Shown here one piece after another: positions 1-64,000 of a stretch of DNA of 64,000 nt. Location of the stretch: contig CAMUML010000004.1 of assembly GCA_947089855.1 (NCBI GenBank), forward strand, positions 1 to 64,000, read 5' to 3'. The stretch is from an uncultured Eubacterium sp. GTDB lineage: Bacteria; Bacillota; Clostridia; Lachnospirales; Lachnospiraceae. The notes under the pieces were generated by a model. It saw nothing but the letters and a program-made list of their open reading frames with translations, was not told the origin of the DNA and did no database searches. Made by a program: the position numbers and the translations under genes. The stretch's first letter is position 1. The number at the start of each line of letters is the position of its first letter.

Positions 1-1629
1 TTTTGCATACTGTTTTTGCTCGATCTGGCTTAACGCCTCTTCGCATGCCTTTTCCATGCCCCCTTCGGAATCCGTCCATTTTGCCTCCACTACCGCCGCC
101 CGCCGGTTCTTCCGGTCTTTGACTACCAAATCTGCCCGGCCCAGCCCGGCCTCATAGTTGGACTCCACACGGTACCCCGCGTTTGCAAACAGCCCGGCCA
201 GGAATGCATGGTAGAAGCTCTCGCGGTAGTCATGGTAGCTGATCGTATCAAACAGCAGCCCTGAAAGGATTTCCGTCAGCTTCCCCGCGTCCCCCTCCCA
301 CAAGGCTGCAAACAGCCCGCGGCGGTCGCTGCATGCCGAACGCTCCACAAACCATGCGTTGACGCTCTTTTGGAAGATCCCCATCACTTCGGCATTTGGG
401 ATTTTCAGCGCATACCACCCCGGCGGCAGGCTGCCTTTTGGCACTTCCCCTTCCCGCAGCCGCGTCAGGTACCCGGCCAGGTACAGCAGGCTCCACAGGT
501 TCTCCTCGGACGACCCAAGTACGTCGTACGTCAGGTTCTCCTCCACCGGCTCCTTGATATACCCGCCCGCCAGCAGCGCCTCGAACTTCTCCCCGACATC
601 CAGCTCTGCCCGGCCCAAAAACTCGCGCAGCACGGAATTGCTGCTTGTATTCTCCCAATAGTTCCCGGGCGCAGCTCCCCCGTCCAGCAGCAGCCTGCCC
701 ACATGGTTCACCACGTCCCACGGGCAGTACACGTCGCACCTGCCAAAGCGGTACCCGTCGTACCACTGCCGGATTTCCTGCGCATGGTTTAAAAGCCCCG
801 CATCCTGCAGCAGCCGGTCCACCTCCGGCTGCGTAAACCCGAAATATTCATCCAGCCTGGTGTCTGATATGGTGTCCGATACAAAATTGTTTGTACCCGT
901 AAATATGCTTTCCTTCGCTATACGCAGGCACCCGGTGACGACGGCAAATTTCAGTGAGTCGTTGTCCTTAACCGCCGTGCCTATCATCGGGCCTACCACT
1001 TCCATCATCTGCCCGTAATAGCCTTTTGCATGCGCCACTGGCACATCGTATTCATCCAAAATCAGTATGGCCGGCTTCCCATAATGGGCGTGCAGCATCC
1101 GCAGCAGCAGGGCGACGGCATTTTTCACCACCGCATCATCTGCTTTTTCTTCTTTTAATTTAGCGAATTTTTCCAGATATATGCTATCAACCGATTTGCT
1201 GCTGCCCAAATATGCATGCTCCACGCATAAATTTGAAATTACGCTTTTTAACATTCCAAACGCATGCTCAAACGTATTGCCCCCAACATCTTTAAAGGTC
1301 AAAAACAACACCGGGTACTGGTTCATCCATTTTTTACAGATTTCCTGCTCCCTGGCAATGGCAAGGCCAGCGAATAATGCCCTGCTGTCCTTACGTATAT
1401 CAAAAAATTCCGCCAGCATCCGCATCCCTAACGTCTTCCCAAACCGGCGCGGACGGGTGATCAGCGTCACTTGCGCGGCTTCTGTTTTTAGCAGTTCTTT
1501 GATCAGGCCGCTTTTATCGACAAAATAGTATCCGTTTTCCCGTATATCTGCAAAACTGGAACGGCCTATGGGCAGTTTTATTTGGCAGCTTTGATCCGCT
1601 GGTACATTTTTTCCGGTATCCATTCCCAT
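1..1629 (-). CDS. AAA-ATPase / PD-(D/E)XK nuclease-like protein, copy 1 (3' end outside window)
   Basis: Residues 1-543 of a protein that is 570 residues long in its second copy at 2296-4008. The gene enters from the left edge, so its C-terminal 27 codons are not seen. The product has an N-terminal predicted AAA-ATPase domain (family PF09820) with the P-loop-like motif TRPRRFGKT near residue 60, and a C-terminal PD-(D/E)XK-like domain (DUF1703 type) with RADLVV then VEAKW. Function in the family is unknown; these proteins are often multicopy in Clostridia and Bacteroidetes and are suspected to act on nucleic acid. Start ATG is taken from copy 2, with a GGGG-rich site just upstream. Only two base differences were noticed in the leader and none in the coding part compared. 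It lies 55 bp downstream of the kinase-like gene on the same strand. Confidence 0.85.
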   Translation of the reverse strand, partial: MGMDTGKNVPADQSCQIKLPIGRSSFADIRENGYYFVDKSGLIKELLKTEAAQVTLITRPRRFGKTLGMRMLAEFFDIRKDSRALFAGLAIAREQEICKKWMNQYPVLFLTFKDVGGNTFEHAFGMLKSVISNLCVEHAYLGSSKSVDSIYLEKFAKLKEEKADDAVVKNAVALLLRMLHAHYGKPAILILDEYDVPVAHAKGYYGQMMEVVGPMIGTAVKDNDSLKFAVVTGCLRIAKESIFTGTNNFVSDTISDTRLDEYFGFTQPEVDRLLQDAGLLNHAQEIRQWYDGYRFGRCDVYCPWDVVNHVGRLLLDGGAAPGNYWENTSSNSVLREFLGRAELDVGEKFEALLAGGYIKEPVEENLTYDVLGSSEENLWSLLYLAGYLTRLREGEVPKGSLPPGWYALKIPNAEVMGIFQKSVNAWFVERSACSDRRGLFAALWEGDAGKLTEILSGLLFDTISYHDYRESFYHAFLAGLFANAGYRVESNYEAGLGRADLVVKDRKNRRAAVVEAKWTDSEGGMEKACEEALSQIEQKQYAK

Positions 1630-1651
1630 ATCCGTATTCCCCTTTCCATAA
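1..1651 (-). repeat. Direct repeat of about 1.65 kb, copy 1
   Basis: Matches 2380-4030 at a constant offset of 2379 bases. The match stops at about 1651/4030, roughly 20 bp upstream of the ATG. Apart from two mismatches at 1636-1637, the two copies look identical, which implies a recent duplication or gene conversion. The left boundary lies outside the window. Confidence 0.93.
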
Positions 1652-1684
1652 GCATCATCGTGAAAGCCACAAACGGCTGCTTAT

Positions 1685-2251
1685 TTACCCATTCTGCTGT
1701 TCCTCCACATACGCCAGAAATTCCGGTGTTTTAGACCAGTACCGGATACCCCATGTTTCAAAACTCCATTCCTCCATATACTCGTTGCATTCATAATCAA
1801 TATAATATAGTATAACATCCGCACCCTTTTGCGCGGCAATAAAATTTGTTGGAAAATAGTCAATATTTAGCCCCGCCTGCCTAACCTGGCCAGCCATTTT
1901 GCGTACCTGCGCAAGATATTGTTCTTGCATCCGCCCTTCACTGACCAGTTCATAAACGGTTGGGCCGGGAATATATTCCTTTACTATACGCTCGTTTTTT
2001 ACATCCACCGCTAACAGCTCTGGGATCGGGATCCCAGTTTTTTTCAAGCGCCCATAGTCATGGACTTCTGACTCAATTTTATTGCCAAATTGGTAATAGC
2101 TGCATGGTTCATGATGAATCTGCTTTACCACACACTCTTGCCAGCCATCCGATGCCAGATAGGAATACCCGCCTTTTCCACGGCCGAGCAGCTTGGTAAT
2201 CCCATATTCTTTTCCATTTACTTCTAATGTCTGTAGGGTATTTTCCATCAT
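1685..2251 (-). CDS. Small protein-kinase-like (eukaryotic-type / RIO-like fold) protein
   Basis: A 188-residue protein. The start is the first ATG of an ATGATG pair, chosen because GGAGG lies 7 nt upstream; a longer frame to 2317 has no such site. Kinase-like features appear in order: a glycine-rich loop LGRGKGGYSYLA near residue 24, VVKQ with a possible ATP-binding lysine near 43, a hinge-like VKEYIPGPTVYEL, a catalytic-loop-like IDYFPTNF with Asp and Asn, and a DFG-like YIDYE. The whole is shorter than a full Ser/Thr kinase and resembles compact RIO/APH-type kinases. It sits 45 bp after the copy-2 ATPase stop and 55 bp before the copy-1 ATPase start, so the three may form one transcript. 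Substrate is unknown. Confidence 0.7.
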   Translation of the reverse strand: MMENTLQTLEVNGKEYGITKLLGRGKGGYSYLASDGWQECVVKQIHHEPCSYYQFGNKIESEVHDYGRLKKTGIPIPELLAVDVKNERIVKEYIPGPTVYELVSEGRMQEQYLAQVRKMAGQVRQAGLNIDYFPTNFIAAQKGADVILYYIDYECNEYMEEWSFETWGIRYWSKTPEFLAYVEEQQNG

Positions 2252-2295
2252 CCTTGCCCCTCCATTTTTACCAGTATAATTCCGCTGCTTATCTC

Positions 2296-4008
2296 TTATC
2301 CTGCTTTCACCAGGCACTGCTTTTTATAAAAAGCAACCCCAAGCCGCACGACCCGCAGGTAACCGCTGTGTTCTGCCTTTTTTGCATACTGTTTTTGCTC
2401 GATCTGGCTTAACGCCTCTTCGCATGCCTTTTCCATGCCCCCTTCGGAATCCGTCCATTTTGCCTCCACTACCGCCGCCCGCCGGTTCTTCCGGTCTTTG
2501 ACTACCAAATCTGCCCGGCCCAGCCCGGCCTCATAGTTGGACTCCACACGGTACCCCGCGTTTGCAAACAGCCCGGCCAGGAATGCATGGTAGAAGCTCT
2601 CGCGGTAGTCATGGTAGCTGATCGTATCAAACAGCAGCCCTGAAAGGATTTCCGTCAGCTTCCCCGCGTCCCCCTCCCACAAGGCTGCAAACAGCCCGCG
2701 GCGGTCGCTGCATGCCGAACGCTCCACAAACCATGCGTTGACGCTCTTTTGGAAGATCCCCATCACTTCGGCATTTGGGATTTTCAGCGCATACCACCCC
2801 GGCGGCAGGCTGCCTTTTGGCACTTCCCCTTCCCGCAGCCGCGTCAGGTACCCGGCCAGGTACAGCAGGCTCCACAGGTTCTCCTCGGACGACCCAAGTA
2901 CGTCGTACGTCAGGTTCTCCTCCACCGGCTCCTTGATATACCCGCCCGCCAGCAGCGCCTCGAACTTCTCCCCGACATCCAGCTCTGCCCGGCCCAAAAA
3001 CTCGCGCAGCACGGAATTGCTGCTTGTATTCTCCCAATAGTTCCCGGGCGCAGCTCCCCCGTCCAGCAGCAGCCTGCCCACATGGTTCACCACGTCCCAC
3101 GGGCAGTACACGTCGCACCTGCCAAAGCGGTACCCGTCGTACCACTGCCGGATTTCCTGCGCATGGTTTAAAAGCCCCGCATCCTGCAGCAGCCGGTCCA
3201 CCTCCGGCTGCGTAAACCCGAAATATTCATCCAGCCTGGTGTCTGATATGGTGTCCGATACAAAATTGTTTGTACCCGTAAATATGCTTTCCTTCGCTAT
3301 ACGCAGGCACCCGGTGACGACGGCAAATTTCAGTGAGTCGTTGTCCTTAACCGCCGTGCCTATCATCGGGCCTACCACTTCCATCATCTGCCCGTAATAG
3401 CCTTTTGCATGCGCCACTGGCACATCGTATTCATCCAAAATCAGTATGGCCGGCTTCCCATAATGGGCGTGCAGCATCCGCAGCAGCAGGGCGACGGCAT
3501 TTTTCACCACCGCATCATCTGCTTTTTCTTCTTTTAATTTAGCGAATTTTTCCAGATATATGCTATCAACCGATTTGCTGCTGCCCAAATATGCATGCTC
3601 CACGCATAAATTTGAAATTACGCTTTTTAACATTCCAAACGCATGCTCAAACGTATTGCCCCCAACATCTTTAAAGGTCAAAAACAACACCGGGTACTGG
3701 TTCATCCATTTTTTACAGATTTCCTGCTCCCTGGCAATGGCAAGGCCAGCGAATAATGCCCTGCTGTCCTTACGTATATCAAAAAATTCCGCCAGCATCC
3801 GCATCCCTAACGTCTTCCCAAACCGGCGCGGACGGGTGATCAGCGTCACTTGCGCGGCTTCTGTTTTTAGCAGTTCTTTGATCAGGCCGCTTTTATCGAC
3901 AAAATAGTATCCGTTTTCCCGTATATCTGCAAAACTGGAACGGCCTATGGGCAGTTTTATTTGGCAGCTTTGATCCGCTGGTACATTTTTTCCGGTATCC
4001 ATTCCCAT
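2296..4008 (-). CDS. AAA-ATPase / PD-(D/E)XK nuclease-like protein, copy 2 (complete)
   Basis: A complete 570-residue protein. The predicted AAA-ATPase domain (PF09820) spans roughly residues 15-300, with the P-loop-like TRPRRFGKT and the Walker B-like AILILDEYD near residue 190. The C-terminal PD-(D/E)XK-like part (about 470-540) carries YRVESNYEAGLGRADLVV and VVEAKW, placing the expected Asp and Glu-x-Lys. The ATG is preceded by a GGGGAGGA stretch. Upstream lies a 175-bp mobile element (4055-4229). It is followed at 45 bp by the kinase-like gene and then a second, identical copy. Biochemical role is not established for the family; defence, recombination or regulation are guesses. Confidence 0.87.
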   Translation of the reverse strand: MGMDTGKNVPADQSCQIKLPIGRSSFADIRENGYYFVDKSGLIKELLKTEAAQVTLITRPRRFGKTLGMRMLAEFFDIRKDSRALFAGLAIAREQEICKKWMNQYPVLFLTFKDVGGNTFEHAFGMLKSVISNLCVEHAYLGSSKSVDSIYLEKFAKLKEEKADDAVVKNAVALLLRMLHAHYGKPAILILDEYDVPVAHAKGYYGQMMEVVGPMIGTAVKDNDSLKFAVVTGCLRIAKESIFTGTNNFVSDTISDTRLDEYFGFTQPEVDRLLQDAGLLNHAQEIRQWYDGYRFGRCDVYCPWDVVNHVGRLLLDGGAAPGNYWENTSSNSVLREFLGRAELDVGEKFEALLAGGYIKEPVEENLTYDVLGSSEENLWSLLYLAGYLTRLREGEVPKGSLPPGWYALKIPNAEVMGIFQKSVNAWFVERSACSDRRGLFAALWEGDAGKLTEILSGLLFDTISYHDYRESFYHAFLAGLFANAGYRVESNYEAGLGRADLVVKDRKNRRAAVVEAKWTDSEGGMEKACEEALSQIEQKQYAKKAEHSGYLRVVRLGVAFYKKQCLVKAG

Positions 4009-4030
4009 ATCCGTCCTCCCCTTTCCATAA
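2380..4030 (-). repeat. Direct repeat of about 1.65 kb, copy 2
   Basis: Partner of 1-1651. The segment unique to the interval between copies is 1652-2379. It holds the kinase-like gene plus the last 28 codons of this ATPase copy, so the duplicated unit may be ATPase plus a neighbour rather than the ATPase alone. Confidence 0.93.
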
Positions 4031-4054
4031 ATACCATTAAGTAACCAAAACTTT

Positions 4055-4229
4055 GTTACTATTCACAGCCAATTTGCTCTTGACAAATATTCTAAGTTAT
4101 GAGGCTGTAAATAGTAACATTCGCAGGCTCATGGAAAGAATTTGCCTTGCAAATTGGAGCCTGCTCACTCCTGAATCAGCTTGGCAGCCACCTGGACAGC
4201 GGGGTGTTCAGGTGGCTGTGAATAGCAAC
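4055..4229 (+). mobile_element. Miniature structured element, family A copy 1 (175 bp, 8-bp target duplication)
   Basis: Begins GTTACTATTCAC and ends GTGAATAGCAAC. Both sides carry the 8-bp direct repeat AAAACTTT (4047-4054 and 4230-4237), a target-site duplication. Internal pairing: 4055-4070 with 4103-4118, GCAGGCTC 4123-4130 with 4157-4164, and CAGCCACCTG 4185-4194 with 4209-4218. The core CTCACTCCTGAATCA (4164-4178) is shared with family B elements. It has no real ORF. It lies in the leader region of the ATPase gene. Confidence 0.9.
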
Positions 4230-4254
4230 AAAACTTTCAGATAATTATAAACGA

Positions 4255-4276
4255 ACCCTTGCTGGTTTGCAAGGGT
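4255..4276 (-). terminator. Probable rho-independent terminator of the GH26 gene
   Basis: A perfect 8-bp stem, ACCCTTGC/GCAAGGGT, with a 6-nt loop, 15 bp past the GH26 stop codon. It is followed on the minus strand by a T-rich but interrupted tail, so strength is moderate. Confidence 0.6.
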
Positions 4277-4291
4277 CCGTACTATGTGCTT

Positions 4292-7200
4292 CTATTTTTT
4301 TACTTTGGTTATCTTGCCAGATGCACTGCAGTAATATTGTTTCTTTCCTGCTTTCACCCACTGTTTGACTGCAACTGCACCTGATTTTTTTGCATAATAT
4401 TTTGCACCTGCCACGGTAAAAAGCTTGTTGGCAACAAGTTCGCCAGATGCCTTGGCATATACTTTATTGCCGGATGCCGTAAAAAAGAACCCGGATTTTG
4501 CCACTGCGCCGGAACTTTTTGCAAAGTACCGCTTTCCTTTGGAAACAAACACTTTGTTTGTGACCAGTTCCCCGTTTTTCCTTGCATATACCTGATTGCC
4601 ATACGAGGTTTTGAAAAATCCTTTTTTGGCAAGGGCGCAGTTTTGCTTCATATAGTATTTTTTACCTGCTACGGTAATGACTTTGTCTGATACAAGTGCC
4701 CCGTCTTTAGAAGCATAGACAATACTGCCTTTTGGCGTTGTACAAAATTCATTTTTCGCTATTGCACCCGTTTCTTTTGCAAAATACTTTGCACCCGCTA
4801 CCTGGATCATTTCTTTTTGCGCCACAATACCAGTTTCTTTTACATAATAGGTGGTACCGTCTGCTGTATCTACAAATTCGGATTTACGCTTTTTCCCCTG
4901 CGCATCCGTAATATACTTGTTCCCATCCGGCGCTTCGACAATCGCATTTTTGATCACCTGGCCATCTGCCCCGGCAAACGTTCCGTCCGTGTTTTCTTTT
5001 GCCGCTTTGACCGTCTGGTTTTTCACCGTTTCGGATGTACTGCCAGGCCCTGCCGGCTCCTGCGTGCCGCTGCTGCCCGGCTCTTGTGTACTGCTGCCTG
5101 GTGACTGTGTGCTGCCGCCTGGCGTCTGCGTACTGCCGCCTGGTGACTGTGTGCTGCTGCCGCCTGGATTTTGCGTACTGCTGCCTGGTGACTGTGTGTT
5201 GCCTGGATTCTGCGTACTGCTGCCTGGTGACTGTGTACTGCCTGGATTTTGCGTGCTGCTGCCTGGATTCTGCGTACTGCTGCCTGGCGCCTGTGTACTG
5301 CCTGGATTTTGCGTGCTGCCGCCTGGCGTCTGCGTACTGTCTCCTGGCTTTTGGGTGCTGTCCCCTGGTTTTTGGGTTTCGTCGTTTTCTGCTGCAATTT
5401 CAAAAACCGGTTCCGTACTATCTGTTGTTACCGCTTTTATATCGTCGTAATATAAAACCCCTTCCAGTGTGCTGTCGGCATCTGCAAATGACGCATCCAG
5501 GGCATTCATCCATAGCCCAAGCCCTGTCAGCCCTGCCGCTGCCTGGCTGTCCAGCTTTGAACCGTTGCCTTTATGTACAAACGTACAAAACGGCAATGTT
5601 ACCTGCAAAGGCTGTTTTGCATTTTTGTAATCATCATAGTCATTTAAATATGCTTCGTATGCATCGTTTCCGATTTTTACCTGTATGACCGTCTTCTGGT
5701 TTTTCCCATCAGGCTTTACCCACAGGCGCAGGGCATTGCATCCTGACCAGTCGGCGGTTTTTGCAATTTCCGTACCCACGTACCCGCCTTTTTTTAAGGT
5801 AAATGCAAATTTCATGGCATATTTGCCCTCTGTGCTGTGTACCGCATCCGACAGGGTAACATTTAGTTGGGAATTGCTGCTTTTGTTAATCTGCCATTTG
5901 CTTGCAAGCAGGCTGTCACGGCCAAGATAGGATTCAAAATCGTCTACGGACAGCGGATCTTCCACTGGTTCTTTGATGTTAATAATAAACCCAAGTTCCT
6001 GTAATTTTTGTCCCCCTGCATACAACGCCAGCAAGCCATCCGGTTCCGGCGTAAATTCCGCCAGCTGCTGTGCCGTCAGTTCGGCCCGGTAGATGCGCCC
6101 CTGCGTTTTTTCTGCCTGCAATGTTACGCTTTCCCCATTTGCACCGGTAAGCACAAAGGTAACTTCCTCAGAAGTATCTTTGGTCAACCTGGCTGTGATC
6201 TGTACTGCCTCTGTCAGCCTGCTGCCCTCTGGAGGGGAAATGAAATACCCATCTAAGGCATTTTCATCCGCAACGCTTACAGATGGCGGCGTAATAGATG
6301 CATGTAAAACCGTTTTTTGCGTATCTGCAAATATACTGCGTTTATCATTATAAAACCGGATAAACCCGTCCAGCATCTCATGCCCATAGAGCGAGCCATC
6401 TGCATTCTGTTTTACTACATATGGTGTATAATAACCTGCCGAACTGGAATAATTTGACCAAAGCATAAAATAACAGCAATTGTATTCCGGTTTTGAGGCA
6501 AGCTCTAAAATCTCGCAGTACCAATCTTTCCGTGGATTCCCTTTTGCCAGCAGTGCAATGTTCCCATTTGCAATGCCGGTTTCTGTTATCGCAAATAACT
6601 TATTATGTTTTTGTGCAAAACTGCTTGTCAGCTCTATCGTACGCTTTAAATCTTCCTGAAAGGTATAGGATGCATCTGCGGACGGGACAGAATCGTAAGA
6701 ATCAAAACCAACCATATCTACATAGCCATCGCCCGGATAGCGTTCTTCATATTCCGCTTCCGTGCCTGCTTCCGTCCCAGGCCCATAGACATAAATGAAA
6801 TTATGTACGCCTTTTTCATCCCGCAGGTATTCTACCGTATATTTAAATACACTTTTATACGTTTCCGGCGTGCAGGCATTGCCCCACCAGAACCAGCCGC
6901 CGGTATTTTCATGCAGCGGGCGGAACAGGATGGTTCCGTTAACCAGCCCGGCATATTCCGCTACCATATCCAGGTATGCTGTATATGCTTCGTTATATTT
7001 TAAGCCTGGCAGCAGGTTTTTCATACATTCGCCGCCATCTGTTTTATAGGAATCTGCGGTGCTGTAGTCAAACTGGTCATATGTTTTTTCAGACTGCACC
7101 CCTTCCCTGCGTTTTGCAAAAGCAAAATTCGGCATATGCGCAGAAAGCGTCATCAGCGCACCCTCTTCTATGGATTTATTGGAAAATCCGGCCGCTGCCT

Positions 7201-9394
7201 GAATGTTTTGCTCTGTTTCACTGCCGCTCCAATTCATTTCGCCTGGATAGCGGTTTTCATATTTATCCTTAAACCCTACAAATAAATTCCCGCAGTCAAG
7301 GCCGTCAATGGCCGATAGCGAACCTGTGACATCTTTGGTATCGGAATTGGTAAGCCCTGCATAGCCGGCTTTTAATACCGTATCTTCCATATGCCCAAAA
7401 ACAACCGCATCCGATTCCCCAACCGCTTTCAAATACTGGTATGCCTTTTGGGTATCTGCATTGGCGTTGCCATCCACCAGTTTCACCGCACTGGCATATG
7501 GATACGTACTTCCGTTTACCGTCAAGGCATCTGCCCCTGTGGAAAGGTTGGTTTGGCTGGATACTTTTACGGTAGAGTCCACATATAACTCCTCTTTCCA
7601 CAACTTAATATGGTCAAAATAGACCGTCCCCGCAAAGTCCGTTTCATTTCCCATTACTACAATGGAAAATTTCTGCGGGTGGACACGCTCCGTATTTGCT
7701 TCCGTCAGCTGGAACGTAAACGTCGCTTTTTTAAAACCATCCCCAGCATCGGTTGTAATAACCGCACTATCTGCAATCCCATTCATCTGGTCTTGGAAAA
7801 TCTTTTGCGAATTGTCGTTGCCGTCCGTTTCTGCGACCGGTTTTAAAATTAGCGTACCTTTTGTCATATCTGACGGATTGTAATAAAAATCAAAACTGAG
7901 CTTATTATAACCTTCAAAACGGTAACCGCCGTCCGCCTCGGTACAGATACCGGCATTCTGCCAGCCCTTGTCAGCAACGGCACGGTAATCCAGGTCCAGT
8001 GCCAGCCGCCCGCCTGCCGCATCATGCGATACGTCCTGCGTTACCCCATCACTCAGCCAGCCGCTATCGCTTTTCCAGGTATCCAGGCCATCGGTAAAAT
8101 CATACTGTCCTTTGACTGCCTGTGCCTCGGCTTTTTGAAAGGTAATATTATCAATATAAATATCCTTTTTGATTGCCTGGTCTTCTACTTTAAATATAAT
8201 TTCCATGGCAGACGGCCTGGCCTCTGCCGCGGCACTTTCATTAACCTTTACTTTGCATGTTTTTTTCATCCAGCCGTTTCCGGCATCCACTGCACCTTCT
8301 GTAACGGAACATTCGTTATTTTCAAATATATCTTTATTATCTGCCTGCGCGCTAACGCCGACGCTGATACCGTCCGGTGCATCCGAAGCCAGATAGTACA
8401 GATCCATTGACATCTGGTTATAAGCTGAAAAATCCAGCCCTTCCTTTGCCTGGTAGCAAGCCCCTACCCCTGGCCAGGTTCCGGTAATGCCGCTGTAATC
8501 CAACCCTACCTTAAGCCTTTGGCCGTCGCTGTCCCAGGACACCTCCCCTGTGGCGCCTGACCAGCCGTCACGTAATGTCCAGCCGTCCGCACCTGTTTCA
8601 AACTCCCATTTTTGAGGGATACCCCCCCCCGGGTTTTCCGTGCTGCCACTGCCATCGCCTGGATTTTCCGTATCGCTGCCACCGCCCGGATTTTCGGTGC
8701 TGCCGCCATCGCCCGGGTTTCCTGGCGTATCTGTACTGCCAGCCTTTAACAGTTTGATATTGTCAAAATAAACACAGCCGTTATAATCCGTCTGCTGTCC
8801 TACAAATGCAATAATCAGCGATTTCGCCGCATCCTGCGTACTGGTAAGCGCAAATTCACAGGTTTTCTTTTTCCAGCCGTCCTCAAGCTCGGTAACCCCT
8901 TCGCTGCCGGTTACTTGCAACGTCCCTTCCCCTTCCGGAACAATACTGCCGTAGCTATCGCCAGCCTGGGCGGCGATCTGTAGGGAAATATCCCCTTTTG
9001 ACATCGACTGGCTGCAATAATAAAAGTCAAAGGACAGCCTGCCTGCATCGGCATAGCTTATGTTTGACATATCTGGCAGGTGTATGGCAGTTTTTGACCA
9101 TCCTTCCTCCGATTGGCTGCTGTTGTCAAAAGACAGCTTTAGCCTGCCGTCCCCGTCTACTTGTTCGTGCCCTACCGTTACATTTTCTTTGACATCGCTC
9201 CAGCCTTCATTCCATTCCCAGCCTTGTGCATCGGAACTAAAATCCCATACGTGCAATTCTGACACATCTGCCCTGGATACATCCTGCCCTGCTTCTGCCG
9301 CATATACTGGCAGTACTGCAGAAGGGACGCCAGTAAAGCAGACCGTTGCTGCCAGCAAATGGGAAATTAGCCTTTTTGCTGTTTTTTTACTCAT
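4292..9394 (-). CDS. Secreted multidomain GH26 endo-mannanase-type enzyme
   Basis: A 1700-residue secreted glycosidase, expected to cut beta-mannan outside the cell. A signal peptide ends near VYA (residue 32). Three N-terminal beta-sandwich modules resembling carbohydrate-binding domains follow (about 45-215, 260-420, 428-600), the first two joined by a Gly/Pro/Glu-rich linker. The GH26 catalytic domain spans about 605-1020, with the acid/base Glu in FRPLHENTGGWFWWG near 827 and the nucleophile Glu in ITETG near 939. A fourth binding-like module lies at about 1150-1320. Then comes a low-complexity linker of STQNPGS-type repeats (about 1331-1454) and roughly eight 20-25 residue aromatic repeats of the cell-wall-binding kind (KYYAKKSGAVA) to the end. 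AAGGAGG precedes the ATG. A run of nine G at codons near 256 sits in the first linker. Surface retention through the C-terminal repeats is inferred. Confidence 0.88.
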   Translation of the reverse strand: MSKKTAKRLISHLLAATVCFTGVPSAVLPVYAAEAGQDVSRADVSELHVWDFSSDAQGWEWNEGWSDVKENVTVGHEQVDGDGRLKLSFDNSSQSEEGWSKTAIHLPDMSNISYADAGRLSFDFYYCSQSMSKGDISLQIAAQAGDSYGSIVPEGEGTLQVTGSEGVTELEDGWKKKTCEFALTSTQDAAKSLIIAFVGQQTDYNGCVYFDNIKLLKAGSTDTPGNPGDGGSTENPGGGSDTENPGDGSGSTENPGGGIPQKWEFETGADGWTLRDGWSGATGEVSWDSDGQRLKVGLDYSGITGTWPGVGACYQAKEGLDFSAYNQMSMDLYYLASDAPDGISVGVSAQADNKDIFENNECSVTEGAVDAGNGWMKKTCKVKVNESAAAEARPSAMEIIFKVEDQAIKKDIYIDNITFQKAEAQAVKGQYDFTDGLDTWKSDSGWLSDGVTQDVSHDAAGGRLALDLDYRAVADKGWQNAGICTEADGGYRFEGYNKLSFDFYYNPSDMTKGTLILKPVAETDGNDNSQKIFQDQMNGIADSAVITTDAGDGFKKATFTFQLTEANTERVHPQKFSIVVMGNETDFAGTVYFDHIKLWKEELYVDSTVKVSSQTNLSTGADALTVNGSTYPYASAVKLVDGNANADTQKAYQYLKAVGESDAVVFGHMEDTVLKAGYAGLTNSDTKDVTGSLSAIDGLDCGNLFVGFKDKYENRYPGEMNWSGSETEQNIQAAAGFSNKSIEEGALMTLSAHMPNFAFAKRREGVQSEKTYDQFDYSTADSYKTDGGECMKNLLPGLKYNEAYTAYLDMVAEYAGLVNGTILFRPLHENTGGWFWWGNACTPETYKSVFKYTVEYLRDEKGVHNFIYVYGPGTEAGTEAEYEERYPGDGYVDMVGFDSYDSVPSADASYTFQEDLKRTIELTSSFAQKHNKLFAITETGIANGNIALLAKGNPRKDWYCEILELASKPEYNCCYFMLWSNYSSSAGYYTPYVVKQNADGSLYGHEMLDGFIRFYNDKRSIFADTQKTVLHASITPPSVSVADENALDGYFISPPEGSRLTEAVQITARLTKDTSEEVTFVLTGANGESVTLQAEKTQGRIYRAELTAQQLAEFTPEPDGLLALYAGGQKLQELGFIINIKEPVEDPLSVDDFESYLGRDSLLASKWQINKSSNSQLNVTLSDAVHSTEGKYAMKFAFTLKKGGYVGTEIAKTADWSGCNALRLWVKPDGKNQKTVIQVKIGNDAYEAYLNDYDDYKNAKQPLQVTLPFCTFVHKGNGSKLDSQAAAGLTGLGLWMNALDASFADADSTLEGVLYYDDIKAVTTDSTEPVFEIAAENDETQKPGDSTQKPGDSTQTPGGSTQNPGSTQAPGSSTQNPGSSTQNPGSTQSPGSSTQNPGNTQSPGSSTQNPGGSSTQSPGGSTQTPGGSTQSPGSSTQEPGSSGTQEPAGPGSTSETVKNQTVKAAKENTDGTFAGADGQVIKNAIVEAPDGNKYITDAQGKKRKSEFVDTADGTTYYVKETGIVAQKEMIQVAGAKYFAKETGAIAKNEFCTTPKGSIVYASKDGALVSDKVITVAGKKYYMKQNCALAKKGFFKTSYGNQVYARKNGELVTNKVFVSKGKRYFAKSSGAVAKSGFFFTASGNKVYAKASGELVANKLFTVAGAKYYAKKSGAVAVKQWVKAGKKQYYCSASGKITKVKK

Positions 9395-9440
9395 TATTTT
9401 TCCTCCTTTTAATTATTTCCGCATTAAATTAGCTGGCTTA

Positions 9441-9469
9441 ATTTTACTTTAAAAGCTATAGTATGTCAA
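9441..9469 (-). promoter_or_regulatory. Sigma-A promoter of the GH26 gene
   Basis: Minus-strand TTGACA (9464-9469), a 17-bp spacer and TAAAAT (9441-9446), placing transcription start about 40 bp upstream of the ATG at 9394. The rest of 9470-9690 is AT-rich with no gene seen. Confidence 0.75.
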
Positions 9470-9691
9470 TTATTACCTAATTTTTAGGAGAAATTTTCAT
9501 ATTATGCACAATTTATATGATTTGTTTTCTGGTATTCTTTCCTTATTTTGTGCATATTTACTTAATTTTTTGATTAATTTTAGCTTAGATAGCAACGCAA
9601 CTGGACGCAGCAGCGGGTACCGTAGATGAGGGTTGAAGAAAAATAAGATCATCTTTAGAATGTTTTTATTTTTGTAGCGGTGCGGATGCCG

Positions 9692-9734
9692 GATAATGGG
9701 GCGGTGGGCTGGTGCAGCCCACTACCCCATTATC
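9692..9734. repeat. 19-bp inverted repeat overlapping a stop codon
   Basis: 9692-9710 pairs with 9716-9734 around a 5-nt loop, with two G-T wobbles. It overlaps the stop codon of the gene ending at 9730. No T-run follows on the minus strand, so it may protect the 3' end of the message rather than act as a classical terminator. Confidence 0.6.
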
Positions 9735-10428
9735 TGGCTGGTTTCTGCGGGCTTTGCAAAATATTGGCTGGATACTGCTCCAGCAGATAGGATTTCAGTG
9801 TTTTCCAGGCACGGAGCCCTTTCTTATCTGCCGCAAAAAATTCATTCCCTTTTACCTCTTTATAAGGGACGTATGTATGCTCTCCATTTGTAGGTACGAT
9901 TTTATCTACGCATGGCCCATAGCAAAATATTGGTAGAATGACCCCTTCCTTATATAGCCGGTAGGCACTGCACCCTGTATCTGCATCTACTGCTTTTTGT
10001 ACCGCAAACACCAGGTATTCCCTGCCTGCCTTCATTTTATTTGTAAACCCAAGCTCCGCCGACGCCGGTTCTTCCCTTAACACAAGGGCCCAGCTGTCTG
10101 CAAAAAGGGCGATCTCCTGCCCTTCCTGAATGCCTTCCCCTTTCCATACTTTCCGGACGCGTACCTTCTGGCTGCCTGGATAGCCGGTGTATTCCATATC
10201 CCCCTGTGCTTCCACACATAAAATATATGGGCAGCCTGGGAGGGCGCGTTTTAGCTGCCTGCATTCATTTGCCGCTAATTTTCCAGGAAGTTCCGCCACA
10301 TATAGCTGGTCCATAAATTGCCCCTGGTTTGTAATATCCGTATAACTGCCCCGTTTTACTATTCCAAAAACAGCCGCCGCTGCTACTGCAAGCAGCAGTA
10401 GGCCATATCCAAATGTCCACTTTTTCAC
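9730..10428 (-). CDS. Membrane-anchored or secreted protein of unknown function, last gene of ABC operon
   Basis: A 232-residue protein with one N-terminal hydrophobic segment (about residues 5-23, LLLLAVAAAAVFGIV), either a signal anchor or an uncleaved leader, and an extracytoplasmic remainder. No known domain is recognised. Residues 85-115 (VRVRKVWKGEG then IALFAD) look like a beta-barrel strand pair. Its start overlaps the end of the ABC ATPase gene by 4 nt, so it is translationally coupled and probably works with that transporter, for example as an extracellular accessory or immunity-like subunit. That role is inferred from position only. Confidence 0.7.
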   Translation of the reverse strand: MKKWTFGYGLLLLAVAAAAVFGIVKRGSYTDITNQGQFMDQLYVAELPGKLAANECRQLKRALPGCPYILCVEAQGDMEYTGYPGSQKVRVRKVWKGEGIQEGQEIALFADSWALVLREEPASAELGFTNKMKAGREYLVFAVQKAVDADTGCSAYRLYKEGVILPIFCYGPCVDKIVPTNGEHTYVPYKEVKGNEFFAADKKGLRAWKTLKSYLLEQYPANILQSPQKPAR

Positions 10429-11072
10429 TCTGCCTGCCCCTCCTGCCTATAAATACGCCCCTTTTCCATCCGGTACAGGCAATCTGCCAATACCCGCATA
10501 TCCTCTTTATTATGGCTTGCGGCCAGTACCAGCGCCCCTCGTTCTTTTTCTTCCAAGACCAGCCTGCGGACCATGTCCACACCTTCTTCGTCCAACGCAT
10601 TGGTAGGCTCGTCCAGGACCAGTACATCCGGCTGTTCCATAACCGCCTGTGCTATGGCAAGGCGCTGCTTCATGCCAAGGGAATATTTCCGGTAGCTGCG
10701 TTTATCCTGCGGATCCAGCCCCACACGCTCCAGCGCCTGGCAGATTTCTTCTTTCCCGATTTTTTTTCGCAGCCCGGCCAGATAGGACAGATTTTCAAAC
10801 CCGGTCAAATTTGGGTATAGCTGCGCATGTTCCAACACAATGCCAAGCCCCGGCAGCACGGCAAACGCTTCCCGCAGCTTTTTGCCGTTAAAATATACCG
10901 CCCCTTTATCTACCGCCATCAATCCGGAAAGGGCGCGGAACAGCATGGTCTTGCCGGATCCGTTCCTTCCTATAAACCCATAAATCCGGCCGCTTTCCAT
11001 GTGCAGGCTGATGTCATCTAAAATCAACCTTTTTTTCACCGTTTTACTGATATGTTCTGCCACCAGCTCCAT
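10425..11072 (-). CDS. ABC transporter ATP-binding protein
   Basis: 215 residues from the ATG at 11072. That start has GAGGAGG about 10 nt upstream; the longer frame from 11111 would overlap the permease gene. Walker A is GRNGSGKT, the ABC signature is YSLGMKQR, Walker B is VLVLDEPTNALD and the switch His is ASHNK. The order and the single ATPase domain fit ABC-2 type exporters (CcmA-like). It lies 4 bp after the permease gene at 11077 and overlaps the next gene by 4 nt. It would power the two hydrophobic proteins encoded upstream. Confidence 0.9.
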   Translation of the reverse strand: MELVAEHISKTVKKRLILDDISLHMESGRIYGFIGRNGSGKTMLFRALSGLMAVDKGAVYFNGKKLREAFAVLPGLGIVLEHAQLYPNLTGFENLSYLAGLRKKIGKEEICQALERVGLDPQDKRSYRKYSLGMKQRLAIAQAVMEQPDVLVLDEPTNALDEEGVDMVRRLVLEEKERGALVLAASHNKEDMRVLADCLYRMEKGRIYRQEGQAE

Positions 11073-11076
11073 TCCC

Positions 11077-11898
11077 CTATGCCTCCTCTGCATCCGAAAT
11101 GATAAAATCATGCTTTTTCACAGCCACAGCCCCTGCTGCCAGGACTGCCGCACAGCACGCTGCATACAAAAGCAGCGTCCCAGTATACCCTATCCCCAGG
11201 GATGCGTCCAATAATCCTTGTAGATCCTTTTGCCCTGCGCCGCCTTTGTGCCATCCCAATACCAAATGTGCGGCAGGGTTAACCGCAACCAGCTTCTTTG
11301 CCGCCATTGACTGGCCTGCATACCGTTTGCATTCCAACAGCGCAATACAAACCGCCTGCACCCCAAAAGCCACAGAAAAAGCCGTACTGCTGCCAACCCT
11401 GGTTGCTGCCAAGTTGATGCCCATACTGATGGTATACGTCCAAAAAAAATAAATCAGGATATGGTACCAGGCCAAAGAAAACCCTGCATCGTCAAACTGG
11501 ATACGGCAGCGCCATGCCGAAACCGCTGTAGCGGCACCCATTAATAGGACCTGGTAGGCAGCCGCATATATGCCAACTGCTGCCGCTTCCCCCAGATACC
11601 AGGCGGTCCGGTTTGGGCAGCGTGAAAAAATATACACGCTCGCAGTACAAAACCTCCGGTAAAAATAAATCCCGAAATAGAATTCAAACAAGTACGACGG
11701 CAGCAGGCGCATAGCAAACGACACAAGCTCCGCCAAGTTCCCCGAAAGCACAAACCGCCCCCTGGAACCGCTTAACTGCAGCACCATTTCAGAAAAGGTG
11801 CATCCCCCGCCATAAGGGTTCACCCATAAAAAGCTTAGGAAAATACCTCCCAAAACAGCCGCTGCCGCTAAAAACAGCCAGTTTCTATATTTTGTCAT
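11077..11898 (-). CDS. ABC-2 type transporter membrane subunit 1
   Basis: A 273-residue hydrophobic protein with about six predicted membrane segments: one at residues 7-27, the others spread between about 70 and 265, the last at about 240-262. Sequence similarity to a named family could not be assigned by eye, but size and location between an ABC ATPase and another hydrophobic protein support a permease. It overlaps the preceding gene by 4 nt (ATGA). An extracytoplasmic loop at about residues 28-60 precedes the second membrane segment, as in ABC-2 permeases of peptide exporters. Substrate is unknown. Confidence 0.75.
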   Translation of the reverse strand: MTKYRNWLFLAAAAVLGGIFLSFLWVNPYGGGCTFSEMVLQLSGSRGRFVLSGNLAELVSFAMRLLPSYLFEFYFGIYFYRRFCTASVYIFSRCPNRTAWYLGEAAAVGIYAAAYQVLLMGAATAVSAWRCRIQFDDAGFSLAWYHILIYFFWTYTISMGINLAATRVGSSTAFSVAFGVQAVCIALLECKRYAGQSMAAKKLVAVNPAAHLVLGWHKGGAGQKDLQGLLDASLGIGYTGTLLLYAACCAAVLAAGAVAVKKHDFIISDAEEA

Positions 11899-12716
11899 AT
11901 GCTATCCTTCCTGCTACTGTATACAGCCATTCCAACCGAAACAACCACAAGGAGGGCACATGCTGCCAAAAACCACCGATGTTCTTTTATTTGCCCATTA
12001 AAAATAGACAGGTAATGGTACCATGGGCCATGATTGAAAAACACCGTCCCCTGCAGCAATAAAAAAACCGGCAGGAAAAGGAAGACACTGTATTTCACCC
12101 GGACTACCAGCGAACACGCCGCAGTAAATACCCCCAGCAGCCCCGAAATTAGCCCAAACCGGACCGACATAAAAATGGCATACAAATAGGGTGAATAAAG
12201 GTACAGGCTACGGAACAGATACTGCCGCACTTCCGCTTCATAGCTAGCATCAAACCGGCCCAGGTTTGACAGGTCCCTGCTGGCTTCCAGCGGGAACGAC
12301 AGGCAGTTTAACAAGATTTCCAGTAAAAATGGGACGGTAAATAAAAGAAACGTAGTGAGAAAAACTGCCGCCAGGCCGCTGTACTGGTAACCCCTGCGCC
12401 CCATACGGGCCACCATATATATTTCCTGCCCGGACTGGTATTCCTTTGCCATAGAAAACCCTGCTGGGATAACAACTAGGAGCGGGTATATCTGGATCAG
12501 CAGCAAAAACAGATCTGCGTTAACATTTATCTGGTTGTAACTAAGCAGCAGAAGTTTCATTGGCTGGTACATATCCGCCACGTCCCTGCCCTGGTATGCC
12601 AGTACATTCCGGATAAAATTAACAAGCACCAGGCATATCAGCAGGCCAAAAACACACAAGGAACTGCGTTTTTTGAGCCGGAATGCAGTCTGGTGGATTA
12701 TGGTTTGAAAAAACAT
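11895..12716 (-). CDS. ABC-2 type transporter membrane subunit 2
   Basis: 273 residues, about six membrane segments, N-terminus cytosolic and basic (FRLKKRSS). The first membrane segment is at about 20-38, followed by an external loop with FIRNVLAYQGRDVADMYQP, and the remaining segments lie between 70 and 265. It has the same length as its downstream neighbour and probably pairs with it as a heterodimer. The ATG follows GGAGAACCCC. It is 34 bp downstream of the secreted carboxypeptidase-regulatory-like protein gene and within one operon. Confidence 0.75.
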   Translation of the reverse strand: MFFQTIIHQTAFRLKKRSSLCVFGLLICLVLVNFIRNVLAYQGRDVADMYQPMKLLLLSYNQINVNADLFLLLIQIYPLLVVIPAGFSMAKEYQSGQEIYMVARMGRRGYQYSGLAAVFLTTFLLFTVPFLLEILLNCLSFPLEASRDLSNLGRFDASYEAEVRQYLFRSLYLYSPYLYAIFMSVRFGLISGLLGVFTAACSLVVRVKYSVFLFLPVFLLLQGTVFFNHGPWYHYLSIFNGQIKEHRWFLAACALLVVVSVGMAVYSSRKDSI

Positions 12717-12750
12717 GATGGGGTTCTCCTTTGTTAAGATCTAGTTTTTG

Positions 12751-13584
12751 CTATTCCATAGGGACGGCTTCCATCCTGGCATGTTCTGCCTGCGCCTGGT
12801 ATATGGCTACTCCCTGTGATGCAAACCCCTGCCTAATAGACGTCCAGGACAAACGTAGGCGGCTTGCCCCACCCTGCACAGGGAACACATCAATGTCGAC
12901 GGTTTTGCCTGCAGCAGCCACATAGGACAGCAGTTTTTTTGTCTTTTTGTTGAAAACAGCCGCCACCTTGCACTCTAATCCGCCTGGATTCTCGGCATCA
13001 AACACAAAAATTGCCAGCAATTCTTTTTCCCCTGAATCTGTAAACTTACCGGTATCTACTGATTCCAGACGGATACCGTCTGCCTGGCCGCGCTGGAATG
13101 CCTGTTTAAGCGTTTTTGAAAACCCCTTTTGGGAATCCTCCCATAGAACCTCCTGCACACCTGCGTGTACTGGATATTGGCTTTTGCTGATTTTTTTTGT
13201 TTTGCTAATTAGGAATGTAAAAATATCCGCCTTATTGGCTTCATGGACCGAATAGCGCCAATAATCTGCCTTGTGATAGCCATTGGCCTGAATCCTCCAG
13301 TTATATGCTCCATTTGGAATCTTTGTTATCAAAAATTTACCGTCTTTTCCAGCGCGGGCCCATTGGACACCATCAGCCAAAATTTTTGCCCCTGGAACTG
13401 GTTTTTGCGTATCTGCATCGAGCACGGTCCCTGTTACTTTTGCCGTGCCTTTTGGGGAATCTGACTGCTTGCTGCGAGGCAATAATTCTTGCTTATGAGC
13501 GGCCGTTCTACTGCCAGCTGCAGCAACGGCGATGCTGCTTATGATCAAGCAAACGGTTAAAATTGCATAAGCCCATTTTTTCAT
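12751..13584 (-). CDS. Secreted protein with carboxypeptidase-regulatory-like (Ig-fold) domain
   Basis: 277 residues from the ATG at 13584, which has GGAGG 6 nt upstream; the frame extends to 13605. A signal peptide or anchor (MKKWAYAILTVCLIISSIAVAAAG) is followed by a carboxypeptidase-regulatory-like beta-sandwich at about residues 45-120 (VTGTVLDADTQKPVPGAKI, then GAYNWRIQANGY). The C-terminal 150 residues are of unknown family. It is the first gene of the operon that continues with two ABC-2 permeases, an ATPase and a further extracytoplasmic protein. It may be a surface partner of the transporter; this is inferred from gene order. Confidence 0.78.
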   Translation of the reverse strand: MKKWAYAILTVCLIISSIAVAAAGSRTAAHKQELLPRSKQSDSPKGTAKVTGTVLDADTQKPVPGAKILADGVQWARAGKDGKFLITKIPNGAYNWRIQANGYHKADYWRYSVHEANKADIFTFLISKTKKISKSQYPVHAGVQEVLWEDSQKGFSKTLKQAFQRGQADGIRLESVDTGKFTDSGEKELLAIFVFDAENPGGLECKVAAVFNKKTKKLLSYVAAAGKTVDIDVFPVQGGASRLRLSWTSIRQGFASQGVAIYQAQAEHARMEAVPME

Positions 13585-13636
13585 ACAGCCCCTCCTTTTT
13601 TTCAAATATATAGGTATACAATATAATTCTATCTGT

Positions 13637-13664
13637 ATTATACATTAAAAACAGGTAAGTGCAA
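13637..13664 (-). promoter_or_regulatory. Promoter of the ABC-2 operon
   Basis: Minus-strand TATAAT (13637-13642) with TTGCAC 16 bp upstream (13659-13664). The -10 lies inside the near-palindrome GTATTATAC (13635-13643). Start of transcription would fall about 45 bp before the ATG at 13584. Confidence 0.55.
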
Positions 13665-13703
13665 TACAAATTAAGTAAATTAATTTAAAATAGCCAGCCT
13701 TGT

Positions 13704-13969
13704 GTTACTATTCACGGGCAATGTCATTAACTTAGGCTCTTTCCGGCTGAAATTCAGCTATACAAAGCCTTGAATTATCTGGGGTTTTCTAATACTGATC
13801 AAGGGCCAGATGGCTTAAGTTAATGACATTGATTCACGGGCCAGGAATGCGCATAAACTGCGCATTCCGTGAGAACATGATTCAGGAGTGAGGGGCGGTT
13901 TTGCGAAGCAAACTTCCAATATCGCCCCGAAAGGTTACCATGAGCGGCCCACAGGCCGTGAATAGTAAC
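13704..13969 (+). mobile_element. Miniature structured element, family B copy 1 (144 bp, interrupted by a second element)
   Basis: Ends GTTACTATTCAC (13704-13715) and GTGAATAGTAAC (13958-13969) are flanked by the 8-bp duplication AGCCTTGT (13696-13703 and 13970-13977). Removing the insert at 13719-13831 and one copy of its short duplication restores a 144-bp element that matches the copy at 17460-17603 in reverse orientation. Visible hairpins are GGAATGCGC/GCGCATTCC, the GGGGCG-stem with inner TTTGC/GCAAA, and the right end pairing with an internal GTTACCAT. Confidence 0.9.
13719..13831. mobile_element. Nested miniature element C (113 bp) inside the family B element
   Basis: Terminal inverted repeat CAATGTCATTAACTTA at both ends, interrupting the left arm of the family B element. 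The target sequence ATTCACGGG is repeated on both sides (13710-13718 and 13832-13840); the duplication can be read as 9 or 10 bp because of a shared C. It contains no ORF. The 9-10 bp duplication would suit an IS4-like parent, which is an inference; no parent is present in the window. Confidence 0.85.
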
Positions 13970-14197
13970 AGCCTTGTAGCGGCTCTGCACAGAAATAGAG
14001 CCAAAATCATCTTTACTATTATTCCATTACTGCATGAACAACGTTACATCCTGTAAAATAATACAATACTATATCAGTAAGAACTTCTTCCTCCAACTTT
14101 TGCATATCCAAACTATTGCAAACCCGTTGCCTTAAGATGAACACTTTTTAAACTAAATAGATATATTTCAAGCTAATAATTCCTACCCTAAATATTT
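13970..14197. other. AT-rich intergenic stretch without recognised gene
   Basis: Between the family B element and the M56 protease stop. It contains a small inverted repeat, GGCTCT/AGAGCC (13981-13999). No open frame with a ribosome binding site was found. Confidence 0.5.
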
Positions 14198-15577
14198 TCA
14201 GCTCGTTTTATATAACCCAGATACCTCAACAGCCCTTTTATTAGTATTCTCAACAAATACCTGATAATTTCCACTTTCGGCAACTTTGAATGTATATGAG
14301 CCTCCATTAGAAAGTTTCACATATGTCCGATTTCCACCTGTTTTCATAATACCAACCCTCACACTCTCCGTATTAGGAGAAACAAATACCATTATCGAAA
14401 TTATTTTCCCCGATGAAACATAAAACGATCCTGTTTTTTTCGATTCATTTGCTCCTATTGTCCAATTAAACTCTGTATCCATCACCGACCGATCATCCAG
14501 TTCCGTAACCTCCCCAATTTCTTCTTTTACCCACGGTTCTGGCCCATCGTCCTGATATTCTACCGGTTTCGGCGGCAAAATTTCTTCTATACACACATCC
14601 GTTGCCTGAAAAATCCCATAATATAGCTCGCCAGCCGCACGCACAGATGCAAAGGCCGTACCAGCCCCCGTCAGTACCATTACTGCTGCCAGCAGCACCA
14701 TCCCCCATATAGAACCCTTCCTTTTCTTTCCACACCATTTCATATACGTTACTCTCCTTTCCAGTTCCCCGGTATTGTGGACCAATGCCGGCACACCTTT
14801 ATCCCGGGCTTCTCCTTGTTCCAGTGCCATTTCGGTAATAGCCTGGAAATATGCCTTCTTTCCGCCGCACATCGGGTAACTGCACCAGTCGCAGGAATAT
14901 TCGCTCCACGAAGCCACCAATTTCCGGAATATCCATACCGCCGGGTTCACCCACTGCAGTGCTGCCAGCAGGGACGCCGCCCATTTCAGCCATAAATCCC
15001 CATGCCGATAGTGGTTTAGCTCATGGATAAAGACCACGCGCAACTGCCCTTTTGTCCAGTTAGAAACCGGCAGATAAATCACAGGGTGGAAAACACCAGC
15101 TAGAACAGGCGTTTTGAATCCATAGCTTTGATACAGGCCCGGAAACCGCCGCCCTCCCATTTCCCTGCACACCTGATCATATACCTGCACCACACTGCGG
15201 CTGCACGGCATCCGCCTACACTGATGCAGATGCTGTTTCACGGCTGAATACAAATAAGATGCCAAAAGAATGGCTACACCAGTGCCCCATATAACAAGCG
15301 CTTTGCCAGCAGCCGCATAAACTGCAGGCGTCGGCCAAAATAAATAGCTATATACGAACCGGTTTTTAAAATACGGCAGGCGCAAAAGCAGCACGGTAAA
15401 CGGAAAAAGAAAGAACGCTGGCAGCAGGCGCAGCCATCGATAAAAATACGGAAAATACCCTTTCGGGCCCAAAAACCGCCCGGCCAGATACCAGGCTGTT
15501 AAGACAGCGGTCCCCGTCAAGGAAGACAGTACCAGGACGCCAAGCACCGCCACCAGCTCACTCATCATCCAATTCAT
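14198..15577 (-). CDS. BlaR1/MecR1-type M56 family membrane metalloprotease (antirepressor)
   Basis: A 459-residue membrane protein. Four membrane segments in the first 300 residues (about 8-32, 47-67, 90-110, 285-305) enclose the M56 zinc protease domain, with the HELNH motif near residue 190 and the second-site WSEYSCD near 230. In BlaR1/MecR1 systems such a protease inactivates the partner repressor after an external signal. Here the extracellular C-terminus (about 310-459) is not a penicillin-binding domain but a short beta-rich domain ending in a SYTFKVAESGNYQVFVEN-like strand pattern. The signal is therefore probably not a beta-lactam directly. Its start overlaps the repressor gene by 20 nt, a conserved arrangement. 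Confidence 0.85.
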   Translation of the reverse strand: MNWMMSELVAVLGVLVLSSLTGTAVLTAWYLAGRFLGPKGYFPYFYRWLRLLPAFFLFPFTVLLLRLPYFKNRFVYSYLFWPTPAVYAAAGKALVIWGTGVAILLASYLYSAVKQHLHQCRRMPCSRSVVQVYDQVCREMGGRRFPGLYQSYGFKTPVLAGVFHPVIYLPVSNWTKGQLRVVFIHELNHYRHGDLWLKWAASLLAALQWVNPAVWIFRKLVASWSEYSCDWCSYPMCGGKKAYFQAITEMALEQGEARDKGVPALVHNTGELERRVTYMKWCGKKRKGSIWGMVLLAAVMVLTGAGTAFASVRAAGELYYGIFQATDVCIEEILPPKPVEYQDDGPEPWVKEEIGEVTELDDRSVMDTEFNWTIGANESKKTGSFYVSSGKIISIMVFVSPNTESVRVGIMKTGGNRTYVKLSNGGSYTFKVAESGNYQVFVENTNKRAVEVSGLYKTS

Positions 15578-15935
15578 CCAGCATCCTCCTGATCCGTCCG
15601 GCCTCTTCCTTTGTAATCCCTTCTTCCCCGATCAATGCAGACAAAAAATTGCTTGGACGCCCTTCAAACCAGAGATGCGTATACTGGCATGCGATCGACG
15701 CCTTATATTTTTCTTCAGAACATACCGCGTACACATAAGACAGCCTGCCCCTGCGGCATGTCTGCACATATCCTTTCTCCTGCAGGCGGGACAGGAATGT
15801 TACAACCGTCGTGCGCTTGTACTCTTTGCCATATTGCTTATGTACGAGTTCCATAAGCTGCGGAATGGACAATTCCCCTTCCGCATCCCAAATACATTTC
15901 ATCAACAGCATTTCGCTGGAACTTATTGTTTTCAC
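15558..15935 (-). CDS. BlaI/MecI/CopY family transcriptional repressor
   Basis: A 125-residue winged-helix repressor of the BlaI/MecI family. The N-terminal wHTH runs over about residues 5-70, with the recognition region YKRTTVVTFLSRLQEKGYV, followed by a dimerisation helix bundle. The start is a GTG whose ribosome binding site is a run of nine G (15942-15950). It is cotranscribed with the M56 protease gene, which it overlaps by 20 nt. It probably represses its own operon through sites just downstream of the -10 at 16113-16118, and possibly a second promoter at 40475-40503 that carries the same motif. Confidence 0.88.
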   Translation of the reverse strand: MKTISSSEMLLMKCIWDAEGELSIPQLMELVHKQYGKEYKRTTVVTFLSRLQEKGYVQTCRRGRLSYVYAVCSEEKYKASIACQYTHLWFEGRPSNFLSALIGEEGITKEEAGRIRRMLDELDDE

Positions 15936-15941
15936 TTGCTT

Positions 15942-15950
15942 CCCCCCCCC
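15942..15950 (-). promoter_or_regulatory. G9 homopolymer acting as ribosome binding site of the BlaI-family gene
   Basis: Nine consecutive G on the minus strand, 6 nt before the GTG start. It is the only purine-rich Shine-Dalgarno candidate there. Length changes by slippage would alter spacing, and so translation of the repressor. Confidence 0.6.
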
Positions 15951-16082
15951 ATGCTTTCTCGTAGTGGATTAAATGAATCTATCTGTTTCTAATACCCTTG
16001 TATTTCACAGTACGGCCTATAGTATGCTCTGGACGAATGCTTCCTATCTATCTTTTATAGATTCACCTATATTCCTAGATGC

Positions 16083-16141
16083 CTATGCTTTGTAAACGTG
16101 TCTATGCTTTGTATTTTACATTTTCCATTTATATCTGTCAA
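16083..16141 (-). promoter_or_regulatory. Promoter and candidate operator of the blaI/M56 operon
   Basis: Minus-strand TTGACA (16136-16141), a 17-bp spacer and TAAAAT (16113-16118). Immediately downstream, the 12-mer CTATGCTTTGTA (plus-strand reading) occurs twice, at 16083-16094 and 16102-16113, 19 bp apart. Between them is TAAACGTGTCTATG (16093-16106), which contains a TAnACnnGTnTA dyad. The promoter at 40475-40503 shares this motif. Confidence 0.7.
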
Positions 16142-16227
16142 GTAATTTTAAACGATTTTTAAATACTTTCATATTCGGCCTATAGATTATATACATCACA
16201 ATGTGAAAGGCCACACTTTCTTGGTTA

Positions 16228-16375
16228 GGAACTGTCCCAAAATAACTTACCGATAGTCCGCAGGATTTTTCTTCGAGAGTGCCGCTTAAAATCAGGCGCA
16301 TAGCGGGCTATGTAACTGATTTTTGAGCGGCGTTATCGGAGGAAGGAATATGGTAAGTTGCTTTGAGACAGTTCC
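16228..16375. mobile_element. Miniature element D (148 bp) with about 24-bp imperfect inverted ends
   Basis: Left end GGAACTGTCCCAAAATAACT and right end (reverse complement) GGAACTGTCTCAAAGCAACT match with few changes. TTA flanks both sides (16225-16227 and 16376-16378), a likely 3-bp target duplication. An inner stem pairs GCCGCTTAAAATCAG with CTGATTTTTGAGCGGC. It has no ORF. The ends resemble IS5-like termini, but that assignment is tentative. Confidence 0.75.
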
Positions 16376-16404
16376 TTACTGTACATTCTGGCGGTTTGCG
16401 GTAT

Positions 16405-16453
16405 AAAAAACAGGGCCTATAAACCGTGATTGCCCACTTGTTCATCGGCCCTG
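16405..16453 (-). terminator. Terminator downstream of the DUF3267 gene
   Basis: A CAGGGCC/GGCCCTG stem (16447-16453 with 16411-16417) with a 29-nt loop that may itself fold, followed on the minus strand by six T (16405-16410). Confidence 0.55.
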
Positions 16454-16506
16454 CGCCTGTCCGTCTGGCTCTTTGACAAAGCCGGCTAATATACACACGC
16501 AAAATC

Positions 16507-17115
16507 TTACGGTTTCTCGGAAATAACATAGAGGTCATCGCCGTAAAATTGTATGCTATCGCTTTTTGAAGTTTGCCTTAGCACCTGATACACATTGTAG
16601 CTATCCACATATGGGCTTGTTAGACCCATAATAGATAATCCAAAAAGAAAACCGTTTGTTCCTATCGATGCCGCTGGAGATATGCAAAATAAAATGATTG
16701 GTATAATTCCAAGCAGATATGGAAGTAAACACATCAAAATAAATCTGCCCCGTCTGAGTGGATAGGAAGCCAATGCAACTGCCGCAAATTGATTTGGAAC
16801 AAAACCTATGGCTACAATAGCTTTTGACGGATATACAATTGCATGAAGAAACTCATGTACCAGTAAGGCTATGATACTGACAACAAACCCTAAGATTACG
16901 GTAGCAGGGGCTACAACTACCTGTCCTGCATGTGTTGTTTTCAGAAACATAACAATGAAAATAATCAATATTGATGGGATTGCAAATGGTAATGCTTTTA
17001 TCATCATTTCATTTAATGTTTTAGGCATATTTAGTTTTCTTGCATTTTTTGATAAGGCTCCCATTTGATAATCTGATGGATTCTTTATGATACCTTTCCA
17101 CTCAATTTTTGGCAT
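16507..17115 (-). CDS. DUF3267-type putative membrane zinc metalloprotease
   Basis: 202 residues from the ATG at 17115, preceded by GGGAGGA. The open frame reaches 17376, but that extension lacks a start signal and resembles unrelated debris. The HExxH motif is in VHEFLHA near residue 85, between hydrophobic segments (about 42-60, 68-90, 120-145, 150-175), as in DUF3267 proteins. A second metal ligand may lie in the YVDSYN region, where the related site-2-type proteases carry Asp. Substrate is unknown. It is isolated between element B2 and element D, in an accessory stretch, with its own terminator. Confidence 0.72.
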   Translation of the reverse strand: MPKIEWKGIIKNPSDYQMGALSKNARKLNMPKTLNEMMIKALPFAIPSILIIFIVMFLKTTHAGQVVVAPATVILGFVVSIIALLVHEFLHAIVYPSKAIVAIGFVPNQFAAVALASYPLRRGRFILMCLLPYLLGIIPIILFCISPAASIGTNGFLFGLSIMGLTSPYVDSYNVYQVLRQTSKSDSIQFYGDDLYVISEKP

Positions 17116-17459
17116 GTCATTCCTCCCTATATTGTCAAGTGAACATGTCTCCCAGCCTTTCCTGTCATGGCTGGATTCAGCCCCCGGCACCGTCTGCCGG
17201 ACGCTCAGTCCAGCCGTGGCAGGGTATTGCCTGTTCTTATCCCCGCTGTTATGCCGCCTGTACCTGCGTCCTCCTGATGTCACCCAACAGCTCTCAGGGT
17301 CATACTGGATACCCTTGGTAATGATCGCGTAAAAGTTCTTTATAGGTTTTCTTTTCTGCCATTTTATCCCCCACATCTTTTTATTCGCTTATTTTACCAT
17401 GAACCGGGGCAGCCTGCAAGCACTGTATACCGTGCGGCAGATTATCATATAGCCGCTCT
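17116..17459 (-). other. Probable remnant sequence upstream of the DUF3267 gene
   Basis: GC-richer than its neighbours. It encodes an in-frame extension without a start signal (MWGIKWQKRKPI...), and in the overlapping frame a short MAEKKTYKEL peptide that stops after about 20 codons. It looks like a decayed fragment of a mobile-element gene. No family was recognised. Confidence 0.35.
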
Positions 17460-17603
17460 GTTACTATTCACGGCCTGGGGGCCGCTCATAGTAACCTTTC
17501 GGGGCGATATTAGAAGTTTGCTTCGCAAAATCGCCCCTCACTCCTGAATCATGTTCTCACGGAATGCGCAGTTTATGCGCATTCCTGGCCCGTGAATAGT
17601 AAC
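17460..17603 (-). mobile_element. Miniature structured element, family B copy 2 (144 bp, 8-bp target duplication)
   Basis: Both ends are GTTACTATTCAC/GTGAATAGTAAC, with the perfect flanking duplication GCCGCTCT (17452-17459 and 17604-17611). It is the intact form of the element interrupted at 13704-13969, in the opposite orientation. Its insertion cuts the gene remnant at 17604-17826. Confidence 0.92.
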
Positions 17604-17826
17604 GCCGCTCTTTACTGATAATCTTATCTGCATTTTCCATGAGATAAGACGATAGCAGAAATTCCCTCCCGGTCAAACCAATTTCCTTTCCGTTTTTATA
17701 AATCCGGCTGCTTTTTAGCTTCTCCGTGTCTTTTGGTATCGGCCACAAGCGGCTGGATTTTGCAACGCCCGGTATGCGGTTTTCCTCACATAGCTTTTGC
17801 ACCCGTCTTTCTGAAATGCCCCATTT
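17604..17826 (-). pseudogene. Chimeric helix-turn-helix / winged-helix remnant
   Basis: Begins directly after a stop codon as KWGISERRVQKLCEENRIPGV, the usual start of a small excisionase-like HTH protein, minus its first residues. It continues as SSRIYKNGKEIGLTGREF then LMENADKIISKE, which reads like the DNA-binding domain of an OmpR-type response regulator. The frame is then cut by the family B element. There is no start codon and no full domain at either end, so it is a fossil of at least two genes. Confidence 0.6.
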
Positions 17827-17973
17827 TTCACTGCTTCCGGGGCAGAACGGAGCAAATCGCGGCAGTAGAAGCGGTCGGTTACTACGGTTTTACTACGAAT
17901 GGAGACGTGAATGTAAATAGTGTGGTAATGAACGTTTTCCCAGCTTTTAAAAAAATTAACACAGACATCCGTA

Positions 17974-18002
17974 TTGCACAGGATGCATTCTGATGGTATG
18001 AT
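17974..18002 (+). promoter_or_regulatory. Promoter of the retropepsin-like cassette
   Basis: TTGCAC (17974-17979), a 17-bp spacer and TATGAT (17997-18002), 41 bp before the ATG at 18044. Confidence 0.55.
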
Positions 18003-18043
18003 AAGGGCAGACAAAATGCATAAAAGGAATGGGGAGCGTAAAA

Positions 18044-18301
18044 ATGGCAGTATCAGAAAAAAAGTATTCTTTAAATGACCTGCATATCGGTATGGCGGTA
18101 CGTGCGGAGCAGCTCAGTGAAATTTATAATAAATATATGATTGTGGCATTCGACAGTACGGAAAGCAGGACGGGGAAGCTCGTGTTCTGCGGGGATGTCC
18201 AGGATCAGGAGTATGACAGCTGGTTTATGCAGCCAAAGCCTATTACCCCAATTTACCATGACAGGGACGAACTAGAAGATATGGTGGTGTATGATGAATA
18301 A
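18044..18301 (+). CDS. Small conserved-looking protein, first gene of a two-gene cassette
   Basis: 85 residues from the ATG at 18044, with GGGGAG 8 nt upstream; an in-frame upstream start at 18029 lacks a site. Acidic and soluble, rich in Asp and Glu, with a probable beta-barrel fold (SLNDLHIGMAVRAEQLSEIY, then MIVAFDSTE and GKLVFCGDV). No known domain was recognised. Its stop overlaps the following retropepsin-like gene by 11 nt, so the two are translationally coupled and are likely partners, for example adaptor or substrate and protease. Confidence 0.65.
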   Translation: MAVSEKKYSLNDLHIGMAVRAEQLSEIYNKYMIVAFDSTESRTGKLVFCGDVQDQEYDSWFMQPKPITPIYHDRDELEDMVVYDE

Positions 18302-18842
18302 ATTTATACAAATTGAAATGGCACCAGCTGCCGGCAGGCGCGGCGGATTTTTCCATACGGAAGCGGATTTCCTGTTGGATAATTTTAAGGCACCGTTCTG
18401 CGGCATTGAAGTGAAAATAGATACAGGATGCTCCATCAGCACAATTCCACTCAGGAGGCTGAAAGTATCGGATTCCCTGTGCAGAATACTGAAAGGCGCA
18501 GATATTATGGCAGGTATTCCGTATTATCTGAGCTATGGGGTGGAATCAGGGGGACTGAAACATGCCATGCCGGTAACGGACGGCCAGAAAATGGATTGCC
18601 CTGCCATGAAGTTTGAACACAACATTTCTGATTTCACAATAGGCGGTGTTCCGGTATCCTGCGGCAGTATATGCTTAAATTACGACCGGAAGGGGAATAT
18701 ACTGATAGGGATGGATATCTTAAAGGGATGGGATATACATATGGGAATTAGCAAAGTGACGGGGAAAAATCTGTTTCTTGCCTGTCCGACAGGAAATATA
18801 TGCCAGGATTATCTGGATGCATTGAAACTGAATTTTCGCTGA
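18291..18842 (+). CDS. Retropepsin-like aspartic protease
   Basis: 183 residues. The motif VKIDTGCSISTIPL (Asp44) is the catalytic Asp-Thr-Gly of retroviral-type aspartic proteases, and ILIGMDIL (residues 137-144) is the second hydrophobic-Gly flap/core motif seen near the end of the retropepsin domain. A single DTG per chain implies action as a homodimer. It has no signal peptide or membrane segment, so it is cytosolic. GGTGG precedes the ATGATG start. It is coupled to the upstream 85-residue protein. Physiological substrate is unknown; bacterial stand-alone members of this fold are uncharacterised except for a few families such as PerP and SpoIIGA-like proteins. Confidence 0.72.
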   Translation: MMNKFIQIEMAPAAGRRGGFFHTEADFLLDNFKAPFCGIEVKIDTGCSISTIPLRRLKVSDSLCRILKGADIMAGIPYYLSYGVESGGLKHAMPVTDGQKMDCPAMKFEHNISDFTIGGVPVSCGSICLNYDRKGNILIGMDILKGWDIHMGISKVTGKNLFLACPTGNICQDYLDALKLNFR

Positions 18843-18865
18843 TCAGTTTTCTTACTTGGCACCGG

Positions 18866-19462
18866 CTAATGGCCTTTGTTAATCTTTCGGACCACATGGC
18901 AAGGGTTGCCTACTGCCAGTGTATTTGGCGGTATATCTTTTGTGACAACACTTCCGGCCCCTATCACACAACCATCACCTATCCTTACGCCCGGAAGGAC
19001 TATGACACCTCCGCCCAGCCAACAGCCGCTTCCAATTTCAATAGGCAACGCGTAGGTACGGCAAAAATACTGCCCTGTTTCCATATTCCAGTTTGGTGTA
19101 AGCCTTTCTGACAATTCTACAGGGTGCGCTGCTGTATAGAGCTGCACATTGGAAGCAATCAGCACATGATCGCCAATCGTGATTTTGTTGCAGTCTACAA
19201 ATGTGCAATTCATATTTACGGAAACATTGTTCCCCAAATAGATATTTCTTCCATAATCGCAGACAAATGGTAACCCGACGGATACATTGGTACCAATTCT
19301 TCCGAACAGCTGTTTCAAAATATTTGCTTTTTCTGCTTTCTGCCCGTATGCAAGGGCATTATATTCCTGTAATAATGTTCTCGCGTGGCTTTTCATATCC
19401 AAAAAGATTTCATCGTGGCAGTTATAATATTCCCCTGCCATACATTTTTCTAATTCGGTCAT
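18866..19462 (-). CDS. Sugar O-acetyltransferase, Maa/LacA type
   Basis: 198 residues starting at the ATG at 19462 (GGAGG 6 nt upstream). An N-terminal maltose-acetyltransferase-type helical cap (MTELEKCMAGEYYNCHDEIF) is followed by a left-handed parallel beta-helix of hexapeptide repeats (IGDHVLIASN, then IGSGCWLGGGVIVLPGVRIG and VIGAGSVVTKDIP). The catalytic His is in YTAAHPVE. It transfers acetyl from acetyl-CoA to a sugar hydroxyl; the true sugar is not predictable. It lies 113 bp downstream of serA on the same strand and may be read through from that operon. Confidence 0.9.
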   Translation of the reverse strand: MTELEKCMAGEYYNCHDEIFLDMKSHARTLLQEYNALAYGQKAEKANILKQLFGRIGTNVSVGLPFVCDYGRNIYLGNNVSVNMNCTFVDCNKITIGDHVLIASNVQLYTAAHPVELSERLTPNWNMETGQYFCRTYALPIEIGSGCWLGGGVIVLPGVRIGDGCVIGAGSVVTKDIPPNTLAVGNPCHVVRKINKGH

Positions 19463-19575
19463 AGTATCCCTCCACAAAAAGCGGCCAGCAGGGACCCCAG
19501 ACGTCTCTACTGGTCGTTTAGCCTTATCTGCACGGCCTGGATCAAGTGCCCTGCCGCTGCCATGTTTCGCAATTA

Positions 19576-20739
19576 TTATTTAACGATACGTACTTTTATC
19601 ACGCCGTTCATTGCTTTCATTTTCTCAAATGCATCCTGTGTCATTGGCGTATCCAGGTCAAACATGGAGTATGCATAATCCCCTTTTGATTTATTGGTCA
19701 TATTTGCAATATTAATATCAAATTCGCCAAAAATCGACGAAAACTGCCCAATCACGCCTTTGCTGTTTTTATGCAGGACTGCTACGCGCCCAGCTGTCGT
19801 ACATTCGCCCATATCGCAGTTTGGATAGTTTACAGAATTTTTGATATTCCCGTTTTCCAGATAATTGCGGATCTCCTGGGCTGCCATGACAGCGCAGTTA
19901 TCCTCGGATTCTTCTGTGGACGCGCCAAGGTGCGGGGTTACGATACAGCCAGGTTTTCCAGCCGTGGTATTATTCGGGAAATCGGAAACGTATTTTTTCA
20001 GCCTGCCCTCTGCCAGTGCGGCTACCACTGCTTCTTCATCTACCAGCTGGTCCCTGGCAAAATTCAAAATGACTGCGCTTGGCTTCATCATATGGATAGC
20101 TTCTTCGCCAATCATTTTTTTCGTAGCGTCCATTAACGGTACATGGATGGTAATATAGTCGCATTCGCGGTAGATGTCTTCTACATTGCGTACATGCTTT
20201 ACATTGCGCGACAGGTTCCATGCCGCATTGACGGAAATATATGGGTCGTAGCCGTATACATCCATATCGAGCTGTGTTGCTGCGTTTGCTACGCGGATGC
20301 CGATAGCGCCAAGCCCAATCACGCCTAATTTTTTGCCGGAAATTTCACAGCCGGCATATGCCTTTTTCTGCTTTTCCGTTAATTTTGCCAATTCCGGGTT
20401 GCCTTTTTCTGCTTCTACCCAGTTAATGCCGTCGTTGATGCCGCGGCTTGCCAGCAGCATCCCTGCAAATACCAGTTCCTTCACGCCGTTTGCATTGGCA
20501 CCCGGCGTATTAAATACGACGATGCCCTGCTTGGCACACTTATCCAACGGGATATTATTTACGCCCGCGCCTGCGCGTGCCACAACCGCAAGGCTGTCTG
20601 GCAGATCCATATCATGCATCGCTGCGGAACGTACCAGCGCTGCCTGGGCGCCTTCGATATTGTCTACTTTTTGATAGCCTTCTGCTAACACGTCCAACCC
20701 TACCTGGGCAATTGGATTCAAACATACATATTGAAACAT
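19576..20739 (-). CDS. serA: D-3-phosphoglycerate dehydrogenase with C-terminal ACT domain
   Basis: About 387 residues. It oxidises 3-phosphoglycerate to 3-phosphohydroxypyruvate, the first step of serine synthesis, in the cytosol. The NAD-binding GLGAIGIRVA, the catalytic region NFARDQLVDEEAV and the PHLGAST motif with the catalytic His are present. The ACT domain occupies about the last 75 residues (VAVLHKNSKGVIGQFSSIFGE onward) and is likely to sense serine. The frame is open to 20754; the ATG at 20739 is favoured because AGTGAGG lies about 9 nt before it and because the family starts with such a FQYVCLNPI segment. Final gene of a five-gene amino acid operon. Confidence 0.95.
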   Translation of the reverse strand: MFQYVCLNPIAQVGLDVLAEGYQKVDNIEGAQAALVRSAAMHDMDLPDSLAVVARAGAGVNNIPLDKCAKQGIVVFNTPGANANGVKELVFAGMLLASRGINDGINWVEAEKGNPELAKLTEKQKKAYAGCEISGKKLGVIGLGAIGIRVANAATQLDMDVYGYDPYISVNAAWNLSRNVKHVRNVEDIYRECDYITIHVPLMDATKKMIGEEAIHMMKPSAVILNFARDQLVDEEAVVAALAEGRLKKYVSDFPNNTTAGKPGCIVTPHLGASTEESEDNCAVMAAQEIRNYLENGNIKNSVNYPNCDMGECTTAGRVAVLHKNSKGVIGQFSSIFGEFDINIANMTNKSKGDYAYSMFDLDTPMTQDAFEKMKAMNGVIKVRIVK

Positions 20740-20814
20740 TTCCATAAACCTCACTCTCGTTTATTCTTTTTGCAAAACCCCCCTGTAATCACAGATCTTG
20801 CAGCATAGCCCGGT

Positions 20815-21897
20815 TTAACGGTTTGCTGCTTCAAATTCCTTCATAAATGCCACCAGCTTTTCTACGCCTTCCTTTGGCATTGCATTGTAAATAGAAGCGC
20901 GCATGCCGCCAACGGTACGGTGCCCTTTTAGATTAACAAACCCGGCTGCTGCCGCTTCGGCTACAAATTTTGCATCCAGGTCTTTATCGCCCGTTACAAA
21001 CGGGACATTCATTAAAGAACGGTCCTTTGGCACAACTGTCCCTTTAAACATGCTGCTTTGGTCTAAGAAATCGTACAAAATGGCTGCTTTTTCTTCGTTG
21101 CGTTTTTGGATAGCCTCCAGCCCGCCGAGTTTCTTCAACCATTGGAATACCTTGCCGCAGATATAAATGCCATAGCATGGCGGTGTATTATACAAGGACC
21201 CTGCATCGGCATGCGTTTTGAATTTCAGCATGGTAGGCGTCCCTGGCAAAACGTCTTCCTGAATCAAATCTTCCCGGATAACCGCAATGACTACGCCGGC
21301 CGGGCCGACATTTTTTTGTACCCCGCCAAAAATAACGCCGTATTTGGTTACATCAACCGGTTCCGATAAAAAGCAGGATGATACATCGGCAACCAAGGTA
21401 TGGCCTTTTGTATTTGGCAGCTCTTTATATTTGGTGCCATAAATCGTATTATTTTCACAGATATAAACATAATCCAGATCCTGCGGTATCTCCAGGTCGG
21501 AGCAGTCCGGGATATAAGAAAAAGTCTTGTCTTCGGAAGATGCCAGTTTTACGGCTTCCCCGTAGATCTGTGCTTCCTGGTAGGCTTTTTTTGCCCACTG
21601 GCCAGTTACGATATAGCCTGCTTTTTTGTTCTTCATCAGGTTCATCGGGATCATCGCAAACTGCTGGGAAGCCCCGCCCTGTAAAAACAGTACCTTATAG
21701 TTGTCCGGAATATGCATCAGATCCCGGATGTCCTGCTCTGCTTCTTTGATAATGGTGTCAAATACTTTGGAACGGTGGGACATTTCCATTACGGACATGC
21801 CGCTCCCTTTATAGTCCAGCATTTCTTGTGCTGCTTCCTGGAGTACTTCTTCCGGCAGGACCGCCGGCCCTGCGGAAAAGTTATAAACTCTGCTCAT
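20815..21897 (-). CDS. serC: Phosphoserine aminotransferase
   Basis: 360 residues, the normal length for the family. A PLP enzyme that converts 3-phosphohydroxypyruvate and glutamate to phosphoserine. It opens with the family signature YNFSAGPAVLPEEVL. The PLP lysine is in the GVQKNVGPAGV motif near residue 192. GGAGGATAGAGGA precedes the ATG. It sits between ilvB and serA, so steps 1 and 2 of serine synthesis are made together with branched-chain enzymes. The phosphatase serB is not in the window. Confidence 0.96.
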   Translation of the reverse strand: MSRVYNFSAGPAVLPEEVLQEAAQEMLDYKGSGMSVMEMSHRSKVFDTIIKEAEQDIRDLMHIPDNYKVLFLQGGASQQFAMIPMNLMKNKKAGYIVTGQWAKKAYQEAQIYGEAVKLASSEDKTFSYIPDCSDLEIPQDLDYVYICENNTIYGTKYKELPNTKGHTLVADVSSCFLSEPVDVTKYGVIFGGVQKNVGPAGVVIAVIREDLIQEDVLPGTPTMLKFKTHADAGSLYNTPPCYGIYICGKVFQWLKKLGGLEAIQKRNEEKAAILYDFLDQSSMFKGTVVPKDRSLMNVPFVTGDKDLDAKFVAEAAAAGFVNLKGHRTVGGMRASIYNAMPKEGVEKLVAFMKEFEAANR

Positions 21898-21928
21898 TCC
21901 TCTATCCTCCTGCTTTTATATAAAATTA

Positions 21929-23605
21929 TTATGGTACCAGGTCTTCTTCCGAAAACGCCTCGCTAATCGGCGCCCCTGGGGCAACCATTGGCCATACTTT
22001 ATCGTCGCTGCCGATCATGCAGTCCAGCACAACCGGCCCGTCTGCCGCCAGCGCCTGGCTTAAGGCTGCGTCAAAGGATTCCCTAGACGCCGCCCGTATG
22101 CCGGTCGCGCCCATTGCCTCGGCCAGTTTGACATAATCAACGTTGTCGCTAAGTATTGTGGCGGAATAACGTTCCTCATAAAAAAGGGTCTGCCACTGCC
22201 GGACCATCCCCAGCACATGGTTATTAATGACTACTTCGACCAGCGGCAGCTTTTCCCGCACGGCGGTCGCCAGTTCATTCATATTCATACGGAAGCACCC
22301 GTCGCCGGCAATATTGATCACGGTCTGGCCCGGGTTTGCTATTTTCGCGCCAATGGCCGCGCCTAAGCCGTAGCCCATTGTGCCAAGCCCGCCGGATGTC
22401 AAAAGCCGCCTTGGCCTGGAGTATTTATAATACTGCGCCGCCCACATCTGGTGCTGGCCGACTTCCGTTACGATAATCGCATCCCCTTTGGTTTTTTCAT
22501 ATATTTTCTCTATGATATAAGGCCCACTCAGCCCTTGCGGATGATAGGCCATCGGATACTTCCGCTTGAACTCATGGATCTTGGCCAGCCACTCTTCATG
22601 ATGCTGCTGCTCCAGCTTTCCATTGATCCTAGCCAGGATTTCTTTTATATCCCCAATCACGCTGGATGTAACGATAATGTTTTTATTGATCTCCGCCGGA
22701 TCGACGTCAAACTGTACGATTTTTGCCTGTTTTGCAAATTTTTGTGCATTTCCGATCACACGGTCGCTGAAACGCACGCCAACTGCCAGCAGCAGGTCGC
22801 ATTCGCTGACGCCGTAATTGGACGTTTTTGTGCCATGCATGCCAAGCATACCGGTATAATTTTCATCCGTGCCGTCAAAAGCGCCTTTCCCCATCAGCGA
22901 ATCACAAACCGGGGCATCCACTTTTTTTGCAAAAATACGCAACTGTTCGCTTGCATCCGATAAAATAACGCCGCCGCCTACAAATATATACGGCTTTTTG
23001 GATTCCCTAATATAGTTTATGGCCGTATCAACGTCTTCGTCACGCAGCTTTTCCACCACGCGGCCAGGCATTTCGATTTTTTGTGGCGTATATTCCGCTT
23101 TGTTTGCAGTAACATCTTTTGGGATGTCTACAAGTACCGGGCCGGGCCTGCCTTTCCTGGCAATGCGGAAGGCACGGCGCAGGATCGCAGCCAGGCTGTT
23201 GACATCTTTGACTATAAAATTGTGTTTTGTAATCGGTGTGGTAATGCCTGCAATATCAATTTCCTGGAAACTGTCCTTGCCTAGCAGCGGGACATTGACG
23301 TTACAGGTGATTGCTACCAGTGGGATGGAATCCATATAAGCCGTAGCAATGCCCGTTACCAGGTTTGACGCGCCCGGGCCGCTGGTTGCAAAACAGACGC
23401 CTACTTTCCCTGTGCTGCGTGCGTAGCCGTCTGCAGCATGGGATGCCCCTTGTTCATGAGAAGTCAGGATATGCTTTATCTCATCCTTATGTTTGTATAA
23501 TTCATCATATACGTTTAAAATCGCGCCGCCTGGATAGCCGAATATCGTATCTACACCCTGTTCTTTTAAACACTCTATCAATATCTGTGCCCCAGTAAGC
23601 TGCAT
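21929..23605 (-). CDS. ilvB: Acetolactate synthase large (catalytic) subunit
   Basis: 558 residues. The ThDP- and FAD-dependent enzyme joins pyruvate to pyruvate (or 2-oxobutyrate) in valine, isoleucine and leucine synthesis. The catalytic Glu lies in TSHEQGASHAADGYA near residue 49, and the ThDP/Mg motif is GDGCFRMNMNELATAVREKL then VVINN. Length is typical. No regulatory small subunit gene (ilvN) lies beside it, which is unusual for an operon copy; it may be encoded elsewhere, or this copy works without it. It is 21 bp downstream of ilvD and 31 bp upstream of serC. Confidence 0.94.
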   Translation of the reverse strand: MQLTGAQILIECLKEQGVDTIFGYPGGAILNVYDELYKHKDEIKHILTSHEQGASHAADGYARSTGKVGVCFATSGPGASNLVTGIATAYMDSIPLVAITCNVNVPLLGKDSFQEIDIAGITTPITKHNFIVKDVNSLAAILRRAFRIARKGRPGPVLVDIPKDVTANKAEYTPQKIEMPGRVVEKLRDEDVDTAINYIRESKKPYIFVGGGVILSDASEQLRIFAKKVDAPVCDSLMGKGAFDGTDENYTGMLGMHGTKTSNYGVSECDLLLAVGVRFSDRVIGNAQKFAKQAKIVQFDVDPAEINKNIIVTSSVIGDIKEILARINGKLEQQHHEEWLAKIHEFKRKYPMAYHPQGLSGPYIIEKIYEKTKGDAIIVTEVGQHQMWAAQYYKYSRPRRLLTSGGLGTMGYGLGAAIGAKIANPGQTVINIAGDGCFRMNMNELATAVREKLPLVEVVINNHVLGMVRQWQTLFYEERYSATILSDNVDYVKLAEAMGATGIRAASRESFDAALSQALAADGPVVLDCMIGSDDKVWPMVAPGAPISEAFSEEDLVP

Positions 23606-23626
23606 GGTTCCTGCCCCCTTTCTCTT

Positions 23627-25303
23627 TTATTCCCCTTTTCCTGGAATCTGTAAAATCGCGCCACGGTTGCCAGACGTTACCATAGAAGCATACCGTGCCA
23701 AATATCCACTTGCAACTTTCGGCTCCCTCGGTTGCCATTCGGCTTTCCTGGCTGCAAGCTCCTCATCCGAAACTTCCAGTTCCAGTGTCATTTCCGGAAT
23801 ATTAATGGTAATCTGGTCGCCTTCTTTTACTAAAGCGATTGGGCCGCCAACGGCTGCTTCCGGCGATACATGCCCGATCGAAGCGCCGCGGCTTGCGCCG
23901 GAAAAACGGCCGTCTGTAATCAACGCTACGCTAGAGCCAAGCCCCATACCAGCGATCGCAGACGTCGGGTTTAACATTTCGCGCATGCCAGGGCCGCCTT
24001 TTGGGCCTTCATAACGGATCACTACCACATCGCCTGCCTGGATCTTGCCGCCTTTAATTGCCGCGATCGCGTCTTCTTCGCAGTCAAAGACACGGGCCGG
24101 GCCGGAATGCACCATCATTTCTTCCACAACAGCGGAACGTTTTACCACAGAGCCATCCGGGGCAAGGTTGCCTTTTAAAACCGCCAGCCCGCCGGTCCTG
24201 CTGTATGGGTTGTCAACCGGGCGGATGACCTGCGGATTTTTATTGGCCGCACCAGCAATATTCTCCCCGATCGTCTTGCCGGTTACCGTCATGCATCCGG
24301 TATTGATCAGCCCAATATCTGCCAGCTGCTTCATTACGGCATATACGCCGCCCGCTTCATTCAAGTCTTCCATATACGTCGGGCCTGCCGGGGCAAGGTG
24401 GCATAAATTCGGCGTTTTTTCGCTGATCGGGTTTGCATAGGAAATGTCAAAATCAAATCCAATTTCATGCGCAATCGCCGGCAGATGCAGCATACTGTTC
24501 GTAGAGCACCCAAGCGCCATATCTACGGTCAATGCATTAATAATTGCATCTTTTGTCATAATATCCCTTGGACAGATATTCTTGCGCAGCAGCTCCATAA
24601 CAGCCATACCGGCATGTTTCGCAAGTTTGATCCGTTCTGAATAAACGGCCGGTATCGTGCCGTTCCCTTTTAAGCCCATGCCCAGCGCTTCGGTCAGGCA
24701 GTTCATGGAATTGGCCGTATACATGCCAGAACACGAACCACAGGTCGGGCAGGTTTTTTGTTCAAATTCGAGCACGTCTTCTTCGCTCATCGTGCCTGCC
24801 GCATAAGCGCCAACCGCTTCAAACATCGACGAAAGGCTCCGTTTTTCACCTTTTACGCACCCTGCCAGCATCGGCCCGCCAGATACAAATACCGTCGGCA
24901 CATTGATCCTGGCTGCTGCCATTAACAGGCCCGGCACATTTTTATCACAGTTTGGCACCATCACCAGTGCGTCAAACTGATGGGCAAGCGCCATACATTC
25001 GGTGGAATCTGCGATCAGGTCCCTAGTTACCAGGGAATATTTCATCCCAATATGCCCCATCGCAATGCCGTCGCAGACTGCGATTGCCGGAAATACAACC
25101 GGGACGCCGCCCGCCTCAGCTACGCCAAGTTTTACTGCTTCTACGATTTTATCCAGGTTCATATGGCCCGGCACAATTTCATTATAGGAACTAACTATGC
25201 CGACCATTGGTTTTTTCATTTCTTCTTCCGTAAAACCCAATGCGTTAAACAAGGAACGGTGCGGCGCCTGCTGCATTCCGGCTTTTACTTGATCACTTTT
25301 CAT
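23627..25303 (-). CDS. ilvD: Dihydroxy-acid dehydratase
   Basis: 558 residues from the ATG at 25303 (AAAGGAA about 10 nt upstream; the frame extends to 25369 without a good site). It dehydrates 2,3-dihydroxy acids to the 2-keto acid precursors of valine and isoleucine. Iron-sulfur and metal ligands are seen in NCDKNVPG and [19 protein letters not shown], and the C-terminal [11 protein letters not shown] motif is present. The 155-bp gap to leuB is T-rich and holds no gene. ilvC is absent from this operon. Confidence 0.96.
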
Positions 25304-25458
25304 TCTGGCTGTTTCCTTTCTCAGTTGATCCCCACCAGCACCCATTGCCTGCTGCTGTTGATCCGTCACTATGTTTTTTTGTGCTTTTTGCTTTATTATC
25401 CTTTTCTATCCTTAAATTCTATGTTTTTCTATACTTTCCATAGGCACCTGCCTGCATC

Positions 25459-26568
25459 CTATGCCTTTAAAATCCTGCTGCAAACCGCATCGCCCATCTG
25501 CGCTGTACCAACTTGCCTTAAGCCAGAGGTATCTGCCTGGCCCTGCGGCATCAGGTCAATCGTGCGGTATCCGTCCTTTAACACCTGTTTTACGGCCGCT
25601 TCTACCGCATCCGCTTCTTTGTCCAGGTCAAAACTGTAGCGCAGCATCATCGCTGCCGATAAAATCGTTGCGATCGGATTGGCAATGCCTTTGCCTGCAA
25701 TATCCGGCGCAGAACCGCCGCTTGGTTCATACAGGCCAAATTTGGTTTCATTTAGGCTGGCAGAAGGCAGCATCCCGATCGAACCGGTCAGCATCGACGC
25801 TTCGTCCGACAAAATATCACCAAACATATTTTCTGTCAGGATCACATCAAACTGTTTCGGGTTTTTCACCAGCTGCATCGCGCAATTGTCAACTAACATA
25901 TGTTCATAAGCAACATCTGGATAGCCCTGTGCCGTTTCCTCCACAATTTTCCTCCACAGCCGGGAAGAATCCAGGACATTTGCCTTGTCCACACTCGTTA
26001 CTTTTTTACGGCGTTTCCTTGCGATGTCAAACCCACGTTTTGCAGCCCTGCGGATCTCCTCTTCGTTATAGGTCAGGGTATCAACCGCTGTCAGCAGCCC
26101 GTTCCGGACTTCCGTCACGCGGCTGCCAAAATACAAGCCCCCGGTCAATTCACGCACCATCATAATATCAAAGCCGTCCTTAATAATGCCCTCCTTGAGC
26201 GGGCAGGCTTCCTTTAATTCTTCATATAAATAAGCAGGCCGCAGGTTTGCAAATAAATTTAAAGATTTCCGAAGTTTTAATAAACCTGCTTCTGGCCGCA
26301 GGGATGGTTCGAGCTGGTACCAGGGGGATGTGGCCGTATTGCCGCCAATCGAACCCATCAGTACCGCATCCGAAGCCTGCGCCTGTGCAATTGCCCCGTC
26401 TGTCAGCGGGACGCCAGCCGCATCGATCGAACACCCGCCCATTAAGATCGCTTCATACGCAAACTGGTGCCCATAGATACTGCCGACTTTATCCAATACT
26501 TTTTTTGCCTCTGCAGTAATTTCCGGCCCAATACCGTCACCGGAAATCACGCCAACACGATATTCCAT
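25459..26568 (-). CDS. leuB: 3-isopropylmalate dehydrogenase
   Basis: 369 residues. The NAD-dependent oxidative decarboxylase gives 2-ketoisocaproate in leucine synthesis. Motifs are GDGIGPEI at the N-terminus, SLRPEAGLLKLRKSLNLFANLRP for substrate binding, the catalytic Tyr in RELTGGLYFG, VDKANVLDSSRLWR, and the NAD-binding EPSGGSAPDIAGKGIANP. First gene of the operon, 64 bp downstream of the predicted transcription start. leuA, leuC and leuD are not present, so the pathway is completed elsewhere. Confidence 0.97.
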   Translation of the reverse strand: MEYRVGVISGDGIGPEITAEAKKVLDKVGSIYGHQFAYEAILMGGCSIDAAGVPLTDGAIAQAQASDAVLMGSIGGNTATSPWYQLEPSLRPEAGLLKLRKSLNLFANLRPAYLYEELKEACPLKEGIIKDGFDIMMVRELTGGLYFGSRVTEVRNGLLTAVDTLTYNEEEIRRAAKRGFDIARKRRKKVTSVDKANVLDSSRLWRKIVEETAQGYPDVAYEHMLVDNCAMQLVKNPKQFDVILTENMFGDILSDEASMLTGSIGMLPSASLNETKFGLYEPSGGSAPDIAGKGIANPIATILSAAMMLRYSFDLDKEADAVEAAVKQVLKDGYRTIDLMPQGQADTSGLRQVGTAQMGDAVCSRILKA

Positions 26569-26638
26569 TTTGGAACCTTCCTTTCTGATGTCCTTTTTAC
26601 AACCGTTTCTATTCCCGCTTCAACAGCCTGCGGTTTCT

Positions 26639-26667
26639 ATCATATCGCTTTTGCCACGATTTTTCAA
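26639..26667 (-). promoter_or_regulatory. Promoter of the leuB-ilvD-ilvB-serC-serA operon
   Basis: Minus-strand TTGAAA (26662-26667), a 17-bp spacer and TATGAT (26639-26644). The leader to the leuB ATG is only about 64 nt, too short for a T-box riboswitch. Confidence 0.75.
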
Positions 26668-26682
26668 CCATGAAATACAAAA

Positions 26683-26707
26683 CTGCCTGAAATTACATTC
26701 CAGACAG
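26683..26707 (-). terminator. Terminator of yajC
   Basis: A 10-bp stem, CTGTCTGGAA/TTTCAGGCAG, with a 5-nt loop, followed on the minus strand by TTTTGTATTT. It separates yajC from the amino acid operon promoter. Confidence 0.7.
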
Positions 26708-26732
26708 CTTTCCCATAAATGGCGGAACTGAT

Positions 26733-27077
26733 TTACTTTTTCTTCTCTTTCTCCTCCACCGGCTTGTTCGCATCTTCCGGCTTTTCCACAACAGAAACAG
26801 CTGCACGCTGCATCGGGATGCGGCAGTTTTTATTGCTGCCAAATTCTACAATGAGCGTATCGTCTGAAATATCGATAATTGTGCCATAAAAGCCGCTCGT
26901 TGTCAAGATTGTATCCCCTACTTCCAGGGATGCGAGCATTGCATTTTTCTTTTTCTGTTCCTTTTGCTGTGGCCGGATCATGAAAAAGTACATAAATACG
27001 AATACAATGACTAATGATAAGATCATGCCGGCATAGCCGCCTGTGGCTGCCCCGGCATTTTGGGATGCTAAGACCAT
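26733..27077 (-). CDS. yajC: Preprotein translocase subunit YajC
   Basis: 114 residues. A small single-span membrane protein associated with SecDF. The membrane segment is at about residues 16-34 (GMILSLVIVFVFMYFFMIRP), directly followed by the family motif RPQQKEQKK and a small beta-barrel (VGDTILTTSGFYGTIIDI). The C-terminus is acidic and lysine-rich. TAGGAGG precedes the ATG. It stands alone between its own promoter and terminator; in many Clostridia it lies next to tgt, which is here at 42722-43858. Confidence 0.93.
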   Translation of the reverse strand: MVLASQNAGAATGGYAGMILSLVIVFVFMYFFMIRPQQKEQKKKNAMLASLEVGDTILTTSGFYGTIIDISDDTLIVEFGSNKNCRIPMQRAAVSVVEKPEDANKPVEEKEKKK

Positions 27078-27104
27078 GTTTATCCTCCTAAAAAACAGCT
27101 AAAT

Positions 27105-27148
27105 TTGTACACAAACAGTATTGTACACAACTGGGAGGGATTCAGCAA
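27105..27148 (-). promoter_or_regulatory. Promoter of yajC with a repeated 10-mer
   Basis: Candidate TTGCTG (27143-27148), a 17-bp spacer and TACAAT (27120-27125). TTGTACACAA occurs twice, at 27105-27114 and 27121-27130, 16 bp apart. One copy overlaps the -10, as an operator would. Confidence 0.45.
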
Positions 27149-27238
27149 TACCTTTTAGAAAAATTTCACGGTTTCTAGTATTTTCTATTTTATCCAACTT
27201 TCATTTCAAAAATGTCTAATATACAAATTCCAAAAAAA

Positions 27239-27247
27239 TGTTATAAT
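27239..27247 (+). promoter_or_regulatory. Extended -10 promoter of the YesM/YesN pair
   Basis: TGTTATAAT, an extended -10, with the weak -35 TATACA 16 bp upstream of the hexamer, 37 bp before the ATG at 27284. Confidence 0.6.
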
Positions 27248-27283
27248 AGTTTCAAATCCAGTTCTTTACCAAAGGAGAATTTC

Positions 27284-29104
27284 ATGAAACATACATGGAA
27301 AATGCATACGAAAATACTGCTGACTTTCGGCGGTATTGTTTTATTCGCACTTATTATGCAGACGGTTTTGTTCTGGAGAAATTCATCTGGCATCATTTAC
27401 CAGCAGGCTGAAGAAGAAAGCATGCATGCGCTGGAAAACATGCAGGATGACCTCTATGTATATATTAAAAAAATTGAAAAGGGCCTGGCGGGCATTTATA
27501 ATAAGAAAGATTATCTGGATGACCTGAAAAGGAAAAAAGGCACAGCGCAGCTGCGGAATCTATATTACAGGGAAGCATACCGCCTGGCGTCTGAACGGTT
27601 CGATGCCGCTGACGGTGTGGCGGCCGTTTATCTGTATAATGCGGATCATGAACTGGTCAGCTCTTACCGGCGGGCAGTTACGCCAAAGTACCATTTCCCC
27701 AAAGATATTTATGAAGATCCCAAGGCATATAATACGAAGGCTGTTATGGACTATGTGTCATCGGATAATGCAAGGATGCTGATTTCCAGTTATTATAATT
27801 CGTCGAGAGAGAAAAATGTCATCCGGTTTGCGTTAAAAATATATGAGAGCAGCAACATTGGCAAAAAAATCGGATATGTGGTGTGTGATGTGAACTGGAG
27901 GCCGATCCAGGCGATTATGGAAAAATATATTGTGAATGAAGAGGCGGGCATGTGGATTCAGCCGACTGGAGACCGGCCGGCAATGGAAACCGGCCGTCTG
28001 GGTACGAAAGACCGGAAGGACTGTGAAAACCTCCAACATGAAATCGCTGCGGGAAAGAGGCATGCGGGAACAGCTGTGGAATCCGGTGATTGTGTTTTTT
28101 TCCAGGTAAACCAGAGCAAATATAACCTTGGGGCATATGCGCTGATGCCAAAGTCTTTTTTAAAACAAAACCAAAAGATACTGGCAAAAAATTTTGTCTG
28201 TATTGCTGTACTGATGCTTTTGCTGGCGAGTATGGCTACAACGTTACTGTCTAAATCACTGACCAGCCCTCTGGAGCGGATGACGCAGACAGCGAGAAAG
28301 ATCAGGGATGGAAATACGCAGTTGCGTATGCAGGGAATGAAGGATGATGAAATCGGTGAGCTTGCATACAGCTTTAACGAAATGCTGGATCAGATCGAAC
28401 GCCTGATCAGCAGCGAGTATGAAACGAAGCTGATGTTAAACCGTGCGGAATATAACGCACTTCAGGCGCAGATCCATCCGCACTTTTTATATAATACACT
28501 GGAAACGATGGGCAGCATTGCACAAGTGCAGGGCTGCCCGCAGGTAAGCGCCCTCTGCCAGTCCCTGTCGAATATTTTCAGGTACAGCCTGGATTTTCAG
28601 AACCCTTTTTCGAGTGTCGCAAAAGAGATTGCCCATTTGAAGAATTACATTTATGTCATGGATGTCCGTATGCAGAACCATATCCAGTACGAGTTCGAAA
28701 TTGACGAGAATGTCTTAAAGGATTCCATACCGAAGCTGTCAATCCAGCCGTTAGTGGAAAACGCGTTGAATCATGGCCTGCGTAATGTGCGCGGTGAAAA
28801 AAGGGTCCGCATCTGTGCAAAGGCGCAGAACCGGATACTGGAAATTACGGTGGAAGATAACGGATCCGGCATTCCGGAGGATAAGATCAGCAGGCTGCTG
28901 CAGGATTTGCAGGAAAAAGGCGCAGAAAAAAGAGATTCCATTGGATTAAATAACATTCATATGAGAATGAAGATGCTGTATGGGGAGCCGTTTGGGCTTG
29001 CAGTCGCAAACAGGCCGCAGGGCGGGGTAAGCGTCACCCTGCATCTGCCGCAGACAGCGCTGGAGGAGGCAAAACAGCTGTGGGCGAAAGATTTAAAGTA
29101 CTGA
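27284..29104 (+). CDS. YesM-family sensor histidine kinase
   Basis: 606 residues from the ATG at 27284, which has AAAGGAG 6 nt upstream; the frame opens earlier without a site. An N-terminal membrane segment (about 10-30), an extracellular sensory region (about 35-305) and a second membrane segment (about 308-330) are followed by a HAMP domain (SLTSPLERMTQTARKIRDG). The His_kinase domain has the phosphorylated His region LQAQIHPHFLYNTLE near residue 398 and the ATP-binding GSGIPEDK. Such kinases sit beside carbohydrate ABC importers and sense extracellular sugars. Its end overlaps the response regulator gene by 25 nt. Confidence 0.92.
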   Translation: MKHTWKMHTKILLTFGGIVLFALIMQTVLFWRNSSGIIYQQAEEESMHALENMQDDLYVYIKKIEKGLAGIYNKKDYLDDLKRKKGTAQLRNLYYREAYRLASERFDAADGVAAVYLYNADHELVSSYRRAVTPKYHFPKDIYEDPKAYNTKAVMDYVSSDNARMLISSYYNSSREKNVIRFALKIYESSNIGKKIGYVVCDVNWRPIQAIMEKYIVNEEAGMWIQPTGDRPAMETGRLGTKDRKDCENLQHEIAAGKRHAGTAVESGDCVFFQVNQSKYNLGAYALMPKSFLKQNQKILAKNFVCIAVLMLLLASMATTLLSKSLTSPLERMTQTARKIRDGNTQLRMQGMKDDEIGELAYSFNEMLDQIERLISSEYETKLMLNRAEYNALQAQIHPHFLYNTLETMGSIAQVQGCPQVSALCQSLSNIFRYSLDFQNPFSSVAKEIAHLKNYIYVMDVRMQNHIQYEFEIDENVLKDSIPKLSIQPLVENALNHGLRNVRGEKRVRICAKAQNRILEITVEDNGSGIPEDKISRLLQDLQEKGAEKRDSIGLNNIHMRMKMLYGEPFGLAVANRPQGGVSVTLHLPQTALEEAKQLWAKDLKY

Positions 29105-30696
29105 TTGCAGATGATGAATACTGGACAAGAGAAAAATTCCGCAAGATGATTGAATGGGACGAATACGGGCTGGAGCTGCTGCCACTGGCAAGCGACGGAG
29201 AGGAAGTTCTGGCGCGTATGGAACAGCACAGGCCGGATATTCTGATTACGGATATTAATATGCCGTTTTTAAACGGTGTGGAGTTATTGGAAGAGGTACA
29301 GAAAGTATATCCGGATGTCGTTACGTTTGTGATCAGCGGATATAATGATTTTGAATATGTAAAGGGTGCGTTTCTGGCAGGATCGATCAATTATCTGATG
29401 AAACCGGTGAGTAAGATTGACCTGGTGAACGCAATTATCAAAGCGCTGGATATTATTCAGGGAAAGCGTTCGCTGAAAGCGCAGGAGGCCAAAAAAAAGT
29501 TGGAATTTTCCAAGGCGGCATCCCTGATGCAGGACCGGGAATTTTCACAGCTTTTAGAACATAAGGATATGCTGTATGCACCGTATGCGGCCAGTTCCGG
29601 CATGGATGCGGCAGGGTTGAGCCTTACGCTGATTAAGATCCATAATATGTCCTATTTGATGAAGGAATGCGGCTATGATATGAACCTGATTTCTGTAAAA
29701 ACGAAAAACCGCATCCGGGATATCATAGGGACAGGTGCACTGATGGTCTTTAACCATATTTACCGTTCCAATGAATTCCTTATTGTATCGGAAATTGAAC
29801 GTAAAACGCTTGTGCCTCTTATCAAAAGGCTGCTGGAGGAGCTGTGCAGCTGGACGCAGTCCCCGGTTACAATTGTCTCAAGCAGCCATATTTATTCTCT
29901 GGACAATATACAGCAAGCTTATGTCCAGGCGATTTCACTTCTAATGACAAGGAAATTTTCATCAGAAAGCTGCCTGATTGCAGCGGATCCAGACAATCAG
30001 GCAGGCAGCGTGGAAGTAAACAGCCGTTTTTCGGAAATACAGGCCAAAGAGCTGCGTACGCTGTTAAAGTCTGGCAACCAGCGGGGGATTTATGAGCTTG
30101 TATTTGAAAAAACAGGCATCCGCAAATGCAAAGAAGAGGCGTGGAGTTATCTGGAAGTACGCCAGACTGTGAAGCGGGTGTTTAATATTCTGTTAGAAGA
30201 AGCGGAAAAAGCCCTGTCACCGGAAGAACTGCTGCAGGCTGAAAGCATGGCTGAAATGGCGGATAAAGCAGTCGAGCTGCTGGACGACGTGTACCTGTGC
30301 GAGGTGACAGAGGCGATGATCGACAGTGTGCTGGCAGCAGGAACGGATGACGCGGCGGATACCATGCAGGAAACGGTCTGCCAGGCAGCCAACTATGTGG
30401 ATGAACATTATTTTGAAACACTTACGCTTTCCGGGCTTGCGGAGCAGTTTCACGTAGAGCACTCTTATTTTTCCAAGCTGTTTAAAAAATTAACAGGTGA
30501 AACGCTGATGATGTACATTGCAAAGCGAAGGATCCACAAAGCGAAGGAATATATGAAGGAAAACGCTGGAAGCCTGGCAGAGATCGCATTTATGGTAGGC
30601 TATGATGATTACACATATTTTAACAAGGTGTTCCGCAAACTGACGGGTGTAAGCCCTCGGGATTACAAAAAAAGCCTTGAGCTGGCCGACTTCTAA
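29080..30696 (+). CDS. YesN-family response regulator with AraC-type DNA-binding domain
   Basis: 538 residues with a GTG start overlapping the kinase gene; GGAGGAGG lies 10 nt upstream. The N-terminal receiver domain has the acidic pair DD at 11-12, the phosphorylation Asp58 in DILITDINMP and the Lys in MKPVSK. A central region of about 280 residues is of variable YesN type. The C-terminal AraC/XylS double helix-turn-helix (about 435-535) reads LSGLAEQFHVEHSYFSKLFK and IAFMVGYDDYTYFNKVFRK. It most likely activates the sugar importer and alpha-galactosidase genes that follow, starting at 30802. Confidence 0.93.
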   Translation: MGERFKVLIADDEYWTREKFRKMIEWDEYGLELLPLASDGEEVLARMEQHRPDILITDINMPFLNGVELLEEVQKVYPDVVTFVISGYNDFEYVKGAFLAGSINYLMKPVSKIDLVNAIIKALDIIQGKRSLKAQEAKKKLEFSKAASLMQDREFSQLLEHKDMLYAPYAASSGMDAAGLSLTLIKIHNMSYLMKECGYDMNLISVKTKNRIRDIIGTGALMVFNHIYRSNEFLIVSEIERKTLVPLIKRLLEELCSWTQSPVTIVSSSHIYSLDNIQQAYVQAISLLMTRKFSSESCLIAADPDNQAGSVEVNSRFSEIQAKELRTLLKSGNQRGIYELVFEKTGIRKCKEEAWSYLEVRQTVKRVFNILLEEAEKALSPEELLQAESMAEMADKAVELLDDVYLCEVTEAMIDSVLAAGTDDAADTMQETVCQAANYVDEHYFETLTLSGLAEQFHVEHSYFSKLFKKLTGETLMMYIAKRRIHKAKEYMKENAGSLAEIAFMVGYDDYTYFNKVFRKLTGVSPRDYKKSLELADF

Positions 30697-30750
30697 AAAG
30701 GCTAGCTTTTTTTTTCAAGATTTTCCTAACAGCTGTCTAGACATTCAGAT

Positions 30751-30756
30751 TATAAT
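30751..30756 (+). promoter_or_regulatory. Weak -10 element upstream of the solute-binding protein gene
   Basis: TATAAT with no recognisable -35 at 16-18 bp spacing, 45 bp before the ATG at 30802. A missing -35 is what an AraC-type activated promoter would show. Confidence 0.4.
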
Positions 30757-30801
30757 AACTTCACACAAAACATTTAAAGTTATTTAAAGGAGGATTTGAA
30801 A

Positions 30802-32178
30802 ATGAAAAGAAAATTAGCAAGCTTGGTCCTTGCGGCGGCAATGCTGACAGGAACTCTGGCCGGATGCGGGAGTACAGGCTCCGGTGACAGCGGCACACAG
30901 AAGAATACAAAAACCGACGACGGTACGCAGGGCGGCGATACGAAGTCTGGCAACGACACACAAGATGGCGATACGGGCACAGACGGTTCGGATCCGGCAG
31001 ATTCGGATGAATCGATTACGTTGACAGTCCTGGCAGGGCAGTCGACGACAGACGCCGGGATTGAGGATATGATCGACGAGGTGCTGGCTGAAAAGTATCC
31101 AAATATTACGCTGGAATGGGAATGCGTGGACTGGGGAAATGATTTTCAGCCGAAAATGCAGCAGTACCTGCAGAGCGGGCTTCCGGATATTATGATTGGA
31201 AAAGCACAGGATGTGGCTACCTATGCCCCGCAGGGCGTTTTAGCAGAGATTGACAGTACATATCTAGACCGTGGCCTGGATGCAGCGAGAGAAAATGTAA
31301 CGATCGACGGAAAGACATACGGCATGGTATACAATGCGCTTTATCAGGGCGTCTACTATAATAAGGATATGTTTGCGGAAAACAACTGGGAAATTCCAAA
31401 GACGCAGGAAGACCTGCAGAAAATCATTGATGACTGCAAGGCAAAAGATATTACCCCGTTTGCCAGCCATATGGTTGATACATGGTCAATCGGTAACGTA
31501 ACCATGCAGTTTATGATGAACGACGTGTTCAACAAAATCCCTGACTGGGGAGATCAGTTCCGGGATGGAAAGATAAGCTTTTCGGACAGTGAAGAGATGA
31601 AGACAGCTTACCAATACAACCAGCTGATTTTTGACAATACGTTTAAAGATACGTTTTCTACCGAACAGACAGACTGTGACGCGAAAATGGTTACTGGCGA
31701 AGCGGCGATGAAGGTCTCCGGTTCCTGGTCGATCCAGAACTTCCTCGATATTGACGAAAGCTTTAACTTCGGGATTTTCCCGTTTCCAAACCAGACGGGC
31801 GATTCCAAACTGATTTTCGAGCCGAATATCACGATTATGACAAGTGCCCAAACCGAACACCAGGATGCGGTAAACAATGTGCTGGATGTGCTTACGTCAG
31901 ACAAGGATCTTGCGGTTGAGATCTACAATTATACAAAAACGGCTTCCATGTTAAAAGATATTTCCCCGACATTTGAAAACCCGAGCCAGGAAGATATTGA
32001 CAAATATGCGGCAGACGGCAATATCGTGGATGTAACGCTTGGCAACAACCAGCTTGTATGGGGCGGCTTCCAGGAGGAAAACGCAAAAGACGTTGCGGCA
32101 TGGCTCCAAGGACAGGAAAGCTTTGAGGATGCTTTAAAGGCATCGGACGGCAGGAAAGATTCCAGCAGTGCGAATTAA
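30802..32178 (+). CDS. Carbohydrate ABC transporter substrate-binding lipoprotein
   Basis: 458 residues, family 1 extracellular solute-binding protein. The signal peptide with lipobox LAGC places the lipidated Cys at residue 22. A Gly/Asp/Thr-rich low-complexity tether (about 25-70) precedes the mature domain (about 74-450), which has the ITLEWECVDWGNDFQPKMQQ pattern typical of MsmE/multiple-sugar binders. AAAGGAGG precedes the ATG; an in-frame TTG at 30796 is less likely. It precedes two permeases, and the genetic context with a GH36 enzyme suggests alpha-galactosides as cargo. That cargo is inferred. Confidence 0.93.
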   Translation: MKRKLASLVLAAAMLTGTLAGCGSTGSGDSGTQKNTKTDDGTQGGDTKSGNDTQDGDTGTDGSDPADSDESITLTVLAGQSTTDAGIEDMIDEVLAEKYPNITLEWECVDWGNDFQPKMQQYLQSGLPDIMIGKAQDVATYAPQGVLAEIDSTYLDRGLDAARENVTIDGKTYGMVYNALYQGVYYNKDMFAENNWEIPKTQEDLQKIIDDCKAKDITPFASHMVDTWSIGNVTMQFMMNDVFNKIPDWGDQFRDGKISFSDSEEMKTAYQYNQLIFDNTFKDTFSTEQTDCDAKMVTGEAAMKVSGSWSIQNFLDIDESFNFGIFPFPNQTGDSKLIFEPNITIMTSAQTEHQDAVNNVLDVLTSDKDLAVEIYNYTKTASMLKDISPTFENPSQEDIDKYAADGNIVDVTLGNNQLVWGGFQEENAKDVAAWLQGQESFEDALKASDGRKDSSSAN

Positions 32179-32234
32179 TAAACTAAATTAGTTAATTATA
32201 CTGTAAATTTAATTGGTGTGCAATATAAGATACG

Positions 32235-32268
32235 GGCCGGTATACCGCTGGTATACCGGCCTTGTTTT
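32235..32268 (+). terminator. Internal terminator between binding-protein and permease genes
   Basis: A perfect 12-bp stem, GGCCGGTATACC/GGTATACCGGCC, with a 3-nt loop, followed by TTGTTTTA. It lies 56 bp after the binding-protein stop, so it probably raises the ratio of binding protein to membrane subunits by partial termination. Confidence 0.8.
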
Positions 32269-32302
32269 ATCAAAGGCATACAGGCCGGAAAAGAGGGAGA
32301 CT

Positions 32303-33190
32303 ATGAAAAAAAGCAATGCAAGCATGCAAAATAAGCTGTATTTTCAGTATTTGGCATTGGTACTGCCTGGATTTATCATATTTACAATCGGGCTGATTAT
32401 CCCATTGATCCTTGCGTTCCGTTATTCTCTGACGAGCTGGAACGGCATGACGGCAGATAAACCGTTTGTAGGATTTCAGAATTATATCGACCTGTTCCAA
32501 GACAGGGAATTTTTGGACAGCTGGTGGTTTACATTAAAATTCACAATTGGGAACACGGTGATACAAAATGTTGCGGCGCTGTTATTTGCGGTCGCGCTGG
32601 ACAGCGGCATTAAGGCACAGAAAATATACCGCACGGCATTTTTCGTCCCATGCCTAATCAGTGCGGTTATTGTAGGTTTTGTCTGGCTTAAAATGTTTTC
32701 CAACGTATTGCCTGCAGTGAATGATGCGTTGGGGACAAATTTTGATTTCCTTTTATTCGGTAATCCAAAGACCGTACTGGGCGGGCTGTTAATCGCAAAT
32801 AACTGGCAATGGATCGGCTACTGGATGCTTATTTACCTAGCAGGGCTGCAGAGTGTTCCAGCAGAGTTGTATGAGGCGGCAAGAGTGGATGGCGCAGGGG
32901 CAGTCAAGCGTTTTTTCCATGTAACAATCCCGATGCTTGCCCCAGCTATTACAATATGTGTAGTAGGAATTACGACCGGTTCCCTGAAAGTTTACGATCT
33001 GCTCGTTTCCTCTACCAAAGGAGGCCCGGGAAGATCCTCAACATCCGTTATTTATAAAACATATACAACCGCGATCAATGGTCGGCAGTACGGATATGGA
33101 TCGGCAATGACGGTAACGCTGATTGCAGCGCTGCTGCTGGTAGCTTTGATCCAGGTAAAAGGATTAAAGAGCAGGGAGGTGCAGGCATAA
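32303..33190 (+). CDS. Sugar ABC transporter permease, first subunit (MalF/UgpA type)
   Basis: 295 residues from the ATG at 32303 (GGGAG close upstream); earlier in-frame codons have no site. Six membrane segments. The cytoplasmic EAA loop for ATPase contact is ELYEAARVDGAGAVKRFFHVTIP near residue 195. The N-terminus is short and basic. One nucleotide overlap with the next permease gene couples translation. No ATPase gene is in the cluster, so a shared MsmK-like ATPase encoded elsewhere is likely. Confidence 0.94.
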   Translation: MKKSNASMQNKLYFQYLALVLPGFIIFTIGLIIPLILAFRYSLTSWNGMTADKPFVGFQNYIDLFQDREFLDSWWFTLKFTIGNTVIQNVAALLFAVALDSGIKAQKIYRTAFFVPCLISAVIVGFVWLKMFSNVLPAVNDALGTNFDFLLFGNPKTVLGGLLIANNWQWIGYWMLIYLAGLQSVPAELYEAARVDGAGAVKRFFHVTIPMLAPAITICVVGITTGSLKVYDLLVSSTKGGPGRSSTSVIYKTYTTAINGRQYGYGSAMTVTLIAALLLVALIQVKGLKSREVQA

Positions 33191-34092
33191 TGGCAGACGC
33201 AAACAAAAAAGCAGCCAGCAGGGTAAAGTTTTTTAAGAAAAAGGACGAGGATCTGCCGTCCAGTACACCGTATACAAAAGAAAAGTTAATTACCCAGATC
33301 ATTATGACTGTATTTGCGGTCTTATTTATCGCACCAATTGTTATCATCTTAAATTACTCCTTTAAAAACAAAAAAGAGCTGTATCTGGGCAGCCCGCTGT
33401 CTTTGCCCCAGTCTTTGAACCTGGATAATTATGTGAAGGCATTTGACAAGCTGAATATGAGATATACATTCCTAAATACGTTTTTTTATACAGCATGCAG
33501 TGTCGTGATCCTGGCACTTTTATGCGGGACGACCGCATGGGCAATAGCCAGGTGTAAAAAGAAGTTTTTCAAGTTTGCTTATATTTATTTTATCGTCGGC
33601 ATCTTGATCCCATATCAAGCGCTGTTTTTGCCGATTTATACGATCGGATTTAAGATGCACTTGACAAATACGAGATATGGAATTATTTTTATGTATGTGG
33701 CTACAGGGATTTCATTCGGCGTATTTTTGATGAACAGTTTTATGAGTACGGTTCCGATTGAACTAGAAGAATCAGCACGTATCGACGGCTGTTCGGTGTT
33801 TAAGACCTATTTCCTGGTGGTACTGCCTTTGTTAAAGCCGGCGATGGCTACGCTGGTTGTCATGCAGTCATTCCAGATCTGGAATGATTATCTGCTGGCG
33901 AGCCTTTATGTTAGCAAAAAGCAGCTGAAAACACTGACAGTTGCCATCCAGTCGCTATTTTCCGCACAGAGCAGCGATTATACGACAGCGATGGCGGCCA
34001 TTGTCATTTCCGTACTCCCAATTGCGGTTTTATTTATGTTCCTGCAGAAATATTTTATCAAAGGTATGACGGTCGGCGCGGTGAAAGGTTAA
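33190..34092 (+). CDS. Sugar ABC transporter permease, second subunit (MalG/UgpE type)
   Basis: 300 residues, about six membrane segments. The EAA loop reads LEESARIDGCSVFKTYFLVVLPLLKP near residue 200. The basic N-terminus (KKAASRVKFFKKKDED) is cytoplasmic. It overlaps the first permease gene by one base (TAATG). Its last three codons and stop lie in a 57-bp tandem repeat that also covers the start of the next gene. Confidence 0.94.
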   Translation: MADANKKAASRVKFFKKKDEDLPSSTPYTKEKLITQIIMTVFAVLFIAPIVIILNYSFKNKKELYLGSPLSLPQSLNLDNYVKAFDKLNMRYTFLNTFFYTACSVVILALLCGTTAWAIARCKKKFFKFAYIYFIVGILIPYQALFLPIYTIGFKMHLTNTRYGIIFMYVATGISFGVFLMNSFMSTVPIELEESARIDGCSVFKTYFLVVLPLLKPAMATLVVMQSFQIWNDYLLASLYVSKKQLKTLTVAIQSLFSAQSSDYTTAMAAIVISVLPIAVLFMFLQKYFIKGMTVGAVKG

Positions 34093-34194
34093 AAATATGG
34101 AAATGCAGTGAGGCAGTTATTAAAAGAGTATCTAGTGGTGAAAGGTTAAAAAGGTGGAAATGCAATGAGGCAGTTATTAAAAGAATATATTTTG
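34081..34194 (+). repeat. 57-bp tandem duplication at the permease/alpha-galactosidase junction
   Basis: Unit 1 at 34081-34137 and unit 2 at 34138-34194 match in about 49 of 57 positions. Each unit carries the end of the permease reading frame (VKG-stop) and the start of the GH36 frame (RQLLKEY). Unit 1 therefore makes a 13-codon GTG minicistron, MRQLLKEYLVVKG, ahead of the true gene. Confidence 0.8.
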
Positions 34195-36276
34195 GGAGAT
34201 ATGGCTGCAAGGTATGAAACAGATGAGGAAAAGCACGTAGGGCTTACCTTGTATCCTGCCGGAAAACCGCTGCCGGACATCGAAAAACAGGAAACGCTGG
34301 ACAGCCTTGTGCAGTTGAAAATTACCGGCGATGCGGCGGAAGGATGCTATGCACCCGGAAATACCATGCGCAACAGTGAATCCGTAAAAAAGATGAAATA
34401 TCAGGACCAGACAGTAACCAGCAGGGAAGAAGGCACAGAAATTATTACCGTGCTGGCTGACGGGCGCGGCTGCGAGGCCCGCCACCATTTATACTGGAAA
34501 CAGGGCGCTCCGTATGTGCGCATCTTTTGTGAATTTCAAAACAACGGGTATAAGCCGGTGCAGCTGGAGATGTTTTCCAGCTTTTCCATTGAAAGGCTCT
34601 CCCCGTACCTGGAGGACGACGGCCATGAATGCCTCATGGTCCACCGCATGCGTAGCCGCTGGAGCCAGGAAGGATGCCTGGAATCCCTCCCAATTGAAAA
34701 GCTGCAGCTGGATACCTGCTGGAACAGGGATTCTGTCAGATGCGAGAGATTCGGGCAGGTGGGTTCCCTTCCGGTGAACAATTTTTTCCCATATGTGATG
34801 GTGCAGGATACGGTAAATAATATATTCTGGGGCGCACAGTTGAGCCACGGCGCTTCCTGGCAGATGGAGCTGTTCCGCAAGGATGAGAACTTTGCTATCA
34901 GCGGAGGGCTGGCGGACTGGGAATTCGGCCATTGGAGGAAGCAGATAAAACCAGGGGCATCGTTCCGGTCACCGGAAGCAGTGCTGACCGTATGCCAGAC
35001 AGATTCTGTAGATATTGCCTCGGACTGCCTGGTGCAAGCCCAGAAGGAGGCGCTGGGCAGCCTGCCTGCACCAGAGCAGGAGCTGCCGATTATCTTCAAT
35101 GAATACTGTACGACCTGGGGGAACCCTTCCCATGAGAATATCGTTAAAATACTAGATGCCATAAAAGGGAAAGGATTTACGTATTTTGTCATCGACTGCG
35201 GCTGGTATAAGCAGGACGGGGTTCCATGGGATATCAGCATGGGCGATTACCAGGCCTCAAAATCCCTGTTCCCGGACGGTCTGGAAAAAACGGTGGCAGC
35301 GGTGAAAGAAGCCGGATTAAAGCCGGGTATCTGGTTTGAGTTTGAAAATGTCGGGCCGGCTTCAGAAGCATTCGGCAATACGGAACATCTGCTCAAGCTT
35401 GACGGTTATCCGCTGACGACGAGCAGAAGAAGGTTCTGGGATATGAACGACCCTTGGGTGATCCAATACCTGGATGAACGGCTGATTGGAATGTTAAAGC
35501 ATTATGGATTTGAATATTTAAAGGTGGATTATAATGATACCATCGGCATTGGCTGCGATGGGTGCGAATCCCCCGGAGAGGGCCTGCGTAGGCAAATCCA
35601 GGCCACACAGGATTACTTCCGCAAAATAGCAGAGCAGATCCCTGGTATTGTCATTGAAAACTGCGCGTCCGGCGGGCACAGGCTGGAGCCAAGCTTTCTG
35701 TCGCTTTCCAGTATGGCATCCTTTTCGGACGCCCACGAATGCGAAGAAATACCAATCATTGCTGCAAACCTCCACCGGGCCGTTCTTCCGCAGGCAAGCC
35801 AGATCTGGGCAGTGATCCGCAAGACGGATTCTGCGAAACGGATTGCGTATTCTATCATCAGCACATTTCTCGGACGGATGTGTTTGTCCGGAGATGTTAC
35901 GGATCTAACCAAAGAACAGTGGGCAGTGATCGATGCAGGTATCGCGTTTTACCGAAGCGTTTATCCTGTCATTAAAGACGGCACAAGTTTCCGGTACGGG
36001 CCGCAGATTTCCTGCATCCGCCATCCGCGGGGATGGCAGGGCGTGTTCCGCATGGGAAAGCAAGGAAAGGGGGTTGCCGTGATCCATACGTTTGACGGAA
36101 AACTGCCGGAATGGATAGAAATGGCGTTGCCGTGTGGCTGGAAGTACCGCATCGAAGAGATATACAGTGACACGCAGGAAAATATCTGCATAGATAACAA
36201 TTTTTTGAAATACCGGCCGAAGGAAAACAGGAAAGCATTGGCTGTCCGTTTTTCGTTAGAACAGATTTATTCATAA
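34165..36276 (+). CDS. Alpha-galactosidase, glycoside hydrolase family 36
   Basis: 703 residues. It hydrolyses terminal alpha-1,6-galactosyl residues such as those of melibiose or raffinose, probably in the cytosol since no signal peptide is present. The N-terminal beta-supersandwich precedes a (beta/alpha)8 barrel. The nucleophile Asp is in YLKVDYND near residue 455, ENCASGGHR forms a substrate pocket, and the acid/base Asp is in ASFSDAHE near 522. The start has GGTGG 8 nt upstream. It is cotranscribed with the sugar importer and presumably acts on imported alpha-galactosides under YesM/YesN control. Confidence 0.93.
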   Translation: MRQLLKEYILGDMAARYETDEEKHVGLTLYPAGKPLPDIEKQETLDSLVQLKITGDAAEGCYAPGNTMRNSESVKKMKYQDQTVTSREEGTEIITVLADGRGCEARHHLYWKQGAPYVRIFCEFQNNGYKPVQLEMFSSFSIERLSPYLEDDGHECLMVHRMRSRWSQEGCLESLPIEKLQLDTCWNRDSVRCERFGQVGSLPVNNFFPYVMVQDTVNNIFWGAQLSHGASWQMELFRKDENFAISGGLADWEFGHWRKQIKPGASFRSPEAVLTVCQTDSVDIASDCLVQAQKEALGSLPAPEQELPIIFNEYCTTWGNPSHENIVKILDAIKGKGFTYFVIDCGWYKQDGVPWDISMGDYQASKSLFPDGLEKTVAAVKEAGLKPGIWFEFENVGPASEAFGNTEHLLKLDGYPLTTSRRRFWDMNDPWVIQYLDERLIGMLKHYGFEYLKVDYNDTIGIGCDGCESPGEGLRRQIQATQDYFRKIAEQIPGIVIENCASGGHRLEPSFLSLSSMASFSDAHECEEIPIIAANLHRAVLPQASQIWAVIRKTDSAKRIAYSIISTFLGRMCLSGDVTDLTKEQWAVIDAGIAFYRSVYPVIKDGTSFRYGPQISCIRHPRGWQGVFRMGKQGKGVAVIHTFDGKLPEWIEMALPCGWKYRIEEIYSDTQENICIDNNFLKYRPKENRKALAVRFSLEQIYS

Positions 36277-36285
36277 ACCATCCGC

Positions 36286-36325
36286 AGGCCCCGCCCCGCC
36301 CTTTCTTTCTGGAAGGCCGGGGCCT
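36286..36325 (+). terminator. Hairpin after the alpha-galactosidase gene
   Basis: AGGCCCCG (36286-36293) pairs with CGGGGCCT (36318-36325). No T-run follows, so termination is uncertain. The rest of the gap to 36438 holds no gene. Confidence 0.4.
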
Positions 36326-36438
36326 CCTGGGCTGCCTGTTCCATGCCGTTAACAGCGTTGTTCTTGTGCGCTCTGGCTTACGCCAGCATCTACAGATACC
36401 GTTTCGGCTCCGCCGCCTGTTTTATTTCCTACAACACT

Positions 36439-37659
36439 TTACTCCATCTCTTTCGATTCCTTTAGCAAATACAGCACCTGGCTGCTGCATACTTTCTTAA
36501 TGGCCCTAAAAATAAGCAAGAGCATTACGGACAGCAGCAGGGCTAAAAAACCTTCTGACAGCAATATATGGAATACCCGTCCTTTTGCAAAAGCGCAAAA
36601 CGCCAGCACAAAGACATATACTGCAAGGATGGATGACAGGATCAGGTAAGGCGCGGCAACGATTTTGGAGTATACGGTAAAAACCTCTTTCTGTGTATAC
36701 CCCCAATGGCGCAGTATCCCGATGTCTTTTTGCATACTCCGGATATAGTTATTAAAAGAATTGACTACGTGGAATGCTGTAAACAGGAAGGCCACAGACA
36801 GCAGGCACATTAATAATATATGGTTGGTGCTGATAAAATGGTGCAGCCCATCAAACGGTTCCATTGCATAACGGACCAGGTAACCGCCTTCCTGCATCCG
36901 CTTTGCCGCTGTATGGAGATCGTCAAGGTCTGGCACATAAATGTACATATGGTCGATGGCCTGTATGCCAAAATTTTCGCCTGCATCATAGCCTTCCATA
37001 AAATCTTTCCATTCTTTGCCATACATCGCCTGGACCACTGATTGAAACGTTTGTTCGTTGACATATAAGACATCGTCATAGTCTGTGGCATCCCAAAAAA
37101 GCACGGACTTATTTTCCAATGGCTTTAAAGCCAGACGGAATCCCCTCGTTTTTCCGCCAACACACCCTGCTTCCTCAATTTTTACCTCCGGGACGAGAAG
37201 TTCAATATCACCCTTGCCCTTCTTTGGGGAACAATAGGCTGCGCCTTCCCCCACATCTTCGAGCAGAAAACGTTTGCCTACTGCTGGTACGCCATAGCCT
37301 TTTAGGAAATAAACCTGCCCGTTTTGATCAGAAAAGCCAAAATTAATCATATAAGAAAAAACTATGGCAGACTCATCCAGGCCATCCAGGCCATTTAGGA
37401 TTTCTAAGGCCACTTCCTTGTCTTGAAACCTCAAACATTCCAGGTCATGGTAACCCCCGCTTCTTTGCCTGCCCTGCACCTCTATCATATGGGAATTGGA
37501 ATTATCCGTAACCGTCTGCCCTGCCTGCTGAAACTGGTACTGGATATAGACAACATAAGACGCCAGTACAAATACCGCGAAAAAGAACAGGGCCATAGAA
37601 AGTTTGAAGTAGGACCCTGTCTTTTTACGCATCAGCTTTGCAATAGTATTATGATCCAT
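36439..37659 (-). CDS. FtsX-like ABC transporter permease
   Basis: 406 residues with the MacB/FtsX plan: one membrane segment near the N-terminus (about 20-42), a large extracellular domain (about 45-280) and three C-terminal membrane segments (about 283-305, 335-358, 370-392). The conserved cytoplasmic turn before segment 3 reads IRSMQKDIGILRHWGYTQKEVF, typical of FtsX-type permeases. Its start overlaps the ATPase gene by 11 nt. Proteins of this kind drive lipoprotein release, peptide export or cell-wall signalling rather than import. It is the last gene of the secreted-protein cassette. Confidence 0.85.
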   Translation of the reverse strand: MDHNTIAKLMRKKTGSYFKLSMALFFFAVFVLASYVVYIQYQFQQAGQTVTDNSNSHMIEVQGRQRSGGYHDLECLRFQDKEVALEILNGLDGLDESAIVFSYMINFGFSDQNGQVYFLKGYGVPAVGKRFLLEDVGEGAAYCSPKKGKGDIELLVPEVKIEEAGCVGGKTRGFRLALKPLENKSVLFWDATDYDDVLYVNEQTFQSVVQAMYGKEWKDFMEGYDAGENFGIQAIDHMYIYVPDLDDLHTAAKRMQEGGYLVRYAMEPFDGLHHFISTNHILLMCLLSVAFLFTAFHVVNSFNNYIRSMQKDIGILRHWGYTQKEVFTVYSKIVAAPYLILSSILAVYVFVLAFCAFAKGRVFHILLSEGFLALLLSVMLLLIFRAIKKVCSSQVLYLLKESKEME

Positions 37660-38257
37660 AGGTCAGCCCGCCTTCCATAAAATTTATCTTTGTATAGCCA
37701 TCGAATATTTGAGTATCTTCGTGGCTTACTGCAATTACCGTTTTGTCCCCAAAATTTTGCCCGATCAGGCCAGCCATATCCAGTTTGCTTTCATGGTCCA
37801 ATCCTGCCGTCGGCTCATCCAGCAGCAGAATATCTGGGGAAAATAAAAAAAGCTGCGCCAATTCCACTTTCCTCTTTTCCCCGCCAGAAAGTTCAAATAC
37901 TTTTCGCGGTGCAAAACCGGACAGCTGGAACCTTTGCAGCGCCTGCCCTATAAGCTGATCCAGATCACTGCCTGGATGCTTGCATTTTCCAAAATACCGC
38001 AGTTTCATATTCTCGTCCACTGTCAGGTTCGAAAATAACAGCGTTTCCTGGAATAAATATTGGAAATTTTGCGTAGACAAAAGCAATTTTCCGGTATCTG
38101 GTTTTTGGTATCCGGCTATCATATTCAACAGGGTTGTTTTTCCAACACCGTTCCTGCCGCTTATCGCATACTTGCACCCTGCTTCAAAATGAAAGGAACA
38201 TTGCTTCAAAATACACGTCCTATTTAAGTGTTTCGATACATCAACCAGTTTTACCAT
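37649..38257 (-). CDS. ABC transporter ATP-binding protein of the FtsX-like permease
   Basis: 202 residues, a compact MacB-type ATPase. Walker A is SGRNGVGKT, the Q-loop region is FQETLLFSNLT, the signature is LSGGEKRK, Walker B is ILLLDEPTAGLD and the switch His is AVSHE. It overlaps the lipoprotein gene by 7 nt at the start and the permease gene by 11 nt at the end, so the three are tightly coupled. Confidence 0.93.
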   Translation of the reverse strand: MVKLVDVSKHLNRTCILKQCSFHFEAGCKYAISGRNGVGKTTLLNMIAGYQKPDTGKLLLSTQNFQYLFQETLLFSNLTVDENMKLRYFGKCKHPGSDLDQLIGQALQRFQLSGFAPRKVFELSGGEKRKVELAQLFLFSPDILLLDEPTAGLDHESKLDMAGLIGQNFGDKTVIAVSHEDTQIFDGYTKINFMEGGLTYGS

Positions 38258-39159
38258 GCAACTTCCTCCCTCCCATTTATCGTATAAACAGCCAGGACAT
38301 CACCTTCCAGCCTGAAGTCAACGGCATTTGGCACGCGTGCCGCTACTTTCCCTTTTTTCAGGTCTACCGCCTGAAATTCCAGATAACTGTCTGCATCCGG
38401 GCCAATCTGCAGCAAGTATCCTTTAAATATATAATTTAATGTCTTTTTCCTGAATTTAGACTGGCCACAGTAAATGTATTCCCTATCATTGTGCAATAAT
38501 TCTCCTTTATAAAAATAAAGGTCCGGCGTTTCCAGGCCATCCGCTACCACTTCCAAATGCCCCTGCGGCTTTCGAACCTCCATACGCATCAAGCTATAGC
38601 TGCCATCCGCCTCATGGTAAACCGTATAATAGATACAGCCGTCCGCATATACCCCCTTACAGGCAATCTGGCCCCTAGTGGACTCCAATTCCTCCAAACA
38701 ATTTTCTTTTTTGTTATACTGGCAGATTACCCTTTTTTCACGGATTTCATCCCCTTTTTTGTCATACAGGTATTTGACCAAAAAAAATTCATTTTCATTT
38801 TTATAAGCCAATGGGAAAATTGCTTCATCATCTTCCATTTCATAAAGCGTCCTGGCCTGTCCGTCAACAGATTCTATAATTTTAAAATGGTTTTCATAAC
38901 TATGCCCTGAAGTAAATACAGGGCAAAATGGATTATCGGTAAATTCATACTGTACAAAATTATCTGTATCATTTACCGACACGACAGAACAAGAATTGGT
39001 ATCAAAGGTTAACATCTGCTGTGTGAACCGGTTAAACAGCAGGATTTCTTTATCGTTTGCTGCTTTTGGCAGCCATTCATAATCTGTTGAGCCTGCCTGG
39101 CCACAGGCTGCGAACAACAGCACAGCTACACATAATAAAAGCAATATGTTTCCCTTCAT
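38251..39159 (-). CDS. Lipoprotein of unknown function in the secreted-protein/ABC cassette
   Basis: 302 residues from the ATG at 39159 (GGGGGG 5 nt upstream; the open frame starts earlier). The signal peptide has lipobox LLFAAC, with the lipidated Cys near residue 18. The mature part looks like a beta-propeller: repeated YxxxxE and DG-YYT turns such as YTVYHEADGSYSLMRM and LYFYKGELL, with hydrophobic beta strands. This suggests a WD40/YncE-like sensor of DUF5050 style, but no family is firmly assigned. It lies 49 bp after the secreted-protein gene and overlaps the ATPase gene. Confidence 0.75.
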   Translation of the reverse strand: MKGNILLLLCVAVLLFAACGQAGSTDYEWLPKAANDKEILLFNRFTQQMLTFDTNSCSVVSVNDTDNFVQYEFTDNPFCPVFTSGHSYENHFKIIESVDGQARTLYEMEDDEAIFPLAYKNENEFFLVKYLYDKKGDEIREKRVICQYNKKENCLEELESTRGQIACKGVYADGCIYYTVYHEADGSYSLMRMEVRKPQGHLEVVADGLETPDLYFYKGELLHNDREYIYCGQSKFRKKTLNYIFKGYLLQIGPDADSYLEFQAVDLKKGKVAARVPNAVDFRLEGDVLAVYTINGREEVAW

Positions 39160-39208
39160 AAAATCCCCCCTCTTAACCATAGGGATGGCACAATTGCCAC
39201 CCCTATTT

Positions 39209-39817
39209 TTATGCACCTGCAGTAATAGTATATGGTTTCGCATCTCCCTTTAAATAAACTCTAGCAGTATTTATAATGGAAATCGTATCTGCCCTATAAT
39301 CTTTTTTCGGCGAGATAACCATATTAGACCGGACACTAGATTCTTTTGAGCCATTATCATTTTCCCAATATTTTTCAGGTGTCGTAACTGTCTGCCAAGA
39401 GGAACCCGCACCAGCTACTACTCCCGACTGGTTTACTCCCAGATTAAATGTTGCAGAGCTTCTTAATGATGCCTGTCCTTTCCATGTTGTCCTAATGGAT
39501 TCCACCGACTTAGAACCCGCATAAACAGCAGAAACCTGATAGTCCCATTGTAACGTATTCCCTGATTCAGTACCGTTTCCAGTAGTTCTCCATGCGTTAG
39601 ATGTCAGAGTTCCTTTATCACCAGGTATCTTGTAAGACTTACTTTGACTGGAACGAAGCATTGGACTCTGTCCATCTTCCTGATCAACCTGCTGTTCGTC
39701 ATAATCTAAGCTTGCTTCTGTATTTGAGCTTGCGTTATTCTGTGCAGCATTTACTGAAAATGTACATGGCATTAACATACAAACCGACAAAATCAGCCCA
39801 ACTATCTTTTTCTTCAT
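39209..39817 (-). CDS. Secreted beta-rich protein of unknown family, head of ABC cassette
   Basis: 202 residues. A strong signal peptide ends near VNA (residue 24). An acidic, Asn/Ser-rich segment (about 25-57) follows, ending in LRSSQSKSYKIPGDKG, which resembles a propeptide with a possible cleavage site. The mature C-terminal 140 residues alternate strands and Gly/Ser/Thr turns (SGNTLQWDYQVSAVYAGSKS, then FNLGVNQSGVVAGAGSSW). No transmembrane segment or known domain was seen. AGGAGGG precedes the ATG. It stands first before a lipoprotein, an ATPase and an FtsX-like permease, a gene order also found in bacteriocin-export cassettes of the lactococcin-972 kind, but its sequence does not match that family. 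Confidence 0.7.
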   Translation of the reverse strand: MKKKIVGLILSVCMLMPCTFSVNAAQNNASSNTEASLDYDEQQVDQEDGQSPMLRSSQSKSYKIPGDKGTLTSNAWRTTGNGTESGNTLQWDYQVSAVYAGSKSVESIRTTWKGQASLRSSATFNLGVNQSGVVAGAGSSWQTVTTPEKYWENDNGSKESSVRSNMVISPKKDYRADTISIINTARVYLKGDAKPYTITAGA

Positions 39818-39908
39818 AAGTATTCCCTCCTGATTATTTATTGATAACTTTACTTTATGTTGCTATTTACTTCTTAGTATGCTGTAATGATAGTGAGTCG
39901 TTTTAGCT

Positions 39909-39946
39909 GTTCTTTCCGCATTCATTTTTTCTAAAGCGGAAAGAAC
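39909..39946. repeat. 11-bp hairpin upstream of the secreted-protein gene
   Basis: GTTCTTTCCGC pairs with GCGGAAAGAAC around a 16-nt loop. There is no T-run on either side, so it is an attenuation or RNA-stability hairpin rather than a strong terminator. It overlaps the stop of the micro-ORF at 39931-39990. Confidence 0.6.
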
Positions 39947-39990
39947 GCTTTTGCAATAGCTTCTCTGCATGTATGATCCATTACACCCAT
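39931..39990 (-). CDS. Putative 19-residue micro-ORF (MGVMDHTC...)
   Basis: AGGTGAGAGA precedes an ATG that opens MGVMDHTCREAIAKAFFPL. The ribosome binding site and first four codons are duplicated 99 bp upstream at 40057-40089. It may be a leader or signal peptide, or chance. Short length prevents a firm call. Confidence 0.3.
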   Translation of the reverse strand: MGVMDHTCREAIAKAFFPL

Positions 39991-40115
39991 TCTCTCACCT
40001 GCCTTTCGCAATGTTTTTACTAAATTAATAATTAACCCATCTTAGAGATATTTTCATCAATATACATTCCATCGTTCCATTACACCCATTCCCTCATCTG
40101 CCTTTCGCAACGTTT
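39978..40115 (-). repeat. 39-bp direct repeat pair covering two ribosome binding sites
   Basis: 39978-40016 and 40077-40115 agree in 36 of 39 positions, 99 bp apart; weaker similarity continues for about 25 bp. Each copy contains an A/G-rich ribosome binding site and an ATGGGTGTAATG start region. Confidence 0.75.
40057..40089 (-). CDS. Putative 10-residue micro-ORF (MGVMERWNVY)
   Basis: Second member of the duplicated ribosome-binding/start segment; GAGGGA lies directly before the ATG. Very short and unproven. Confidence 0.2.
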   Translation of the reverse strand: MGVMERWNVY

Positions 40116-40188
40116 CTATTTCTAAATAAATAATAAATGCCATACACCATAACAAAGCCTATTTTTTCTTTTTGTCATAAAAGCCTGT

Positions 40189-40389
40189 TTATTGGTCATT
40201 TTCGTTGGTTATCCCATTTAGAAAGGTTTCCTCCCCTGCTTTAACCCTTTCATCAAACGGGCAGATACCATGCATTGTTCCCCATTTGACAAATAGATTA
40301 CCTTTTTCTAAAGTCCATCCCCCCTCCCGGATATTATCTTTATTTACAAAATAGGAGCGGTGGCATTTATAAAAGTAACAACTTAACAA
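40189..40389 (-). pseudogene. Fragment resembling a LytTR DNA-binding domain
   Basis: A 66-residue frame containing FYKCHRSYFVNKDNI, the conserved core of LytTR domains (beta strands around CHRSY). The receiver domain and the first half of LytTR are missing, and the only starts are TTG codons next to AGGAGG. It is likely the tail of a decayed response regulator. It may once have controlled the secreted-protein cassette downstream, whose promoter (40475-40503) lies just upstream of this fragment. Confidence 0.45.
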
Positions 40390-40440
40390 TCCTCCTTGGA
40401 TAGTGCAATAAATGATAGTGTTGCGTGGACGTTTAAACCA

Positions 40441-40503
40441 CTACAATATATAAACGTGTCTATGTTATGTAGCTATTTTAAAATATCATTTTATATTTGT
40501 CAA
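40441..40503 (-). promoter_or_regulatory. Promoter of the secreted-protein/ABC cassette with blaI-like operator
   Basis: TTGACA (40498-40503), a 17-bp spacer and TAAAAT (40475-40480). Plus-strand TAAACGTGTCTATG (40451-40464) is identical to the motif at 16093-16106 in the blaI promoter, and CTATGTTATGTA (40460-40471) resembles the blaI repeat CTATGCTTTGTA, again with a weaker copy 19 bp upstream (40441). Confidence 0.7.
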
Positions 40504-40529
40504 GTAATAAATAACATATTTTAAATATA

Positions 40530-40704
40530 GTTGTTATTCACAGCCAATTTGCTCTTAACAAACATTCTAAGTTATGAAGCTGTAAATAGTAACATTCGCA
40601 GGCTCATGGAAAGAATTTGCCTTGCAAATTGGAGCCTGCCCACTCCTGAATCAGCTTGGCAGCCACCTGGACAGCAGGGTGTTCAGGTGGCTGTAAATAG
40701 TAAC
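40530..40704 (+). mobile_element. Miniature structured element, family A copy 2 (175 bp)
   Basis: Same length and hairpin plan as 4055-4229, with about a dozen base changes, including GTTGTTATTCAC at the left end and CTGTAAATAGTAAC at the right. No matching 8-bp flanks are seen (TAAATATA left, CGCTTTTT right), so it is older or has recombined. Confidence 0.88.
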
Positions 40705-40729
40705 CGCTTTTTCTTGGTCTGCCCTGTTT

Positions 40730-40894
40730 TCAATGCTCTAAGTCGTAGAGAATGGCACATTTTAATTTGTCCTTTACGCTTTAGGTACTCGTATCAAAAA
40801 AAGGCTCCTCAACTAAGTAAGTCGTCTTATCCATCTTCTTTTGCAAACAGGGCGCTAATCGCCCTGTGATGTTGGTCTGAATGTTGTCGCTCAT
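40730..40894 (-). pseudogene. Frameshifted TnpW-like transposon protein
   Basis: AGGAGGAAC precedes an ATG that opens MSDNIQTNITGRLAPCLQKK then TTYLVEE. The frame stops at 40781, but the next frame continues SVKDKLKCAILYDLEH to 40730. Joined, they match the layout of TnpW-type small proteins (K-TTY-V-V-FSxTS-x-DKLxR). Confidence 0.55.
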
Positions 40895-40912
40895 GTTCCT
40901 CCTTTTGGGCGC

Positions 40913-40952
40913 AAAAAAGACACATGGTTTACAATTTACTGTTCCATGCGCC
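40913..40952 (-). terminator. Terminator of the Rpn-family nuclease gene
   Basis: A stem between 40919-40927 and 40944-40952 (GACACATGG with CCATGCGCC, two wobble pairs), followed on the minus strand by six T (40913-40918), 38 bp past the stop. Confidence 0.7.
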
Positions 40953-40989
40953 TTTACGCTGTTATTTTAATATTAAATTGTTTCTCCAA

Positions 40990-41820
40990 TTATGCTAACT
41001 GCATTGATTGGCTTTCTAACTCTTTAACTATATCAAGGGATAATTCCGTAGCTTCTGCTATTTCCTCTAAAGTCATTTTACCTAACTTTATTAAATGAAC
41101 CGCCGTTCTTTTCGCTTTATTTTGTTCTGCCTTTTGTGCCGCTTCCCTTGCCGCTTCATTCCTCATATCTTCCATAATTTTACACATAGCCGCAACTCCT
41201 TTCTCGTCTTGCTTAAAATATCGTGCTTTTTTAGCAAGCGTTTCATAATTCATATCATCGGGATTAGTGCATGAAAAATCGTGCATCAGCTTTCCAATCT
41301 CATCGTTGCCCCTATATTTCCCATTAACATATATGATATGCGAACCATCGCCAAACAATACCTTGCTTTCCCCGATAGTGACATATCTTTCTACCGGATA
41401 TACCGGCTGGTTTCCTTTCATTACATCATTTTCTGTTATGAAAATAACATAGCTGTCGGGAATATCCTCCGCATCGTCACCAGCCTTTAATATGTGTGCA
41501 TCCAACAAGCTGCTGTTATGCCTTGCCCTCTTTGCACCTGCTCCTGCGTCTTTCCTCTGAATTTCAACATCAAATTCTTTTTTTGTACTGTCAGCCGCAT
41601 GGACATCCAAAATAGCGGAACGCCCCTGTAAATTCTTCATCAGCTCCTGTGTACGGACCGATTTAACCGTTATATCCTTTCGTGATAAAACAATCCGGAG
41701 GATTAGTTCTACTCCCTCAAAATTATCTGCAAGGCAGACAGTCATAAAATCATCATCCATGTACCGGAGTGATTTCAGACGTTCTAAATCCTGCTCATGC
41801 ATCTGTTTCGTTGTACTCAA
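40990..41820 (-). CDS. Rpn-family PD-(D/E)XK nuclease (transposase-like, PF12784)
   Basis: 276 residues if started at the TTG at 41820, which has AAGGTGG upstream; ATG codons at 41847 and 41889 lack a site. Rpn proteins promote RecA-independent recombination and may also act in defence. The nuclease core has ILDVHAADSTKKEFDVEIQR, the Asp and the Glu-x-Gln of the family, near residues 70-90. A C-terminal small helix-turn-helix-like segment (KMTLEEIAEATELSLDIVKE) ends the protein. It lies next to tnpW and element copies, in a transposon-rich stretch. Confidence 0.82.
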   Translation of the reverse strand: MSTTKQMHEQDLERLKSLRYMDDDFMTVCLADNFEGVELILRIVLSRKDITVKSVRTQELMKNLQGRSAILDVHAADSTKKEFDVEIQRKDAGAGAKRARHNSSLLDAHILKAGDDAEDIPDSYVIFITENDVMKGNQPVYPVERYVTIGESKVLFGDGSHIIYVNGKYRGNDEIGKLMHDFSCTNPDDMNYETLAKKARYFKQDEKGVAAMCKIMEDMRNEAAREAAQKAEQNKAKRTAVHLIKLGKMTLEEIAEATELSLDIVKELESQSMQLA

Positions 41821-41882
41821 AATACCACCTTCTTTCGCCGTTTTCATTATACATCTGATAATGCCTTTTGAAAACGGAATTT

Positions 41883-42074
41883 TTAACATTTTTCATCACT
41901 CGGGATTTTTTTCAAATATGTACCATCATTTAAAATGATCCGCTTTAGTTTGTCATATGGATTCTCTGTACTTGTACTGCTGAAATGCAGCGTTACTTCA
42001 TAGGCAGTCCTGCCTATGCATTTTTTTATCCGTTGCGGAGCATTTGTTACCATTCTGTTTTGTGTTCCCTGCAT
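41883..42074 (-). CDS. tnpW: Transposon-encoded protein TnpW
   Basis: 63 residues from the ATG at 42074, which follows AAAGGAAAGAGG; the frame extends upstream into unrelated sequence. The motif RTAYEVTLHFSSTSTENPYD then KLKRIILND matches TnpW, a small accessory protein of Tn4451-type and related conjugative elements. No recombinase or relaxase is nearby, so it is a leftover of an element. It ends 63 bp before the start of the Rpn gene. Confidence 0.7.
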   Translation of the reverse strand: MQGTQNRMVTNAPQRIKKCIGRTAYEVTLHFSSTSTENPYDKLKRIILNDGTYLKKIPSDEKC

Positions 42075-42183
42075 ACCTCTTTCCTTTCTGTTTCCAGACA
42101 AAAACAGTGGTAAAACCCTGCCAGTCCTGCCGCCTGTTGTGCCGCTTTTCCAATGAAAACTGTTTCGATTTACAAAAAGACAA

Positions 42184-42288
42184 GTGAAAACATGATTCAG
42201 GAGTGAGGGGCGATTTTGCGAAGCAAACTTCCAATATCGCCCCGAATTGCTACTGTGAGCGGCCCCCCCCCAGGCCGTGAATAGTAAC
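42184..42288 (+). mobile_element. Miniature structured element, family B copy 3 (left end missing)
   Basis: Matches the right 105 bp of family B, from GTGAAAACATGATTCAGG to GTGAATAGTAAC. The first about 40 bp, including the left terminal repeat, are absent. It carries a run of nine C (42263-42271). Confidence 0.82.
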
Positions 42289-42327
42289 TGATTCAAGCAA
42301 GGTTTTGCTTTAATTGGTTAGTGGCTC

Positions 42328-42356
42328 TTTACACGCGCAGCCACATACGCTATAAT
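42328..42356 (+). promoter_or_regulatory. Promoter of the 59-residue protein gene
   Basis: TTTACA (42328-42333), a 17-bp spacer and TATAAT (42351-42356). The region also shows GTGGCT/AGCCAC (42321-42326 and 42339-42344), and the 12-mer GATAACTGCATC occurs twice (42368-42379, 42383-42394) in the leader. Confidence 0.75.
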
Positions 42357-42415
42357 GGCCGTATCAGGATAACTGCATCGATGATAACTGCATCCATCAT
42401 AAAGGCGGTGAGAAT

Positions 42416-42595
42416 ATGGAGGTAATGGAAATGGCACTTGATGAATTAAAACAAGTCACCATTGATTATTATGTAAATTTACAACGGATCAAAAAAGCCG
42501 ACACCGGAAACAACCCGGAATTAGAATATCAGTTGAGAGTTGTAAAAAATAAATTAGCTTCTCTTGGCATTCCATCCGAAGAATATGAAATGTAA
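42416..42595 (+). CDS. Small protein of 54-59 residues, unknown function
   Basis: MEVMEMALDELKQVTIDYYV, then NLQRIKKADTGNNPELEYQL and a KLASLGIPSEEYEM tail. It is acidic, helical, with a coiled-coil-like middle. GGCGGTGA precedes the first ATG; a later ATG at 42431 has GGAGGT 8 nt upstream and would give 54 residues. It has a consensus promoter, a leader with direct repeats and a strong terminator, so it is a true independent transcription unit. No family recognised; similar small helical proteins accompany mobile elements in Clostridia. Confidence 0.7.
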   Translation: MEVMEMALDELKQVTIDYYVNLQRIKKADTGNNPELEYQLRVVKNKLASLGIPSEEYEM

Positions 42596-42604
42596 AAATA
42601 AAAT

Positions 42605-42648
42605 AAAAGTGTAAAGCCTATTGGATCGCCAATTCTTTACACTTTTTA
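42605..42648 (+). terminator. Strong terminator after the small gene (works both ways)
   Basis: AAAAGTGTAAAG (42605-42616) pairs perfectly with CTTTACACTTTT (42635-42646), with an inner ATTGG/CCAAT stem, followed by TTTATTTT. A-richness before the stem allows it to serve tgt on the minus strand too. Confidence 0.85.
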
Positions 42649-42721
42649 TTTTGCGGCAGTTCCTTAGATTCGGTTCTTTCAGGGATTTCTGGCAGCTTGC
42701 CTTTTGTTTGCCCAGCCTGCC

Positions 42722-43858
42722 TTATGAACCGCCCCCCTCCTGAAACCCTGCCAGCTTGCCCGCCTTATAGGCGGCAAACCTGCCTTCCTCCAGTGCGCAG
42801 CGGATTTCTTCCATCATATTGTTATAAAAATATAAGTTATGCAGGACACACAAACGCATCCCAAGCATTTCTTTTGCTTTCAGCAGATGGCGGATATAGG
42901 CCCGGCTGTACCGGCGGCATGCCGGGCACTGGCAGCCTTCTTCGATCGGGCGCATATCTTTTTCAAATTGCCGGTTGAACAAGTTTAACTTGCCACGGCC
43001 CGTATAGGCATGCCCATGCCTGCCGTTCCTGGTCGGGTATACGCAGTCAAAAAAATCAACGCCGCGCGCTACGCCTTCTAAGATATTTTCCGGCGTGCCG
43101 ACGCCCATAAGGTAAGTAGGCTTATCGACGGGCAGGTGTGGCACGGTTTCTTCCAGGATATAGTACATTTCCTCATGTGTTTCGCCGACTGCAAGGCCGC
43201 CGATAGCATAGCCGTCCAAGTCCATTTCTGCAATCTGCTTTGCATGGGCAATGCGGATGTCGGCAAACACGGCGCCCTGGTTAATTGCAAATAACAGCTG
43301 GTGCTGGTTGACCGTATCTGGCAGGCTGTTTAACCTCGCCATCTCATTTTTGCATCGCAGCAGCCAGCGCGACGTGCGCTCCACTGAGTTTTTGACATAC
43401 GTGCGGTCCGCCCGGCTGGAAGGGCATTCGTCAAATGCCATTGCGATCGTCGAAGCCAGGTTGGACTGGATCTGCATACTCTGTTCTGGCCCCATAAAGA
43501 TTTTGCGCCCATCTACATGGGAATGAAAATAGACGCCTTCTTCTTTGATCTTACGCAGGCTGGCCAGGGAAAATACCTGAAAGCCGCCGGAATCGGTTAA
43601 GATCGGCTTGTCCCATGACATAAACCGGTGCAGGCCGCCGAGTTCTTTTATTAATGTATCGCCAGGCCGTACATGCAGGTGGTAGGTATTAGACAGCTCC
43701 ACCTGTGTTTTCAGCCCTTCCAGGTCTTCGGTCGAAACTGCGCCTTTGATCGCAGCACAGGTACCTACGTTCATAAATACCGGTGTATGGATGTCCCCAT
43801 GCACCGTATGGAAAATGCCGCGCTTGGCACGGCCTTCCTGTTTGATTAATTCATACAT
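42722..43858 (-). CDS. tgt: Queuine tRNA-ribosyltransferase
   Basis: 378 residues. It exchanges guanine-34 for a 7-deazaguanine in the anticodon of GUN tRNAs (queuosine pathway). Catalytic and substrate motifs are ILTDSGGFQVFSL near residue 90, MAFDECPS, GYAIGGLAVGE and VDFFDCVYPTRNGRHG with the nucleophile Asp. The zinc site is CQCPACRR then YIRHLLKAKEMLGMRL. Start codon preceded by AAGGAA. Upstream neighbours are the IMP cyclohydrolase-like gene and the EAL gene on the same strand. Confidence 0.97.
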   Translation of the reverse strand: MYELIKQEGRAKRGIFHTVHGDIHTPVFMNVGTCAAIKGAVSTEDLEGLKTQVELSNTYHLHVRPGDTLIKELGGLHRFMSWDKPILTDSGGFQVFSLASLRKIKEEGVYFHSHVDGRKIFMGPEQSMQIQSNLASTIAMAFDECPSSRADRTYVKNSVERTSRWLLRCKNEMARLNSLPDTVNQHQLLFAINQGAVFADIRIAHAKQIAEMDLDGYAIGGLAVGETHEEMYYILEETVPHLPVDKPTYLMGVGTPENILEGVARGVDFFDCVYPTRNGRHGHAYTGRGKLNLFNRQFEKDMRPIEEGCQCPACRRYSRAYIRHLLKAKEMLGMRLCVLHNLYFYNNMMEEIRCALEEGRFAAYKAGKLAGFQEGGGS

Positions 43859-43893
43859 CGTTTTTCCTTACATCCTGTATTCGCTTTCATTCC

Positions 43894-44610
43894 CTATTGA
43901 TTCTTATTTATAATCCTGGTTTCGCAGGCCCCCGTAGCGATATTGATATAGCGCACAAACAACGACACTTTATTTTCTTCGTTTAGGCTGCCCCATACCG
44001 ATCCGGCAAACGCATCGATGCTGCCGGATATGCCGACCCGTTTCGGCTCCCCTTCAAAACTTGGCAACGGATCGCCGTCCCCCTGGTAGGTATGGATAAA
44101 ATGCCCTTCGCCTGCCGCCGGGTTTTCGTAGGAAAAGGTATAGCGGCAGCAAGAATCCGGATTTCCGTAGCGGCTTTTTAAGATCGACATTTTATACTGG
44201 AAACTGCCGGCTTCCACCTGAAGGATGCCTGAAATACGCGGCGTATAATTGGGTGCATCCGGCTCAAACGTCCGGGCCTGCAGCGCCTGTTCAAATGTCA
44301 TATTCCTTTCTATATATTCATAAATAGTATCGGTCTGGTCGCCATTTGTGACAATGGTCTGGTTGCCAAGCACACGCACCGGTGCATAAATAACCAGGCT
44401 TGGGTCGCTCAACTTTGCCGGGTCAAACGCCTTTGTACGGATGCCTTCGCCGTCTGGCACAAACACACGGTTGCGGCTGTTCACACTCCTGCCCATAATA
44501 AAATATGCGGTTACTGCAAAAACCCCATCCTCGGATTTTCCGATAACTACCCCCCTGCCCGGATAAGGATTTGTTTTTAATTCTTCTTCCAATGATAAAC
44601 GTTCCATCAT
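43894..44610 (-). CDS. IMP cyclohydrolase-like protein
   Basis: 238 residues of the PurO-like IMP cyclohydrolase family (PF07826), which closes FAICAR to IMP in purine synthesis. The sequence shows the family's opening NPYPGRGVVIGKSEDG, the IMGRSVNSRNRVF loop and YAPVRVLGNQTIVTNGDQTD near residue 77. It is cytosolic. The ATGATG start follows AAAGGAGG at a slightly long distance of about 14 nt. Many Clostridia use such a stand-alone cyclohydrolase beside or in place of PurH; whether purH exists in this genome cannot be seen. Confidence 0.85.
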   Translation of the reverse strand: MMERLSLEEELKTNPYPGRGVVIGKSEDGVFAVTAYFIMGRSVNSRNRVFVPDGEGIRTKAFDPAKLSDPSLVIYAPVRVLGNQTIVTNGDQTDTIYEYIERNMTFEQALQARTFEPDAPNYTPRISGILQVEAGSFQYKMSILKSRYGNPDSCCRYTFSYENPAAGEGHFIHTYQGDGDPLPSFEGEPKRVGISGSIDAFAGSVWGSLNEENKVSLFVRYINIATGACETRIINKNQ

Positions 44611-44707
44611 AGAATCCTGTAGACCTCCTTTATCTGTTTTGTTGTGATTTTTATTTGATAGTTGTTTTATGGAAACCTTCTGGCAATCAAATCAACCATC
44701 CCCCTTA

Positions 44708-46630
44708 TTATGCATAGATTGCTTCTGCACGTACTTTATTTAAAAATTCTGCGCCGCTTACCGGTTTGGAATACAGGTATCCCTGGAAGAAATCACACCC
44801 CATCGCTTCGAGTATCTTTGCCTGTTCCTGTGTTTCCACGCCTTCTGCAACAATCTCCATCTGCATGGCCTTGATCATCGCCATCGAATATTTTAAAGCA
44901 TGCATCGCTTTTTTGTTTTTCATGGCAGACCATACGAGCGTTTTATCCATTTTAATCGTATGGAACGGGTAATCAATAAGCGTAGCCGTATTGGAAAACC
45001 CCGTGCCATAATCGTCCAAAAAGAAATGCATCCCCCGCCGGATCAGCTGGCGCATATTCCGTTCCAGCGTCTCGCTGGACACAACCGCCGCGGTTTCTGT
45101 TATTTCGAGGTTGATGCAGTGGTAATCCAGGCAGTATTCGTCCATAATATCCAGCAATGTTTCATATAGCCTTTCCTGCATACACTGGACGACAGACAGG
45201 TTGACATCAATATTTTCAATACCGTAGTTCCAGACCTGGTGGGTTTTCATAAACCGGCAGACTTCGCGGAACACATATACCCCAATTTCCAGGATCATGC
45301 CGTTTTTTTCTGCCAGCGGGATAAATTCATCTGGGCTTATCACGCCAAACTCCTCATCCGTTAACCGCACCAATGCCTCCGCCGATGTAAACCGTTTCTT
45401 TTCCACCGAATAGATCGGCTGGTACCAAACTTCAAATTTCTTATCAACTACTGCCCGTTTTAAAATCTGTACGACCTGAAATTCCCGTCCGACATTTTTA
45501 AGCGTTTCCTCGTTTGCATAGACAACCCCGGCATTGCCAGCCCCTTTTGCCGCGTCGGAAAAATACTCGATAGCATCCAGTATGTTTTCTACCGTATCTA
45601 CATGTTCCGGATAAGAAATCATACACATCGGCACGGCCAGTGAAATTTCTGCATCATCCGCCTTAAACGGCCTTTGGAAGCGTTCCTGGATTTTGTGGAT
45701 AACCGCATCCCCTGTCATCGTCCCTTTTGCGATCACTGCAAACCTGGACCCAGACAAATAGAATACCCGCTTTTTGCCGACCGCATGCTGCAAAAATTCT
45801 GCGATCTGCTTTAACAAATGGTTCCAGCTCGTAGCCCCAAGCGTTTTCGTAATGTACTGCAGCCCGTGTACCCGGATGCCGACCACGGAAAATTCGCGCT
45901 TATTGCGGATCATTGTGGACAAAATTTCTACAAATGCCGTCTCATTATACGTCCCAAGCAGCTTGTTGGAAAAATCTTCCGGGTTTTCCAGCGACAGATA
46001 GATCAGCAATATCGCGATCGCGATAGAAAACTGTATGATTAAAAGCTGGTCTGTAAGCATTTGCGCAACAATAGAAATAATACAGGCAACCGTATAGCAA
46101 TACGTGATCATCCGCTGGCCTTTATTCAAATTTTTGCGGAAAAGGACCGTCCGGACAAATGAAGCGGCCACATACAACAGTGCGACCATATACAGTACAA
46201 ACATCCCGCCGCCATACGTATACCCGTTTTGCGGATCCATTGCAAATACATAGCCAGTAAATGGCGTCGTCGCAATCAACAGGGCATCGGCCGCATACGG
46301 CACGATAACCTGAAGCCGGTCACGCATACGCATCCTTCCCGATTCCTTATTTAGATAGACGACATACATATAATAGATTGGTGTAATTGCATTAAATAGA
46401 AGCAGGTAGGCTTGGTTTAACAGATAATTTATCCAGTGCGGGACTTCCTTAGCATGTTCAATCGTATAAACTGTCACCATATCCAGTACTGCCGAAGCCA
46501 GCGAAAGGTAGATCAGCGCCGACAGCACAATCGTCATCCTGGTATTTACCGTCTTTTTATAGAAAAAATGTACCGCCACCGCAACTGTTACGATTACAGC
46601 TGCCACATCATACTGAACTTCATACCCCAT
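44708..46630 (-). CDS. Membrane-bound EAL-domain cyclic-di-GMP phosphodiesterase with degenerate GGDEF domain
   Basis: 640 residues. About seven N-terminal membrane segments (residues 8-215) are followed by a degenerate GGDEF domain (about 225-385), where the signature position reads YLSGSRFAVI and cannot make c-di-GMP. A complete EAL domain follows (about 390-635), with SAEALVRL, NLS, LEITET, LDDYGTGFS, IKMDKT and AEGVET, which hold the metal and catalytic residues. It should hydrolyse c-di-GMP. The degenerate domain may bind GTP as an allosteric site; this is inferred. AGGAAGGGG precedes the ATG. Confidence 0.92.
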   Translation of the reverse strand: MGYEVQYDVAAVIVTVAVAVHFFYKKTVNTRMTIVLSALIYLSLASAVLDMVTVYTIEHAKEVPHWINYLLNQAYLLLFNAITPIYYMYVVYLNKESGRMRMRDRLQVIVPYAADALLIATTPFTGYVFAMDPQNGYTYGGGMFVLYMVALLYVAASFVRTVLFRKNLNKGQRMITYCYTVACIISIVAQMLTDQLLIIQFSIAIAILLIYLSLENPEDFSNKLLGTYNETAFVEILSTMIRNKREFSVVGIRVHGLQYITKTLGATSWNHLLKQIAEFLQHAVGKKRVFYLSGSRFAVIAKGTMTGDAVIHKIQERFQRPFKADDAEISLAVPMCMISYPEHVDTVENILDAIEYFSDAAKGAGNAGVVYANEETLKNVGREFQVVQILKRAVVDKKFEVWYQPIYSVEKKRFTSAEALVRLTDEEFGVISPDEFIPLAEKNGMILEIGVYVFREVCRFMKTHQVWNYGIENIDVNLSVVQCMQERLYETLLDIMDEYCLDYHCINLEITETAAVVSSETLERNMRQLIRRGMHFFLDDYGTGFSNTATLIDYPFHTIKMDKTLVWSAMKNKKAMHALKYSMAMIKAMQMEIVAEGVETQEQAKILEAMGCDFFQGYLYSKPVSGAEFLNKVRAEAIYA

Positions 46631-46766
46631 ATTCCGTCACCCCTTCCTATATCTATCTCGCCCAAGGCACCGGCCCTGCTCCCCCTCCTTATCTGCCCAG
46701 CCTTACCCTCCACTTATCCTCACGGGCGGTAAAATCTGCCATATAGGCTTTTGTATGGATGCATTC

Positions 46767-47996
46767 CTAGGGCCTGCCTTCTATCGTACTGCGCAGGGCC
46801 ACCGCGCGGCACTGCCAGGTATGCCCCTTTTGGGCTGCTATTTTCCCACGGCTTGCCGCCCCATACAGCTTCCCCGGTTCCTGAAGCAGCTTTTTTACCA
46901 GCTCCGGCAGTTGCTCCAGCCTGCCCAGGTCATAATAAAACAATTCCCCCTGATCGGTAAACTGTTCCAGCAGATATTTGCTGGGATCTGTCAACGCTGC
47001 CGCCCCTTGCAGCATTGCTGTAAAAATGCGGTCATGCCCGCCGTCTTTAAACCAGGGCATTGTATTCAGCGCGATCTTGGCGCCTGCCGCCGCCTGCACA
47101 CAGTCCTGCGAACTTACCATACGGCCGCTTAGGATAAGGTTTTGGGGATGCCCGCAAGATACCATCTCCCAACCTTTGCCAAATACATGCACCTGCACCC
47201 CATTTTCCACGAGCGCCAGCACCGTTTTTTCCCGGAAGTAGGTCCGTATCCACAAATCAACGGCGATCATGGTATGCATGGTTGCACACACATCTTCATT
47301 GCTTATATCCGGCATTTCCCGGCGCAAATAATACTCTGCGCCCTCCAGCAGTTCCTGCCCTGGATTTTTCAGGAAAGAACCGATGACTTCATAATAGAAT
47401 GCCTGGTACTGCGGCCCTAACCGGCCCAGCTGCTTTTCAATATTTTCTAAAGGTACATAATTGGCGGTAAATACAAGTGCGTACGGCCGGTTCAACCAGC
47501 GTTCCAAAGGCTCCATATCCGCCTCCTTTTGCAGCAGCCGGTTGCCGGCCAGCGGCAAAAACATACAGCGGATATGCGGATAAAACCGTTCCATATAAGC
47601 GGCGTGCGTACGGTCTATGCAAAAAGCCTGCATCCCTGGCACTGGGTGCCGCAGCGCCTTATAATAATAAGCCGGATGGTCTACCATAATATTCAGGCAC
47701 AAAACCCCAAGTTTTTCCCAAATACTGTCCACAGGCAACCCTTGCCCATCCATATCCCAAAGCTGTTCTTCCCCGCTTAAACCGATAAAATTAAACGTAA
47801 CCAGTACCGCCTGCATTCCCTGGCACTGCCCGTGCGGGCATAACGCCTGGCGCAGCTTCCATGCACTTAGCCCAAGCCTGTCAAAATCCATCCAGAAAGT
47901 TTCATACCCCCATCCGGCAAACGCCTGTGCAAGCTGTTTTGAAAAATAAGTTAGCGTCTCTACTGCATGTTCACAAAAGATAATAAGCCTACGCAT
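46767..47996 (-). CDS. CgeB/DUF3880-like glycosyltransferase (GT-B fold)
   Basis: 409 residues. The C-terminal half resembles the CgeB/glycosyltransferase-like family (PF13524): HVFGKGWE near residue 270, then ILSGRMVSSQDCVQAAAGAK, LNTMPWFKDGGHDRIFTAM and GAAALTD. These correspond to the sugar-nucleotide site of GT-B enzymes. The N-terminal half is a DUF3880-like Rossmann domain. No signal peptide. It would transfer a sugar to an unknown acceptor, possibly a surface glycan or protein. It is 163 bp after the PFL gene and 137 bp ahead of the EAL gene; its own promoter was not identified. Confidence 0.75.
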   Translation of the reverse strand: MRRLIIFCEHAVETLTYFSKQLAQAFAGWGYETFWMDFDRLGLSAWKLRQALCPHGQCQGMQAVLVTFNFIGLSGEEQLWDMDGQGLPVDSIWEKLGVLCLNIMVDHPAYYYKALRHPVPGMQAFCIDRTHAAYMERFYPHIRCMFLPLAGNRLLQKEADMEPLERWLNRPYALVFTANYVPLENIEKQLGRLGPQYQAFYYEVIGSFLKNPGQELLEGAEYYLRREMPDISNEDVCATMHTMIAVDLWIRTYFREKTVLALVENGVQVHVFGKGWEMVSCGHPQNLILSGRMVSSQDCVQAAAGAKIALNTMPWFKDGGHDRIFTAMLQGAAALTDPSKYLLEQFTDQGELFYYDLGRLEQLPELVKKLLQEPGKLYGAASRGKIAAQKGHTWQCRAVALRSTIEGRP

Positions 47997-48158
47997 GGTT
48001 GTCCATCCCCTATTGCTCCCCTATCCAGCTGCCGCACCGGTAGCTGTAAAAAGAAAGAGCTGCCGCTTCCTATGGTAAAAACCACAAATTACAGTACCCT
48101 TTCTGAATATCCATTCATTTACATCCTGCAGTGTTTGCCATAATGCGACAGCTTATTT

Positions 48159-49523
48159 CTAATTTTTAAAACTATGGACCGGCGCTGGAATCCTCCCTGC
48201 ACGGTTAATAAACGCGCTACAACTATATGGGTTTACCGGCATAACAGGCGCATACCCCAAAAGCCCGCCAAATTCCACGGTTTCCCCAACGCCCTTTCCA
48301 ACTACTGGAATCAGGCGCACAGCCGTTGTCTTTTGGTTTACCATGCCGATGGCCATTTCATCCGCAATAATACCGGAAATGGAGGAAGCTTTTGTATCCC
48401 CTGGAATTGCAATCATATCCAGGCCGACCGAGCAGACACAGGTCATCGCCTCCAGCTTTTCCAGTGTCAATGCGCCCGCATTGACTGCGTCGATCATCCC
48501 CTGGTCTTCACTGACCGGGATAAACGCGCCGCTTAAACCGCCGACATAAGAAGATGCCATAATACCGCCTTTTTTTACCTGGTCGTTTAACAGCGCAAGC
48601 GCTGCAGTCGTCCCTGGCGCACCAGCATATTCCACGCCAATTTCATGCAGGATGTCAGCTACGCTGTCGCCGACCGCAGGCGTAGGAGCCAATGACAGGT
48701 CAATAATGCCAAAGGGGATGCCCAGCCGCCTGGACGCTTCCTGTGCCACGAGCTGCCCCACCCTTGTCACCTTAAACGCCGTCTTTTTGATTGTTTCGCA
48801 AAGCACCTCAAAACTTTCGCCCCGTACCTGTTCCAAAGCCGTCTTTACCACACCTGGGCCGCTGACCCCCACATTGATAATGGCATCCGCTTCGGTAACG
48901 CCGTGGAACGCGCCTGCCATAAACGGGTTATCATCCGGCGCATTGCAAAATACGACCAGCTTTGCACATCCAAGCGAATCCTGTTCTTTTGTATACTCGG
49001 CTGTTTCTTTAATGATCGTGCCCATTAAGCGTACTGCGTCCATATCAATCCCCGTCCTGGTGGAACCGACATTGACGGAGCTGCAAACAAAATCCGTTTC
49101 CGCAAGCGCTTTTGGAATCGACCGGATCAAATGCTCATCCGCCTGCGTCATGCCTTTGGATACGAGTGCAGAATAGCCGCCAATAAAATTTACGCCTACC
49201 TTTTTTGCCGCCTGGTCCAAGGTATGGGCGACCGATACAAAATCATCCGGCGTCTTGCAGGCTGCCCCGCCGACCAATGCAACCGGCGTAACCGAAATCC
49301 GTTTATTTACGATCGGGATACAGTAGCTGTGTTCGATTTCCTGCCCTGCCGCTACGAGATCCTTGGCAAGCGTTGTCACTTTTTGGTATATCTTTTCCTT
49401 TAATGCCGCAAGGTCGGAATCGATACAGTCCAACAGGCTGATGCCCAGTGTGATGGTGCGGACATCCAGATTTTCCTGTTCTATCATTTTATTTGTTTCT
49501 GCTACTTCGCCTATATTTATCAT
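48159..49523 (-). CDS. PFL family protein (UPF0210/DUF711)
   Basis: 454 residues. A member of the DUF711/UPF0210 family, related in fold to pyruvate formate-lyase, role unknown. The family pattern is clear: [57 protein letters not shown] and [13 protein letters not shown]. In many Firmicutes it is a partner of an ACT-domain protein (UPF0237), as here, 27 bp upstream on the same strand, suggesting amino-acid responsive regulation of the pair. It ends the polA operon. Confidence 0.93.
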
Positions 49524-49550
49524 TGGCTGCCCCTCCCTTGCATCAAATGA

Positions 49551-49859
49551 TTAGATACGGTGCATTTTTTCAAAGATTTCGGCTTTCTGGCACTTAATGC
49601 TGACGCCGATGCCCTGGCCGATTTCCGCAAGGTCTTTGGAACATTGGGAAAAAGTTACTTCGGCCCCATTCATTTCCACGATCATCATCATATGGAAAAA
49701 CCCTTGTACGATCGTTTGCGAAATATCCAGCACATTGATCTGATGCTCCGATAAGTAGGTACATACTTTTGCAATAATACCTACCGTATCTTTGCCCAGT
49801 ACCGTAATAATTGTTTTGTCGGATGCTTTTTCTTCGGTTGCTACTGATTCTTGTTCCAT
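49551..49859 (-). CDS. ACT domain protein (UPF0237)
   Basis: 102 residues starting at the ATG at 49859 after AGAGGGATAAC; the open frame to 50009 runs into the neighbouring MBL gene and is not used. One ACT domain occupies nearly all the protein (IITVLGKDTVGIIAKVCTYL, then VLDISQTIVQGFFHMMMIV). ACT domains bind amino acids or similar small molecules. It is paired with the PFL protein, a widespread arrangement. Confidence 0.92.
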   Translation of the reverse strand: MEQESVATEEKASDKTIITVLGKDTVGIIAKVCTYLSEHQINVLDISQTIVQGFFHMMMIVEMNGAEVTFSQCSKDLAEIGQGIGVSIKCQKAEIFEKMHRI

Positions 49860-49884
49860 GTTATCCCTCTTTCTGGCCAAACAT

Positions 49885-50682
49885 TCAGGCACAAAACATA
49901 TGTGTCGGTTCGCTGCGCTTTGCGACATAAATCGGGAAGTCGTCCCCTTTATATGGGTTTTCCCCCATTGCCACTTCCAAGCGGACAGTTTCGTATGCCA
50001 GCTGCGCATAATTATTTTCCTTGCTCAGATGCCCCAAAATAGCTACCCGGAACCGGTCATGCAAAAGCTGCCCGAGCAGCTGGCCTGACCGGACATTGGA
50101 TAAATGCCCCTGGTCGCCAAGGATGCGCTGCTTTAACGGATACGGATATTTTCCTGTCTGGAGCATCCGTACATCATGGTTTGCTTCTAACAATAATACA
50201 TCCAACCCCTGCAGTTTGTCTACTAAAGAATGGTCAAATTTTCCCAAATCTGTAATTACCCCTGCTTTATGGCCCCCATGTTCCAAAATATAGGCCACCG
50301 GATCCGCCGCGTCATGGGAAACGGAAACCGGATGCACGGCCATTTCCCCTATGGCAAACTCCTCGCCTGGCCGGATCCGGTGCAGCAGGCTTTGGTCAAT
50401 TTTTCCAACCGTTTTCGCCAAGCACACGGCATCCAACGTGCCTTGCGTACCATATATTGGCAGGCCATAACGCCGGGCCAAGACACCTAGCCCAGCGATA
50501 TGGTCGATATGTTCATGCGTAACTAATATGGCTTTCATTTCACTTGTCTTTAACCCAACCGAATTTAAGCCTGCCTCAATCCGTTTCCCACTGATGCCCG
50601 CATCGATCAGCAAATGGGAACTGCTGGTCCCCACACAAATGCAGTTTCCGCTGCTGCCGCTTGCTATGCTGCATAATTCCAT
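49885..50682 (-). CDS. MBL-fold metallo-hydrolase, YycJ/WalJ-like
   Basis: 265 residues. The metallo-beta-lactamase fold metal motif VTHEHIDHIAG lies near residue 57, further ligands are in HPVSVSHDAADP and ITDLGK, and the last His is in LGHLSKENN. The opening MELCSIASGSSGNCI matches the YycJ/WalJ group, thought to act in DNA repair or cell-envelope control. It is cytosolic. It is 26 bp after the CoaE-FtsA-like gene and 25 bp before the ACT gene, so part of the polA operon. Confidence 0.9.
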   Translation of the reverse strand: MELCSIASGSSGNCICVGTSSSHLLIDAGISGKRIEAGLNSVGLKTSEMKAILVTHEHIDHIAGLGVLARRYGLPIYGTQGTLDAVCLAKTVGKIDQSLLHRIRPGEEFAIGEMAVHPVSVSHDAADPVAYILEHGGHKAGVITDLGKFDHSLVDKLQGLDVLLLEANHDVRMLQTGKYPYPLKQRILGDQGHLSNVRSGQLLGQLLHDRFRVAILGHLSKENNYAQLAYETVRLEVAMGENPYKGDDFPIYVAKRSEPTHMFCA

Positions 50683-50708
50683 TTTTTCATCCTCTTTGCC
50701 GCCTTGTC

Positions 50709-53678
50709 CTAATTGTCTTTCCAGTAAATATCCACTTTATCGCCGGCATGCAAAAACTGTGTATATTGTGCCGGTTCCCCATTGACTGTTGTAATAAGCA
50801 TACGGCCGCGTGCCTGCGACAAGTCAAACTGGATATAATCAAAAATGTCGACGAATATGTATTCCTTCTTTTTATTGTTAAATACGACTGGTTCGCCATT
50901 TACCGTAATCTGGAATGCCTGGCTGTCCGGCTTTTGCACATCCGGTTTCGGGGCCGCATCAAAAACCCTGGCTTCTGCATCCGGCTTGCCCGTTTTTGCC
51001 GCACTGGCCGGTACCCCTGCCCCTGGTACGCCTGCCCCATCTACGGTCTGGCCTGGCAATGCCGGGCGGTCTGCAGCGCTTATCCGTTTTGTGCCCCCTG
51101 TTTGCGCCGCTTCTTTTGCAGTATCCTGTGTTCCGCCTGCTTCGGCCTGTGGTAGCGCCGGGGCATCCAATGCGGCATCCGGCAACGCCTGTCCGATCAC
51201 TTTAACGCTCAGTGCACCGCTGCCCTGCAGATCCGGCACCCTGCCTTTTTTCGGCGCATCCGGATACGCATCCTGCGGCGTAGAGCGGTAAGTAACCACT
51301 TTCCAGTCTACACTGAAATTCTCATAAACAAGCGCCTGCAAGCTTTCCACCCGGTTATTGACCAGTATATCTGCATCCGGATCCAGCTCTACATCCATAA
51401 ATTCGGCAAGCTGGCTGACGGTATAAAAGCTGCGGGTTGCAATTGCATCGTTTTCCTGAATTTCATAAGTCGGAGGCTCCAAGATACCGTTTACCTCCAC
51501 ATAGCGCGGGCAGGTGATCAGCTTCCCGTTTACCTCAAATGTAATCGTAGAACTGGTATACTCTTCCAGCTGGCCGACCAGGTAATGTGCTTCCCTGCCT
51601 GCCGTAGACGGTTCGATCGTAATCACACTGTTTGGCTCAATCGGCGTATTGATCGAAGCCGGCCGGTCGTTCATCCGTATAATTGCCGCTTCGCCTGCTT
51701 CCCCGCGTACGATACGCGGCCTTCCATTCACGGTAAAATTAATCTCCCGCCCACGTTTCGGGAAAAGCTGGTCATTTGGGAAACCAGCCTGGATAGCTGC
51801 ATCTACAATCGTCAGTTTGCTGTTATCATACAGTTTTAGCCGTTCCCCGTTAAAACGCACCATAATAAAATTATTTTTCTGTTCGTAATAATTTAGGCAA
51901 ATACCGATTGGCGTAACCAGAAGCGGGTCTTTTTCAATATCTTCCTGCAAAAAGGTAACTTCTTTTAATACTTCCGCGCCACGCAGCGCCACACGCTCTT
52001 GCGGCAGGCCCAATTTTTCAGCCAGCATCGTATCAAAGCCGTGGATCTTGCCGCCCCCGCCGACGATAAAAGTTGCGCTTACGGTCTGGTCGCCGTTTAA
52101 TTCTTTTATTTTATCTGCAATATCCGTCGTCATCTTATCGACCAGCGGGTCGGTCAGCTTCCATACCTCCTCTGCGGAAATGGTATGTTTTAAGCTCATA
52201 ATATCTTCAAATTCAATTTCATCGGATGTTGCGGAAGCCAGCTTCATACTTTCCGCCATACGGAAATCCACCAGATAATGCTGCACCAGTGTTTCGGTCA
52301 GCTCGTCCCCTGCAAATGGGATCATGCCGTAGGCAATAATGCTGCCGTCCCTGGTCAGAGAAATATCCGATGTGCCTGCACCGACATCTACCAGCGCAAT
52401 ATTCAGCATACGGAAATTCTCCGGGATTGCCACGTCGATGGCCGCAATCGGCTCCAACGTCATATTGGCTACCGTAAGGCCAGCAAAACCGACCGCCATA
52501 TACAATCCGTCGACCACGTCTTCCGGCAGGAAGGTTACAATGATCTTTTCCGAAATCTTATCCGCCTTATGGCTTTCCAGGTTGGAAAAAATCTCATCAT
52601 TGATATAATAGCGGATCACCGAGTAGCCGACACAGTAAAATTTGAATTTTGTATCATTTTCTTCTTTCAGCTGCTGCGCCGCTTTGTCCACGCCAAGCAA
52701 ATCCAGCGTATGGACATGCTCGCCTGTTACAACGGTTTCTTCCGGAAATTCATAAGAGACTTCTGTTGTTACTGTTTTTAATACACGTCCTGCTGCCGCA
52801 ATGCACACTTCGGTCAATTCCTGGCCAATCTGGTCTTCCAGCTTTTCCTTTACGAACGAAATCGTACGGCCCACGCGGCCAATATCATGGATCTGCCCGT
52901 CCAGCATGGCCCGTGTTTCATGTTCCATTGAATACTGCGCAACGACGATAAATTCTTTCTCTTTTTTATATCCGACGGTACCTACGACATTGCGTGTGCC
53001 AATATCCAGCCCGAATACGTACTGCTGCCCATCCTCCTTTGTGCTTTCTTCCTGCGCGACTTCTTTTTCCATCTGCTTCTCTCCTTTTTCATTTAAAAGC
53101 TGCGCCATCTGCAGGTAAACCTGCGCAACGGAGCCATTATTATCAATAATGACCTGGCAGTGCCTGCGGAAATCGCTGTCTGAAAGCTGCGCTGCGAAAA
53201 TCTGCCCGATCTTTTCATCCGAATAGCCACGGGTTTCCACCAGGCGCTGCCTGCGGTTTTCCTCGGTCACATACACATACCACAATTCATCACAGATTTG
53301 GCCGTACCCATCTTCAATCAACAATGCCGCCTCAAGCACAACATAATCTGTTGAACCGCTGCGGCGCTCTTTTTCCACTTCCTGCAGGATATATTCTTTG
53401 ACTGCCGGGTGGACAATGCTGTTTAGCCGCTCACGTTTCGTTTCATCTGCAAAGATTACGTCCGCCAGGCGCCTTCTGTTGATCCTGCCGTTACTAAGCC
53501 AGATTTTTTCTTTTGCAAATTCCTTCTGCAGCCTTACGTAACAGTCATAACCTGGCTCCATTATATCATGGGCAACTTCGTCCGCAATCAGCGTCCGTAC
53601 CCTGTAATTTTCCCTCAGATAGGCAAGTATCGTGGATTTTCCAGCACCGACCCCGCCCGTGATCCCTATAAACTTCAT
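50709..53678 (-). CDS. coaE: Dephospho-CoA kinase fused to an FtsA-like ASKHA ATPase
   Basis: 989 residues in one frame. Residues 1-200 are a full dephospho-CoA kinase: P-loop GITGGVGAGKST, the DEVAH motif, and YVYVTEENRRQRLVE of the lid. From about 203 onward the protein is an FtsA/Hsp70-type ATPase: GLDIGTRNV (phosphate 1), ALVDVGAGTSDISL (phosphate 2) and FIVGGGGKIHG (adenosine). An Ala/Pro/Gly-rich linker (about 800-905) leads to a C-terminal ubiquitin-like fold (FQITVNGEPVVFNN, then YTQFLHAGDKVDIYW). At the junction an ATG at 53072 has AAGGAG 8 nt upstream, so the FtsA-like part (787 residues) may also be made separately. The usual state is two neighbouring genes. Confidence 0.85.
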   Translation of the reverse strand: MKFIGITGGVGAGKSTILAYLRENYRVRTLIADEVAHDIMEPGYDCYVRLQKEFAKEKIWLSNGRINRRRLADVIFADETKRERLNSIVHPAVKEYILQEVEKERRSGSTDYVVLEAALLIEDGYGQICDELWYVYVTEENRRQRLVETRGYSDEKIGQIFAAQLSDSDFRRHCQVIIDNNGSVAQVYLQMAQLLNEKGEKQMEKEVAQEESTKEDGQQYVFGLDIGTRNVVGTVGYKKEKEFIVVAQYSMEHETRAMLDGQIHDIGRVGRTISFVKEKLEDQIGQELTEVCIAAAGRVLKTVTTEVSYEFPEETVVTGEHVHTLDLLGVDKAAQQLKEENDTKFKFYCVGYSVIRYYINDEIFSNLESHKADKISEKIIVTFLPEDVVDGLYMAVGFAGLTVANMTLEPIAAIDVAIPENFRMLNIALVDVGAGTSDISLTRDGSIIAYGMIPFAGDELTETLVQHYLVDFRMAESMKLASATSDEIEFEDIMSLKHTISAEEVWKLTDPLVDKMTTDIADKIKELNGDQTVSATFIVGGGGKIHGFDTMLAEKLGLPQERVALRGAEVLKEVTFLQEDIEKDPLLVTPIGICLNYYEQKNNFIMVRFNGERLKLYDNSKLTIVDAAIQAGFPNDQLFPKRGREINFTVNGRPRIVRGEAGEAAIIRMNDRPASINTPIEPNSVITIEPSTAGREAHYLVGQLEEYTSSTITFEVNGKLITCPRYVEVNGILEPPTYEIQENDAIATRSFYTVSQLAEFMDVELDPDADILVNNRVESLQALVYENFSVDWKVVTYRSTPQDAYPDAPKKGRVPDLQGSGALSVKVIGQALPDAALDAPALPQAEAGGTQDTAKEAAQTGGTKRISAADRPALPGQTVDGAGVPGAGVPASAAKTGKPDAEARVFDAAPKPDVQKPDSQAFQITVNGEPVVFNNKKKEYIFVDIFDYIQFDLSQARGRMLITTVNGEPAQYTQFLHAGDKVDIYWKDN
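53072..53083 (-). promoter_or_regulatory. Internal ribosome binding site and start at the CoaE/FtsA-like junction
   Basis: AAGGAGAGAAGCAG directly precedes an in-frame ATG (53070-53072) that opens MEKEVAQEESTKEDG. The quality is as good as that of separate genes in this operon, so a second product is plausible. Confidence 0.65.
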
Positions 53679-53724
53679 CCCGTACACCCTGACCGTTTCT
53701 TCTCTTCAAATTTAATGCCGCTTC

Positions 53725-56367
53725 TTATTTTGCCTCATACCAGTCCGCCCCGGTATGCATATCGACCTCCAATGCCACGGACAAGTCCGCCGCGTGCTGC
53801 ATCTCTTCTTCCAGCAGTTTGGATACCTGTTCCAGTTCTTCCTTGTACGCCTCAATCAGCAGCTCGTCATGCACCTGCAAGACCAAACGGGAACGCAGCC
53901 CTTCCGCCAACAGCCTGTCATGCACGCGGTTCATCGCAATTTTAATAATATCCGCAGCCGTACCCTGGATCGGGGAATTCATAGCAACCCGCTCCCCAAA
54001 CGAACGCTGCATATAGTTGCTGGATTTTAATTCCGGCACCGGGCGGATACGGCCAAACATCGAGACTGCCGTTCCATTTTTCTTTGCGTCCGCAACCATA
54101 CGGTCCAAAAATGCCTTTACGCCTGGATACGTATCAAAATACTGTTCAATATAGTCCTGTGCTTCTTTACGCGTAATGCTTAGATCCTGGCTTAACCCAA
54201 ACGAGCTGATCCCATACACGATCCCAAAATTTACCGCTTTCGCATTCCTGCGCTGTAAGTCCGTCACCTCGTCAAACGGGATATGGAATACCTGGGACGC
54301 TGTCATGCGGTGAATATCCTGCGCTTCCTTGTATGCCTGGATCAAGTTTTCATCGCCGGACATATGGGCCAGCACACGCAGCTCGATCTGCGAATAGTCT
54401 GCATCCAAAAACACGCAGCCTTCCTTTGGCCGGAACACTTTGCGGATCAAGCGGCCAAGCTCCATACGTATCGGGATATTCTGCAGGTTTGGCTCGGCGC
54501 TGCTTAAACGCCCGGTAGCAGTGATCGTCTGGTGGAACGTTGTATGGATCCTTTTATCCGGCCCGATAAATGCCGCCAGCCCATCCGCATAGGTCGATTT
54601 TAGTTTGGCAAGCTGGCGGTATTCTAAGATCTGCGCTACCAGCGGATACTCCGGTGCAAGCTTGTCCAATACATCCGCTGCGGTCGAATACCCAGTTTTT
54701 GTCTTTTTGCCATACGGCATCTTTAGCTTTTCAAATAAAATAACGCCAAGCTGTTTTGGGGAATTAATGTTAAACGTCTCTCCAGCCCCCTGGTAAATCT
54801 GCTGCTCTAATTCCACAATCCGGCCTTGAAGCTGCTCCCCGTAAATTTCCAGTTCCTGCGCTTCTATCCCGATGCCTTCTTTTTCCATATCGGAAAGCGT
54901 ATACACTAATGGCATTTCGATTGTATCAAACAGCCCCCGCATCCCGGTTTCTTCCAACTTCTGCTTTAGGACGTCCATCGCGCGGTATGCCACATAGGCA
55001 GGAAAGCAGGCTGCCTGTAAAAATTCTTCCGGTTTTTGCCCCAATGCCTGGCGGTACGGCAGTTTTTCTATCAAGTCTGCCCTGGACGGCACGGTTTCCC
55101 CCAAATAATCTTTGGCTACCTCTTCATACGCATACTCATTTTTCAAAGGGTTCAAAAGATACGCTGCGATTTTTATATCAAATACCTGTGCCTGCGCTGG
55201 AATATCCATAAATTTTAACGCCCGCTTTACCGAAAACGATGCGGTAGGCACCCCGCTGGTAAATACCCGCGCCAGCTGGCCCGTGAGATACGCAGGCGTC
55301 AAAAACCCCTCCACCTGGATAAAATATACGGTTTCCCCGTACTGCGCTGCGACGCCGTAGATTTCCCCCTGTTCCTCGACCAGCTGTACAGCCGCTTTTT
55401 TTGCCTGGCGCAGTTTTGCAAACACCTGCTCTGCCTGTGCCAGGTCCGTTACCCGTTCAAACGCCGCAGCCGCCTGGCTGGCCTGCGGCGCAGCTGGCTG
55501 GCTTTGGAACCTTGCCAGCATCTGTTTAAAATCCAGCCGCCTGCAAAGCTCATACGCCTGCGGCGTATACAGGTTGGAAAGCTTGGCCCCCGCAAGGTCA
55601 TAGGCAATGTCCGCATGGATTTCGATCGTTACCAGCTGTTTGGAAAACTGCGCCTTCCCGTAATGTTCCCGGAACGCCTCACGTACTTTGGTTTTTGGCA
55701 TCTCATCGATATGTGCATATGCATTTTCAATGCTGCCATACTTGCTGATCATCTTGACCGCCGTCTTTTCCCCAATGCCCGGCACACCCGGCACATTATC
55801 CGAGGTATCGCCCATCAGCGCCTTGACGTCGATAAATTCCTGCGGTGTCACATGGTAGGTTTCCTCAACCTGTTTTGCATAATAATCTTCGATCACCGTA
55901 CCCGTCCGCTTGGTCTTTGGAATCCGTATTTTAATATGTTCGGATGCAAGCTGGAGCAAGTCGCGGTCGCCCGATACAACCGAAACATCCAGCCCTTGCG
56001 CTTCTGCAGATTTTGCGATTGTGCCAAGCAGGTCGTCCGCTTCATAGCCCGCTTTTTCCACAACCGTAACGCCCATAGCCGAAAGCATTTCCTTCATAAG
56101 CGGCACCTGCTCCCGTAGTTCTGGTGCCATCGGTTTGCGTGTGCCTTTATATTCCGCATACATCTTATGCCGGAACGTCGGCTCGCTGACATCAAATGCA
56201 GTGGTCAGATAATCCGGCTTTTCTTCTTCCAGGATCTTAAATAAAATATTTAAAAACCCATAAACCGCATTTGTATGCAGCCCCTCTGCATTCGTAAGGT
56301 CTGGGATACCGTAAAACGCCCGGTTTAAAATACTGTGCCCGTCAATTAAAACCAGTTTGCCGCCCAT
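53725..56367 (-). CDS. polA: DNA polymerase I
   Basis: 880 residues. A 5' nuclease domain (about 1-290, with DGHSILNRAFYG, GYEADDL and GVPGIGEKTA) is followed by a 3'-5' exonuclease-like domain (about 310-480) that lacks the catalytic DxE motif: the position reads VQLVEEQGEIYG. The polymerase domain (about 490-880) has DADYSQIELRVLAHMSG, RRNAKAVNFGIVYGIS and LQVHDELLIE. So it should have no proofreading, as in other Firmicutes Pol I. GGAGG precedes the ATG. It heads the co-directional group polA, coaE-ftsA-like, MBL, ACT and PFL, after the thioesterase gene. Confidence 0.98.
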   Translation of the reverse strand: MGGKLVLIDGHSILNRAFYGIPDLTNAEGLHTNAVYGFLNILFKILEEEKPDYLTTAFDVSEPTFRHKMYAEYKGTRKPMAPELREQVPLMKEMLSAMGVTVVEKAGYEADDLLGTIAKSAEAQGLDVSVVSGDRDLLQLASEHIKIRIPKTKRTGTVIEDYYAKQVEETYHVTPQEFIDVKALMGDTSDNVPGVPGIGEKTAVKMISKYGSIENAYAHIDEMPKTKVREAFREHYGKAQFSKQLVTIEIHADIAYDLAGAKLSNLYTPQAYELCRRLDFKQMLARFQSQPAAPQASQAAAAFERVTDLAQAEQVFAKLRQAKKAAVQLVEEQGEIYGVAAQYGETVYFIQVEGFLTPAYLTGQLARVFTSGVPTASFSVKRALKFMDIPAQAQVFDIKIAAYLLNPLKNEYAYEEVAKDYLGETVPSRADLIEKLPYRQALGQKPEEFLQAACFPAYVAYRAMDVLKQKLEETGMRGLFDTIEMPLVYTLSDMEKEGIGIEAQELEIYGEQLQGRIVELEQQIYQGAGETFNINSPKQLGVILFEKLKMPYGKKTKTGYSTAADVLDKLAPEYPLVAQILEYRQLAKLKSTYADGLAAFIGPDKRIHTTFHQTITATGRLSSAEPNLQNIPIRMELGRLIRKVFRPKEGCVFLDADYSQIELRVLAHMSGDENLIQAYKEAQDIHRMTASQVFHIPFDEVTDLQRRNAKAVNFGIVYGISSFGLSQDLSITRKEAQDYIEQYFDTYPGVKAFLDRMVADAKKNGTAVSMFGRIRPVPELKSSNYMQRSFGERVAMNSPIQGTAADIIKIAMNRVHDRLLAEGLRSRLVLQVHDELLIEAYKEELEQVSKLLEEEMQHAADLSVALEVDMHTGADWYEAK

Positions 56368-56406
56368 GCATGCCTCCTCTTTTTCCTTCCAATAGCCTAG
56401 CTGTTT

Positions 56407-56895
56407 TTATGGATGTATCATTTCTTCCCCATCTTCGTCATACAGCGTAAAAAACTTCGTATCCAGCTCCGGGTAAGAACGCTTGAGGGAGATCGGCTTG
56501 CCGCTGTTGTTCAAAAAACAGTGCTCACTTTCTGCTAGCGCCCTTAACTCGCCGGTTTCCTTATCCGTAATACGGTAGACAATCTTCATCTTTACGCCGT
56601 TATAATCGATCATGCGCGCTTCGATCACAACCGTATCACGGAAATGCACCATGCTTTTGTATTCGCATTTAATCGAAAGCACCGGGCTGATAATTTCCAT
56701 ATCTTCCATTGCTTTATAGCTAAACCCCATCTGGTCCATCAGGTCCATACGCGCCTCTTCCATCCACCGGATGTAATTGGTATGGTGGATAATACCCATC
56801 TGGTCCGTCTCATAATACTGCGCGGTACGCTCATAAGGGTGGATCTTTATTTTTTCTCCTGTATATGGTTTAATCCTTGTATCTTTTACTGACAT
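56407..56895 (-). CDS. Acyl-CoA thioesterase, 4-hydroxybenzoyl-CoA type hot-dog fold
   Basis: 162 residues. A YbgC/FadM-like thioesterase, hydrolysing acyl-CoA or acyl-ACP in the cytosol. The family motif YYETDQMGIIHHTNYIRWMEEARMD has the catalytic Asp near residue 31. Length matches the family. It is the first gene after the promoter at 56929-56957, 39 bp ahead of polA. Confidence 0.92.
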   Translation of the reverse strand: MSVKDTRIKPYTGEKIKIHPYERTAQYYETDQMGIIHHTNYIRWMEEARMDLMDQMGFSYKAMEDMEIISPVLSIKCEYKSMVHFRDTVVIEARMIDYNGVKMKIVYRITDKETGELRALAESEHCFLNNSGKPISLKRSYPELDTKFFTLYDEDGEEMIHP

Positions 56896-56928
56896 ATAAT
56901 CACCTTCCTGTTCTTATGCACTCTTTTT

Positions 56929-56957
56929 ATTATGCCACAGGGTATGTGTAATTTCAA
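56929..56957 (-). promoter_or_regulatory. Promoter of the thioesterase-polA operon
   Basis: TTGAAA (56952-56957), a 17-bp spacer and CATAAT (56929-56934). A family A element starts 30 bp upstream of the -35. Confidence 0.72.
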
Positions 56958-56987
56958 GATGGTATCCTTTTCAAATTTTGGGCTTTT

Positions 56988-57162
56988 GTTACTATTCACA
57001 GCCAATTTGCTCTTGACAAACATTCTAAGTTATGAGGCTGTAAATAGTAACATTCGCAGGCTCATGAAAAGAATTTGCCTTGCAAATTGGAGCCTGCTCA
57101 CTCCTGAATCAGCTTGGCAGCCGCCTGAACAGCGGGGTGTTCAGGTGGCTGTGAATAGTAAC
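56988..57162 (+). mobile_element. Miniature structured element, family A copy 3 (175 bp, 8-bp target duplication)
   Basis: Perfect 12-bp terminal inverted repeats (GTTACTATTCAC and GTGAATAGTAAC) with the flanking duplication GGGCTTTT (56980-56987 and 57163-57170). It sits between the gatD stop codon (2 bp away) and the thioesterase promoter. Its hairpins may insulate the two minus-strand units. Confidence 0.93.
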
Positions 57163-57171
57163 GGGCTTTTC

Positions 57172-57897
57172 TTAATTTTTGAAGCGTTCTACAATATACG
57201 TATTCCCAAGGCGCTCCAGCTCGTCCTCCAGCGGTTCCAACGTAATCTCCCCGCCGTATTTGCGCTTCAGCGCACGGGTAAGCAGCTTATCGCATACAGC
57301 AGGGTTTTTTGGCAAAAGCGGCCCATGTAGGTATGTTGCAACTACATTTTTGTAAAGGACCCCTTCGCTGCCGGATTTTCCATCGTTCCCGTGGCCATAA
57401 CGCACCGTCCCGAGCGGTTTGTGCTGCCCGATATAAGTACGCCCCCCGTGGTTTTCAAACCCCACAACCGGCGCCTTGCATAAGGGGCTGTCTAGGATAA
57501 TATTGCCAACCAGGCGTTGCGGCTCCCATTCCGTGTGGATGTCCAGGATACCAAGCCCTTCGATCATAGCCTTGTCTGTCCGGTAATAATTCCCAAGCAG
57601 CTGGTAGCCGCCGCAGACAGCCAACAACACGCCGCCGTCCTCGGCCCACTGCTTGAAATCTTTTCCTACTTCTTTTAGGTACTTGCAGGCCAACGCCTGT
57701 TCCCGGTCGGAGCCTCCGCCCAGCAGCACAATGTCAAGCCCTGAAAAATCCACCGTACTGCCGCTTGGAAATGGAACTGCCTCTGCTTCCATGCCGCGCC
57801 ACTCCAGGCGCTTTAACATACAGCGGATGTTTCCGCGGTCGCCATACAAATTAAGTAGATCTGGATATAAATGCCCGATTGTGAGTTTCATTTCCAT
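57172..57897 (-). CDS. gatD: Lipid II isoglutaminyl synthase, glutamine amidotransferase subunit GatD
   Basis: 241 residues. It supplies ammonia from glutamine to MurT, which amidates the D-Glu of the peptidoglycan stem peptide. The class I (cobyric acid synthase-like) glutaminase nucleophile is Cys95 in LLAVCGGYQ, and the catalytic His is in YLHGPLLPKNP. The start lies within the end of murT (47-nt overlap). Acts at the inner membrane with MurT. An element copy immediately follows the stop codon. Confidence 0.95.
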   Translation of the reverse strand: MEMKLTIGHLYPDLLNLYGDRGNIRCMLKRLEWRGMEAEAVPFPSGSTVDFSGLDIVLLGGGSDREQALACKYLKEVGKDFKQWAEDGGVLLAVCGGYQLLGNYYRTDKAMIEGLGILDIHTEWEPQRLVGNIILDSPLCKAPVVGFENHGGRTYIGQHKPLGTVRYGHGNDGKSGSEGVLYKNVVATYLHGPLLPKNPAVCDKLLTRALKRKYGGEITLEPLEDELERLGNTYIVERFKN

Positions 57898-59236
57898 GCG
57901 TTCCTTTCTCTAATTCTGTCAACATACGGTTCATCCGGTACAGGCCGGAATAATTTACAATCACATATATATTTTTTGTCCCTTCGGCTGCAATCTTCTC
58001 AATCGCCCCGCGCATATCCTCTGTCGCCGTACATGGGATGCCGTCGTATTTTAAGCGCAGCCCCATATCATACCGCCTTGTCCCGGCCACCAAGATCTGT
58101 GCGGCGTTTGCATCCCCAAGGAACTGGAAATCCACATCCCACAGCCAGGAAATATCTTTGCCGTCCTGCGCCGTATCGTTGATCTGGATAATCACGTCTT
58201 TCGGTTCCTCATCGTTTTGCACAAGCGAGATCTTCTGCTGGAACCCAATTGGGTTTTTCGCCAGGTGGAGCTGGATCCGTGCCCCGTTGACCATAAAAAT
58301 GCTTTCCCGGTTATTGCCATAGTCAAACCGTTCCACGGCCACTGCAAACTGCCTGGCAGCACCAGCCGTCGAAAGCGCCGCAAACGCCGCCAGCGTATTG
58401 TATACATTGTACGTAGAGCGTGCCTTGGTGTTTACGCGTACCCCATCCACCGTAAAAGAATACGTCCCGTCCTGGCAGGCAATATTGGACGCATCATAAT
58501 CTGGTTCCGGCCGCGCCGCCCCGCATTTTGGGCAATGCCAGATGCCAAGCTGCCCGTAATGGAAAAAATCATACGAAAGTTTCGTCCCGCACTCCCGGCA
58601 AAAAATGCTTTCCCGGCTCCCGGCACGTGCGCTTCCAGTAAAAATCCGTTCGCTTATGCCAAACGTCACCACCGGGTTTGGGCATTCATTTGCCAATGTA
58701 TATGATATGACATCATCGCTGTTTAATATCAGCACCGCATCCGGTACACTGGACACCGCATCCCGTATTTTTGCACGTACAATATCCACTTCGCCGTAAC
58801 GGTCTAACTGGTCGCGCGAAAGGTTCGTCAATACAATGCAATCCGGCTTTAACTGCGGCAGCACCTTGACCGAGGCATTTTCATCCACTTCAATACAGGC
58901 ATACTCCGCATGGAGCCTGCCCAGCCCGTCGGCTGCAAGGGCAAACGCCGAAGTAATGCCGTTTAACATATTTGCACCCGTACGGTTGATGATTACATGC
59001 TTCCCCCCGCTAGCCAGCACATGATTGATAATACTGTTCGTAGTTGTTTTTCCATTTGTCCCCATGACCGCAATGGTCTTTTTCTTCACCATGCCGGACA
59101 TGGCCGTTAATATCCCCGGATCGATCCGCTGCGCCACATACCCCGGCAGCGTCGCCCCGTCCCCTTTGTGCATTTTCCTTATCAGCGTACTGACAAGCTT
59201 TGCGGCATATATTGCCAGTCTGGTCCTTAACTTCAT
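57851..59236 (-). CDS. murT: Lipid II isoglutaminyl synthase, Mur ligase-like subunit MurT
   Basis: 461 residues from the ATG at 59236, after GAGGTGCATA. The ATP-binding loop is VMGTNGKTTTNS near residue 60, with the Mur ligase middle domain and the four-cysteine zinc ribbon (CRECGTKLSYDF then WHCPKCG) typical of MurT. The C-terminal DUF1727 domain binds GatD. Together they amidate glutamate in lipid II, needed for cross-linking and lysozyme resistance. Confidence 0.96.
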   Translation of the reverse strand: MKLRTRLAIYAAKLVSTLIRKMHKGDGATLPGYVAQRIDPGILTAMSGMVKKKTIAVMGTNGKTTTNSIINHVLASGGKHVIINRTGANMLNGITSAFALAADGLGRLHAEYACIEVDENASVKVLPQLKPDCIVLTNLSRDQLDRYGEVDIVRAKIRDAVSSVPDAVLILNSDDVISYTLANECPNPVVTFGISERIFTGSARAGSRESIFCRECGTKLSYDFFHYGQLGIWHCPKCGAARPEPDYDASNIACQDGTYSFTVDGVRVNTKARSTYNVYNTLAAFAALSTAGAARQFAVAVERFDYGNNRESIFMVNGARIQLHLAKNPIGFQQKISLVQNDEEPKDVIIQINDTAQDGKDISWLWDVDFQFLGDANAAQILVAGTRRYDMGLRLKYDGIPCTATEDMRGAIEKIAAEGTKNIYVIVNYSGLYRMNRMLTELEKGTHGNETHNRAFISRST

Positions 59237-59520
59237 TATGCACCTCACATTCTTTTGTCCTAAATCCTACTGGAAACCTGCCTTCCTGCCCCCTGCCATC
59301 CACAGGGCTAGTGTAAACAGTACTAGCCTATGAAGAGGCTTCTGCAAAACTTCCAAAAACTTCATGTTCTTTGGCCTGTTTTTCAGTTTATCTTATATTA
59401 TAGCCTTAAAGGACATCAAATCTGCAAAAAAAACAAATATCCAGCATTTTTCTCTATCACCAATATAATTTACCACGAAAATGGTATTTTTCCAAGCCAT
59501 ACTTTTCTATTCCATATAAT
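59237..59520. other. Intergenic stretch between murT and glycosyltransferase operon
   Basis: Holds a small hairpin (GGCTAGTG 59306-59313 with TACTAGCC 59321-59328) and AT-rich sequence. No gene with a ribosome binding site was found. The murT promoter was not identified. Confidence 0.45.
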
Positions 59521-59536
59521 GTTGCTATTCACGGCC
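59521..59536 (+). repeat. Solitary element end (GTTGCTATTCACGGCC)
   Basis: A 16-bp match, one base different, to the outer arm of family B elements. No right arm or duplication was seen, so it may be a relic. It lies 15 bp upstream of the glycosyltransferase promoter. Confidence 0.45.
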
Positions 59537-59550
59537 CAGCACTTTTCCTG

Positions 59551-59579
59551 TTGACTACACGCCCTACCCATTTTATAAT
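59551..59579 (+). promoter_or_regulatory. Promoter of the glycosyltransferase operon
   Basis: TTGACT (59551-59556), a 17-bp spacer and TATAAT (59574-59579), 63 bp before the first ATG. Confidence 0.8.
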
Positions 59580-59642
59580 GGATACATATACTTTCATTGC
59601 AAAATTATTTCCAAACAGTTCCGAAACTGGAAAGGGTACGAC

Positions 59643-60446
59643 ATGTTTAGTGTAGTGATCCCTGCCTATAATTGCGGGTTAACGATAAAGCGGGTATTGG
59701 ATTCCGTAGAAAACCAGACACGCTTTGACCTGATAGAAGAAATCATTGTGGTAAATGACGGTTCGACGGACAAAACGGACCAGGCTGTTACGGAATATAT
59801 CCACACCCATCCACATATGCCATTTAAATACTTAAAACACAAACACCGCGGCGTTTCCTATACAAGAAACAAAGGGATCCGCGCTGCATGCGCTGAATGG
59901 ATTGCTTTACTGGATGCGGACGACCTATGGATGGCGCAAAAACTGGAACGCCAGGCACAAGTTTTGAAAAAATATCCCCATATTTGTTTTTTAGGGGCGC
60001 AGGCGCCATTGAAGCTTTTTTTCCGCGAACTTCATGGATTATGTAAACTAACCGCACATGATATTTGCATCCGCAGCTGCCCGCCGACTCCATCCGTCGT
60101 TTTTCAAAAAACAGCAGGCGAAAAACTTGGTTTGTTTAACGAATGCCGGCAATACGGGGAAGACGGACAGTTTTTCCAACGTTTTCTACTGTATGACAGC
60201 TATTATATCCTAGCTGAAAATTTAGTCCAGCTTTCGATCCAAAAAAAATATTTTGGGGAAAGCGGGCTCACTTCCAATTTCAAAAAATGCAGGGAAGGCA
60301 GGGATCTAAATATCAGGGATTTGTATCAAATGGGGCTGATCAGCAAATTTTATATGGGTTTCATGCTGTTGTTCAGCAGGATAAAATATTACAGAAGGCG
60401 GTTGATCTATTTTGGAAACAAATGTGCGGCAAAGGCAGAAAAATGA
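59643..60446 (+). CDS. Family 2 glycosyltransferase, first of three
   Basis: 267 residues with a GT-A fold. FSVVIPAYNCGLTIKRVLDS opens the protein, VVNDGSTDKT and the DXD motif LLDADDLW (near residue 98) bind the nucleotide sugar. It lacks membrane segments. It overlaps the next gene by 4 nt (ATGA). It probably adds a sugar to a surface polysaccharide or cell-wall glycopolymer; no polymerase or flippase is present, so the product may be a small glycan or a side branch. Confidence 0.9.
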   Translation: MFSVVIPAYNCGLTIKRVLDSVENQTRFDLIEEIIVVNDGSTDKTDQAVTEYIHTHPHMPFKYLKHKHRGVSYTRNKGIRAACAEWIALLDADDLWMAQKLERQAQVLKKYPHICFLGAQAPLKLFFRELHGLCKLTAHDICIRSCPPTPSVVFQKTAGEKLGLFNECRQYGEDGQFFQRFLLYDSYYILAENLVQLSIQKKYFGESGLTSNFKKCREGRDLNIRDLYQMGLISKFYMGFMLLFSRIKYYRRRLIYFGNKCAAKAEK

Positions 60447-61405
60447 AATACGACCTGATCATACCAATTTATAATATCGAACAAGAACTTGGCCGGTGTT
60501 TAGACAGTATCCTTTTGCAGACTTACCGTAATTTCCGTGCCATTTTAGTAGACGACGGTTCAACGGACGGCAGTTCCCTGGCCGCCCAAGCGTATGCCAA
60601 CCGGGACCCACGCTTTGAATATTTCCGGAAAAAACATGGAGGGCTCTCAGACGCCAGAAATTTCGGTATCACAAAGGCCGCTTGCGAATATCTGCTTTTT
60701 ATCGATGGGGATGATTTTATTGAGGCAGATACCCTAGAAACCATCGATTCCGAAATTACCCGGATGCCAGTCGATGTCCTGGAATTTAATGGATGGTTTG
60801 AGGAAAATGGCAAAAAATCCAAACGCATAAACAACTGTTATATTGACGCTGGAACCGTAAAAAACGGCAAAGATTTTATACTGGATAACCTAATGTCCGG
60901 CTACCTTGTGGCACCCGTCTGGCTAAAAGCCGTCCGCAGCAGCCTGATACTGCGGCAGAACCATTTCTTTGCCAACGGCATGCTCCATGAAGATGAATTA
61001 TGGACGCCAAAGCTATACTTTCTGGCAGATACCGCAAAATACATTGACAAATGCTTGTACCATTATGTCCAGCGGGAAGGCTCTATCATGCACCTGGCCG
61101 ACAAAGCCGTCAATGCGGTGCATGCAAAACAGATCTTTTACCAGTTGGAAGCCTATTATAAAAGCCTTCCTATCACAAGGCAGGAACGTAACATCCTGAC
61201 AAGCTACCTGTCCAGGCAGATGGTTGACGCCTGCCAGACATCCCAAAAAGAAGGCATGTCCTTGCAGGACAAAAAGTTTATGATCCGCAATGCCAAAGAT
61301 CTAAAAAGCATCGGAAAAATGCTTTTGTTTTTTGCGGCGTCCGGGCAATATGAGAAACTAAGCACACTAGCCAAACGGCTCTTTTACAACAAAAAAAGCG
61401 GATAG
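60443..61405 (+). CDS. Family 2 glycosyltransferase, second of three
   Basis: 320 residues from the ATG at 60443, which overlaps the previous stop; the longer frame upstream is not used. MKYDLIIPIYNIEQELGRCL, LVDDGSTDGSS and the DXD-type FIDGDDFIE (near residue 93) are as in GT2 enzymes such as EpsH or WcaA. The C-terminal half (about 200-320) is helical, with conserved ENELWTPKLYF-like HEDELWTPKLYF. Coupled to the gene before and 43 bp ahead of the GT32 gene. Confidence 0.91.
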   Translation: MKYDLIIPIYNIEQELGRCLDSILLQTYRNFRAILVDDGSTDGSSLAAQAYANRDPRFEYFRKKHGGLSDARNFGITKAACEYLLFIDGDDFIEADTLETIDSEITRMPVDVLEFNGWFEENGKKSKRINNCYIDAGTVKNGKDFILDNLMSGYLVAPVWLKAVRSSLILRQNHFFANGMLHEDELWTPKLYFLADTAKYIDKCLYHYVQREGSIMHLADKAVNAVHAKQIFYQLEAYYKSLPITRQERNILTSYLSRQMVDACQTSQKEGMSLQDKKFMIRNAKDLKSIGKMLLFFAASGQYEKLSTLAKRLFYNKKSG

Positions 61406-61448
61406 AGCACTAAGCACTAGTACCGCATTACAAGGATGAGGTTTGTAT

Positions 61449-62183
61449 ATGATCCCTAAGAAAATCCACTACTTCTGGGTTGGCCCTACAAAAATTCCAG
61501 ATAAAAACAGGGCCTGCATCGAAAGCTGGAAAAAATTTTGTCCAGATTATGATATTATCGAATGGAATGAATCAAATTATGACATTGCCAAATGTGCGTA
61601 TATGAAGCAGGCGTATGATTCAAAAATGTGGGGGTTTGTCCCGGATTATGCCAGGCTGGACATCATATACCAGGAAGGCGGCATTTATCTAGATACCGAT
61701 GTTGAGCTTATCCGCAGCCTAGACGGTTTGCTGCACTGCAAAGCTTTTATGGGCTTTGAAAACCGTAAGTCCGTTGCGCTAGGATTAGGGTTTGGCGCTG
61801 AAAAAGGGAATGTTTTCATAAAGCAGATGCGCGACGAGTATGACGGACGGGCATTTAGCTTGACTGCTTCGCCTGTGTATTCGACTGAATTTTTAAAAAC
61901 ATACGGGCTGCGTACCAATGGCAGGCGGCAGCGCATCCATAATATAGATATATTTCCTGCTGAATATTTTGCACCCCTTTGCTACTTGGACCGCCGATTA
62001 AAAATTACGAAAAATACCTTCAGCATCCACTGGTACCATGCATCCTGGCATACTCCGGAGCAAAGAAGGCAAGCCAGGCAAACCCAGAGGATAAACCGGA
62101 TTTTTGGGATACCTATAGGACGGCTCGTAAATAAAGGGCTGCGCGTCATAAGGAAAGCCAATGGAAAGGGCTGCAGAAAATAA
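61449..62183 (+). CDS. Family 32 (OCH1-like) glycosyltransferase, third of three
   Basis: 244 residues from the ATG at 61449 (GATGAGG 7 nt upstream). The family opens with IPKKIHYFWVG and has RACIESWKKFCPDYDIIEWN, followed by the metal-binding DXD motif GGIYLDTDVE near residue 84. Bacterial members transfer hexoses in capsule and cell-surface polysaccharide synthesis. It is the last gene of the operon and is convergent with the downstream minus-strand gene. Confidence 0.92.
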   Translation: MIPKKIHYFWVGPTKIPDKNRACIESWKKFCPDYDIIEWNESNYDIAKCAYMKQAYDSKMWGFVPDYARLDIIYQEGGIYLDTDVELIRSLDGLLHCKAFMGFENRKSVALGLGFGAEKGNVFIKQMRDEYDGRAFSLTASPVYSTEFLKTYGLRTNGRRQRIHNIDIFPAEYFAPLCYLDRRLKITKNTFSIHWYHASWHTPEQRRQARQTQRINRIFGIPIGRLVNKGLRVIRKANGKGCRK

Positions 62184-62197
62184 ATAGGGCGGGTATT

Positions 62198-62212
62198 GCC
62201 GCCAGAGGCGGC
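62198..62212. terminator. Short hairpin between convergent genes
   Basis: GCCGCC/GGCGGC with a 3-nt loop, followed by a C-rich then TTTT stretch. A weak shared terminator at best. Confidence 0.35.
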
Positions 62213-62261
62213 AGGCAGCCCCTTTTCTGGCTTTTCAATGGCCGTGAAGCGCCATCCCCTC

Positions 62262-62729
62262 TTATGCATCTAACGCATGCCCGTTGATATATTCTTCCAT
62301 AATCCCTGCTGCGGAAGCTGCGATCTTAGGGCAAGGCCGCTTCCTATAGTACTCTTTTGTCCGTTCACTCGGTATTGGACGGGCATCCTTGCCTTCCAAT
62401 CCTAATAATTCCTTGCAGACAATGGAACCGTGCTGCTCTTTGAACTTGGCAGCCAGTTCTTGGATCCTGGCATAATGTTCCTGCTTGCCATGTACGTCTT
62501 TAGGGCCGTCATACCCATACAAGGCGCCTGCGACAAAAAACATCCCGCTGACCGAACCGCAAACTTCGCGCATCCGGCCCATGCCTCCGCCGAAAGACGA
62601 TACCATTTTTAGCAGTTTGGTTTTGTCAATGCCGATTTCGTCGCAAAATGCGAGTGCGACAGCCTGTGAACAATTATAGCCTTCGCGGAAGAAGGCTTCT
62701 GCTAATTCTGCTTTGCTTTTGGTTTCCAT
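62262..62729 (-). CDS. C_GCAxxG_C_C family protein
   Basis: 155 residues of the family named after its cysteine motif, probably a redox or metal-linked protein of unknown role. Cysteines lie in YNCSQAVALAF (near residue 19), FGGGMGRMREVCGSVSG (near 57), SIVCKELLG (near 101) and RPCPKIAASAA (near 133). Preceded by GGAGGAATTTTAA. It has its own promoter at 62835-62863 and is cytosolic. Confidence 0.9.
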   Translation of the reverse strand: METKSKAELAEAFFREGYNCSQAVALAFCDEIGIDKTKLLKMVSSFGGGMGRMREVCGSVSGMFFVAGALYGYDGPKDVHGKQEHYARIQELAAKFKEQHGSIVCKELLGLEGKDARPIPSERTKEYYRKRPCPKIAASAAGIMEEYINGHALDA

Positions 62730-62834
62730 TTAAAATTCCTCCTTTTGGGTGTGGTTGCCGCCTGACGGCTGGCTTCCAAAAGTAGCTTATATCTGTGTAT
62801 TTTCAACCTTAATGTTAAGAATAGGTGTACTATA

Positions 62835-62863
62835 GCTATAGCATGAATAGGACAGTTTGTCAA
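62835..62863 (-). promoter_or_regulatory. Promoter of the C_GCAxxG_C_C gene
   Basis: TTGACA (62858-62863), a 17-bp spacer and TATAGC (62835-62840). The -10 lies in the palindrome CTATAGCTATAG. Confidence 0.6.
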
Positions 62864-62900
62864 ATATAAAACATGCAAATTATGTCCGCTTTGCGGTACG

Positions 62901-63509
62901 TCAGTCCGCAAGTATATTATCAAATACAAACTTAATATCTTCTATTTCTTTTTCCATTCTCAGATATTCCTTTTCCTGCCCTGTATTTTCAGGATTCCAC
63001 TGTACATCACTTGGATAATACAGGATATACGTTTTATCGCTGGTAGAAAACAGATAGCGGTATCCGGTAAAATCATATCCTTTTTCTACAAATTGTTCCG
63101 GCGTCATTGATTCCCTGTGGCAGACAATAGAAAACAGGATGCCGCCGTTGAATGCTGTCTCTGTGCCAAAGCCTTCTCTGACTTGTGGGTGATAAATAAT
63201 ATAATTTTGGCCATTTTTTTCTACGGAATATTTTCCCTTCCAATCATCGGGCAGGATCAGGGTAAGGTTGATTTCTTCCAAGCTTACCGTTTCCTGCTCT
63301 ACCGGTACTTCAACCACTATTTCACGGGCAAATGCAACCGCGCCCGCCCGAAAGCTGCAAGCCATAAGCACAAAGGCTGCGGCCGCAGTGAGAAAACGCC
63401 TCATTGTTTGATGGTGGTGCTGCCGCCTGTAATTTGGGATTTTTTCTGCCTGTTCAACAAGCCGGCCATCAATGTTGCCAATACGTTCGGAGAGCTGTTT
63501 ACTATTCAT
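62901..63509 (-). CDS. Probable anti-sigma or membrane-linked partner of the ECF sigma factor
   Basis: 202 residues. A short cytosolic N-terminus with RRQHHHQTMRR is followed by one membrane segment (about 38-60) and an extracellular domain (about 62-200) with beta-rich pattern (INLTLILPDDWKGKYSVEKN, then YIIYHPQV). Such a layout next to an ECF sigma factor suggests an anti-sigma factor or its sensor, but the cytosolic part is short for an anti-sigma domain. Start overlaps the sigma gene stop by 4 nt (ATGA). Confidence 0.7.
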   Translation of the reverse strand: MNSKQLSERIGNIDGRLVEQAEKIPNYRRQHHHQTMRRFLTAAAAFVLMACSFRAGAVAFAREIVVEVPVEQETVSLEEINLTLILPDDWKGKYSVEKNGQNYIIYHPQVREGFGTETAFNGGILFSIVCHRESMTPEQFVEKGYDFTGYRYLFSTSDKTYILYYPSDVQWNPENTGQEKEYLRMEKEIEDIKFVFDNILAD

Positions 63510-64000
63510 ACTTTTATACCCTCACTTTCTAAATATTTTCTTAACTTACGGCGCATTTCATATAACATAGATTTTACCTTGCTCCGGCTAAAGCCTGTAT
63601 ATTTACAGATCGTATCGATGGAATCAAAATACCAGTACCGCCGTATAAATACATTTCGTTTTTCTTCCTCCAGCCGCCAAAGGAACTTATCAATCGCATT
63701 TTCTATATACTTTTTTTCGACTTCCGATTCTACGCTGTCTGTTCCAGATACGCAGTCACCTAATTCCTCGAAAGACATGACTGCGGACGGGTTTCTTTTT
63801 GCGGCGGAAATATATTCATATTTCTTCAAAGCCAAATTCCTGGCAATCCTGCTTATAAATACGGATAACCTGTTTGGATGTTTATCCGGGATTGCATTCC
63901 AAACTGCAAGGTAAGTATCATTGATACATTCTTCCCTGTCTTGGTAGTTTGAGAGAATATTGTTTGCAATGTGATTACAAAGCCCGCCATATTTTGAAGA
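63506..64000 (-). CDS. ECF-type RNA polymerase sigma factor (5' end outside window)
   Basis: The frame is open to the right edge, giving at least 165 codons; the start is missing. Region 2 reads YQDREECINDTYLAVWNAIP and RLSVFISRIARNLALKKYE (core binding and -10 recognition). Region 4 reads WRLEEEKRNVFIRRYWYFDS then ICKYTGFSRSKVKSMLYEMR (helix-turn-helix for -35). A sigma-70 family member of the ECF group, presumably held by the partner encoded at 62901-63509 until a signal arrives. Confidence 0.88.
   Translation of the reverse strand, partial: SSKYGGLCNHIANNILSNYQDREECINDTYLAVWNAIPDKHPNRLSVFISRIARNLALKKYEYISAAKRNPSAVMSFEELGDCVSGTDSVESEVEKKYIENAIDKFLWRLEEEKRNVFIRRYWYFDSIDTICKYTGFSRSKVKSMLYEMRRKLRKYLESEGIKV

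Follow-up and report, generated by a model that had tools for sequence, protein, structure and literature searches.

Can two sets of short repeats that differ in sequence and share one predicted fold be the same kind of mobile element, and if so, what moves them? The question arises from a stretch of 64,000 nucleotides from an uncultured Eubacterium sp. (the window), in which an earlier note had recognized two families of miniature mobile elements with one common hairpin architecture. Ends, duplications and stems all support this reading: both families, A and B, belong to a single kind of non-autonomous transposon (MITE). Family A is represented, as reported, by three 175-bp copies on the plus strand, at 4055-4229 (ends GTTACTATTCAC / GTGAATAGCAAC, 8-bp duplication AAAACTTT), 56988-57162 (duplication GGGCTTTT) and 40530-40704, the last with diverged ends (GTTGTTATTCAC) and no duplication, its flanks being TAAATATA and CGCTTTTT. 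For family B, the 144-bp copy at 17460-17603 (plus strand, duplication GCCGCTCT) is intact and the copy at 42184-42288 is truncated on its 42184 side, where the end is missing, while the other end, GTGAATAGTAAC, is kept at 42277-42288. The copy at 13704-13969, previously taken as a full one, is instead a 266-bp unit bordered by the duplication AGCCTTGT, in which a second MITE of 113 bp is nested (13719-13831, no strand assigned; ends CAATGTCATTAACTTA, 9-bp duplication ATTCACGGG). Of all these copies, only those at 13704 and 42184 are oriented along the minus strand.

The four perfect 8-bp duplications had been read correctly, and the 12-bp ends common to both families were found again in the window copies, as was the shared core 15-mer, with six occurrences in the window, of which five are exact and the sixth has one mismatch, a number reached in none of 100 shuffles. 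The reversal of family A previously used for comparison turned out to be unnecessary: the copies at 4055 and 17460, both read on the plus strand, align end to end. The division into two families was sound but incomplete, as there are at least three, family C displaying the plan of A and B with a different core in place of the 15-mer. The three families have 12-bp ends, and their lengths (175 bp in A, 144 bp in B and 160 bp in C) leave no space for a transposase gene.

In the genome of origin the core 15-mer is present 147 times when at most one mismatch is allowed, as against none for the reversed control; the first 100 of these 147 were fetched. Perfect 8-bp duplications border 47 of the 77 two-ended copies recovered from this genome, in line with what was anticipated for most such copies, and seven more match at 7 of 8 positions, whereas random pairing of flanks would give 0.5 and 0.2 copies, respectively. 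When copies of this and other species are taken together, 33 of 58 elements have a perfect duplication. Two nested insertions even duplicate known family A sequence (TTGACAAA in L005, CCTGAACA in L020). Related genomes do hold further copies, as proposed, the matches listed by the pattern scan of genome contigs being a lower bound. End variants differ from species to species. Alignment A1 comprised 30 of the 58 elements. Left, inner and right ends agree at position 3 in 29 of 30 (one of them, with agreement of two out of three only, being counted apart) and at position 7 in 23 of 30.

The internal GTTACTAT noted earlier is the end itself in inverted copy, and it closes hairpin 1. Between the ends, the conserved plan starts with hairpin 1, in which the left end pairs with this inner inverted copy, and continues with hairpin 2, a core that is single-stranded, and finally hairpin 3. 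In the 17460 copy these parts correspond, on the plus strand, to 17460-17495 (with the inner end ATAGTAAC at 17488-17495), 17501-17537 (an 8-bp outer stem, an asymmetric internal loop, an inner stem and a C(TTC)G loop), 17537-17551 (core CTCACTCCTGAATCA) and 17561-17585, followed by the right terminal inverted repeat on the minus strand at 17592-17603. In the 4055 copy, also on the plus strand, hairpin 1 (4055-4118) is likewise closed by the inverted inner end and precedes hairpin 2 (4124-4163), the core (4164-4178) and hairpin 3 (4185-4218). Folded as single-stranded DNA, the 17460 and 4055 copies reach z scores of -7.7 and -5.2, each better than all 200 shuffles.

It had been suggested that pairing rather than sequence is conserved in the stems. 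This is the case for hairpins 2 and 3, which covary strongly across species (0.68 vs 0.19 in shuffles), with changes on both sides of a pair in 183 cells and on one side in only 4; by one covariation measure, that of further pair types, the observed value was reached by 46 of 500 shuffles. Alignment A2 comprised 29 of 42 stretches, 13 degenerate or near-duplicate ones being excluded. The three outcomes named beforehand as contrary to the reading of the earlier note, i.e. no copies in relatives, no covariation and flanks mostly without duplication, did not occur. Among 1,938 lettered stem cells, counted over 88 distinct modules (103 before identical rows were merged, shared ancestry being uncorrected), 1,818 are Watson-Crick, 45 A-C, 27 G-T and 48 other. 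A separate count on the modelled strand, in which two family A rows and L040 were excluded for hairpin 3, gave 13 A-C and 3 G-T. For comparison, 24 tRNAs contain 45 G-T among 532 pairs, in a control sample that includes unrelated species and where ARAGORN may mark only standard pairs. On the minus strand, 72 of the 88 distinct modules carry a C(GNA)G triloop, with all four N represented; such triloops are exceptionally stable DNA hairpins. The core is invariant over many species, and the internal loop of hairpin 2 is kept.

Which molecule folds, and what keeps it folding? The near-pure Watson-Crick stems, together with the lack of orientation bias of tandem copies relative to flanking genes (22 in one direction, 26 in the opposite one, with crude ORF calls), favour a DNA structure over RNA, and we infer, with less assurance than for the partner transposase discussed below, that the elements retain their hairpins as DNA structures, which could be extruded or become single-stranded during replication or transposition. 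It is conceivable, but doubtful, that hairpin 2, core and hairpin 3 form a structural cargo selected independently of any one transposase and acting as folded DNA; the stems, the triloops and the modules that genome G507 carries between different ends (see below) would fit this. That the module is instead a functional RNA, acting either as a small RNA or in cis within transcripts, spread by transposition and maintained by selection on the RNA, appears unlikely. The strong compensatory change and invariant core across many species would fit it, as would an RNA fold z of -7.7 and the modules with intact stems and no GTTAC ends (e.g. L100, L109, L351), but one-sided changes are very few, the flanking genes show no preferred orientation and Rfam covariance models gave no hit in the window at gathering and no match on the element at E≤5 in six loci. 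The excess of A-C over G-T in both counts also argues against an RNA of the modelled strand, although a minus-strand RNA would give the same excess. We also regard as unlikely a purely mutational process, in which template switching corrects imperfect palindromes and keeps stems complementary with no selected function. Palindrome correction would give changes that are almost all paired and of Watson-Crick type, as observed, and left, inner and right ends do change jointly; yet such a process leaves the invariant core and the preserved internal loop of hairpin 2 unexplained.

As for the enzyme, a search for a transposase with matching ends had been proposed, and such a group was found: a divergent, ISBst12-like clade of the IS66 family, which is likely to supply the transposase of these elements. 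It came out on searching the genomes that hold the elements and was hidden in the E-value ranking of IS66 matches. Seven of these transposases (520-590 aa) form a clade with support of 1.0, separate from 28 ordinary IS66 proteins. Four of five proteins match PF03050 (DDE_Tnp_IS66), at E-values of 2.5e-22 (L434), 1e-15 (L447), 1.6e-25 (L453) and 2e-14 (the second gene of L449); the fifth, L438, an N-terminal piece, does not. Against NF033517, the NCBIfam IS66 equivalog, two proteins score 150.7 and 133.7 bits and L438 gives none; these scores lie under the cut-off of 180, as for a divergent relative. No IS66 accessory domain (tnpA/tnpB) was detected at E≤1 in six small ORFs of these loci, but small ORFs do precede the gene in some of them.

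Ends of the MITE type lie beside most of these genes. Among 18 transposase loci, which are the stronger matches of several searches with fragmentary ones excluded, they are found on both sides in 11, on one side in six and on neither in one, by a permissive scan (degenerate pattern, one mismatch) that also meets internal chance matches. Fragmentary matches such as G057:C38 have no clear ends. Ten of the 11 two-ended transposons could be tested for duplications: three have a perfect 8-bp repeat, one a 9-bp repeat and six none. Examples are L465 (1409-3731; ends GTTACTTTTCACGGGTAGG, the 12 letters as in family C; duplication TATCAATA), L453 (763-3120; GCCGGAAT), L499 (615-2598; GTATTAGA) and L449 (3663-6152), whose ends are exactly GTTACTATTCAC and which has no duplication. 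Model R1 did not find the three-hairpin module in 12 transposase loci; since the MITEs have only the ends in common with the transposase elements, they did not arise from these by simple deletion. Judging from these sequence matches, the ISBst12-like DDE transposase would recognize the 12-bp end GTTACTNTTCAC and its close variants, make the 8-bp target duplications and mobilize the MITEs in trans. Such movement in trans of elements with a conserved three-hairpin plan between their ends is, in our opinion, quite probable.

The transposase and the elements do not always reside together. The genome of origin (draft 89.7% complete) retains only a 63-residue transposase remnant, at G000:C21, and an end-like relic in L210; no autonomous element with matching ends was found in it, intact ones being present in other genomes. 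The transposase profile gives no match in 11 of the 20 genomes that carry elements (among them G155, with 108 modules, and G157, with 91), and a near-full-length gene exists only in G160, G549 and G151 among these 20. The genomes with no match, which are incomplete drafts, may have lost the transposase or may use another, unseen one. In G507, seven of the eight modules listed sit between quite different ends, the right one being TATGAYATCTTRAATGAAATTACAG read inward and the left hairpin starting with TATGACATCTTGAATC (two modules) or TATRCATTCTTGAAC (five modules); at most ten candidates per genome were scored in this listing, with strict filters, so that weak copies can be missed. Plasmids gave no match to the element. 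Phage carriage was considered and discarded, as none of 31 core matches on viral contigs has hairpin or end context by eye. One unannotated scaffold labelled as phage (L201) carries one element.

Other movers and other moving units were weighed against this scheme. The IS6 family (PF13610) was rejected as partner, with no match in the genome of origin and no transposon with these ends at its match loci. Ordinary IS66 elements (TnpC, GTAA ends) also make 8-bp duplications, and starts in GTAAC or GTAAG do occur (L143, L153); however, none of their 30 best-scoring loci has a pair of the ends described here in about 1.5 kb of flanks, and PF03050 matches are lacking altogether in 7 of 19 genomes with elements, so that we hold a role for them, in place of the ISBst12-like clade, to be very improbable. 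Solo hairpin-1 elements (27-64 bp) might transpose on their own, and would then rank with the smallest DNA transposons, as seven short elements (27-79 bp) are bordered by perfect 8-bp duplications and each of 30 decoy patterns gave none. But inner and right ends are direct repeats, and deletion between them would leave hairpin 1 alone, still bordered by the original duplication. L017, 64 bp long, has the hybrid end that deletion predicts, in which hairpin 1 of family A runs into the right end GTGAATAGTAAC. Independent jumping, even of the 27-bp solos, is put second to deletion and judged improbable.

Bacterial MITEs are usually regarded as remnants in decay that their ends hold together. In the present case a three-hairpin plan is kept by compensatory change across species of one bacterial family, in more than 100 copies per genome. 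That the plan persists while copies multiply suggests that something may read the shape of the element, and raises the question of whether a DNA hairpin increases transposition or survival of a MITE. The candidate transposase belongs to a branch of IS66 that has been little studied, and it makes a direct test of trans-mobilization possible.

To our knowledge, REP palindromes make no target duplication. They resemble the elements described here as many-copy short hairpins, and differ from them as palindromes of 20-40 bp with a GTAG/CGTC tag at one end, as outlined in the source cited (PMC3733652). BOX elements of Streptococcus pneumoniae are also high-copy, modular, stem-rich interspersed repeats and putative MITEs, but, in the account cited, they have tandem boxB arrays and relatives in streptococci only (PMC3049150), whereas the present elements covary in their stems across many species and have a matching transposase group. 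QMITE2 and other prokaryotic MITEs share with them short length, terminal repeats, direct repeats of 7-9 bp and stable stem-loops; the third, inner end copy and the covarying module are absent from that account (PMC10969869), whose main text does not mention IS66 or Lachnospiraceae. Among the open-licence papers listed for MITEs, IS66 and structured RNA, no title or abstract start describes these elements, and six end or core strings retrieved only seven papers, whose titles point to work on humans, plants, mice or viruses. One of the closest known systems is ISDge4 of Deinococcus geothermalis, an IS66 member of the ISBst12 group whose ends read GTGACTACTCAGCA / GTAACTGCTCAGCA and which has a repeat of 8 bp, as far as it is described in the cited work (PMC12898284). 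The window elements are gene-less with a three-hairpin plan, and the ISDge4 transposase, at 449 aa, is shorter than the seven aligned here; but the end pattern is similar (GTAACTGCTCAG here vs GTTACTGTTCAC / GTAACTGTTCAG in ISDge4), and an 8-bp direct repeat and one large transposase gene are shared with the present clade (PMC12898284).

What sets these MITEs apart is an internal module, hairpin 2 - core - hairpin 3, whose structure is constrained across species; no description of them was found in the open-licence literature searched. Six elements in the window bear the core 15-mer (CTCACTCCTGAATCA): three of family A (4055-4229, 40530-40704, 56988-57162) and three of family B, one intact (17460-17603), one truncated with one end missing (42184-42288, minus strand) and one of 266 bp (13704-13969, minus strand). 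A covariance model of the module matched these six in the window and none besides. The four perfect 8-bp duplications claimed by the earlier note are all present, the remaining elements being 40530, which has none, and 42184, without one end. That note had correctly described 17460 as full and 42184 as truncated, but took the 13704 copy for a plain 144-bp element; it is 266 bp long because a 113-bp MITE with ends CAATGTCATTAACTTA and its own duplication, ATTCACGGG, is inserted within it. A like 266-bp arrangement occurs at three more own-genome loci (L007, L135/L216 and L209), and since their outer duplications are perfect and differ between loci, it seems to move as one unit.

The window also holds a lone degenerate end (GTTGCTATTCACGGCCCAGC, 59521-59532) upstream of an ORF at 59643-60446, possibly the relic of a B-like element; a perfect 1,635-bp direct repeat (1-1635 and 2380-4014, spacing 2,379 bp), which either arose by tandem duplication not long ago or is an artefact of assembly; and an array of ~21-bp units (5067-5365) forming a repetitive protein region within a 1,700-aa minus-strand ORF (4292-9394).

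Read from 4055(+) or 17460(+), families A and B share the same order of parts, namely left end, hairpin 1, hairpin 2, core, hairpin 3 and right end, which makes the reversal of family A formerly proposed unnecessary. In both, hairpin 1 forms between the left end and an inverted copy of it lying further in, and hairpin 2 has an outer stem of 8 bp and an inner stem, separated by an asymmetric internal loop. Left, inner and right ends are concordant at position 3 in 29 of 30 elements and at position 7 in 23 of 30, the letter itself being variable. The 160-bp family C (ends GTTACTTTTCAC) follows the same plan with a different core.

The earlier claim that structure is kept over sequence is borne out by the stems. 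Among 29 distinct sequences, 95.5% of 647 cells are paired, with two-sided changes in 183 cells versus one-sided in 4; the covariation score is 0.679 against 0.186 when shuffled (reached by 0/500 shuffles) and at most 0.179 when slid. The measure 'further pair types' was equalled by 46/500 shuffles. Alifold on whole elements agrees, with double changes at 19/33 pairs.

The 88 distinct modules give 2,024 pair cells (86 gaps), and the 1,938 lettered ones comprise 1,818 Watson-Crick, 27 G-T, 45 A-C and 48 other; a smaller module alignment holds 3 G-T and 13 A-C. For comparison, G-T accounts for 45/532 pairs in 24 distinct tRNAs from the own, related and unrelated species. Selection on a minus-strand RNA would likewise put A-C above G-T on the plus strand, but both would then be expected in larger numbers than counted. 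The gene context of 77 copies (48 tandem, 22 one way and 26 the other; 17 divergent; 4 convergent; 8 with a neighbour missing) shows no sign of an RNA strand. In 72/88 modules hairpin 2 has a C(TNC)G loop, which reads C(GNA)G on the opposite strand; C(GNA)G DNA loops are very stable. Pair counts, gene context and loop thus favour a DNA structure, without proving it.

In the own genome (4.07 Mb, 101 contigs, 89.7% complete) the core occurs at 147 places with at most one mismatch, the reversed-pattern control giving 0. From 103 distinct core places in the fetched pieces (at most two mismatches), 77 two-ended elements were obtained (56 B, 21 A), of which 47 have duplications matching at 8/8 letters and 7 at 7/8; randomly paired flanks would yield 0.5 and 0.2, respectively. 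The pattern GTTACTNTTCACNH lies at 38 places, 34 of them with GTTACTTTTCACAC, the form found in the family C ends; 12 pairs have the spacing of 160-bp copies, and other or short elements account for at least three places (L267, L275, L280). Searching related genomes with the covariance model, a check suggested by the earlier note, did reveal further copies: the richest of 14 genomes, selected for already holding the module, contain at least 150, 113, 108, 91 and 67. At the same setting, a class-wide sample gave the module in 5/391 genomes, all five from the window's family; the exact core is present in 3/150 genomes of that family. Most carriers with a name are Lachnospiraceae records.

In one genome, G507, the module lies between unrelated ends: 7 of the 8 modules listed (L353, L356, L358, L360, L362, L364, L366) carry on their right side an end of the TATGAYATCTTRAATGAAATTACAG type (read inward), their left hairpins starting with TATGACATCTTGAATC in two cases and TATRCATTCTTGAAC in five, and no target duplication was resolved at these seven; the eighth, L349, has GTTAC-like ends. 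The module is therefore independent of any single end sequence. In two species of one genus (L354 and L355) it occupies one shared position, immediately upstream of a start codon, and is there an old copy, kept vertically. A further family in G160 (L412:8372, L417:13310, L410:3549) shares the MITE end (GTTACTGTTCACGCC...) and has a different interior.

A scan of 2.16 Mb of sequence turned up seven short elements (27-79 bp) that have the ends of the MITEs and a perfect 8-bp duplication each, and 30 shuffled end patterns gave zero; a looser scan added an eighth, of 27 bp (L059). Deletion between the inner and right ends would leave such solo hairpins because both ends are direct repeats, making them akin to solo LTRs as deletion remnants, and the hybrid end of a 64-bp copy is consistent with this origin. 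At L289, a B element is fused to a C element without hairpin 1, the composite being flanked on both sides by ATGGGATC (right copy one base off). Another small repeat, CCTAAAGGACTAGCTTYGCGTCG, interrupts the hairpin 3 5' arm in two different genomes (L059:1907-2025, L139:1246-1363).

As for the transposase, ordinary IS66 elements were rejected as partner, their ends not being common to the MITEs: the two with both ends visible start with GTAACCGTCAAATAAC and GTAAGCGTCAAATAA. A transposase gene with the same ends, as envisaged in the earlier note, came to light in a divergent IS66 branch by searching element-holding genomes. Its elements include L465:1409-3731 (ends GTTACTTTTCACGGGTAGG, duplication TATCAATA), L453:763-3120 (GCCGGAAT), L499:615-2598 (GTATTAGA) and L449:3663-6152 (ends GTTACTATTCAC, no duplication). 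MITE-type ends were seen on both sides at 11 of 18 checked loci, on one side at 6, several of which run into a contig end, and on neither at 1, in a scan with a degenerate pattern and one mismatch allowed that includes some chance internal matches. The 11 two-ended loci show a perfect 8-bp duplication in three cases, a 9-bp one in one and none in six, the last starting at a contig end. PF03050 matched 4/5 tested proteins of the branch, and the NCBIfam IS66 model 2/3, both under cut-off; in a midpoint-rooted tree, seven divergent-branch transposases form a clade (support 1.0) separate from 28 ordinary IS66 proteins. Module model R1 had no significant match on 12 transposase loci (best E 0.35). 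The transposase profile matches 72/299 genomes of the family, many of the weak matches falling inside ordinary-sized IS66 genes, and 9/20 element-holding genomes; in the own genome the transposase is reduced to 63 residues.

We consider it probable that these MITEs belong to an ISBst12-like IS66 system, a confidence lowered slightly because just 3 of the 20 element-holding genomes contain a transposase gene of near full length. In their ends and duplication, the divergent-branch transposase elements are similar to ISDge4, a member of the ISBst12 group (PMC12898284).
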